From Rugalucina vietnamica (taxonomy: Eukaryota; Mollusca; Bivalvia; Lucinida; Lucinidae), in contig OZ024875.1 in NCBI GenBank assembly GCA_964017185.1, positions 29,645,456 through 29,709,455 on the forward strand: a stretch of 64,000 nt of DNA, given 5' to 3'. Shown in pieces: positions 1 to 64,000 of this stretch; position 1 is the stretch's first letter; each line of letters starts with the position of its first letter. Made by a program: the position numbers and the translations under genes. Below the pieces are notes generated by a model. It did not search any database. It was not told the DNA's origin and was given only the letters and a program-made list of their open reading frames with translations.

Positions 1-367
1 GGACATTGTAAACGTCGACGCCGTTCCGCTGTTTGAACACACACTGTGTGTAGATTCTCTGTTTGCTGGCAAATGTGACCGCCTTGGTGATTTTTCAACA
101 AGCGATAGAGAGAAATGAATGTAAATATAAGCAATGAGTTTAATTTTTCTGTAGTTCATGGAGCTATGAACACCAGTGGGGCGCTAGCAAAGCTTACATG
201 AACCCCTTCGGGGTTCATTACCCCTTCGGGGTTCATTCACTTTGCACGCGACCCACTGCGGTTCATAGCTCCATGAACACCAGAAAAATGAAATTAATTT
301 CTTAAATTGATAATTTACACACAGTGTGTATTCAAACAGCGGAACGGCGTCGACGTTTACAACGTCC
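1..367. repeat. palindromic inverted-repeat element, left copy
   Basis: The first ~55 nt (from GGACATTGTAAACGTCGACG) recur inverted at about 313-367, ending AACGTCC. Inside is a second nested inverted repeat around GGGTTCATT and CCATGAACACCAG. A related copy lies at 52219-52501, and sequence flanking this copy (about 370-500) also recurs inverted beside that copy at about 52100-52218. Likely a non-autonomous TIR element or part of a larger one; no transposase seen. Confidence 0.7.
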
Positions 368-2698
368 AATCAGTTTGGCAAAAGCACTGTATTTTGACGT
401 CAAGTTTGACATCATGTGACGTCGCGTGACACAATGTTGTTCACGGAAGTATGAAAAAGATGAACATCTAATGGTTCATCTAAGGAGGTTTTAGAAAAAA
501 GTAAATATTACGCTATGAACGCATTTGGCGCACGTGTTATGCACGCTAGTGTACGCCACATCCGTTTTCAGATTTTATGAGATCTTGCTTCCGTAGCGTG
601 CCCTAAGCGTTTGTGAGACGCGCGTTGAACGTTTGCTGTGCGCCTGTAGCACATGTTTAGCGCGTCTGGGAAGTAACACAAACGTACTTCAACACTTTGA
701 GATTTTTGTACGTCCGGCACACGTCTCAGTCAGGCGCTAATGTGTGACTGCTAAAGCGAGTTAAAGGAACAAATTATTTTTATTCGTCCAAAATCTAAAG
801 CATGTTGAGAGTATTCATACGCCAGACGCGCGTTTGGGTTATACGCTAATGTGTGACTGCTGATACATAATAAAGCCGGGAAAGCATTCAAAGATTCGTT
901 CTCAACCACTGCTCATCCACCTAAGGGGAAGGGCGGTGATTGTGGCATTTCTGCTTTCAGTGCCCTGCTATAAGCCTCACACACAGGGGGCAAACTCGGG
1001 GTTCAAAACTTTGCTCTTTGGCCTCACCTTAGAAATAGAAAATTGCCCTGGAGTAAGGATCCTAATGCATAAAAAAACCTCGTAATTCCCCGTGCACTGC
1101 GGATACACTCGACAAGTAATTGCTCTGCACTTAAGCCCGGCTATCCCCCACCCTTCACCGTAGGTATGTGTGAAGGGGGGGGGGCAATGGTTACAAAGGA
1201 CTGGTGCATTAGCAATCAATACATTTATCGACGAAAGAATAGAAACATGATGACTTTTGTTTTAGTGTAGAGGGTATCAATCCACATTGCATGTGTATAG
1301 GGATGCAATGTCAATGATGTTGATTATCTTTTTTCATGTGGCACTTAGCATATTTCTGTAAAATGGAGGTAATTGTCCTTTGAAAAAAAGATGTTATTTT
1401 ACCTCTAAGAAAAGACGCATTGTTGCTGGAAGAATGAATAAGACCCAAAATAAATATTTGGTGTACATGGCAACAAACAATTTTGATGATGGGAATGAGG
1501 TGTTCACACAAACAAAACACTTTGAAAGATTAGCTCGCACATAGTCAAATAAATCTGATGTATCTGCATGGACTGGGCATATTCATCCATCATTATCCCT
1601 CAGCATTTGTAAGAAAACTCGATAGACTTACCTAGACCCGGTGGAAAATGGCGGCTTCTTGTTTACAATTTGCACATATCATAAACATTGCGTATCACGT
1701 GATTCCCAGCAGTGTAAATAAGGCCTTTATTTTACTGCTGAAGAGAAAAATTATAAGAATATCCGAATATATTTTTCACTTCACTTAAAACAGTTGGATA
1801 TCCTCTATACTGTATGCGGGATATTGTTTTCTTATATCCTGGGCACAAAATGGAATTGATTTTTATATATTTCTTCGAGAAATATGCATCATTTTCAAGC
1901 GCTATGCTGCCCCGGTACTGCTGTTGTCAACTGTTCCCATAATAAAGCGTAGCTTTGGAAAAGTAATAAATAATATCCCATAGACTCAGCGTTTTTTTCC
2001 CCAACTCAACACAAGCTCATGCTTATGGCACGCATGAATGTATGGAGGACCCAGAGGAGCAAGCATACACGTAGCTGTCTGAAGTGTCGAAGGCGAAGAC
2101 ACAGAACAGTACAGTTGTGTGTCAAATACATGTGAATGAGCATTGGACGTAAAGTTGTATCTAAAGAACAACGTCCTGTAGGCTACTACTGAAATTCTAA
2201 AGTGTTCACCGAATCACTGATTGAGAAAGCAGACATGGTGGTAGGACAAACAGGTAGATGACTGAACCGCCTGTGGCGCAGTGTCCATTCGAATATTTGT
2301 TGGATCTGTGATGACAAGGCCACTGAATATTAAGTTCGCTAAGGCTTCCTACCCTTAAACGTCGACGCCACAATTTCGATGAGTGGCTTTTCACCAGCAG
2401 GATGATATGATTTAGTCATGTAATAAAGCAAATGCTTGATTGCTCAAGTACGCAATCTGGATGAAGTGTCGAAAACTGAGAATTTAGCCTGCTGACCCAC
2501 GGAACGGAGTGGAAATTCCGCATAAGAAGAATGCCTGCCTGATAAGTTTACCCCTGATAGAGGAAAACATGTTATAAAAATGTATATGATGATGGTGATG
2601 ATAAAAGATTTTTTAATATCGTTGGCTTCTACTTACAGCCAAAATATCCGTTGACCAAAACGAACAAGATGAACTTTCCTGATATAATTCCATTTCAG
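1..2698. other. upstream region without an assignable exon
   Basis: Apart from the palindromic repeat at the left edge and GC-richer repeat-like sequence to about 950, no coding exon could be supported. The first recognised LRRK exon (2699) needs one nucleotide from an upstream exon, so an initiator exon lies here or left of the window. A candidate ATG with GCGGCT following sits at about 1646, but no donor of the right phase was found. A G-run next to a pyrimidine-rich stretch at 1150-1200 looks like low complexity. Confidence 0.5.
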
Positions 2699-2790
2699 AC
2701 GGATTGCTACGATTCCTACAATTAAATCAAGTTCACCTTCCAGTGATAGCGGCTATGAAACACTTGCCAACTAACACATTAGTACAACAG
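2699..2790 (+). CDS. LRRK2: LRRK exon 1 seen (ARM repeats)
   Basis: Preceded by TTTCAG and followed by GTATGT. The first two bases complete a codon begun upstream; it then reads GLLRFLQLN...TNTLVQQ and ends in phase 0. Amphipathic helices of armadillo/HEAT type. This is the most 5' exon I can support, not necessarily the first of the gene. Confidence 0.85.
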
Positions 2791-5700
2791 GTATGTTGAT
2801 CGCGCCTATTAAGGTTGTAATAGTCAGTGAAATGAATAAGGGAAATAAAATATTCAAAACTTTGCTTCCATCCCGTTAGCAGCATCAGGCCAGATTTTCC
2901 GTTCTTTTTCTGTCTGCTAGGTGAATGTTTGCCTGTATGGAGATGTCCATTAATGAATAAATACATGAACGTAAATAAATAAAATTATGGAAAATTTATT
3001 TATGAATTGTTCATTTTTCTCTTTTACTGATTTGTTTTTAGGATACATTGGTTAAAACGATACTTAAAGCATTGACCATGTACATACATTTATCATATGA
3101 CGTCGCTGTTTTCCAGTGGATAACGTCATGTCATAAAAATCGTATGGCCACACGTGTAATAACACTTTTGCGGGAATACGTAACGTCATTGACGACGTCC
3201 GTAACAACAATGTAAATTTTCATTGTAAATATGTCCACTTCGAAGGCGATGAAATCCTATTTTAAAAGTCATATGATAAAACGAATCTTACACTCGTGGT
3301 CATTTCATATGAAATTTATTAAACTCGCCGAAGGCTCGTTTAATAAATTTCATATGAAATGACCACTCGTGTAAGATCCTCTGTGTACGACGTATTATTA
3401 TTACAATACGTATTGTACACTGTACGTCCATTTATGTTAACGTAAAATAATTTTGTTTTGCAGACAGGTTGTCAGTTTCTGTGTCTGAGCGCAGAAAAGT
3501 GTGAGGCTCTGTATGATGGCTTAATCAGGTGCAACTATAACAGGTAAATAATAAACTGAGTAATATTTATAATGTTACAAGTTCAACAACCAATATAATT
3601 TTGATACCACAGAGTATCACAGAATATGTGATTAAAACAGTAAAAACACAACGTACATAATAAAATGAGTAATATTAATAAGTTCAACAACCAATATAAG
3701 TTTGATACCAAAGAATATCACAGAATATGGGTAAAACAGTAGCAAATATTAAGCCAACATAAATATTACCAGCTTCACTCATTTGCTTTGGCAGACATAA
3801 TGCATGCCATTGCGAGCCTTGTCTTGTAAATTTTCTATAAGACATAGGTAATGAGATGAGACTACCCAAGAACACGACCGCTTATCTCCTTTATCACAAG
3901 CAAAAATAGAAGTAGGATATGCTTGTTTAGATTGCCTTTCTTCTTTTAGAGCATGAATTATGTAAAAACGAAAAATGTTATGCAGCCACACACTGACTTT
4001 TTAGGAAGTGTGCAACAAATTTGCAAACAAATAACGCTCAAGTGCGTCGAATAGTATTTTCTCTCTGAGGGCTCGTAGAAGTTATCCCCTTTTTTACAAG
4101 GAAAAACTGAGTTTTTGTTTCGCTTCCTAGAATCTATGCTCAAACTTCTTTTATCAAGAGAATATCTGTAAAGTTGCATGACATTCTCCGATTTTGACTT
4201 TTTGACACCAGAGACAAATAAGAAGATTTAAAAAATGCTCACCTTTGTGTTTACATTCATTTTGAATCTCCTTCAGTACCACCGGATGTTCTCCCTAGTA
4301 TTTCCACATTCACAATTTTGCATTCTCCTTTATCACAGCAGTGTGGTATTTTAGGAGATTAGGGGCCGTGAAATATTCCTTTTGAAATCTATATTTTTGT
4401 TATTGTAGAGACCTGATGCAAGTGATACATGACAACATTACAGACCCAGCCATCCAACAAGCCGGCATGAAACTGTTTGCACTGCTTCTTAGATCAGGTA
4501 CATCGCAACGATAATTAAGACAAGTATAAGCTTTAACAAAAAGCTTGGTCTACGCTTCGCTCTACGCTTCGCATATATAAATTAGAATGTCAAAGAATCT
4601 GACCGTACTCCCATTTCATCATGGTGCATTTGTCTGAACAGAAATAAAACGCTGCACGGTCAAAGCATTCATACCTGACAATCGACCGTCACAATACTGT
4701 CGGTTCATTTCATTCCGTTGTGGCTTGGATAGAATGTAATTGGCTACACAGGTGGGGCGCGGTCAAAGCTTTCATACCTCACCCGTCGGTTCATTTCATT
4801 CCGTTGTTGCTTAGATAGAATGCAATCATGCACCAATTCCACGAATTTTACAATTTGCCCCATTTTTGGTACCAACTGCACCACTGGTACAAATGTTACC
4901 AACCAAAGGGAGGTTTGCATGGGTGTTTTGGGGTGTTTACACGGTCCTTGGCGAAACGACCCGGAATCCTACTAACACGATGATCAAGCCACTAGACTCA
5001 AATCGTGCAGTTGCAGTTGTAGAGAGGTGTATGAGTTGTCTTGTAAGTAGGTCAATCTCAAATATTAGAGTAGTCTACGCGCTGGCGCGTAGACAATAAT
5101 TTTTTTTGTTAGATTTCGATTTGTCTTAATTATCTCTCTATAAATAAAATGGAACGTAATCAAATTGTTTTTAATTCAAATTCTTTATTACTAGCTGGTG
5201 AGCTATGTTACTAACAACGAGTAGATCAAAATTACATTTTCGAACACAATGGTCACCATAATCGATTACCTTAATAAAGGTTTTCTTCACTAATTATGAC
5301 CATTGATTTCCCTGGAATGAAAACTGTTTTTCCTGTATTACAAAGAAACAAAAACTTTGATTGACCCCATTGCTAAACAGTCAGCTTTCTTGTGCACGCT
5401 TCGAACTTTCCATTTTTACCTATTTCAATAATCAATCGCTTCTTTCATAGAAACAGTTCGTGAGCAGCTGAAGATTAGCGCTGAAGAGGGTTCAGAGGTC
5501 CTTCACTTGATAACTGTGGCTATACCAGCTTTCAGAGACAACCAGGAGATACAGATGGCTGCCGCTGATGCCCTGGCCCTGCTTCTTAAGAATGGTAAGT
5601 TGGTGTTCCTAAAGATAGTCTTTGTTGAGGGTTCAGAAGTCCTTCACTTGATAACTCAGTGTAGCTATCCCAGCTTTCAGAGACAATGAAGAGATACAGA

Positions 5701-8700
5701 TAGCTGCCACTGATGCCCTGGCCCTGCTTCTTAAGAATGGTAAGTTGGTGTTCCTAAAGATGGTCTTTGATGAATGTTCAGAGGTCCTTCACTTGATAAC
5801 TGTAGCTATCCCAGCTTTCAGAGACAATCAGGAGAAACAAATAGCTGCTTCTGAAAGGTGGTAAGTATGATGTATAGTAAGTAGGATGTATAAATAGGTC
5901 ATATTCTAAATGTGTTGCAAGATGAGCAGCTAAAATCATTTTAAACAACCAATCGTCCATATTGAAACTTGTATAAAGCAGCAACAGATTTGCAAGATAC
6001 AACTTAGAAATCTCGCTAGCAGAACAGCGTGTTCCCAAATTGACAATGTATTTCAGTATTAATTTTAAAGTATCCGTCCCAGTCGCACTACCTGATATAG
6101 TTTTGTTTAAAGCTGAAAACACATGACTGAATTGGAAATTATTAGGTTAAGTTCAAACAAAAAACAAAGTCACTTTGACATGCATTTTTGTTTACTTGAT
6201 AAAATGTTAGGATAAATGCATATTATATTATAAGATATACTATCTGTATCTTCGTTTGGGTTAACGCATCTTTTACTACTAATAAGCAAAATATGGGGTT
6301 TGCCTCATACATTAACAGACGCCAACATGCAAGAGCAATTCATGAGCAAGTTTATGGTCATCATTCTGGAAGTTCTAAAAGCCAGCGAAGATGCCGATGC
6401 ACAGACACAACTATTAAACGTGTTTCAAATCTTAGCCGACAATGGTAAGGATCGGATTCATTTCTCATTACTTAATCGTATTCTCCAAGATTTCAAATAT
6501 ACATGTACATGTATGTATTTGTCATGTCAAAACCATTACTAGGTACAAGTAGGCAATGATCAGGAAAATGCGCAATCAGAAAAATTCCCACTCATAAAAC
6601 CAAGGCGGAAAAAACAACAACAACAAAATGACAATTAGGTACTTATACTTAGAGAACATATCGTAAACCGAGTGAGCAGCTATTTCCCAGTAGGCGGCCA
6701 CTTTATTCTCAGTTACCCGAAAACTATGAAAACGTATGAAAACGTACATAAGGCTCAAACAGCACAAAAATCGACTCCAAAACATAAAACAAATATAATC
6801 ACATTGGAACGATCAGTAATATAAAACTACTGTGGGGCTTAAACCGGATTTACAGGGCCCTAACCTCACCCTCATCTTCTGTTGTGGTTCAAGATGCAGT
6901 TAGTCGTTCGGTCCTAGTATTAACATGTATTTCGGAATTTATATGTTGGAAGAAGCATTCTCACTGTTGATTTAATTAGTTTCAGCTACCCATTAAAGAA
7001 ATAACCCGCCTTAACAAAATCTTGAGTTTACATACTGTTTATCATGTGGTATAATTTTTATAAGTTTCTTTTTTCAACAATATCATTTGCATGCATTCTA
7101 TTATATCTTTTTTCAGACGATTATCAGGCGCAAATGTTACACTGTGAGCTACATCTATTCCTCATGGACGTATGCAAGTCTAGTTACGGAGCTGTCAATC
7201 TCATATCGAAAGCACTGGAACTACTTTCCAAGATGTGCAAGAAAGGTAAATTGTTCTCTTTAAAGATTGTTTCAACGCTAGAGGCTGCAGCAAGAGCAAA
7301 TGAAAATTATAAGAAATGGAAAGGTACAAGTAGGCAACGATCAGGAAACACGCAATCAGAAAGAAATCCCCACTCCAAAAACCGAGATGGGAAAAAACTA
7401 AACCAACAATTAGGCTCCTACTCTTAGAGAAAATACATCGTAACTGAGTGAGCAGCTACATTCGAATAGGCGGCCATTGAGTTTCCTGAATTTAACTTAA
7501 ACTTTGAAAACGTACATAAGGTTCAAACAGCACAGAAATTCGACTCCAAAACATAAAACAAATAGAACCACAACAAAAGTATCGCCAGTAATATAAAATT
7601 TCTGGGGGGGGGGGGGGCTTAATCCGGTTTTACAGGGCTCTAACCTCACCCTTATCTTCTGCAGTGGTTCACAACATTTAGTTAGTTGTTCGGTCCTCGT
7701 GGAGAACCTCTAACTAGCCAATGAATCATCAAGGACAAACAAATAAATCATGATAATCACTATGATTAATCAAAAACGAGGACTCGCATATTCAGTAAGC
7801 TGCCCGACGATGGCGATTCCTGGGCACCGAATAACTTACTGAAATCCGGGGCAAAAGAAAAACACCAGTTGATCCCCGGTGGGCTAAGCAACAGACAAGA
7901 AGCTCCTGTCCCAACCAACTAAAATGAATAGCTTTAAGTCGGGGCAATCCTTAAAAGACCCTTGATATTGGTGAAAGCGTTCAAAGGGAGATAGTATGTG
8001 CCATATTGTGGGATTTCCGTTAATGAACCCTCATCATTGACCCTTATATAAACCGGTTTCGATAGCCAGATAAATATACTTCAATTCTAAAAAATTCACA
8101 AGGGAAGTCTAAATCAAAGAAACATTCCTAATAACGGTGTCAAAAATTAAAATATGGTTTAGAAGGTGGCTCTTAACGTACGATTTTAATACTATGAATA
8201 TTCTTGCTGATCTCAAAGGACCGAAAGAAAAATAGAATCTGCACTTTGGATGATATACGGGGAGACGTTTTAGGGCCGTCACACGGCACAACATCAGCTG
8301 CAATAATAACCGATCTTTTGGAAACAGTGAAAAGAATCTTCTACAAATCATGTGTACAGCCGAAACAATACCATGGGTAAACCAATGTTAATTCATTATA
8401 TCGGTATTTTTACATTTATAAAATGCCTTAACGTCTTAACGCTTGTCCACTTGTTTATCATTTTTAAATGTATTGCTTCACATAGGAAAGGTTTAACTGA
8501 AAAGTGAAAAAAGAATGACATAATTTGGTATTTTTTCTAATTTCAGAAGATGTTACGGAGCAAATATCTACTGATTTTGTTGAAAATGTGCTGGTTCCTG
8601 TCCTGACTGAGCACCGGACACACGAACCTTTACAGTATAGTGGTCTAGATATAATTGCTACACTGGGTGAGATCCCATTTTGCTTTATCGCAAATTCTGA

Positions 8701-11700
8701 TAAAAACACTACTCCACACTGGTTCTTACATTAACAGTTCTATAAGTGTATAGTATATATATTTTTTAATTTAGTTTTACGTCCCTTTCAAGATTATTTC
8801 AGCTCATATGAGACGGGCCAATCAGTAGGTGGGGCGAAAACGGGAGAACCCCGAGAAAAACCACCTGACACACCCGCAAGCAGAACTTGACTTGTCTCAC
8901 ATGTGGCCAGAGCGGGGCTCGAACCCACACCAGACACAGCGGTGAGATGATCGAGTGATTAAGAAACAGCGCTCTTAACCGCTCGGCCACGTGGGCCGCC
9001 GTATAGCATATTACTACTGATGGAATAACTAGGCTATGAAAAATGTTTTCATGTGGGAAGTGCACGAAAGAAAATCAGTTTTAGATACTAATTTAATCGA
9101 CTACGGCAAGAGCAAAATACATAATTTGAGTAAATGACACTTATTTTGCGCAAACTGTTTTCGTAAAGTGTCAGTGCCATATACAGCCAGATACTCCGAT
9201 CTTTTTACTCAAGTTCTCCTAAAACGGAAATGTGCATTAAGATTAAGCGAATATCGAATAGAATGTAAAAGTTTGATCCTTTTGAAGCAGTAAAAACGTT
9301 CGAAGGGATGTAGTATGGGCCATATTGAGCAGTTTCGGGTACTGGACCCTCATCAGTGACCCTGTATAAACTGGCGACGATAGCTAGATAAAAATATACT
9401 GCAATTTCAAAAATTTACACAAGGGTTGTCTAAATCAACAGGGTTAAAAATTGAAACTGTTTTACAATGAAAAACCATAACGAATTTGTCATAAACTTTA
9501 TCGATGTATTTTAGGCTCTTACATCTTTCAAGATGTAGAGGACAAAATTCCACACATGATTGTGCACCTGGTATTTGCTGCCATGTTTACCCACTTAGAC
9601 TCTGATAGAGTACAGGTATACATTACATTACAACACTCACAATGAAACTGTGCGTGCGTGCTTGTGTGTGTGCGTGCGTGTGTGTGTGCGTGCGTGTTTT
9701 AAGTGAATACGTGTGCGTATTTTAAATAGGTGTATGTGGTGCTCGTATATTTTCATATACCATATATTTGTTGAGATAAAAGAGAAACTTATTCATATCG
9801 GTACAAAACTATTTAATTTTAAAGTTACTAGATGTTACTAAAATAGCAAACACTACAAACAGTTCAAAAATAACATGCAAGGCAAACAATATGGAAATGG
9901 AAATACATAACTAAGTAGATAAATACAGTATTTCGCATCTGCTATTTGTTTTGTTTACATTTTATTTAGATAGCTGGGTGTAACATTGTCACAGTTATGC
10001 TGGAGCACGTACCTGATGCTCATCGATGGATAGGGGATAATTCCACACTCAAAGAGTAATTGTTTACAGTTTCATCATTGAATGAATGCAATTTCCGTCT
10101 TTATTCATTGCCTTGTTTGTATGCGAAAAGTATATTTCTGTCTCGTCTCTATGTTAAAGTAAATTATTAGAAAGTAACTGTGGAACACAGCCTTATCTTA
10201 AGAAATACGACGATTGAAACAACAGTATTTATCCAGTCTGGGTAAGTGAATCAAATGCGAAAATTACCATTTTGTCTGTTATGCCTTTCGGCTTCGCTAA
10301 CAGATGGAATTCGTTTTTTGTTACCGTTTTAGAGAGCCAGTCCACAACCTATGCCTTGGTGCTATGTTGATGTTCAGGAAAAGTAAAGATGTTTTCATAG
10401 CTGCATCTGAAGCTATCTATTGGATCGCTGCAGATAATGGTAAATGCTTTACACTCGCTCTGAGCAGTCCCGTTCTAATATTTACCGTGTGCACTAGTGG
10501 TGTGTTTCTCTTGTTCCTCTGCTGTGCATAAAGCATTTACATAGTTTGTTGAAGTCCCTTTCTAATATTTACCGTGTGCTCTAGTGGTGTGTTTTCTCTT
10601 GTTCCTCTGCTGTGCATAAAGCGTTTACATAGTTTGTTGAAGTCCCGTTCTAATATTTACCGTGTGCACTAGTGGTGTGTTTTCTCTTGTTCCTCTGCTG
10701 TGCATAAAGCGTTTACATAATTGAAGTCCCGTTCTAATATTTACCGTGTGCACTAGTGGTGTGTTTTCTCTTGTTCCTCTGCTGTGCATAAAGCGTTTAC
10801 ATAGTTTGTTGAAGTCCCGTTCTAATATTTACCGTGTGCACTAGTGGTGTGTTTTCTCTTGTTCCTCTGCTGTGCATAAAGCGTGTACATAGTTTGTTGA
10901 AGTTTATTTTATTGAATAAACATCAGGAAAACGTGTCCGTGTAATGTATAGCCCCTCGAACCCCACTTTTATATAGCAAAACTGGGGTATGCAGGGGTAT
11001 TACTATTTTTCTTATTTTTGCTCCAAAACATAGATTGTGGGTACTCGTTAGAACCGCCTCGGCGAGGCGGTTCTAACGTGTACCCACAATCTATGTTTTG
11101 AGCAAAAATAAGAAAAAATATCATTTTTTTTTCTGATGGAATTTTCATTTTTTACCAGTAAAAAATCTCTGTATATTGCATGGGCAAGTTTTCTAAATGA
11201 CATGTAATTTTGGTGTTTATGCAATCGTCGATAGCCCTGGACCTTAAATATATTAGTTTTCAATTTCAGAATATTTAGAACCATGTACAGAACGAAAGTT
11301 AAAGTCTTTTGATAATGTGTCATTTCAGATCGACTTTCGTCCTCATTGATGGCGAAAAATGTCCACTTTGCCATAATTGAAGGATTGAAAAGGTTCAGGA
11401 GAGATAGCTCAGCAGTAGAGGCAGGGTGTAGAGCTTTAAGAGGGTTGTGTATTTTCAAGTAAGTCTTATCTTCAATATGGGTAAAACCGGTTTAAGCCCT
11501 CAGTAATTTTATCTTACTGATCGTTCCAAGACGATACTTCTGTTGTGGTTCTAACTGTTTTATGTTTTGGTGTTGAATTTTTATGTTACTTGCACCTTAT
11601 ATACGTTTTCATATATTTAGCTAAGTCCGATTAACTGAGCGGCGGTCTATTGGGAAATAGCTGCTCACTTGGCTTACGATGAGTTCTATATGTATAACCT

Positions 11701-14700
11701 CAGTGTCAATTTAGTTTTTTCCCCATCTCGGTTTTTGGAATGGGAATTTCTTTCTGATTGCGCCGTTTTCTGATCATTTCTTACGTTTTCTTTTTTATTA
11801 ATTTAAAATGTCTAGTCTTCAATTCTTCCCATTAATAAATGTATCCTCAGTCTTCAAATTAATATAATGCTTTGAACTAGCAAACAGATGGCATCTTGTG
11901 CCTCAATTTTTCTGTTGCCAAAATATCAGAATATGTTGTATTTTTTGCACTGACAAAAGTAAAATAAAATAGGCACAGTGAAATGGACCTCCAATAATGT
12001 GTTCTAAAATTTCTTTTGCAAATTTATGTTTTTGTGGTATACCTTTTTACAGTTCAGCTGTTCTTTTCAGTGTTTTTTTAAAAGTAAACAGATGTCCACA
12101 CAGGCTGAACATTACTTGAAGTAAAAATTGTTTAAATTGACAAAGTCACTGCCAAGTAAATGCCCTTCATAAAAATTATTAATCCTACAACTAATACCCT
12201 TACATTTTACTCCAGTGATCTCCATAAGAATGCCATAGTGATGGACGATACATTCGGCTTACTGGTTGATGTATTGAAGAGACATAAAGAGATTGCAGCT
12301 GTACAAACTGAAGTCATTGGTGCCATAGCGTGTTTAGCTGACGTTGGTGAGTAAGCGGTTTTGCTTTTATGCAACACACATTTTGTCTAATTCTTCTAGT
12401 GTCTAAGAGAAATAGCTCTACTTCTACTCTACTTGAATTAAAATGCTATAAGTATAATCATCAGGCGCACATCCTTTATTTGTTCTCTCTTCTATATCAC
12501 TGTATTTTACTATCTAAATGAACAGAAAACGTTTTCTTTTTCGCAAAGGAATAGAAATGTGACTAACAGAATACAGATGGATAACTACACACAAAAATTA
12601 ACAAATCATGGAAAATACGAGTATATGATAACACTGATTTTCGTTGACAACATCAAGTGAATGTTGTAAGGACTTGAACCGATATGCTACTGAAGTAGCG
12701 AAAAATGTTTGAAAAGGAAATAATCTGAAAATTAGTTATGAGCCTTTGCATGACAAAACCAATGATTTGCATACGCGAAAACAAAGGCACAGATCAGCTT
12801 CGCAGTAACTGCGAAGCTGATCGGCGCCTTTGTTTTCGCCACACGGATTGTACTATTCATCTTCTACTTATATCCAAAATTTCAAGCTTCTAGCTTTATG
12901 CTGTAGCTTCACAGTCAGGTTTGTGTCAGACCTGGTCGGAAATCAAATTGTTGGTTTTCTCATGCACGGGCTCATTTATATTTAGATCTGGTGAGATACC
13001 AGTGTTATGTACAAAAAGTTCCAGAAAATGTGATTAGTAGTATGAAAACGTTCACGGATGATGAAACGCTACAGGAAACATGTCTGGAAGCCTTGGCCGT
13101 ACTAGTCGCTGCAGGTATACACACAGCTCTTGATAGTTCTGTGACATTGGCCCATACTGATTTTCTGTACTACTTAATGCTATTGCTTCTTGTAAATATA
13201 TTTTGCATTGTTTTGAAATATACCACTTGTTGTACATGTTTTGGCGAAAAGCATTGTAATGTTTAATGCCAATGAATTACTTTGTATTGTATTGTATTGA
13301 TTTAATTGCACACCCACATAGATCTGTGAAATTGTTCCATATTGTTGAAGTTTAAAAATGCACAATTGCTGTTTAAGCCAAGATCTTTATTTTTACAAAT
13401 CAGCTTACGATGTGCTTTGCCATCCAATGATGTCGAGGCAAACCGATTATGGTTTGCTTGAATACAGTAGCTTACATCTAAAGTTGGGGTTTCAATCTCT
13501 GACGAGTTGCATTAGTATGTGCAATTACGATGGGTGTGTATCCTAGTCTAATCAAAACCTTTATTATTTACAAAAAATGTTTTAAACCATAGCAAAATTA
13601 TTATTGTATCTGTTCCCCCTTTTCTCGTGCTTGTTAATTGGTTTATAAATCTCTTCAAATTTCCGTTTCAGAAGAAGGAGCTGAAATTCTGATCAGCCAT
13701 GGTGTTGGTCCATGTGTTCTGTGTGCCATGAAAACCTTTGACAACAACATATGTATGCTGAGATTTTCTGCGTTAATGATATATAATGTCAATTTTCGCT
13801 AAGTTTAGCTGTTATAACATTTATTTTATATAACATATGTCACTGGGCATGTTTAATAGTTTAGAATACAGTATCTTTAGAAAGTATGAGTTCGGTGCAA
13901 GATAAGTTTCACAATCACCATATTGTATGCAGAATTCAACGTATTCATTGAAAATTCATTGTTTTCAGTTTTGCCATTGAACCGTTTTCAATTTTTTTTC
14001 TAAACTGCGGAACTGACTTTCTTAACACTCTTTAAACATGACACCCTTATTGCACATATTTACTGATGATAAATTTGATGTTACATGTTTTAGATATCAT
14101 AAAGAAAGGTTTGATACTTCTTCAACTGCTAGCCTGTAAATCATTGCTGACAAGGAAGGAGTTCTGCAAAGAAATTACAAGAATTGTCTACAGAGCCATA
14201 GCTGAATATAGAGACAGTCAAAGTCTACAGACAGAGGTTGGTATTTTATCATGGAACAGAAGCTCACTGACTATATTATTAAATAATTCAGGGCATACAC
14301 AAAGTGATCTATCATCCACACTAAGTTGAAAATGTGATGCATGGATAATTAAGCCCCTGATATTTTATCAAATAGTGTTGAAGTGATAATTACTTATTGC
14401 CTATGAGAGTGTCAGTGGTCGTGCTAGTTAAAAATCTTAACAGTTTCAAAGTAGTTGATTTCAGTATTTTGTGCAAACTTTGATTTGTGAACAAAACCTT
14501 TGTTTCTTTTCCTACAGGCGTTTGTTGCGATTCAACTACTAGCAGAAGCAGATACATATATGAGCGAATTGTTTGTAGAAGAAGGCTGTCACGAATTTTT
14601 GTTTGAAGCCATAAATGATTCAGAGAAAGGATCAGGTAAATGATTCGTTTTTCTTCGACAATAAGAATTTCTCCCGTTAAACGATTTTACATTCTTTTTA

Positions 14701-17700
14701 AGAGACTAAGGGATTTTTATTTTCATTTGATTATGACGAAATCCGTCAAGATGACAGTCCCAAAACAAGGTCGCGAGACTTATATTTGTTAACACAAGCA
14801 AAGAATCTTCGTAAAAATTACAATGGTGGCACATGTATAGCTTAAATATTCTTGATAAAGTGAAAATAATGTTGTGGCACACCCTAAAGAAAATACACGT
14901 ATCTTCTAATAGATCTTTATTATCGTGTATCAAATATTCTGATAAAGAAGGTCTTTGAAATTACTTTACGGTTTCAGTTTTATTATGGCTGTTCGTGAGA
15001 GATAATTGCAGCTGTTACATACCTCACACCACCTAGCCCCGCATTTAAAATCCTGGCCCCGAGGTTATAATTTATCCTGCTCATTAATGTTAAAATGCCA
15101 ACAATTGTTGGCATTTTAACATTTATGAGCAGGATAAATGACTAGATCTTGAGTTTTGAACCTGAATTTTCCACGATTTTTGACCATTTCAACATTTATG
15201 AGCAGTTGAAATTTCATGCTCAGCTCAGCTGAGCTTGAAAAAAGTTTTATAGCATTGGGGCCTGGTTCCACTGCGCTTTATCGCTTAGGATAGCTCTAGG
15301 ATTGTCTTAATATCAATTTGGGGGCATTTCTTTGACCCCGATATGCGAATTAAGAAAGCAGAAATACGTTGGAAAGCATTTTACAAATTTTGCATACGCA
15401 GTCTTATCAATACTTTTAAAATAAGACAATGGTACAATTACTTACGATTCAGTGGGACCGACACTTAACTTGTTCATAATCCTGAAAGAAACGAATGAAT
15501 GTTTGTGTATTTTCTCAGATCTGAACGACGTTGCTGGTGAATGTTTCTTCGTCTTGTGCCAAGAACAAAACCAAAAATCTAAAATGTTGTTGTCAGCATG
15601 TAGGAAAGGCACTGTTGATGTAAGTAGACAAATCGAATTCGGCGTTTGACTATTTTTTAAATCTCTTTGTTCTTTGCAAAATGTTATCTGTATATACCTG
15701 ACAATGTCCTAATTTTCTTTGACACCGACTGTTTAACTATACAATGTCGCTCAGTAATGATCACACATTATATATTACCTTCTGCAGCACATTATGGCAT
15801 CATGATGAATTAAAAATAAAACTGTGAACATATTAAGGCCATACCGCGGTTTCGGCTACTTAAGACTCTTCAGTGACCCTATAGATTTGGCAACATGCAT
15901 ATTTCAACATAGTAGTCCGTACAAGGACTAGTACAATCCAAATGGGGCCAAATATATTAAAACTTTGGTTAGAAAATAAATTTAATAGTAATTTTCTGAT
16001 TTCTCAGAAGTCTCATTTAAAGGTCTTTAAGTCGACAAAGACCGATATAATATAAACTTTACTAAAAATGAAACGATCTTTCTTGTAAGATCATCTGTGT
16101 CTTTATTAGGTGGTAGAATGTCTAGTAGAGATGGACAGCGACGTTAATGTTGAAGAAGATGGGTGTACGCCGCTCTATTATGCAGTTTGTAATGAAATGG
16201 TTGATATTGTGACGGTACTGCTCAAACATGTGAGTGTACATTACGAAAACTTGCCCGTGCAATAAACAGAGATTTTTTAAGCTTTAAAAATTATCCATTT
16301 TCAGCAGAAAAATGTTGATATTTTTGTTATGTTTTGCTCAAAACATAGATTGTGGGTACACGTTAGAACCGCCTCGGCGAGGCGGTTCTAACGAGTACCC
16401 ACAATCTATGTTTTGTAGTAAAAATAAAAAAAATAGGAATACCCTTGCATACCCCAGTTTTGCTGTATAAAAGTGGGGTTTAAGGGGGTATTCATGGCAC
16501 GGACCTGTTTTCATGATGAGTAAACTAAAATGTTTATCATTTTCATACTTTACTGGTTAAACATGAAGCTATTTTATCTTGTCTTGTAATTTTACGGAAG
16601 TTGTTTTAAAGTAGTTCGTTAATGTAGAAGACGGCTTTATGCTTTTCTATCATGCAGTTTTTAATAAAATAGTAGATAGTGTAACAATAACAGGTAAAAT
16701 ATGTGTTATTAATTTTACATGTTAAAGTACATGTATACATGTAAAGCTGACTTAGTATCTGTGAATAAACTGTTAAAAAGCTGTTCGTGTTTGTTTTTGA
16801 CCGTTGGTATTATTCCCTTTCATGTTATCTGAAAATCATTTCAATATGTAACACTCATAGATATGACGCGAGAAGGTTTCCGACCAGGTTCGACGCAAAC
16901 CAGCCTGTACATTTACAGGAAAAATCTAGAAGATTGAACTTTCGGATTTAGGAAGAAGAGGAATTCTACTATTGTCCGAGTGACGAAAATAAAGGCGCTG
17001 ATCAGCTGTGCAGTTTCTGCACAGCTGATCTGCGCCTTTGTTTTCGCATAGGTAAAATCCTGTTTTCTGATGACGCGGCTCATGTTTTACAGGATGTTAG
17101 GGACTTTTTACCAGCATTAAAGAAGAGCCTCGAACTTGAAAGCCACACGATTACCGGTCTCCTACTACGGCAGATTGGTTATGACAAAGAGGGCAAGTAT
17201 TGCTTTACTGATTCTCTATTAATTTCACTTTCATGATATCAACGTGGTTTTGTTTTCATTTAAGAGCATTTACTTCATAATAATATGAGCCGCCTCATGA
17301 GAAAACCAACAATCTGCATATGCGAAAACAAAGACGCAGTTACCGCGAAGCTGATCAGCGCCTTTGTTTTCTCTACTCGGATAGTACAATTCCTCTTCTA
17401 CTTAAAGCCGAAATTTCGAGCTTCTAGCTCTTTTCTGTGCTTGTACAGGCCGGTTTGTGTCAGACCTGTTCGGAAACCACATTGTTGGTTTTCCCACGAG
17501 GCGGCTCATATTTGCGCTTCTGCAGCTAAAGAAATGCAAGTTGAGTCAGAAATTCGGTGTTTTTAACCATTTTGCAACCATAGAACATCTGCCGTATACC
17601 AACGATATTAAAGTCCACGTATCTTTTGTCTCCTTTAGGTTAGTGGGTTTCATGTTATTGAGTTTATCATTTTCTATTAGGCCTCGTTTTCTTTGACAAA

Positions 17701-20700
17701 GTAGGTTTCTCACAGAAAAGAATGCTCGTGTAAATTCAATTTTATGGCGAAGTTTCATTGTCAAATATCTGTGACAAAGGTAAGCGAGCTAAGTAAAGTA
17801 ATTAATCTTTGCTGTGTGTGAACGCAGACTCATTGCCAAAGTTTCTGTGACAAATAATCTTCGCCAAAGAAAAATTGCCCGTGAATACCAGACTATAATA
17901 AACCAAAATGAAGAGCTTTTTAAACGAATTAAATAACTTGCGCGCTAGTGCAGCTTTGGAAAAGCTTTTTTTTGCAATGTTGTTAGATTTGACTTTCACT
18001 AAATGAATTTCATCCCCTGTGAAAGCGGTCATTTAAAATGTGATCAATATACACACCACATTCATTCATTGTCCAATATTTTAATTTAGGTGGCAGTATT
18101 ACCTGGAGCTCGTTGGGACTTGAGTCAGCTCAAGTGGACTGGATACTCGCCAGTCTTACCAGTCCATTGACTCCTGAACGGGGAAATGGTAAACAGCATT
18201 TTCATCAGGAAAACATGTCCGTGTAATGTATTCCCCCTTTGAACCCCACTTTTATACAGCAAAACTGGGGTACACGTATGCAAGGGTATACCTATTTTTC
18301 TTATTTTTGCTCCAAAACATATATAGATTGTGGGTACTCGTAAGAACCTAACGTGTACCCACTATCAATGTTTTGAGCAAAATTAAGAAAAAAAAAAACA
18401 AAACAATTTTTTCAGGTTAAAATTTCCAATTTCTAAAGGTAAAAGAATATCTGTTAATTGCTTGGGCAAGTTTTCGTAATAGTCTGTTTGTTAATTAATC
18501 TTGCTTTCAACTTAAAACGTTTTGCTTTAGTCAGACAAAATACAAAACTGGACCTTTGAAAATAGTGAAAATTAAATGTGTAAATGATTAAAATATTCCA
18601 GCGTATTGAAATTAAGAAAATGAAGCTCATCGTTTTTGTCAGTCTATTTGGTGACTACTCGTCTCTTGGCAAAGGGATGAAAAGCGATTGCTGTGGATAA
18701 TTTTAATGGTATCTTTCATACATCTGCAAGCTTTGTCATGGAGTCGATAAGAATTTTACTAACAGTTTACCATTGTAGACACTGAGAAGCCATACTTAAT
18801 GAAGCTGAAGAACAGCGAAAAGAAACGACAAAAACGAAAACTGGAATACTCAAAAAGTGACCCAACGGTACGACGGCCCCGCCCACGGTTAAGGCACGCC
18901 AGTAGCTCGGCTAGCATGACAAATGCCAGCGATAACGAAGAAAGTCCTGTCGTTCCGATGACAGCCGATGGTAACATGATTGATTTTCATATTATATTGA
19001 GCCTGTGCGTGAGAAAACCAACAATTTGGGTTCCGACCAGGTCCGACAGAAACCGGGCTGTGCACTCACAGAAGATGGTTAGAGGCTGGACATTTTGTAT
19101 TTAAGTAGAAGAGGGATTGTACTATCCGTGTAGCGAAAACAAAGGCGCTGATCAGCTTCGCGGGTTACGCGAAGCTGGTCTGCGCCTTTGTTTTCGCCTA
19201 TGTAGATTGTTGGTTTTCTCACACACAGGCTCAATTATACTTTTACTGTGTGAACCATTCGGTATCTAACAGCATGTTTCGTTCTTACTTTTTTATTTTA
19301 ACTTGGTTTTTGCACTAATACTTTTATCCTCTCTTCTATCTTGTTTAATTTTCATTTTGTGAAGCTTTATATTCTGTTCTGTGCTTTTCTGTGTTGGTTA
19401 GCCTTACCTTTCTTTTTCAATCAATTTTCATTAACGATATATGAGCCGCGATGCGAGAAAACCGGGGTTTCCGACGAAGTCCGACACAAATCGGACTGTA
19501 CAGTCATAGAAGCAGGCTAGAGGCTTGAAGCTTTGGCTATAAGTAGAAGAGGAATTGTACTACCCGAGAAGCGAAAACAAAGGCGCTCATCAGCCTTTGT
19601 TTTCGCATAGTCAAAAATCCGGTTTTCTCGCGACGCGGTTCATATAAATATAACAGACCACATCTTTATTAATTAAACACGCATATACTGTGTATATAAT
19701 TACGATTTTTTAGGATTTAGTTCAAAACTAAATAACATCCAAAACTATACTCCTAAAAAATTCTAAGGTCCACTATATTTCCATATATCGCAATGTTAAG
19801 GAACCCAAATTAAACCGATATTTAATGGACATCCCAAAGGACGCAAAATAGCCGTTTCATTTGCATTAATTTAGGTATTGTCCCAAAGTAACTGTCAACA
19901 AGACATTTGAAAAAGGAAACGCCATGCCAAAGCCCATAGAACAGTTTTGGCATTTTTCAAAAATCATGAAATTACTGCATTTTTCTGAAATTCCATAGAT
20001 TCTTAAAAACGTCAATCTAGAATGCATTGCGACAAATGTTGTTTGTGTGAAATTCATGTTTTGCTCGTGATGGTCATGTTTGAGCTAATTTTGAAAAAAA
20101 AATGCATTTTTAGCAAAATTTAAGATTTACAAAAACATCTATCTGGACTTTGACATGGCATTTCCGGTTTCAATTTTGTTGTGTCAGTAACTTCGAGGCA
20201 TTAAAATTTAAGATAATGCAAATGAAGAAGGGATTTGGTCCGTGGGGATTGGCATAAAATTTTAGTTGAACTGGGACTGCATTATAATTGAGCCTGTGCA
20301 TGAGAAAACCAACAATTTGCATAGGCGAAAACAAAGCCGCAGATCAGCTTCGCGGTAACCGCGAAGCTGATCAGCGCCTTTGTTTTCGCTACACGGATAG
20401 TACAATCCCTCTTCTACATATAAATTTGTACAGAATTTCAAGCCTCTAACCATCTTCTGTGACTGTACAGGTCAGTTTGTGTCAGACCTGGTCGGAACCC
20501 AAATTGTTGGTTTTCTCACACACAGGCTCATATAATTACAGTACGATAATTGAAAAAATACAGTGGCCCTTAGAATTTTTTGAGTATAATAATAATAATA
20601 ATATAGCTGCATAATGCCCTTTTGTGTGTCGGGCGTCAGAGTCTATAATGGCCCCGACTAAAAGCTATTTATTTTAGTTGGTTGGGTCCGGAGCTTCTTG

Positions 20701-23700
20701 TATGTTGCTTGGTCCACCGGGGTAACTGGTGTTTTTCTTTTGCTCCAGATTTTCAGTGATGTTGTTAGGCGCTCAGGGCTCTTCGTCGCCGGGCAGCTTG
20801 TTGTATTTGTGAGTCCTCGTTATTGATTCATCATGGACATTATCATGATGTATTTGTTTGTCCTTGATGATTCATTGATGAGTTAGAGATTAACCATAAG
20901 GACCGAACAACTTAGTAAATGTTGTGAACTTAGGATGAGGTTAGGCCTGTAAAACTAGTTTGAGCCGGCCGCCAGTTATTTTATATTAATGATCGTTCGA
21001 AGGCGACACTTCTGCGGTGGTTCTTAGCGACACTTCTGCGGTGGTTCTCATTGTTTTATGTCTCGGTGTTGAATTTTTGTGCTGTTTGCACCTTATATTA
21101 CATTTTTGTATTTTAGTTAAGTTTGTGTAACTGAGTGGCCGCCTGTTGTGAAAATAGCTGCATAATCGGCTTACGATAAGTACCTGATTGTTAATTTAGT
21201 TCTTTCCCACCTCGGCTATTGGAGTGGGATTTTTTTCTGATTGTGTCATTTCCTGATCATTGCCTACTTTTACCTTTTTGCAGTGAATGTAAACGAACCC
21301 TTACAATTTAAAGTGAAAAGGGATTTTCGAAGATCTATAAGTGTGGAATCATTCGCTCCTAAAAGTTCCCCAATACAAATGTCCAGGCGACCAACTTTGC
21401 CAACAATCACTGCTGGGAAAAGTCAGTCCCCAGACGAAGGTAACTCGTATGAGCCGCCGCATGGGAAAACCAGCTTTCTGCATAGGCGAAAGCAAAGGCT
21501 CAGATCAGCTTCGCAGTAACTGCGAAGCTGATCAGAGCCTTTGTTTTCGCTACACGGATAGTACAATTCCTCTTCTTTCTAAATTCAAAATTTCCAGCCT
21601 CTAGCCATCATCTGTGACTGTACAGCCTGGTTTGTGTCGGACCTGGTCGGACCCGAATTGTTGGTTTTCTCACTCACAGGCTCATCTGATTTCATAAAAT
21701 ACCGTACCTGTAAATATGTTATTTTCCATTACCGATGTAGCTCCTTCTGCATTATAAAGATTTAACCAGGATCTTCTTTAATACATACATACATACATAC
21801 ATACATACATACATACATACATACATACATACATTTAAAATCAATAATACGCAATAAAACACGCATGCATGAATTTGATATCTATATTAATTTCACTGAC
21901 AAGATCGCTATTAACTACTTGATCATTGCATACTTAACTTTGCTCTGAAACGATAATTGTGCTCGTTATTAAAATGATTTTACTTCATTAAGTTATTTTA
22001 TAAAATCCATTAACTACCTTTACTATTCTAGGAACATGACAATTGTGTTCATTATTAACATGGTTTTACTTTATTACATTATTTTTGTAAATTCATGGTG
22101 CATAAGTCGTTAAGTTATTTTATAAAATCCATTAACTACCTTAAACTATTCTAGGAAAATGAGATTTGTGTTCATTATTTAGATGGTTTTATTTTATTAC
22201 ATTATTTTTGTAAATTCATGGTGCATATTATTTTCTAAGAACGCATTGTCATCAAGACCATTATTTCTGACAAACGATTTTAAACTTCAATTATCCACAT
22301 CATATTCCTATTTTTAATTTTCGGTGTTTTACATGGGAAAGTAGTCGAAATGTTTTTATCTATATAAATAATCGACAAACATATTGTTTTTCCTTTTAAG
22401 TTGATCAGATTGAAAGTGTTAATAATAAACCACGGCCCCCAGCCCCGGGGGAGGGCGGCGGATAGCCGTGGAAATTGTCGGGGCTTTGACCACAGTTTTG
22501 CCACGGCAGTGCGGGGAAAATACCCGGGCTTTGCTTTATAGAGGTGAAAAGGGCCGTGAAATGAAAAGATAGTAGGCCGCTGGGGAAAACAGCAATCATT
22601 TTACCAGCGAGCAGTCCCCGCATTTAGGCTTTTAGTAGGGATTTGCTGGATCAAAAGGCAAAGTCCCCGCTATTCCCCGGGGCAGGGGAAATGACTAGTG
22701 CTTTAAAGGCACGAATAGTGTCATTTTTAAATTGTGTCAATTTCCAGATTTACCTGTGTTTGTGATGTCAATCAGTGAAGCGGAAGAGTACAAGAAATCA
22801 ACTCTTACCGGAGCCAATGTACCATATAACCCCAGGGATCCTCGCCAAGAACATAAAGACATTAACAAGCTGGAAACATCTGATGGTAGTGTATTTGCTT
22901 TAGCTCTTCCGAACACTCAGTCTTTATAAATGCCAATCTAATATACATGTAGTATTTGATTTTAATTGATGTCCGTTTTCGAAAAAGGCTTTTATCTACC
23001 GTAAGTCTAGATTCAAAATTTATGCATGTATACGAGGGGTGATCGGAAAGTACGTATAAAAATGCTGTAAAATAAGTTTGCGTCAACCGATTGATATGAA
23101 ATTTAATACAAATAAACATTGATCCTTTTGTAATTAAATGCCATTCTCATTTTAAAACAATGACGTCAGACGTTCATGCACGAGGCAGCGTAATGACGTC
23201 ACTTCACGTGACCCGGCGCACCTGTACCCCTGGGTTGACTTTGTAGGTGTATTTGGGTTGGGTTGGGAAAGTTGGTCGACATTTTTTAATGGAAACTAAT
23301 TTTCTAACATTAATTGACCATTTTTCAAGAACATACGACATTCTGATGCTTTATCTACTAATACGGTGAAATTGAATTCAACAGGTTAGCGTAAAATATG
23401 CAAGAACGTCGATTTCAATTTGTAAACTTAAATTCCACAACATACAACCTGTTATATCGACACCCTGTATCCGCATGCTAATGTTATTGTTTACCACTGG
23501 AAATGTTGATGGATTCGTACGTAAAATGACAATTAGCAGACGATTCTGAGAATAAAATGTCATTTTTTCGCTTATTTCTACACGATCTGTCCCTTTAAGA
23601 ATACCTGAGGAATCTCACTCTTACCTTTATCCTATTGCATGTACTTTTTCCCCGATTTACCTTTTTAGAGGGCACTATAAAGGGAAACAAGACGCTGACG

Positions 23701-26700
23701 CTGTAAGCAGGCGCCCAAAGTTCATTTCAGTCCTAATTAGTTCTACGTTATGTAAATATACCCAGGGAATATAAACTACCAAACTCAAAGCTTTGATTGT
23801 TCTTAAAAAGGCCGTTTTCCAGTTTTCATGTTATTGTTTTCGCGAGTAGGTGTTATTACATTTCCCTGCTAAGTTATTACTTCTTCGGGTAAAAAATAAC
23901 AAATGATAAGGTTTCGTAAAATATGCAAGAACGTCGATTTCAATTTGTAAACTTAAATTCCACAACATACAACCTGTTATATCGACACCCTGTATCCGCA
24001 TGCTAATGTTATTGTTTACCACTGGAAATGTTGATGGATTCGTACGTAAAATGACAATTAGCAGACGATTCTGAGAATAAAATGTCATTTTTTCGCTTAT
24101 TTCTACACGATCTGTCCCTTTAAGAATACCTGAGGAATCTCACTCTTACCTTTATCCTATTGCATGTACTTTTTCCCCGATTTACCTTTTTAGAGGGCAC
24201 TATAAAGGGAAACAAGACGCTGACGCTGTAAGCAGGCGCCCAAAGTTCATTTCAGTCCTAATTAGTTCTACGTTATGTAAATATACCCAGGGAATATAAA
24301 CTACCAAACTCAAAGCTTTGATTGTTCTTAAAAAGGCCGTTTTCCAGTTTTCATGTTATTGTTTTCGCGAGTAGGTGTTATTACATTTCCCTGCTAAGTT
24401 ATTACTTCTTCGGGTAAAAAATAACAAATGATAAGGTTTCCTACTGTTGATAGTGATGCCTTTCTATATTTAATAAAAAATGGGTGAGCATAAATCTCGA
24501 CTTTCTAACAGGAAATTGATGAAAGAAGACTGACTTTCCATTTATTTTCATTTAAGCGGTATATTGGGAATATTTTTATTTCTATATGTGTTTATTTTTT
24601 TGAAAACAACTGTGTGATTTTCGAACAGGCCCGACACAAACCGAACTGTACAAACATAAATGATGGCTAGATACTGGAAATTTTAGATTTAGAAAATCGA
24701 CAAATTGTACTATCCATGTGGACGTCGCGTCAGGAATTGTCTTCATATTTATCATGTCAAAATCAACGTAAATTACGACGTTGTTTTATTTGAAGGTGAA
24801 TAACTAAAGGTTTTGTTCCGAAGAGTACATTATGTCTTTAAAGACTTAGCTCCTGAAGGAGCTATATTTGTACCATTGTTTATTCGGTTAATGACCCCTA
24901 ATCATCCTTAGATCAAAGGACTGTCATAATGAGGTATTTATCACATTTTTGCAGGGAACAACAAAGAGACCCCCAAAGGATAATACCTTTAGTTCCACTC
25001 TTTATTGGTTTTATGCATGGTCCCTATTAACCTGTGCAATAAAACTGCCGCAGGCTACCTCCGCAATCGATATTGATTCTTCCTCTTTTTGGCCCCTACC
25101 TGTCCGCGAATTTTACAGACTACATGTACTCTGAAAGCTTTACCTGAAGTCGTTCTAGTCAACGCATTTAAGAATGCAAACATACGACAAATCCAGAATC
25201 ACTTGTGAAAACGCACGACGCTTCAACGTTAGATTTGGCAGAATAATTACAGAGCTATGGGCATTGGAATGTTTGTTAGTGCAGACCGTTGTTACAAGTA
25301 TACAAGTTGGTTTTTAGACAAAATCGCCGCGTAAATATATAGATGCCACGCTAAAATGCGACGTAGCAAAAAAGACATTCAACATCGATCGAATTGCGCT
25401 TTTCAAAACGAGTTTTTTGATAAAATTTGAGCACAATCCCACAACGAATAAACATGCTACACGTACACTCAGAATGTTATGATGACTTTTCCGGATGACG
25501 GCAACTTCAGAACAGCGAAAACAAAGGCGCTGATCAGCTTCGCAGATACTGCGATGCTGATCTGCGCATTTGTTTTCGCATATACATGTATACAAAACGT
25601 TGGTGTTTCCACGACGGTACTCATATAGGACCTCTGGTCCTATAAATACTCACCTGGGATATGCGACCTAAGCTGACCTTGGTATAAAATAGGTCAAGGT
25701 CATCATTGGGGTCATGATGTATACAAACTTTGTAGAGCCGAAAACAAAGGCGCTAATCAGCTTGGCAGATACTGCGATGCTGATTTGTGCCTTTGTTTTC
25801 GCATATATACAAAACGTTGGTGTTTTCACGATGGTACTCATATAGGACCAATGGTCCTATAAATACTCACCTTGGATATGCGACCTAAGCTGACCTTTGT
25901 ATAAAATAGGTCAAGGTCATCACTGGGGTCATGATGTATAGAAACTTTGTAGAGCCAAAAACAAAGGCGCTAATCAGCTTGGCAGATACTGCGATGCTGA
26001 TCTGCGCCTTTGTTTTCGCATATATATATATACAAAACGTTGGTGTTTTCACGACGGTACTCATATAGGACCTCTGGTCCTATAAATACCCACCTTGGAT
26101 ATGCGACCTAAGCTGACCTTGGTATAAAATAGGTCAAGGTCATCACTGGGGTCATGATGTATACAAACTTTGTAGAGCCGAAAACAAAGACGCTGATCAG
26201 CTTGGCAGATACTGCGATGCTGATCTGCGCCTTTCATTACGAAAACTTGCCCATGCAATATACAGGGATTTTTTTAGCTTTGAAAATTGAAAATTATCAG
26301 CTGAAAAATTTTGATGGTTTTCTTATTTTTGCTCAAAACATAGATTGTGGGTAGACGTTAGAACCGCCTCGCCGATGCGGTTTTAACGAGTACCCACAAT
26401 CTATTTTTGGAGCAAAAATAAGAAAAATAGGTATACCCCTGCATACCCGAGTTTTGCCATATAAAAGTGGGGTTCAATGGGGTATACTTTTCACGGACAT
26501 GCTTTCATGATGTGTTTTCGCATATGCAAAACGTTTGTGTTTTGACAACGGTACTCATATATTGTAGTCAAAAAAGGGAACTACAGTACATATAACCTCT
26601 TTTGCATGGCAGATTACATTTCAGGCTATCACAATCACACATAACAGTGTTATTTGTGATTGTGATAGCCTGAAATGTAATCTGCCATGCAAAAGGGTAA

Positions 26701-29700
26701 ATAATGGCAATAAATAAGCAGTGGAAAATCATAGCAATGCGTTTTAAATATGGCATTTTTGGCTTTGATTCATGACTTAAAGGTAATATTTTACTGTCTT
26801 TCTGGTCACAATTATTGCCTGTACACTATCATAAAACGTAAATAAAGGAAAATCACAGAGAAATTACTTACAGCGTCTACAACTTGTTTTCCGTTATTAT
26901 GTCTTCTAAAACGGTATATCGGGAACCATGCATGTGAAATAGGATCAAGGCCAAAGTGTGAGTCCTCAGATCGTCCAGAAATAAGCGACAGATTACATTT
27001 TTAATGCAATCACAGTCACACATACCCATAAACACTCTTTTTATGCATTCATAGTCACTCAACATAATGAACATGATCCTTTTACATCAACACATCAACG
27101 TGAGGATACTATGACGTCAACAGTAAGAAACCTTATCTTAGCTGGAAGAAATAATAACACTGGCAATAAATAAGCAGTGGAAAACAATAACAACGCTTTT
27201 TTAATATGGTATTTTTGGCTTTGATTAGCGACTTAAAAGGTAATATTTTACCGTCTTTTCGGTTGGAAATATTGCCTGTATACTATCAGAAAACGTAAAT
27301 AAAAGAAAGTTACAGAAAATTTACTTACAGCGTCTACTTCTTGTTTTCCTTTATCGTGTCTTTTAAAACGGTAAATCGGAGAAATGGTACGTGCAATAGG
27401 ATAAAGGTAAGAGTTAGATACCTTAAATATTCTTAAAGGGACAGATCGTGTAGAAATAAGCGAAAAAATGACATTTTATTCTCAGGATCGTCTGCTAATT
27501 GTCATTTTACGTACGAATTCATCAACATTTCCAGTAGTAAACAATAACATTAGTATGCGGATACAGGGTGTCGATATAACAGGTTGTATGTAGTGAATTC
27601 AATACCTTGTTTTCTGGCCGATTTTTAACGAAATGATAAAAGACTGGCATAAACTATAAGTAGTAGAGACAATGTCAAGAATAGATATGTTTCGAGCTTG
27701 CAGTAAATATATACTTTTTTTAAAAAAATGACTTCCCGAAAATGCAACATTTTCGAAAATCTTAACAGTTTTGTTTATTTGACACAGTCGGTATTTGCAA
27801 GGCTCTACAGACAAATCCATTCGATAAACAAGGTTCCTCGTAACTTTACAAATATAAGTCGTGTACGTTGCAGTTAATGAGTATTAAATAAAATATGGGC
27901 ATACGCAATCAAAACGGGTGTTACAATACTTTGAACTAAGAAGTATTTTCAAATAAGAATAAAAGTTCAACGTTACGTTGCGCCGCATAACGTCAGGCGG
28001 TGTTTCCATAACGACAGCTGCAACGCACGTGTGCGTTTTATGCATGCGTTATTGCAATTGATTAATTGCATATATATTGCTGCATTATTTGATGAAATTT
28101 CATCTCGAAAAAAAAACAACAAAAGATTAAGAAATGACAACATTTTTATACGTACTTTCCGATCACCCCACGTATGTATTTAGGGTTTTATTCATTTTGT
28201 GCCGGGTCGGGTGGGAATATGGGTCCCCGCCCATTGGGCCTAGAAGAAATAGATGGGCTGTTTGTGCATTCAGACAAAGCTTCTAAACTACTGAACGACC
28301 GTCTGATTACTGGTTATCCGCTCCAGTCTGAGCCAGACCATGCAAAGTGGTTAAGTCAAACCGTCCATATAATAAGCCGTATTGGTTTGCTTGGGTGGTT
28401 ATATTTATGAAGCACATTTTGAGTGTCATGACATCCTAATGTTGGGTAAAAGTTCCATAAAATGTAGACAACGTCCCGGCATGACAATCGCTGTTGACTG
28501 CGACGTAAAACATAAATTCAAACAAACAAACTTTTGTTCAAATGAAATTATTTAGATATTCCTGGAATCTGCTTTGTGAGACATCTATTCATTTCTTTCG
28601 ATTGTATACTTTTTCGTTCAGTTGATACGCCATGGCAAAGAAAACGACCACGAACTCCAAGAGAAAGTCAGCTTATGTCATCATCTAGTTTATCATCAGA
28701 TGATTTTAATCCTGCAGCATACATGGGTCGAAGAAAAGTATGTCAATTTATTTTAAAGATGGTCAATCACCAGAATTATAAATACTTGAACGCAAAAGAA
28801 ACGCAACAATCTTTTACATCCTTGTTTCCTGCAACACTGCCAATGTAAGGATATTTATGAAAGTATATTTTATGTCCCTATATAATCATTTGCCATCATC
28901 GGGATTTGATCGCATGTTTCGTTCTGACGTTAATGTGACGTTTTTTTTTTTTAACAATTTACGTCTAAATTATGGATATTTACTTCGATTTAAAAACAAA
29001 CAACACCAATCGATAGCCGCACAAGCAGAAAAATGTTTGGAAATTATTGTTTAGCAGCACTCTTAGTTGATGCATTTCTTTGTTGACGTTAACATATTTT
29101 TTTTTCAAACAGTCATTGCATACTCATTATGCTCGCTTACGACGCGATCTCACACACACACGTAATAAAACGTCGACCAAGGCATAAAATTGCCGTATTT
29201 GCGTTTCAGCGGTTGTCTTTTTTGCTTTTGAAAGCAAACATTGGTTTGAAATTTCATTTTCGCATACAATGTAAGGCATTGTACCTCTGTGATATTTAAA
29301 AACGTGTTACCTTGGATTTTTTGACGTTTTCTCGGCAACCTTAAGCCGCAGCGTTCTGATGTTTCATGTTGTATGCAAGGCAAAGCATTGGACTTGTCAA
29401 CCGTAATATCACGGAAAGAAATGTTTGAGTCGATAAGAAGAAATTTTATAAGTGTTGCGAAACTTTTGCGTTTAAGTATTTTTCTTCTAGCGTTTAGGTT
29501 TCATTTGTTATTATTCATTTATGAATTAAGTTCAATTCGTGCGTAGCTAAAATAAGTAGAACTTTAGAAAAAGCATTATCCTCGTATAAGCTTACATGTG
29601 TTAACCATTATGGCAGAATTGTTTTTATGCGAGCTCATGAAAATATGCAGACTTTATTGATCGCCGGACTTTGGAACATGAAAAAACAATGACGTACAAT

Positions 29701-32700
29701 GTATTTTGTTTAGAAAGTGATTGTCGCATTGTCTCATTTTATTTGTCTTGTTGTCATGTGTAGATGTCTGCGCCCATTTTGTCCGCTCCTCGAAGTCCCA
29801 ATCTTTTGTACAGAAGAAGAAAGTGTAGTATCGACTCAATTACAGGTAAATGAGCATGTGCATGACAAAACCGACAATTTGGGATTCCGACCACGTCCAA
29901 CACAAACTGGACTGTACAGTCATAGAAGATGGTTAGAAACTTGAAATTACAGATTTAAGATGAAGAGGCATTCTGCTGTCCGTGTGGCGAAAACAAAGGC
30001 GCTGATCAGCTTCTCAGTTACTGCGAAGCTGATCTGCGTCTTTGTTTTCGCATATGCAGATGGTTGGTTTTCATATGCTAATATCATTTTGCGTAAGGGC
30101 TTAATGTGTTCGGACTCATAAGTTAGGGACTTTTTGCCATTTGGCTGTCGGCATTCATTCATTCAAGACTGTTTGTAGATATTTTCGGGAATGTTAGGTG
30201 ACAATTATCAATTGCGGGTTTAATGAATAATTTTGGAAACCATAAACATTAGTTGACATGTACAAATGGCATTATAAAGATTCATTTAGAAAGTATAATT
30301 CTAATTTTTGTCAATGAATTTATTCTTCATTGATTCTATATTATTACAATATAATGCGCTTTGTTCAACTGGAGAAAATGCATATCATATACGTTTGCAG
30401 TTCAACATGTATTACCTACAACAAAAACACGAAGAATTTTTTTCCTATGAATAATCATATTAAGGCCTTCTGAATATAAAATTAGAAAATGTTCTTTTTT
30501 GAAGTTGCGAGAACTGAAAAGTCAATGAGTCTCAGACTGCAAAAAATGTAGTTGTAAATATCATTAAATGGTTTCGAATTTCCTTTTGAAGTTTAATATA
30601 TACCGCTTAATTGAATAATTCTTTCAAAAAATATTTACTCTTGCAGACATTGAAGAAACTGTTTCACAAATTACCAACCAGAGATTACAGAATTTGGATT
30701 TGTCTGACAATAAGATATTATCAGTTGACTCACTCGCGTCCAGCCATCTTGAAGCCCATTTTGAAAAGCTTGAAAAGCTAGATATCAGCGCCAACGCACT
30801 CAGAGAAATACCGGAGTCAGTTTTTAAGGTAACACATAGTTAAACAGTTATAAACAGGCAAAACTCAGAAACTGTCACATTAAAGTATCGGTCTCAATCA
30901 ACGAATGAAACAGCAGTGGCACTGTAGCGTATATCCCAAAAAGCGCCGGGCGTGTTGACAAAAATGTAAAATTCAACATACACCAGGAGCACTCCAGGAG
31001 CACGTCGGAGACACGTTAGAAGCGCGTTACACGCGCGTTTTGTACACTTGGCGTACCTGATTAGCTATACAACGGTGAAATTATGGCAGTTTAAATGATT
31101 TAAACACGTTTAAGCAGAACATCAGTAATAATAGGTATGTCTACTTTGAGCAATGGCTTCAAATGCCAGACGAGGGTTAAAATAGTCTATTTAAATAATC
31201 CTGCCATTGCACAAACAAGGGCTTCATTTAAACCATACACATCAAAATCTCTGTCCGTTTCATTAGGTAATTATTTTAATGCAATAAGTAGTCCACTTAA
31301 TCTATACTGTCTTTTCTTTGCTGACAGCCAATCTATTATAGACGCTGCTTCTGTTATAGAATCTGCCGAATCTCCAGATCTTGGATGCGAGATGTAACCA
31401 ACTTGAAGAGTTTCCTTCTGGTGCCTTACAGTGTAATAATCTGAAAGAATTGATATTATCAAGAAACAAAGTAGGTCATAAACAAATACTTTATTTGATA
31501 GTAAATGTTAAGTATTTGTCACGGTATCATATAAAAGGACGGCATGTGATTTGTAACATATTTATGCACAGTCCCTAGTGAGTAACCACTGGCCTTAAAT
31601 AACAGTAAGCCGTTTAATCTCGGAAGCTGTACTCGCAAAGCCTAAGCAGTTTCTCTGTTGTTAATTCGTTTCTGATATACTTATTAGAAGAGCGTTATTC
31701 GATTTGTCGAATACAACTTAATTGTCCATTCTTACATTTTTGTCCGTATTCTTTACCATTCTTTCACTGATAAATATTAAAACTTAATTTGTATTAATTT
31801 AGATTCCGGAGCTGATCTTAGAACATTTCAACTCGTCGATCAAAAAACTAGACCTTTCATACAACCAGCTAACAGCCCTGCCCAGCGGATTAGGAAATTA
31901 CCTACACGTTGTTAGGGAACTCATTCTTAACAAGTGAGCTCACGCTACGCATTACGAAAACGCGCCCATGTTATCATATACAGATTTTTCTTCAGTTGTA
32001 AAAATAAAAAAAAATTCAAAAAAAAAAAAAATTGGATGTTTTTAATTTAGAAAAAATGGATATTTTTAGCTCAAAACATAGATTGTGGGTACACGTTAGA
32101 ACCGCCTCGCAATCTAGGTTTTGGATTAAACATGAGAAAAATAGGTTTACCCCTGCAAAAACCTTTTTTTTTTCTATTTGAAAGTGGAGGCTAAGGGGTA
32201 TATATTGCACGGACATATTTTCCTGATGCATGTTCAGCATCGAACATCTGTTACAGCCTGACTAGAAGACACTTCAATGAATTTTCCAAATAAAACATAC
32301 AAATAATATTATAACCATAAAACAGCAACTGCAATATATGAGCAACTAAACGTTAGTGTTATCAATCGTCAACGACTGTAGTAACGTTGATCAGAATAAT
32401 GTTCTGGACAAGAAGCTAACATCTTAGCATTGTTACGTAAGTGACGATTGCATGACAGCAAGATGAACGTAAAAAATAAAGTTGATTTAAGAACTGTATG
32501 TTGTGATAACACACATGAGTTTGAATTATTCTAATTGAAGTGAAATTCTGAAAGACCATGATCATTTTTCAGCAATAATTTGATGGCGCTACCGGAGACT
32601 CCACTTGGCTTGAAGGAACTGAAGAGACTAGACATATCACACAATCAATTGGACTGTATTCCAGAAAAGTTCCTTCATACCTGCAGCAAATTGGAAACGC

Positions 32701-34862
32701 TGGAAGCCTCATTCAACCATATTAGTAAGTATTTAGCTGATTTAAAAATTGCATTTGATTGTCAGTTTTTACATGCAATCAAAGATACTATTCAAGTGCT
32801 GTGTTTTTGCTTTGTTTTCGAAAACACTTATTCTTACACATACCATTCATAAGAGTTATTAAGGGTAAACATTACTATTGTCGATGAGCACACTGTTTGC
32901 GCAACTTCGGCGTTTAGTATGTGCACGTTACGCGTCGCTTTTAACGTCATTTTGTTTTGTTTTCTCAATGGCGTTGCAAGCGGTAGAATCTTATTCTGTC
33001 TGTTTCTGCATAATTAAATCCTAAAACGGGTATACATATTATTTTAAAAGACGTTCTGTGGCGACTGATATACCCCAATTCGTGTATAAGGTTTTAAGAT
33101 TATACGTATAAACGGTTATTTCGCTGTTGATGACGTCGCATAAATATACGAGACGTATGTGCAACGTTTGGCGTTAAAACGAAAAAGGCGGGAATATTGA
33201 ACGGGTTTCCTCTATATCTTCCAACGCAATCCGGTGACCCCCATCTTTTATTTCAAATTTTAAATGATTACAATGTTTCCTATCTGTTGGTGTAATTTAA
33301 TCAAAATCATATGCGAAGTTTAGGAGATATCGCAAAAATACGTACTTTTTCCAGGTTTGAAAAAATGGCGGGAAAGTTAATTTTGCCTGTAATCTGCTCA
33401 ATTTAAGAGCAAAAAGTATCAAAATGTAAGAAAATAACATTCATCGTGTGTTTAAGTTGTTTTGGCAGTAATAACATATTTATTAAAACACATGTCCGCT
33501 ACAAGTGCGGTTTTCTGAAATGCACGAGAAACAACCAAAAAGTTTTGATACCATGCCAACGAGGCCGGTGACCACCCATTTTTATTTCGATTTTAGTCCA
33601 AGGATACAATCATCTTGAAGCATGCACCGTTTAATGAAAATCATATGCGGGAATCAATTAGTAATGTTTCCCTTTAACAAACTTACATTGAAGACATCAG
33701 TTTCGACGGCGGATGGATAAATATATTCTCCGGCTGCAAGGCTTATTTTATTCTTTCTTTTGTATTTAGCTTATTGTGAAATTTCAGTCAACATATAAAC
33801 GATAATATATAGCACATCAGTAGATCTTTCCGACTAGGACTGGGTGTAGGTTATATACATTATGATCATATTTTTCTCTTCTCTTGCATTTGTGTATTCG
33901 CATTCTTATACTGTAGTTTTGCTTGGTTCAGTTTTAGTACGGACTAATTAATTTCAGGTCAATTGCCCAGTGAGTCGGTCGCTCCTATGCTTCCAAAACT
34001 GAATAAAGTCAAATTGAGAAAGAATGTTTTGGCGACAAAAGCTCCTTACTACATTCCAAAATTTATCCTGGACTTGCCCGGGTAGGATTGATTTTTCGTT
34101 CTATAAAAGATACGTTTTATGGTGATTTTGACATTGTAATAAAACAAATTTGTAATATACATCATGTAAACATCTTAGTATTCGTTCATTCTGATGCATC
34201 TTAGCCTTTTCTCTTTAGAACATGTAAATCATTTGGCCATTGATATTTGTCTTTTTAATATCATATCGATATGTTTGTTTTAGGCTACGCTATCTTGACA
34301 TGAGTGAGAATGCTGTGACTGGGTTTCCCGCTATTGCTTTGTGGGAATCAACATTGGTTAAAGAGCTTCTGTTCAACAGAAATAAAATACCGATGGCAAG
34401 TATTATGCTATTTGAATATGACAAGGGAGAAATCATAAATAATGGGAAATAGTTAACAGTTGTGTATTGATTAATTTATTTCGCTGAAATGCAATTTATT
34501 ACCTAAATTTAATTGCATTTTTGTAACGAATTGTTACTTTAAATGTGTGAACCCAGTTTCAATAAAACAATGCGTTTCTTTTTCTGCGTCATACGCACAT
34601 TTTAAACTCTAGATGCTTTAACAATGCTCATACATGCAAAGTGAATCGATAACATATGACCACTGTTTTTAATAGCTAAATCTGGATGGTGCAAAGACTT
34701 GGAATAAGCTGGAAAAGTTTCATTTGTCAGACAATAGTCTGAAAGAGGTAATTTGGACATGTTATTTTCATATGTAGGAACGATGCCTCATTTCGCTTGT
34801 CTAATACTTGCGGAACTTCTCTTACATGCATAAAATAATTGATTGCTGTTTAAATCATAAGG

Positions 34863-34901
<39 letters not shown>

Positions 34902-37900
34902 AAAAAAAAACGAATGACTAAGTTTGATTAGTTACACACTAGCATGAAGCGATGTGGTCATTATAAATGCCTCTCATTAACTCCAAAACTTGAAATGTCT
35001 CAAGTTTAAAAAAGCAATGAATACGGAGAGAACTTATGACATATGATAGTCCTTGAATGTTATGCTTTCTGTTATTTTTAAGTTCTTAGTAAAATAGTTG
35101 AATGCTATTTTGATAGATAATTATCGTTAAAACAAAGTATTGTTTTATCATGTACTCGTCCAAACAACATAAATATTTTCCCACCAACATTTATTTTAGC
35201 TACCCGGGGATATAGGTAACTTTTCTGCTCTGAGTTCATTGGATATCAGCCATAATGAAGGAGTTACTACCTTGCCAGATGGCCTTGGAAAATGTTCAAA
35301 AATGTGGGAGGTGATGTATTGATTTCGAAACTACAACAAAAATGTTTTGATAACAAAAATAACTCCTTCTTTATTTACTTAAGGAATCAGCTCGGGCTAA
35401 ATATACTACTAGATAATGAAAGGAACTGATAAATTTTTGTCATTTTGCTTTAGACATGTGCAGATATATAACTACCAAACCTTTAAAATTTACCTATTCA
35501 TCCATTCTTAACTGGACAATCAGGATAAGGTAAATCACATTCGCTTACGTGAATACCTCTGCTATCCATCATGGTGATGATAATATCTCGTCGTGCTTCT
35601 TATGGTGTATACATTTCGCAACTTATTAGGTTTGCTAGAGTCTGCAATCATGTTACAGACTTCAACGCTCGAAATAAATGTTTAACGGCAAAACTTCTCC
35701 AACAGGGCTATCGGTATCATAAACTTCGAAAAACATTTTCTAAATTTTATCGTAGACACTATGAATTGATTTCCAAATATAATGTTGGGTTAAAGACGCT
35801 TTTAAGTGAGGGCCTTTCGGAACCTGAATTTTATGGTGACTTGGTTTACAAATTTAAGAAACTTAAAAGAATTAATGATTTTTCTTTTCAGTTCAGAAAA
35901 ATCATAACACGTTACAGACGTATAGGTTACAACTTGAATGTTATGCGACAGTCTGCATGCTTAGTTTTTAACCCAATCATGGTTGATAACTATGCTGCCT
36001 TCTTTAATTGCACGCCGGTGGGTCGGGCGTCAGACTCTATGATGGCCCCGACATAAAGCTATTCATTTTAGTTGGTTGGGGCCGGAGCTTCTTGTCTGTT
36101 GCTTGGCCCACCGGGGTCCAACTGGTGTTTTTCTTTTGCTCCGGAGTTAGTAGGTTATTCGGCGCCCAGGGATCTCCATCGTCGGGCAGCTTACTCAGTC
36201 TGTGAGTCCTGGTTTTTGATTCATCAGGATGTTTATCATGATTTATTTGTTTGTTCTTGATGATTCATTGACTAGTTAGAGATTCACCACGAGGACCGAA
36301 TAACTAACTAAATGTTATGAACCACTGCAGAAGCTGAGGGTGAGGTTATGGCCATGTAAAACCGGTTTAAGCCCGCCAGTAACTTTGTGTTACTGATCGT
36401 TCCAAGTCGATACTTCTGTGGTGGTTCTTTTTGTTTTATGTCTTGGTGTATAAAATTTTTTTGTGCTTTGGCGCCTTATGTGTGTTTTCATATTTTTAGT
36501 TAAGTTAAGGTAACTGAGTGGCCACCTATTGGGAAAATAGCTGCTCATTCGGCTTACGATATGTTTCATGGTATAAGTACCTGATTGTTAGTTTGGTTTT
36601 TTCCCACCTCGGTTTTTGGAATGGGAATCTTTTTCTGATTGCGCCTTTTCCTGATCTTTGCCTACTTGTACCTTTCTATAACTGTTGCCTAGCCAGATGT
36701 CATGTTTTGCATATTTTATATTAAACCTCGTGAGATACATATGTAATCACTGACGGAATGATATTTTCCCTTGTAATAGCATTGTACAATTATTGTTCTT
36801 AAATTTCTTACTTGTAATGTAATATCTATTACAGTTGCAGCTAGAAGGCCTTGACCTTGATCTGGACCGGGCTTTGATGCAGAGAAGAGTTAAAGACATC
36901 ATATCCTATCTCCATAACAGATTGAAGCAGGTAATTACAGCTTTGTATTCTCTTATTTGAAATAAGTGTCGTGTTTTATATTTGTTTGTGTCTATACATG
37001 TATATGTTCTCGACTTTTGATATTCATTCAGTAATAAGAAACCTCTGGGCGCTTATCTTTCTATAATAGTATGTCCATGTTATTGTCTAATCCAGTGACT
37101 CGTTATTACTCGCTTATTCTCGATTTGAGTTAAACAACACTCATAGCTTGGTCTTCACCATCATCAAAAAAGGACATATAGTGCCTTTCAAGCAGAAGCC
37201 AGTTTATTGGTGCATTTCCTTTTGCTTATTATAGTCAAAACGATATTACCGACTGAAACTAATGGTGGTCGGATATGGAGGTAGGGGGAAAACAACTTTG
37301 TTAAAATCACTGATGGGACGAAATAAGAAGTCAAGAAAACTGAAGTTAAAAGAAAACCGCCCAACTGTGGGAGTAGATGTTAGAGAATGGAAGTGAGTGA
37401 AATACATATTTTCCCCTTCTTTCGTTTTTTACTTTTAAAATTCATTTTTATTTCTGATTATTTTTATATATTCATTTGCTTTGCATTTTTAGCTTACCTG
37501 AGCCGAAGGCTCACAGGTGAGGTTATAGTATACCCGTTGTCGTGGTCGTCGTTGTTGTTGTTGTCCACACTTTTCAAACGTCTTCTTCTCTGAAACGGCT
37601 TGGCTAATCAAAGCCAAACTTCATGTTGAGCATCCTTAGGATGGGGGAACTAAAGTTTGTATAAATGGTCTAGGTCACATGACCAAGATGGCCGCCATAG
37701 CTACATGTATAAATAGCAAAAACATTTAAAAATCTTCTTCTCCAGAACCAAAAGGCCTATGATCTATTTCATGGCAAGGTCAACATAGGTCGCCCATGCA
37801 TTTGCATGGGGAAAATTGTTGATATGGGATTTGAAGGGCAAAACTTGCAGGAAATGGGTTAATGAACTGAGATTTAAGATTCTGAAAAGAATTTGGTCCC

Positions 37901-40900
37901 CAGGAGGTTGTCTGCCCCTGCCTCGGGGCTATATACATGTGCATGATCATAATATTCAAACATTATCTTCTCTGAATCCGCTTGGCCAATCAAAGTCAAA
38001 CTTTTTGTGGAGCATCGTTGGAAAGGGGCAATGAAAGTTTGTATAAATGGTCAAGATCAATGACCAAGATGGCCGCCATGGCTATAAAAAGCAAAAACCT
38101 GTAAAAATTGTAGATGCCCGCATGCCCATATATGGTAAAAACCCTTCAAAGAACTGCTGAACCTATTGCAATGAAACTTGACATGTAGCAATTAAGACTA
38201 GAGTACTCAATGTGTGTATAAATCATGATCCTGTAAAGACCTTGACAGATTTTACAGCAAGGTCAACATAGGTCACATATGCAGAAAACTGTTAAAATGA
38301 CTCTGAAAGGAAAAACTTTCAAGAAATGAGCAAGTGAACAGAATATTTATGAATTTGAAAAAGAAATTAAAAACAGGGGTTGTTCTGACCCTGTACTAGG
38401 GCTTAAACTATGTACTATGACCTTTATAGTCAAACAAGTTTATTGGTATATATCTTAGATCTCAGGTGAGCCTTTACAGGACCGGTGGTCCCCTGGTGTT
38501 TTATCAGATTTCTTTAGGATGTTTCTTTTTTTCTCCCCAAAACAGCTCGTTTAAACATATTTATTTGATTAGTTGATAAACATACATGTTTAGAGATATA
38601 AATACACAAACAATACAAACGGGATTTGAACGAAAGCTTTAAAAACTTCTTATGTTCAATTCCCTATCATCGTTAAACTGTACCAAACGATTAATCGACA
38701 ATTAATAGCGTTCAACAACAATTTCTATATAATTATGTGTCTTAAAATTGGCAAAATAATCATTTTTTATTACATTTCCTTCTTTGACTAAAGAAAGTTT
38801 TTTTTTTTTTCGTTTCCATCAGGAAAACATGTCCGTGCAATGTATAACCCCTTGAACCCCACTTTTATATAGCAAAACTGGGGTATGCAGGCGGTTCTAA
38901 CGAGTACCCACAATCTATATTTTGGAGCAAAAATAAGAAAAATATCAAAATTTTTCCACTGATAATTTTCATTTTTTAAAGCTTAAAAAATCACTGTATA
39001 TTACATGGGCAAGTTTTCGTTATGCTAGGTATAAACGATATGAGAGGCGATTTAGCGACGACATCGACAAGTCAACGGGCGGAAAATCAGTGGAATATAC
39101 CCTCAGCACATGGGACTTTGCTGGACAGGAAGACTTCTATAGCACACATCAGTGTTACCTATCCAACAGAGCCATCTACTTAGTACGTCGACTTCTGTCA
39201 AACAAACGTTAACACACTTCGTTGAAATAACCAAAGATAAAAGGGTCACTTGTAATACCATGCCTCATTTCTGATATTGAGTTTTACACATTACTTGTCC
39301 TTTTAACTTTTCTTATAAGCATTATACCTCTGAAGTTAATATCCATTTGTGCAAATAAGGAACAATTTTCTATTTGCAGGTTGTTTTCGATTTTCGAAAG
39401 GGTGTATCCGATCTGACATCTCTGAAGATCTGGCTGGCTAGCATTCACTCAAGAGCTCCTGGTTGTCCGGTTATAGTTGTAGGCACACATAAAGACAAGG
39501 TCTCGCAAGGTATTCAGCTATTTTTCGACAATCTTCAATCAGGATAATATAATCGTGGTAGACGTAGGTGTTTAGCTGCATTTTGATGTCAAACTTACAT
39601 GATGGTTTCGTAAATCTCTTAAATACAGAAATACCAAGTGATGTTATTTGATAAAAAAGGGTTTGCCTCGTATATAAGTCACATAACGTCTTGTTTATTA
39701 TAGAAGGCTACTCATCAAGATAATTTTTAGATTCGGAACCAAGTTATACAAAAATTGTTGGAATTCCGATGGGTATAAATTGCGCCCCTCTCGTACCTGA
39801 TTTATTTTATACTGCTACGAAAGAGATTTCATTGATTCTCTTAACCATGACAATCAAGTTGATGTTATCGAGGCCTTTAACTCGACTTCTAGGTACCTCG
39901 ATGACCTTTTGAACATTGACAATCCTTATTTTGAAGGCATGGTCAATAAAATTTATCCACCTGAACTACAGTTGAATAAAGCCAATACCACAGATACCTA
40001 AGCCGCTTTTTAGATTTTTACATCTTTCTGTTGCAAATGGATTTGTTTCTTCTAAGATTTATGATAAACGCGATGACTTTGATTTGGTAAAGTAAATTTT
40101 CCGTTTTTGGATGGTGACGTTCCTCGTTGTGCTTCGTATGGTGTATACATTTCGCAACTTATATGGTTTGCTAGAGTCTGCAATTATGTAGCGGACTTCA
40201 ACGCGCGAAATAGATGTTTAACAGCCAAACTTCTCCAGCAGGGCTATCGGTATCATAAACTTCGAAAAACATTGTCTAAATTTTATCGCAGACACAATGA
40301 GTTGATTTCCAAATTTAATATTGGGCTAAATACGCTTTTACGTGAGGGCCTTCGGGAACCAGAATTTTATGGTGACTTGGCTTACAAATTTAAGAAACTT
40401 ACAGGAGGGAATGATTTTTCTTTTCAGTTCAGAAAAATCATAACACGTTACAGACGTATAGGTTATAACTTGAATGTTATGCGACAGTCTGCATGCTTAG
40501 TTTTTAACCCAATCATGGTTGATAACTATGCTGCTGCCTTTAATTGCACGCCGGTGGGTCGGGCGTCAGACTCTATGATTGCCTCGACACAAAGCTATTC
40601 ATTTTAGTTGGTTGGGACCGGGGCTTCTTGTTTGTTGCTTGTCCCACCGGGGTTCAACTTGTGTTTTTCTTTTACTCTGTGTTTCAGTAGGTTATTCGGC
40701 GCCCAGGTAACTCCATCGTCGGGCAAATTACTGAATCTGTTGAGTCCTCGTTTTTGATTCATCAATGTGATTATCATGATTTATTTGTTTGTCCTTGATG
40801 ATTTATTGACTAGTTAGAGATTCAACACGAGGACCGAACAACTAACTAAATGTTGTGAACGACTGCAGAAGATGAGGGTGAGGTTAGGCGCCTGTAAAAC

Positions 40901-43900
40901 CGGGTTAAGACCCCAGTGATATTATATTACTGATCGTTCCGAGGCTATACGTCTGTTGTGGTTCTGATTGTTATGTGTTTTGGAGTCGAGTTTTCGTGCT
41001 GTTTAAGCCTTATGTACGTTTTCATATTTTAGTTCAGTTCGGGTAACTGAGTGGCCGCCTATTGGGGAATAGCTGCTCACACGGCTTACGATATGTTTTC
41101 TTGTTATAAGTACCTAAGTCTCATTTTAGTTTTTCCCATCCCTCGGTTTATGGAGTGGGATTGCGCCATTCCCTGATCATTGCCTACTTGTACCTTTTTA
41201 ATTTTGTCCTTGTCCCTTGTTTTGAACGTTTCCCCTTTCACCATTCACTTGTATATGTAAGCCAAGCATATTGTCAATGTTTGAGAAGCAGTATTTTGGC
41301 TATTGTTTTAAAAAGAGTAAAAATAACTTGTGCTTGTGTCAGATATTATTATTATTATTATTATTATTGTCGTTGTCGTTGTTTTTTTTGTGTTTTTTTT
41401 TTGTTGTTGTTTTGTATTGAAAGAACATAAATGGCACTGTTTGAATGTTTCATAGATGAGTCAAAGACAGAAGACGAAATAAGGAAACTAACAGAAAAAC
41501 TACGAGAATACAGGAACATGCCGGGTTAGTCTGTAACAATTTGTCAACGGGCAACCAAAACGCATACAAGTTGAAGATTGTTCCGTGTTTAGTAATCTCA
41601 AAAACACAATTCAACACGTACTTATGTAAAATAAATATCATATCGTTTATTAGCTTGCCCTGAGGTGTCATTAGGCTTTGAAATATTGGACTCATTGCTA
41701 AATGGCTTTGTTATAGTATCTTCAAATTACGGTAGGTTGATTGTGAGCGTGGTACTTTACTATGTTTTTACCCATTGATGTTTTAGGGTTTCCTTCGATT
41801 CACGGGGTATTTCTGGTGGACGCAACTTGTGAAAATGAAGACATGGAATACTTACGAAATACTATTAAACACTTTGTCGAAGAGTGAGTTATATACATGT
41901 TTGGCTAGCTATGACCATGACAATTATTGATAAAGTCATGAATGTATTAAAAGTATAAACGCATGGTGCATGCTATTTATCATGTTTAGGACAACTAAAA
42001 TCTGTATTTGATTCCGTGAAGCCAATACAAATTCCGTTAAGTAGAGAATTCATAATCATCCATATTAAACACATTCTACTCAGATTAACAAGGTCATTAA
42101 CTGTCATTTTAATGAACATAATATGGAACATTTCTTCTAGGTACAGAGTTCGGGGTAAACGTGTGATGGGTGAGAAGATACCAGCCAGTTATGTGGTATG
42201 ATAACAGATTACAGATAGTGCTAATGGATAATAAATTGAATATGCTCTTGGTGATCATTATAATATAAATTAAATGATAATATACTTAAACTGTGTACAT
42301 GTTTTATTTTTGGTAGACTACGTTATTTTGTTTCAAACAAAAATAGAAATACAAAAATATGAACGAACACTGTATTGAAACGTCGTAAAGACAATAATCC
42401 TCTATTGTTGTTCTTTTTATCAGCAACTTTCAGATTTATTGGCTGATGAGGCAACAAGTCTTCAAGATTCCTACCCTGTTATCAAGCACAGTAGACTATT
42501 GCAGATTGTGAGGACTGCTAGACTTGATCTTGACGAAGATGAACTGCAGCAGGTGAAAAGAAGATTTTTTATCGATGAGAGATAGAGGGCATTTAGGTTT
42601 ATGTATAGGCTCCTTTATTGTATTCTCTGTCTGTATGGGCTATATCATAGACTACTTTGATAAATGCTTACTAAAGAACTTATCTTATTCGTTCTGTTTA
42701 CATCTTCTACATCACCATCACTGTTTTTAATTTAATCATGAAAGATTCATTGATTATGCATTATTGTCACAAGTTTTGACGATATTATCTACAATTTAGC
42801 AGTCGGTATGATCTTTATTACCATTTTATATTATGCTTATACTTTACAGGCTGTCAGTTACCTGCACGAGATTGGTGTGCTGTTACATTACCCGGACTCA
42901 ACTCTGCAACTGCGTGATTTCTACTTCATTGACCCAGGCTGGCTGTGTAGAATGATGGCTCAAGTTATTACAGTGAAACAAATCAATCCATTCGTCAGCA
43001 AGGAAGGGGTAATTTGCTGACTTCAATCTTTATTTACCGTAATTCCATAATTGAAATGTAACGTGGCAGTGGCGATAGTGTTGAACTTTTTTTGGAACGG
43101 TATGATACTTATATTACATCTGAGGCTTCCACATAAGATTTTTTTTTCAATTCTTTAATTCCTTACACTGACAAGTTAATCTTACTAAATCTAATTATGG
43201 TCAATTTTGTAATACTATTTCTATCGTCGAAGGTTCTACGGAAGAAAGATGTTGCTTTTCTGTTTCGAGGAAAATCAGCATTCCCTGCCTCCCTTATACC
43301 GCAGTATTTGAAGCTATTGGAAAAGTAAGTTTATATTTCGACCATTCGGGTACCTCCGTCATGTGATATAAAATATCTATGCATTATTTGAAATAGATTA
43401 AACAGCTCTCATAGCATTGTTTTTGTTGTTCATAAAAACGACTCTTATAAAATCAACATTTGTAGAAATAAGGTATAATGTTTATTTGAATTTTAATCAT
43501 TATGGATTTCAAGTGTTACTGGTTTTAACTTTATCACGGCAAATCCCTTTTGATTATACAAATTTGACGTTTCCATGATGAACCCCATTTTAATAGTATA
43601 ATTTAATTGAATAAATATGAACTATAAGAAGCGATGTACTTTGTATTAATTGAGGTTTGTGCTCTCGAAATGAGTAAATATAGAATTTCAAAATCGAATG
43701 TCGGTTTGGTCGACTGAAATAAATTGTAGTTTGATTTTTTTAACAATTTAACAACTATTTTACAAGGTTCGAAATAGCATTACCACATTCTGAGGAAGAA
43801 CTGCTTATTCCATGCAGACTTCCGGAAGAAAAACCCTGTGATATAATGCTTCCCACGAATGGCAATGGTAAGTAATACAAAAAATAAAGAAGACAAAAAT

Positions 43901-46900
43901 GAAAATGATATCATTATAGTGTTTTGCATGCCGACACCACACAGAGAAAGTTTTTATTTATTGATGTTCGAGTTTGATTGTATGACAACTATAGAAGGAT
44001 CTATTTACTTCCTAACGTATAATTATTACGATTTTATGCTCGCATGTAGTATTTTATACCATAATAATGCATTTATAAAGTAATGTTGGATCGTATCTCA
44101 GAATGTTTGCAAAACAGTTATCTAAGAATTTTTATTATGTTTTCCTCTCCTTTTTAGGCAAAATAGTTCGGATCTACCAGATGCCATATGTTCCTATAGG
44201 ATTATGGTTCCGACTTATTTCACGCATGATCACTCTGACCGCAAATAAAGCATTCCAGGCCTTATTAGACATCTCAGAACCGGCCATCAGAAAATGCTGG
44301 CGGAAGGGAATTTTCGTGTTCTGGTCTAAGGTATATGTTTGTGCTTTTTACACTGTACCATATTCTTTCGAATCAAATCTGTCGTTTAACACTACGAAGT
44401 TTTCATTTTATTTTAAAAATCATAATGTAATGAATATGTCTTCATAAGGAATTTTGTGACGATTTATTTTGTGGATTGTGTACAGTTTTTCCGAGCAGAT
44501 ACTTTCACAAATATTAATTTTTCGGAAATTTTTGCGAAATTTGATAGCTTCGATGATTTTTAAACGCCTAAGTGTCTGATATTAAGTTCGTTGATTTTGG
44601 TTTCGTCCACAATCAGGACCAATATTTTCTCCTCGACCCAGTAGAAGATGAGATCGAAGAAACAGAGGGCATTCAAATCATTGTTCCGTCCACTGGACCA
44701 GGCTCAAGGTAAATTTGTGCTTTTCTAATATAGTAGAACGTTTTTCGTGTTGCTTTATGCTTATCAAAATAGTTGAATGGGAATGACAGCACAATTTTAG
44801 CTCCTGTTTTCCCTAGTCTAAGTATTGAAAGAATATTCCGGGCATAGTGGTCGAACCGGCCAAGAGAGCAACTTCGCGTAAAGCTGGATGCGCTATCAAT
44901 ACTGGCAAGAGGGGTGGTTGTTGTAAATAATATTACACTCGAACCATCAATAAAAGTTCCAGAGTAACAAAGAGCAGTACGCAATATGAGGAATTGGCTC
45001 CAGAATGGTTTTAAACTGAAAATGCGTACACTTTTCTGCATAACTCTTTCAGATTGTTAGGACAGATTGTGGACCACATCGATAATCTCATTGATGAATG
45101 GTATCCTGGACTCACAAGTATCGACCCCATCCTAGGTCACCGTGTCATTGAGATGGAAGTCCCTTGTTCACATTGCCAAGGTACGTGAATAAACAAATTA
45201 AAAGGTCAAGGTCAAAGCCTTATTTAAGGTCTATGTTATTTTGTTATTAATGGTAGCCATTCATTAAGTTGCAGAAGAATTGTGACCATTCAGTGGCATT
45301 GTTCATGTGTTATACCTTTATTTGATATTGGGTGGGGTATTATTACTGTTTTTGTATAAGTTGTACTTGCAGAGTCTCGATAATGTATATTTTTGCAGTT
45401 ATAGCCATCTTGGTTATAAGTCAAATACGATTAAGGTCATTTTCCGCCAGTTGCTAATACCACTTGAATAGCCTAGATAAGCATTTCAATTTATTTCATT
45501 ATTTCTATTTTCTTATTGATGATGAAATTGTCATCGTTTAGATCAAACTTTGCACTGGTACCTTTTTGGGTCGTACATGCCATATGATTTAGAACTGTTT
45601 CCTGGTTTCAGGATTTGAGAGTGGATATGAGAATTGCCATCGTTTTTTACTGAAAGAACTTCAAGACGCAGCAGAAAATGGCGATGAAATTGAATGCCCT
45701 AAACACGAAGAACATGTCCCGATCGCTGATTTGGTATGTGCAACGAACAACGCAAAGTCATTTGTTTAAATTCAACCAGCTCTACGGAGATTTAAGTTGA
45801 ATCTAACTTCCATTAATAAAGAGAATAAATAGCATTTGAAATCAAATGTATTTCTTCTCTTCTGTTAAATATCAAAAATATAATTTTTTTTTCAGAAACG
45901 TTTATGTGAGATTCTTATTTTAAATTACTAACGCACACAGAAAGCACGGCCAAATTGTTTTTATTTTTTTTCTCAAATGAAACAACAAATTAATGTTCAG
46001 ATATGCAGACTCTCTAGCTGCCTGTGTATAAACTATTTTTATCAGAGAATATGAGACGAATTGCTTGCAAGAGAAAGGTTTGGATAGGGTCACTGAAGAG
46101 GCTTAAGTAACCGAAACCGCGGTATAGCCCATCACCTTTCTCATTAATATGCTTACAAATCAAAGATCTCAGTTCTATTTTTATTTGCTATTACTGCAGC
46201 TGGTGTTGTGCCGTGTGGCGGCCCTAAAAGGTCTCCCCGTACATCATCCATAGTGCAGATTATATTTTCCTTTTGGTCCTTTGAGATCAGCGGCGGTATT
46301 CTGAGAAACTAGAAAATAATTGTCGGTTTAGATTCATTTTCTGAACAACATTAAAATTTTAAGATATTTGGTCTCATTTGGGTTATACTAGTCTTTGTAA
46401 CGACTACCCTGCTGAAAAATGCAAATTTACAGTAATTTTCTTTGGTTCCATGTTGCCAAATCTATAGGGTGACTGAAGAGGCTTAAGTTGCCGAAACTGC
46501 GGTATGGCCTATCCCCTTTCTCATTAATATACTCACTGATCTGTAAGGATCTCAGTTCTATTTTTAATTATCATCTTGCCCTTTCTTGATTTGTACAACA
46601 TTTTTATGATGTTTTGTGCTGTACTTTCGACCTCCGTGTCTTCTATTCTTACTTAACATAAAAGATGTTGCATGCTCTAGTATCAGTTATCAGTTTAGTA
46701 GTCAACTTTTCCGTCTTTTTCTTTCAGGCACCTGATCTCATTATGAATGACTTAGAACCAGCATTCAAGCTTAACTTAGATGAGTTTGAGTTTGAAGAGA
46801 GGTAGGTTACTAATCTTCAAGAAAAATATTTAAATAATGGCAGTGGCTATATTGCCGGACCCGGCAAAATAGCCCCTAGGAGCTATTTTGCCGGACCCGG

Positions 46901-49900
46901 GGTCCGGCAAAATAGTCCCTAGGAGCTATTTTGCCGGACCCGGTAAAATAGCCATATTGGACTTATAGGCTATTTTGCCGGACCAAATACTTAACAAAAA
47001 TTTTATTTGATATTTTGTAAGGTATTCTGATCTACATTTTTGTATTATTTATCTTTTTATTCAATAGGTTGCTTTTTGTGCCTTTTTATGCCCCCAACTA
47101 AGATAAATGACTTTGGAAGGGAATGTTGCCTTTGGCTTGTCTGTCTCTGTGTTGGTGTGTGTGTTGGGGTGGGTGTTTGCTGGTTGGGGTGTATGCCAAT
47201 GGGGTTGTGTGCATAGATGTGGCTGGTAGGCTGGGTCTGTTGGTTGACACTTTGACTGGTGATGAATGCTAGAGTTCTGAAATTTTTAAATAGACTTATG
47301 GCTGATCATGGCTAGTTCCAAGAAACTTGAGCGCCTACCCCGCTACTCTGGATTACCTGGAACAGTCATTCTCCTACTGGAGACCCATAAAGTAGTACAA
47401 AAAAAGGTTTGAGTTGGGTCTTCTCTGTTTGTTAACAGACATTTTTTAGCCAAAAATGAATGAAATAAGTGAATCATATAAACTGTTTCACAGGGTTATG
47501 TCAACAGATCAGCTGAAGGTGAAAGAAGCTAGATAAATAATCTATCTTATAGTATTCTTCGATTCTTTGGGAGTAATAAATATTACCACAAAAGAACATG
47601 GAGATATATACACATTTCTCACCACTCGTCTACCGCAAATGCTTAATGTTTATTAGCTCACCTGAGCCGAAGGCTCACAAGGTGAGCTTATAGTATGGTA
47701 GTCGAGCCGTCGTCCATGCGCCCGTCCGTCCACACTTTCAACAACAAATATCTCCACAACTAGTCAGTCAATTGCAATCAAGTTTTATCAGAAGCATCAT
47801 TGGGGTGGGGAAAAGGTTGCATAAGGTTTTGGGCCGGGTCGGATCAGAACTCTGGTTTCCATGGCAACAGATAGCTCCCATAGGGTTACAATTGGAAAAA
47901 ATTTGTGAACACTCTAGCGCCTACATTTTTTTATAGGATCTTCTTCATTCTTGCAGGTAATGAGGACAGTCATAAGATCTCGGATGAGTTCGAAATTCGG
48001 GCAGATTCAACCATGGACTGTGGAGTAAGCTGCCCTTGAGCGTTTGAAAAAATCCCTATTGACTTACAATGGGAAAGATGTTGTGAACACTCCAGCGCTT
48101 TCATTTCTGATCAGATCTTCTTCATTCTTGCAGGTAACAAGGACAACCATAATATCTCGGATGAGTTCGAAATTCAGCAAGATTCGACCATGGACTGCGG
48201 AGTTGCCTGCCCTTGAGCGTTTGGAAAATGGCTGTTAAGTGTTGTGAATACTCTAGCATCTACATTTTTGATCGGATCTTCTTCATTCTTTCATGAAACA
48301 AGGACAGCCATGAGATCTCGGATGAGTTCGAAATTCGGCAAGATTCGACCATGGACTGCGGAGTTAGCTGCCCTTGTTTGAAAAAATCCCCATTGACTTA
48401 CAATGGGAAAGATGTTTTGAACGCTCCAGCGCCTTCATTTCTAATGGGATCTTCTTCATTCTTGCAGGCAACAAGGACAGCCATAAGATGAGTTCGAAAT
48501 TCAGCGAGTTTCGACCATGGACTGCGGAGTCACGTGCCCTTGAGTGTTTGAAAAATCAATATTTTGTGTTGTGGCCACTCTTGCGCCTTCAATTTTGATC
48601 GGATCTGCTTCACACTTGGGAGTAAAAAGGATAGCTATAACATCTCGGATGAGTTCGAATTTCAGCCAGATCCGACCCTTGACTGCAGAGTTATCTGCCC
48701 TTGATTGTGTGAAAAATCAATTTTAGTGTTGTGGCCTCTCTAGCGCCTTCATTTTTATTCGGATCTTCTTTATTCTTGGAAGTAACAAGGACATCCATAA
48801 TATCTCGGTTGAGTTCGAATTTCGACCAGATTCGACCTCTGACTACGGAGTTATCTGACCTTGAGTGTTTGAAAATCAATATTTTGTGTTATGGCCACTC
48901 TAGCATCTTTGTTTTTCAGTGGATCTTCTTCATTCTTCAAGGTAACAAGGATAACTACATTATCTCGGATGAGTTTGAATTTAGACCAGATCCGACCTCT
49001 GACTGCGGAGTTATCTGCCATTGAGTGTTTGAAAAATCAATATTTTGTGTTGTGGCCAGTCTAGCATCTTTGTTTTTCAGTGGATCTTCTTCATTCTTGC
49101 AGGTAACAAGAATAACTACAATATGTCGGATGAATTGAAAATTCAGCCAGATCCGACCTCTGACTGCGGAGTTAGCTGCCCTTTAGTGTTTGAAAAATCA
49201 ATATTTTGTATTGTGGCCACTCTAGCTCCTTCAATTTTGATCGGATCTTCTTCATTCTTGGAAGAAACAAGGAGTACACTTTGTCCAGTGACTGTACTTG
49301 TTGACTCTCAGGTGAGCGATCGTTGCCCTTGGGCTACTTGTTATCATTTATTTTGCTATGAAGAGCCGTATTGGTGATCTGTAAATACAGAAATGAATGA
49401 CATTTTGACACAACTGAAAATTACCAGTACTGGGATAGTAAATTTCTGACAGGTATACAAAGGAATATGTTAGTCTGATGTGTGAAAAATTCCAGTCCCT
49501 GATAGTGTGTGGAAAGAAACTGCTTTTGTAAGCTTCTTTGCTAAACATATCTGCAGTGCCAATGAGTGTTGATTTCTGCAATGCTTGGGGATCATCTGTG
49601 TTTATTCTGGCTTTAACCTTCAGACCTAGTATTCATAACAATTTTTCTCCTTTTCTTGAGGGATTCCCTTCTAAAGTGTCCCAAAATGTCAGCCAGTTAC
49701 TCCCATTTGTATCTGCATAAGGTACAAATAAGCAACGATCAGGAAAAGGCGCGATCAGAAAGAAATTCCAACTCCAGAAACGGAGGTGAGAAAAACTAAA
49801 TTGACAATTGGGTACTTATACTCAGAAAATATATTGTAAGCCGAGTGAGCAGCTATTTCCCAATAGGCGGCAACTCAGTTACCTGAACTTAAATAAAAAT

Positions 49901-52900
49901 ATGAAAACATACATAAGGTTCAAACAGCACAATACTTCAACTCCAAAACATTAAAGAATGGATTCACAAAGTCTTTTATCAACATTTTCAGTATGTGTTT
50001 TCTTATTCTTAAAACATAATTCTCTCAAATAAATAGGTAAATAAAATAAAAAAAAATGTAGATAAAAAAAATAATAAAAATATAAAGTACAAATTTTACT
50101 AAGTTTTTGGTCCGGCAAAATAGGCTATATGTATATTATAGCTATTTTGCCGGTCCGGCAAAATAGCCTACAGACTATTTCGCCGGGTCCGGCGAAATAG
50201 CCACTGCCTTAAATAATTGAAGTAAAATTTGCGGGGAAACAATCATTTACATTGACGAATAAAGTCTCATTTACATTTAAGAGGTCGCAGGTTCGATATC
50301 GGGCTTCTCCAGTTTGGCAGGTGATACTATAAACCGAGGTACCGTCTCCATATGACCTTAGCTTTTTTTGGGATGTTAAACCCCAAATCAACCAGCATTC
50401 TTTATTTGCATATTGCATTGTAAATGCTAAATATTGTTCTCATTTGTTTCTTGATGCTTATATTAAATTAGAAATTAGAATGAATCATATATTAACTTAA
50501 CATTATTATATAGTGTTTATTAGCTAGTTTTTATAGTAATTAAGATAAGAGAGCCTTTAAAAGCAGTGAGGGGATTATTAATAATATATATTATACAATA
50601 CATAACGCAGGAAAATGCATAATTAGACATGCTTGAGAGTGCACTTTGTCAAACACACACTTGACGTAACATTGTCAGCATGATTTCATGCCCAAGAAAT
50701 TTATTACCATACCAGTGAAAAATTATCAACGTTATGCATTTCCATTGCAGCTCCGATAAGCAGCTAGGTGATGGAGGATTTGGAGATGTTTATACTGCAA
50801 TATATAAGGGAAAGGTAAACATTGATGTTAAATAATTGTACTTTTTTATTTTCTTCAATATTCTAGATGTAATTTGCTCCGATAACAACGGATTGTTGTA
50901 CATTTCATAATTGATGTCATAATTTCTTTGCTCTTCGCCAGTGAGTCTATAGATATATTACCATTTGATGATGTTGCCTATTGTCTGTTAATGTTGCGCA
51001 TTGTCTGTTAAACTGTTGGCGTTATTTTATTCAAACCAATTGAGCAAATGCCATGATAGTTTCTGAATTATATGGTCATATTTTCAGGAGGTTGCGGTCA
51101 AAGTGTTTAAGAAAATAGCTGAAATACACTCATTGACAATGCTGCGACAAGAGGTATAAGATATGACAAAATAAGATTGTAATGAACGAAAACAATATTC
51201 ACAAAATACATTGTCCAATCAGAAAGAAACATGTATAACTGATAAGGAAAGCCAGTTTACAACGTTTTATGTCAATTTTGCCTAATTCCTTGGATTGCGG
51301 CGATACACAGCATGCAAATCAACGTATTATAAATCATATAGGGTATAATTTTTAAAATATCTGAACACCTCGTGTATTTGTAGGTGAATGCAAGTAATGA
51401 TCAAGAGCAATCAGAACCAAAGTCTAACAAAAACGAGGTTTGAAAAACAAATTGAAAACCTGGTTCTGATACAAAGAATAAGCTGTGAGCAGCTATGCAT
51501 TTAAAGGTGGCCCTTCAGTTACCCAATTCTTACTTCTTTTCTGTTACCTTGATCCAATTCGACGAGTATTATTTTATCTTATACCTAGGCCACCATTCTA
51601 CGTTGTTTAAACCACCCAAGCATCGTTTCACTGGTGGCGGTAGGAATCCGTCCACCGGTCATCGTATTGGAGCTTGCGCCACTTGGAACACTAGGCTATC
51701 TCGTGAAGAAAGAGAAACTTGTAGGCAGTAGTGGGAAGTTCCTTAAACAAAGGATAGCTTTGCAGGTTAGTGGATGTTTACTTAACACTTTAGTTCATGA
51801 AACAAATTAATTTTATACGTCCAAAATCTTCAGCGTGTTGAGAATGTTTGTTTTTTTTATTATTATTTTTTATTTTTTTTATTTTTTTTTTTTTATTTTA
51901 TTTATTTTTTTTATTTTTTTTTTTATTTTATTTTATTTTTTTTTTGTTTTTATTGCGCCCGGTGCGCGTTTGTCTTATACTGCACTTTAATATATGCATG
52001 ATGCTAATTCGTTTTGCCACAACGTCGTCTTTACTTGTTGGTTTCATCGTTAAACGAGGCATTTAAATATCATCAGTATATTTACATTTTTCTAAAACCT
52101 CCTTAGGTGAAACATTAGATGTTTATCTGTGTTCATACTTCCATGAACAACATTGTGTCACGCGACGTGACGTAATCCAAACTTGACGTCAAAAAACATG
52201 AATCTCGCCAATCTGATTGGACGTTGTAAACGTCGACGCCGTTCCGCTGTTTGAACACACACTGTGTGTAGATTCTCTGCTGGTAAATGTGACCGCCTTG
52301 GTGATTTTCAACAAGCGATAGAGAGAAATGAATGTAAATATAAGCAATGAGTTTAATTTTTCTGTTGTTCATGGAGCTATGAACCGCAGTGGGTCGCTAG
52401 CAAAGCTTACATGAACCCCTTCGGGGTTCATTCACTTTGCACGCGACCCACTGCGGTTCATAGCTCCATGAACACCAGAAAAATGAAATTCATTTCTTAG
52501 ATGAATACGTATATAACTTTAATATCAATGAAAAGTGTGATGTTTACCACCTTGGATTTACCGATGGTGTTTTGACTCTGCTTGTTCCGTTCCTGGCTAT
52601 TGCTTACTTCTTACTTTGTCATCTAATTTTAAGGTTGCCGAGGGTCTAGCACACTTGCACAAGATGCTGATTATTTTCCGAGACATGAAACCAGACAACG
52701 TCCTGATTTTCAGTTTATCACCAAAGGCTTGGGTGAGTATAAGTTTTACATGGTGATAACAAAATGTTTATATATCTAAGTGTATATTACAGATACCCCA
52801 AACGCAAAAACAAAATTTTATTTGAACCAAACAAATATTTGAAAACAATGAAACAAAACTAAAAGAATTAACAAACACACTTTAAAAGCCAGAACATTAT

Positions 52901-55900
52901 ACATCATGATACAAAGGCACTGGTCATACATGCAACTTGAATTATGTTTATCGTTTTTTTTTTTGTTTTTTTTTTTGTTTTTTTTTTTTTTTGTTTTGTT
53001 TTGTTTTGTTTTTTTTTTTTGTTTTTTTTTTTACTATTTACATTTACAGATTCATGCTAAAATATCAGACTATGGAATAGCAAGATTTTCAGCTTATGAG
53101 GGCTTGAAGGCACAGGAAGGCACTCTAGCCTACAGAGCACCAGAAGTTATCAGAAAAGAAAATTACTCTTTTGAGGTAAGCCATAAAGAATTATACTTAT
53201 TTTCATAATAATTGTCATATTACCAAGTGGTTGAACTGAAAGTAAATGTGTTTCAAAGGTTGATAATAAATGGATTCTTTAGAGTTTCAGTGTAGTGACT
53301 ACTTGACATGTGCTGTAATCGAAGATAGACATGAAATAGCAAAACGGTTTACATTCATTTATAAAAGACACACGTTAAGAAAACAACGGAAGTGATGCGA
53401 TGTTAATAGCATTCGAAGTTGGTAATGTTACGTTCTTGTCGTGTATGCCAGTCAAACATCCAGAACCTTCCCACCCCTTTGTGATTATTGCTCTTAATTG
53501 GTTCTATTGTAATTCGACAATGTGCCAATTATGTAAATATATTCCGTAATGAATGTTTTCTTTACATTATAATGTCAAACTCGGTTTATTGTGGTTTGGC
53601 AAACCAAGTTCTTTTTTGTAAAAGCCTCTGTTCCTTCTAACTTTCACTTTGTCTTTATTAGGCTGATGTTTTCTCATATGGTCTTACAATGTACGTGATG
53701 CTTGCTAGACACCACCCCTTTGATCAGCTGGAATCCAAGGGTGAGATGGACAGAGCCATTGCTGAGGTACAGTTTTGTAGTCCACTATTTTAAAGCCCAG
53801 AAAGCATAATATAATTTATGAACCACCCCTTTGATCAGCTGGAATCCAAGGGTGAGATGGACAGAGCCATTGCTGAGGTACAGTTTTGTAGTCCACTATT
53901 TTAAAGCCCAGAAAGCATAATATAATTTATGAACCACCCCTTTGATCAGCTGGAATCCAAGGGTGAGATGGACAGAGCCATTGCTGAGGTACAATTTTGT
54001 AGTCCACTATTTTAAAGCCCAGAAAGCATAATATAATTTATGAACCACCCCTTTGATCAGCTGGAATCCAAGGGTGAGATGGACAGAGCCATTGCTGAGG
54101 TACATTTTTGTAGTCCACTATTTTAAAGCCCAGAAAGCATAATATAAAACTTATGAACACTATGTAAATCAGTAAAAAGTACAAGTAGGCAATGATCAAG
54201 AAATGGCGCAATCAGAAAGAAATTCCCACTCCACAAACCGAGGGGTGGGAAAAAAATAAAATGACACTTAGGTACTTATACCAAGAAAACATATCGTAAG
54301 CCGAGTGAGCAGCTATTCCCCAATAGGCGGTCACTCAGTTACCCGAACTTAACTAAAAATATCAAAACGTACATAGGGCTCAAACAGCACAAAAATTCGA
54401 CTCCAAAACACAAAACAATTAGAACCACAACAGAAGTATCGCCTTGGAACGATCAGTAATAAAAAAAATACTGGGGGTGGGGCTTAAAAAGGTACAAGTA
54501 GGCAAAGATCAGGAAAAGGCACAATCAGAAAAAGATTCCCACTCCAAAAACCGAGATGGAAAAAAACCTAAATTAACAATCAGGTACTTATACTATGAAA
54601 ACATATCGTAAGCCGAATGGGCAGCTATTTTCCCAATAGGTGGCCACTCAGCTACCTAAACTTAACTACAAATATGAAAACATACATAAGGCGCCAACAG
54701 CACAAAAAATTTTAAACACCAAGACATAAAACGAAAGAACGACCACAGAAGTATCGCCTTGGAACGATCAGTAATATAAAATTACTGGCGGGCTTAAATC
54801 GATTTTACATGTACTTACATGTAACCTCACCCTCAGCTTCTGCAGTGGTTCATAACATTTAGTTAGTTCTTCGGTCCTCTTTGTGAATCTCTAACTAGTC
54901 AATGAATCATCAAGAACAAACAGATAACTCACGATAAATATCCTGATGAATCAAAGGACTCAATTGATTCAGTAAGCTGCCCGACGATGGAGATCCCTGG
55001 GTGCCAAATAACTTACTAACTCCGGAGCAAAAGAAAAACACCAGTTGGACCCCGGTGGGCCAAGCAACAGACAAGAAGCTCCGGCCCCAACCAACTAAAA
55101 TGAATAGCTTTAAGTCGGGGCCATCATAGAGTCTGATGCCCGACCCACCGGCGTTCAATTAAAGAATGTAGTATAGTAATCAACCATGATTGGGTTAAAA
55201 ACTAAGCATGCAGACTGTCGCATAGCATTCTAGTTATAACCTATACGTCTGTAACGTGTAATGATTTTTCTGAACTGAAAAGAAAAATCATTCCTTCCTA
55301 TAAGTTTTCTTAAATTTGTAAATCAAGTCACCATAAAATTCTGGTTCCGAAAGGCCCTCACCTATAAGCGTCTTTAGCCCAACATTATATTTGGACCGGT
55401 TTTATGCCTAGGTCACACTAGGGCTTACGTACGCAGCGGACGCTGCGGATAGGTGTTCCGTATCTGTCCGTCCTATCCGTAACGATTCGTATCTCATCCG
55501 TAATGTCCGTAACTGTACGTATCGTATCCTCAGGGCGCGGTAGATCCGCGGGCAAATTTTCATAACTGTCAAAAATGCATGCGCGGATGGACGATTGGTA
55601 ATGGTAGGCAATGGTACGTAACTGAAGGCATTTATTCGAATCTGTCCGTATCTAATCGCATCTAAACGTATCATTCCGCGATCAAGCATTTGTTGCGGAT
55701 CGATACTGTTACATACGTGTTGTTTCGTTCGGTTGCGGTCTTTGTCGTTTATACACACTTTTCGATACAATTTAATACGTCCAGATACGAACACGTAATG
55801 TTACGGTTACACAGCATGACACACGTATGAAAACGGAATCAAACCAGGATGCAACTTGAACAATGCTAATAAGCGTGTGGCTGAGCCCTCTAGAGCTGAG

Positions 55901-58900
55901 TGTTTGGGCATAACATAATCTGTATCCAATGCTTGAATGAATCATACAAGAACGTTTCTGGAATATATAGTCTCCTTGACAAAAATGTCCGTCATTTTTC
56001 TATTATACAGGTAATTTATTTATTTAAGGATATCCATAATTCATTTATGGATATCCATAATTCATTTATGGATATCCTTAATTCATTTATGGATATCCTA
56101 AAATTATTAAAGATATCCATCAATATTTTGGATATCCTAAAATGAATTATGGATATCCATAAATGAATCATGGATATCCATAAATGAATTATGGATATCC
56201 TTAAATGAATTATGGATATCCATAATTGAATTATGGATATCCTTAAATACATTTTTGGATATCCAAAAATCGAGATGAATTATGGATATCCATAATTCGA
56301 TTTTTGGATATCCAAAAATCGAATTATGGATATCCTTAAATCAGCTCATTTAAGGATATCCTTAAATGTGTTTTAGGATATCAAAAAATAAGCTTGAATT
56401 TAGGATATCCATAATTCGATTTTTGGATATCCATGATTCTTTTTTTTTTTTTTGATATCCATAATGATCTGATTTAAGGATATCCATAATTCGATTTTAG
56501 GATATCCATAATTCATTTTAAAAAATATTTCTTTTCCATAATGATTTTTTCCGTGTAATACGCATGCGCTAACTTAAACTGATCGAAACGGAAGCCAACG
56601 TTAATTCAACCACACCGGATGCCTCCATTCTCTGACTAGGGAGAAATCATTATATCCCATAGGCACGTATGGGGTGCCGTTTTACTATTTATTTCCTATT
56701 TATGGATATCCATAATTCATTTTTGGATGTCCAAAATTCATTTTTGGATATCCATAATATATTTTTGGATACCCATAATTCTTTTTTGGATATCCTAAAA
56801 TCGATTTATGGATATACTTAATTCGGCTGAATATTGGATATCCATAAATTGATTTTAGGATATCCTATAATCGAATTATGGATATCCTTAAATAAAATCC
56901 AATTTTTGGATATCCATAATTCGATTTAAGGATATCCTAAAATCGGGCTAATATTGGATATCCATAATTCGATTTATCCTTAATTATTGTAGGATATCCA
57001 TAAATGAATTAAGGATATCAATAAATACATTATGAATATCCTTAAATAAATTATGGATATCCAAAAATAGGGAATAAATAGTGAAACGGCACTCCATAGG
57101 CACGTACATCATTTTTTGTGATTTAAGGATATCCTTAAATGAATTATGGATATCCTTAAATACAGTCCTATTGAAGGAACTCATTTATGGATATCCATAA
57201 ATCGAATTATGGATATCCAATATTAGCCCGATTTTAGGATATCCTTAAATCGAATTATGGATATCCAAAAATAGGATTGTATTTTAGGATATCCATAGTT
57301 CGGTTTTAGGATATGCTAAATCTATTTATGGATATCCAATATTCAGACGAATTTAGGATATCCTTAAATTGATTTTAGGATATCCAAAATGAATTATGGA
57401 TATCCAAAAAAGAATTATGGATGTCCAAAAATAAATTTTGGATATCGAAAAAAATAAGGACATCCATAATTCATTTCAGGATATCCATAATTCATTTCAG
57501 GATATCCATAATTATTATGGATATCCATAATTCATTTATGGATATCCATAATTCATTTTAAGATATCCAGAAATGTTAATGGATATCCTTAATTATTTAA
57601 GGATATCCATTAATGAATAAAGGATATCCATAAATAAATTATGGATATCCTTAAATGAATTATGGATATCCAAAAATAGGGAATAAATAGTAAAATGGCA
57701 CCCATAGGCACGTACATCATTTTTTGTGATTTAAGGATATCCTTAAATTATGGATATCCTAAAATACAGTTCTATTGAAGTACATCCATAACTCATTTAT
57801 GGATATCCATAAATCGAATTATGGATATCCAATATTAGCCCGATTTTATAATATCCTTAAATCGAATTATGGATATCCAAAAATAGGATTGTATTTTAGG
57901 ACATCCATAGTTCGATTTTAGGATATCCTAAAATCAATTTATGGATATCCAATATTCAGACGAATTAAGGATATCCATAAATCGATTTTAAGTATCCAGA
58001 AATGAATTTTGGATATCCAAAATGAATTATGGATATCCATAAATAGGGAATAAATAGTAAAACGGCACCCCATATGATTGTTGGTTGATGCGTTCATTTA
58101 CGGTGTAGATACGTTTGTGTTACGTTTTAGATACGGAAAGATTCGAATCAACGCCTTTATTTACATGTCATTACGTACTATTACGGATGTTTCATCCGTG
58201 CCCAATTTTTGACTTTTTTCAAAATTGGGGCGCGGATGGAATCGGACTTGCATATACAATACGTTAAGATACGAACATATACGGAAAAGATACGAATTGT
58301 TACGGATATGGCGGATATATACGAAAGGTCAGTCCGCAGCGTCCGCAGCATCCGGATGTGCTAGTGTGACTGTAGTTTGACTAAAACCTGCGTTTTCTTG
58401 CATCAAATTTCACCGTTATATACGCAAGAAAACGCAACATTACGTATCTGAAGGTGTATGTCTGTATCTAAAAGTAACAGATGGTATCGAAATGTATGTA
58501 GTCAAGTATCTTAACCGTATGTATTCGAATTTATCCGTAACTATCTTCGAACGTACCCGTATCTTTCCTGAACTACCCGTATTTATTCGTATTTAAAGGT
58601 AATAAATTCATTAAGAACCGTTAGCCCCGCCCACAAAATTTTGCGGATCGCTACGTATAGTATTCGCAACTATCCGCGGCATCCGTAAGCGCTAGTGTGA
58701 CCTAGGCATAACAGGGCCCTAACCTCACCCTCATCTTCTTATTTAGATAGTTGTTCGGTCCTCGTGGTGAATCTCTAACTAGTCAATGAATCATCAAGGG
58801 CAAACGAATAAATCATGATATAACCACCCCGATGAATCAAAAACGAGGACTCCACAGACTCAATCACCTTTTCGTATTTGTGAGGAAATAAAACATGAAC

Positions 58901-61900
58901 AGCAAGATGATTAGGGTTTTCCCGTGCAGCTAGGGCTGATCAGGCTGGCATCAATCTAAAAGCATAGATGACGAGAACCAGTAGACAAACATGAAGGATA
59001 AAGATAAATCACAACAAAATTGTCTTGGAACGGTCTGTAAATGAGCCGCCGCATGAGAAAACCAACAATTTGCATATGCGAAAACAAAGGCGCAGACCAG
59101 CTTCGCGGTAACCGCGAAGCTGATCAGCGCCTTTGTCTTCGCTGCATAGATAGTACAATCTTCTACATTATACCCTCTTCTTCTTAAATCCGAAATTTCA
59201 AGCTTTCAGCCTGCTTCTGTGACTGTACAGGTCGGTTTGTGTCAGACCTGGTCGGAACCCAGACTGTTGTTTTTCTCACGCACAGCTTGATTAAACTGAG
59301 AGCCATTTCTAAGTTGCGCAATACTCTCATCAAATACACACGCTGGATGATGTAAGTGGACAAAGTGCGGCCACCACAAATATAAAAGATCTTGTAAATT
59401 TGAAATTATTTTCAGGGCTTAATGGTTCCTCCTTTGGTCGGCAAGAATATACAAGAGTGGCCAGATATGCATGCCCTAGTTATGCAGTGCCTGAACCACG
59501 ACCCAGGCCTTAGACCAACGGTAAGGTGCAATGCTAGCAAAGACATACAAAATTGGTCTCTTCGCTTCAGCTCAATCTAAAGTCAGAAATTTTGAAAATG
59601 AGAAAATGAAACTGATCTGCTGCGCAGTAACCGCAATGTTGGCCTTGTTTATGTCAAGGGTAGCGTGTGGCTCCTACATATAATGTAGTAAGTATTGCCT
59701 GTTGAAATATTTCGTTATTTCAACACACCCAAAGACATGACCCGTCATTTTTGCTTGGCGCGACAGCGTCAAGCAATTGAAACGGAATGAGGATTTCTTC
59801 TCAATCTGTTGGGCTTTTCCTTTAATCTGTGGGGTTTCCCTTTGACATCCAGGGGCCTGGTTCCAGTCGCAATGTTTTTATACACTTCTTGCATAATAAA
59901 TCAATTGAAGACGGAAACCAGACTTGCTCTCCGCCGTTTTTATTAGGACTTGTGGGAAGAATGACGTACTTGGATCTAACGTTAAACATTTAGTTGGCGT
60001 TCTGGACGGATAATGCTAAAACCCGGAACTTTGTCCTAGGACCGACCAAGTACGAAAGCTTGAAATCCTCCGTAGCGAGGAAGTGTTCATGACCGATGCG
60101 ACCCATCGAGTTACCGAAAAACTCCACAAACCTACGAAAAACCACAACACACGGACAAATATTGGTATATACAGACTAGCCAAGCGTTCCTTTTAACAAG
60201 GAAAATTTATATATAATCAGGATAACTTGTCCGTGAAATATATGCACAATGACACCCAATATTAATGTAGTAAAACTGGGAAGTAAGGGGATATGCAAGT
60301 TTTCTTATTTTTGACCCTAAACATAGATTGTGTACAATCAATGTTTTGAGTAACGATTCGTAAAATATTACATATATTTACAACTGAAATATTTCGTTCA
60401 AAGCCACAGAAAATCTCTATAATACATGGGCGAGTTTTCGTATTTCTTTTCAGGCGGACAAAGCTGTTAAAATTCTACAAAGTCCAGATATGCTAAGCCT
60501 CCAGAAAATGGTTAATGTTTCAAAGTCAACAACCGTGGAGTGCTTTGCTGTCCAGTTGGTAAATATAGAAGATAAAAAGTAAACAAAATGAAATGAAATA
60601 CAGACAGTTAAAAACACTTCAAAAAGAAGATCTAAACCAATCCAAATAAACTACTGACAATAATTGTTGTATTAGACGTCGCGTCAGATGTTCGTGCACA
60701 ATAACGTTACAAGAAAAGATTGAAGCCGGTATCATAGCATCGCGGCTACAGTGCGTTCTAATGCGTGTTTTACATGCGCTTTATTTGCAATTTGTAGCGA
60801 CAGCTACGAGCATTAAAGTACGCGTCCGTATAGCAACACCAGCCACGTATGTTTTTGCCAGACTGTGATAACGCCTCGCAAGATGTTTTGTTCAAATAGA
60901 CGGGCTTGCCCTGTGAAAATAACGTAACGTAATGTAAAAACGACTGAAACGTCAAAATGTTACATTTTTTAAGATCACGGAAAATCAACACAGTTTTGTT
61001 GATAGTGAACGCAGAATCATTTTATATATATCACATGAAAGATTGGTTTAGGAACTTTAACGTCATGCAAATCAAAAACTAAAAAGATGTAGTCTGACAT
61101 GAAAATTATGATACGGAACAAACGACGTATGGAATTTTATCTAAAAAAATCGGTAGTGTTACATTTTTTAAGATCCGAAAAATTCTACGTTTTAATTATT
61201 TTCAATTTCTGAATCGAATTTATTTTCATACAGCGTGAATGCGCATTTACGGAACTAAACGTCCATATAAAAATTTAGTAATTTACTATTTCATATTTGT
61301 ATTTTATAATACAAACAACACACTACCTATAACTTTTCACACTGAACCTGACATTTTCGGACCTCCCGAACAAGATGCGGTTGTATCTCTAATATTTCAT
61401 CTTCTGGCTTCAGCTTTTGGCGGGCTTTCTATCAACAAAATCACTGCAAATGTGTGTCGTTACGTTGCACAAACACTTAAGATCGCGATTTTCGGATCGT
61501 TTTCATCGAAAATAACGGCTAATTTTATAACGCTTACATGACGTTATTAGCTTTTTTTGATCATTCATTCGCGGTGTATTCAGTATATAATAGGTCACAA
61601 GACATATCAAACGTGCACATGATCTAAAAGCTGGTTTCAAGATCTTTATTTTGATGTATTTTGCATACCGCTACTTCAAAAAATGTTGACATGACAACAT
61701 TTTAGCACCAAGAAAGTGAAAAATCGCAAATTGTGCCTGAACATCTGACGCGACGTCACAATCATCATTCTGGAGAAAAAGATTCCAAAGGATCAAACAT
61801 TTGTACTTCATTTGTTTTGTAATGTTACAACTTACTTGAATACCAGTAATACTTAAGCCTTTAACACGTTTCTGTTCGCAAATTGCTCGGATCCAATAAT

Positions 61901-62061
61901 TTTGTATCCGAGACAAACCGGTAAGTATTTTTGCAGTATATAAATGAAATGGGGATGCATTGGTAAACGTCATCATATAGAATAGCAGAGCTAAGTCCAT
62001 TAATTGCACTTTGAAGCACCTAAATGACCATTTCTGCGTCGATGTTGTAAATTTTTCATCT

Positions 62062-62096
<35 letters not shown>

Positions 62097-62213: not shown

Positions 62214-63060
62214 GTTTTGTATTTGTATAAATTTATCGCCGCTTTTTTTTCTTGAACTTTGTTCATCATATCAAATTAAATAGCTTTGATTTAGATCAAT
62301 TTCAGTGGCGTTACATTCCGAATTTTAAACGATACGATATTTCGCCAGTTTTGTTTCCCGTTCTTAGGATGTATTTTTCATCCCATTCAAAATATAAAAA
62401 AAAACAAAGATTAAGGCATGTATACAAACATGGCAAATATGTGTTTTCACTTTTAGTTGACTGCTTTACAGATACTGTATATTGCGTTGGTAAACAGTGA
62501 GGAATATAAGTCTGATTTCAGAAAATTTGCTCAAAAACGACCACTTCATGTGATTATTTTTCTAACTGTATCTTAATTGCCAAACATTTTCCTGACAAGA
62601 CTGGTTAAATGTTTATGAAAGCATTTCAAGTGAAAAATCATATATACTAACTGGCAAAATTGGCAAAAACTGATAAAAAGTTAAAGCTAACAATGATATC
62701 TCCATGTGTTATAGCATATACCCATCAAATTCAACAAATTGAAGCATTTTTGTTTCAGTAACGCTGAAGTCATTTTTATTTGTCACAACAAAGTATACTA
62801 AAAGTGAAATGTGCAAGTTTTAAATATAACACATACACTTTGAAAGCAAGCTGTAACTTCAACATAGAGAGGCTTAGCTTCTAGTATATACAATGTTTAT
62901 GTTACTTTGGAACTGTCCAGAAAACATATAAACATGACCCTGCAATGCTGCATAGATATGTTTTGATAGAGATTAAGAACCAAGATAACCTATGAAACTG
63001 GCTGAACAAATTTTGTTCAATTTCTTGTCTTTATATATAAATGGTAAAAGAGATCAAACT
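62214..63060. other. intron 59, no recognised feature
   Basis: No WD40 exon could be identified; AT-rich sequence only. Confidence 0.5.
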
Positions 63061-63069
63061 CCAAGACTG

Positions 63070-64000
63070 AATTATTTGATTTTCTTTTTTTCCCGACTAG
63101 TTTCGGTGCATTACCTTTGTCAAGGGACATCAATAAACAACAATGGAGAATGATGACATCAACGTCACACGACGTCAATGACAACGACGTCAAAAAATGG
63201 CAATGACGTTGGCGTAAAAAATGGTGATTCCATAATAATAAGCACGCAGTTCAAGAAAACAGGATCTATGAAGATACATAATTACAGGCAAAATGCAATT
63301 TAAAAAAAGCTGAATAAAAATAAGGCCTGCAATAACTGTTTTAGGAAAAACATGCTAATAGTTAAAATAATACTTTGGAATTCATACCATTATGAGAAAC
63401 TGTATCTAAAACATGCATCCAAGTAGCTTCTTTTAAAAGCCTTTTCCAGTCATTTGTAACTCTATCTATTGGCATAAAAGAGAAATCTTGAATGGAGTGT
63501 CCAGCAGAATTGAAATGTTCAGAAACATTTGTGAATGTATCGGGAAAATGAACAATGTCATATTTATGATTGTTCATACGATTTGCACATTTCTGACGGG
63601 TCTGTCCGACATACTGAGCCTTACATTTTTTACATGTAATCAAGTATATTACAGATGTGGAAGTACATGAAAGATCATAGTTTATCTTATGTACTGATGC
63701 TGTGTTTGTACTGGTGAAACAGTCCGACTCATTAATAGTGGAACAATGACTACATCGCTTCCTATTTCATTTAGTAACATTGAATGAAGCAGTTTGTTTG
63801 CCCATTTTTGAGTGAACTAATATGTCATGGATATTAGTAGGCCTCTTGTAAGCAACAATAGGTTTCGATTCAAATAGACGACGTACACTTTCACTGGCTG
63901 ATATTTTAAGTAAACCCCAGTACTGATTGATAATTTTACGAAGGAGTCATACGGGTCCCCATTGCAGTTCCAAGCCTCTGGATATAATCTTCATCATTAA
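63070..64000 (-). mobile_element. Penelope-like retroelement C-terminus (GIY-YIG endonuclease)
   Basis: Minus-strand frame 63362-63643, open further upstream, reads ITCKKCKAQYVGQTRQKCAN, then FNSAGHSIQDFSFMPIDRV and WKRLLKEATWMHVL. This is the GIY-YIG nuclease found C-terminal to the RT in canonical Penelope-like elements (no LTRs). Upstream minus-strand sequence to 64000 continues the inter-domain region in degraded form. Downstream, 63100-63135 contains CTAGTTTCGGTGCATTACC, the 3' part typical of these elements. The copy is broken and cut by the window edge. Confidence 0.8.

Follow-up and report, generated by a model that had tools for sequence, protein, structure and literature searches.

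Introduction

The distribution of transposable elements around exons has been described in mammals and for introners. In mammalian introns, transposable elements are under-represented near exons, as reported for zones of 50-100 bp over all SINE and DNA-element copies (PMC3088655). For introners, the insertion sites are reportedly biased to nucleosome linkers (PMC9860276).

Described here is a stretch of 64,000 nucleotides (referred to below as the window) from the bivalve Rugalucina vietnamica (OZ024875.1, 29,645,456-29,709,455; assembly of 1.09 Gb in 47 contigs), which carries an LRRK2-like gene on its plus strand. Copies of a MITE-like family, denoted S, concentrate on the intron side of exon edges, within a few tens of bases, directly so in the LRRK2-like gene, and, as splice-motif counts suggest, genome-wide. 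A literature search returned no description of the S family or of a MITE peak at exon edges, although this does not prove that none exists.

The LRRK2-like gene and the S copies in the window

The peptide joined from the window exons aligns with the PDB chains of LRRK2 at E ~1e-90, with the LRR and ROC parts collinear. The models of this gene comprise 47-51 exons (lists of 51, 47, and 49), selected by visual inspection of homology and splice signals and with several boundaries set by hand, rather than the 59 exons (~118 junctions) counted in the preliminary description. A custom gene finder yielded 233 exons, an over-prediction, and was replaced by the exons chosen by eye. No modelled intron is shorter than 197 nt, 6 of 45 donors (13%) read GTAAGT, and 10 of 47 acceptors (21%) end in TTTCAG. 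The following exons of the gene adjoin copies of S.

16110..16230, plus strand: exon, ankyrin-like by eye, adjoins S copy 2
31803..31934, plus strand: LRR exon, adjoins S copy 5 (PDB LRRK2 alignment)
39029..39182, plus strand: ROC-domain exon, adjoins S copy 6 (PDB LRRK2 alignment)
60454..60558, plus strand: exon encoding the last part of the kinase domain and the sequence after it, adjoins S copy 7 (PDB LRRK2 alignment)

The exons starting at 31803, 39029, and 60454 lie within stretches that align to the PDB chains, and the exon ending at 18188, next to S copy 3, was modelled from its open frame and splice signals only. Seven copies of S were located in the window with blastn and a profile search.

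10921..11199, minus strand: S copy 1, not edge-proximal, closest modelled junction at a distance of 199 nt
16239..16518, plus strand: S copy 2, 8 intron bases past donor 16230 (GTGAGT), 5' end toward the exon
18203..18480, minus strand: S copy 3, 14 intron bases past donor 18188 (GTAAAC), 3' end toward the exon
26235..26512, plus strand: S copy 4, within a T-like repeat unit, closest modelled junction at a distance of 1671 nt
31950..32228, plus strand: S copy 5, 15 intron bases past donor 31934 (GTGAGC), 5' end toward the exon
38813..39024, minus strand: S copy 6, with an internal deletion, 4 bases upstream of acceptor 39029
60216..60442, minus strand: S copy 7, diverged, 11 bases upstream of acceptor 60454

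In five of the seven copies, the distance between one end and a splice site is thus only 4-15 nt, which bears out the preliminary description, whose distances were correct within 1-2 nt. Since the models hold 47-51 exons with boundaries partly set by hand, a missed exon may be closer to the two distant copies. The five edge copies lie in introns of 590-1636 nt that include 302-694 nt of non-repeat DNA; S occupies 212-280 nt of each intron, near one junction only. As S copy 6 ends only 4 bases from acceptor 39029, the T-rich stretch of this acceptor is located inside the S end (GTTTTCGTTATG, followed by CTAG).

Structure, abundance, and class of S

S is a MITE-like element of ~280 nt with an inner palindrome and without a long open frame; in the two copies examined the longest frames are 60 and 51 aa. 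It starts with CATTACGAAAAC, ends with GTTTTCCTGATG, and is bounded by imperfect terminal inverted repeats (CATTACGAAAAC and CATCAGGAAAAC), of which 10 of 14 positions pair in one copy (CATTACGAAAACTT against CATCATGAAAACAG), the ends being alike in 20 young copies. Of the features by which MITEs are recognized, terminal inverted repeats, a non-coding length of <600 nt, and a high copy number are present in S. In a 344-kb sample consisting of the window, 8 neighbouring loci, and 20 scattered loci, the profile search gave 42 matches, with fragments counted separately, while a search of the whole genome gave 6692 first-look candidates, 40 of which were scored. Ten exact copies of the 12-nt S 5' end in 280 kb correspond to a rough estimate of ~39,000 per genome.

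Any target-site duplication appears to be a single base at most. Among the 20 young copies, 11 are flanked by the identical base on both sides, a weak excess over the ~7 expected from base composition, and the empty site of S copy 4, taken from neighbouring T-like repeat units, reveals one extra T at the insertion. We know of no transposon superfamily that such a duplication would match. Helentron/HINE-like elements have asymmetric terminal inverted repeats, lack a target-site duplication, and insert between T and T; the bases flanking 20 copies of S are not a fixed TT.

A second family at exon edges

A second MITE-like family, denoted T, is 236 nt long, has TGAGCCGC ends, gives no match to the S queries, and is represented by 85 copies in the 344 kb. 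Of its 14 matches in the window, 5 partial ones were excluded, leaving 9 near-full copies for the test described below. Four copies of T are found near modelled junctions.

12739..12974, plus strand: T copy, 12 bases upstream of acceptor 12987
16873..17082, minus strand: T copy, 10 bases upstream of acceptor 17093, in the intron shared with S copy 2
18998..19233, minus strand: T copy, 27 bases past donor 18970 (GTAACA)
21450..21684, plus strand: T copy, 10 bases past donor 21439 (GTAACT)

The excess at exon edges in the LRRK2-like gene is therefore not peculiar to S, as copies of T behave likewise. Genome-wide, the excess of T is equivocal: GTAAGT faces T at 947 places near its end and at 663 far from it, but frequency alone predicts ~790, with a wide error, since TGAGCCGC was counted only 47 times. 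In the small sample of T copies outside the window, in-facing and out-facing splice signals did not differ.

Chance expectation in the window

The preliminary description had held that an end should fall this close to a junction only a few percent of the time, and naive uniform placement indeed gives 3.1% per insertion. In a conservative null, insertion was taken as uniform within the non-repeat part of each intron. The resulting P values, which are optimistic because the 16-nt cut-off was picked after the data had been seen, are 6e-7 for at least five of seven S copies at an edge under naive placement and, under the conservative null, 1.2e-5 for S (0.47 edge copies expected, five of seven observed), 0.009 for T (0.49 expected, three of nine near-full copies within 12 nt), and 6e-7 for the two families together (0.95 expected, 8 of 16 observed). 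The independent test of the window pattern is provided by the genome-wide counts of splice words given below.

Among the interspersed repeats of all kinds in the window (46 blocks), 11 begin or end no more than 24 nt from a modelled junction; five of these belong to S, four to T, and two to other repeats. Total repeat coverage amounts to 5-13% within 100 nt of exons vs 17-21% deeper in the introns. It is the edges of the repeats that concentrate near junctions, whereas their coverage does not.

Splice words beside S ends across the genome

The genome-wide counts are of a splice word facing an exact 12-nt S 5' end, and only exact 5' ends were included. The donor word GTAAGT was found pointing toward S 442 times at 0-20 nt, 318 times at 21-41 nt, and 173 times at 100-120 nt, the last value being close to the 151-168 expected from the frequencies of the word and of the S end. 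The outward-facing control at 0-20 nt gave 229, partly from one nested repeat. The distribution of gaps has its maximum at 6-11, corresponding to 12-17 nt from the junction (97 of the 100 matches listed, of 442), and that of T is similar (100 matches listed of 947); duplicate and nested-repeat entries, 3 of 100 in-facing and 18 of 100 out-facing for S and none for T, were dropped.

Other words point in the same direction as GTAAGT, but more weakly. GTGAGT was counted 251 times vs 126-140 expected from frequency, an excess of about half the predicted size, and its gaps form no hump among the 78 examined of the 100 matches listed. The acceptor word CTGAAA was found 795 times near S and 633 times far from it, both counts exceeding the 448-498 expected from frequency, with the difference small and partly due to matches at gap 0 (9 of the 100 listed). 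The word AGGTAAGT, taken as a strict donor proxy, gave only 35 matches between 0 and 20 nt, equal to 8% of those for GTAAGT and near background, which counts against the excess. It was set aside since none of the 6 GTAAGT donors of the LRRK2-like gene, a small sample, is preceded by AG, which would account for the low count.

Direct scoring of splice signals at the 55 complete S ends in the 344 kb is suggestive only: 5 ends had an in-facing donor no more than 40 nt away (null 3.1%) and 10 had an in-facing acceptor (null 7.3%), while 0 donors and 6 acceptors faced outward. Around 20 copies picked by similarity alone (91-95% identity), splice-like sites within 31 nt faced inward in 12 cases and outward in 6. 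If 13% of donors read GTAAGT and 21% of acceptors end in TTTCAG, as in the LRRK2-like gene, then, above the far level, roughly 5% of the exact S 5' ends have a donor at most 26 nt away, roughly another 3% have one at up to 47 nt, and about 2% are near an acceptor. The excess of S at exon edges described in the preliminary description is supported directly in the window and, through splice-motif counts, across the genome.

The nature of the places where GTAAGT faces S was assessed from the 160 nt upstream of 20 of them, taken at roughly even steps among the first 100 listed. A frame remains open across the full 160 nt in 8 of the 20, compared with 22 of 112 GTAAGT words in 28 loci (P = 0.03). 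Among peptides from 10 of the 20 places, one gave a clear Pfam match (RRM_7, E 7e-12) and one a match just under its own cut-off (MNNL, E 1.5e-4); the remaining matches are weak, with fn3 (E 2e-3) no better than implausible ones. About 40-50% of the 442 places are expected to be chance matches.

Discussion

The reading that we tentatively prefer, with a probability of about 0.45, is that S inserts preferentially into intron DNA flanking exons, perhaps nucleosome-linker DNA, and that insertions in exons are purged. An insertion bias combined with removal of exon insertions fits a peak of S near the junction that declines to background by 100 nt. The transposition machinery would be biased toward DNA just outside exons, a candidate target being the linker DNA that flanks exon-sized nucleosomes. 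Selection would eliminate insertions that fall in exons or on splice signals, so that the remaining copies of S would peak at several bases to several tens of bases into the intron, and the T-rich ends of S may permit its survival beside acceptors. The linker mechanism is borrowed by analogy from introners (PMC9860276). A GC step was sought at 12 S and 44-45 T insertions and none was seen, so the idea of nucleosomes gains no help from base composition. An insertion preference for exon edges, one of the causes named in the preliminary description, appears to be the likeliest, although the data do not separate such a preference from selection.

Selection is the basis of the first alternative, which we regard as unlikely. 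S would land uniformly, with splice-adjacent copies kept longer owing to their T-rich or branch-point-like ends while others decay. At acceptor 39029, where just four bases are outside S, the T-rich stretch is in fact supplied by the element, and the 3' end of S (TTTTCCTGATG) contains, as read by eye, CTGAT, which we take to be branch-point-like. However, the excess on the donor side (442 vs 173) is larger than that on the acceptor side (795 vs 633), and donors have no obvious gain from such ends. The 12 in-facing and 6 out-facing sites of the young copies also speak against this alternative, though they are too few to decide.

It is likewise improbable that the genome-wide counts are an artefact of motif composition, with S favouring a strand-asymmetric target in which GTAAGT-like words are frequent and exons are uninvolved. 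Such an origin would agree with AG preceding GTAAGT only near background level, as well as with a Pfam match above cut-off for only 1 of 10 upstream peptides, but it does not account for an excess that extends for at least 40 nt and then decays, for the elevated GTGAGT and acceptor word, or for upstream open frames more frequent than expected, and the sites in the LRRK2-like gene are real junctions.

A variant of insertion bias, which we also consider rather doubtful, is that the transposition system targets exon edges directly, through splice-site-proximal chromatin or co-transcriptional structures, such as the RNP at the 5' splice site or R-loops. If so, MITE families would have built much of the splice-site-adjacent sequence in this genome.

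Still less probable, in our estimate, is an enlargement by insertion of ancestral introns that were short, in which early insertions would necessarily be near junctions. The introns concerned do retain just 302-694 nt of non-repeat DNA, and the effect is common to two families in the LRRK2-like gene. Nevertheless, the joint excess of S and T in the window persists after allowing for non-repeat length, and the drop of the donor count at 100-120 nt would need introns shorter than ~150 nt, below the 197 nt of the shortest one modelled. In addition, the counted copies of S retain the exact 12-nt end, so many of them are not old.

The introner-like role that was also raised in the preliminary description, by which S would make introns through entering exons with its own splice sites, is not supported and is highly improbable: S has terminal inverted repeats and adjoins exons, as do many introners (PMC9860276), but it accounts for only part of an intron that is otherwise ordinary, is close to a single junction, and the splice sites are outside it at a variable distance.

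Comparison with known systems

S shares with MITEs its small size, terminal inverted repeats, very high copy number, and lack of a long open frame, and differs from them in a distribution that peaks beside splice sites and in a target-site duplication that appears to be a single base at most. With the introners that have terminal inverted repeats it has in common the link of such an element to exon edges (PMC9860276). Unlike introners, S neither forms an intron nor carries fixed splice sites.

When density of transposable elements as a function of distance from the exon is used as the common measure, mammalian intronic elements are depleted near exons (PMC3088655), whereas S is over-represented there. 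The excess is real in the LRRK2-like gene, and the genome-wide departure from the mammalian depletion, as derived from motif counts, may have its origin in chromatin. S, whose copies number in the tens of thousands and whose pattern is opposite to that reported for the mammalian elements (PMC3088655), represents a natural test of the interplay between insertion-site choice, chromatin, and splicing constraint, and bears on how introner-like elements could begin.

Repeated Segments, S Copies and Open Frames

In the LRRK2-like gene, the end of a kinase-domain exon is duplicated by 111-nt tandem repeats (window positions 53600–54258), with 99–100% identity among three copies and with the peptide LESKGEMDRAIAE present four times. 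Similar peptides are also found in three adjacent exon-like segments of the armadillo-like region (5451–5860), where HLITVAIPAFRDNQE occurs twice and FRDNEEIQIAATDALALLLKN once; these segments represent a local duplication within this region.

The T-rich stretch located upstream of the acceptor of a ROC-domain exon is supplied by the end of an internally deleted copy (38813–39029) of S, the MITE-like family. Elsewhere in the genome, the young S copy L069 (G000:C7:45640796-45641152) carries an identical sequence of ~36 nt on each flank, which may be either a long duplication or tandem repeats with S inserted between them.

A long AT-rich array extends over positions 55982–58025, its 21-nt unit being built around GGATATCC. 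An interspersed repeat is present in two copies (35553–36056 and 40083–40607), with open frames of 167 and 174 aa. Another open frame, of 134 aa, lies on the minus strand (63362–63766) and, as judged by eye, resembles the GIY-YIG endonuclease of a Penelope-like element.
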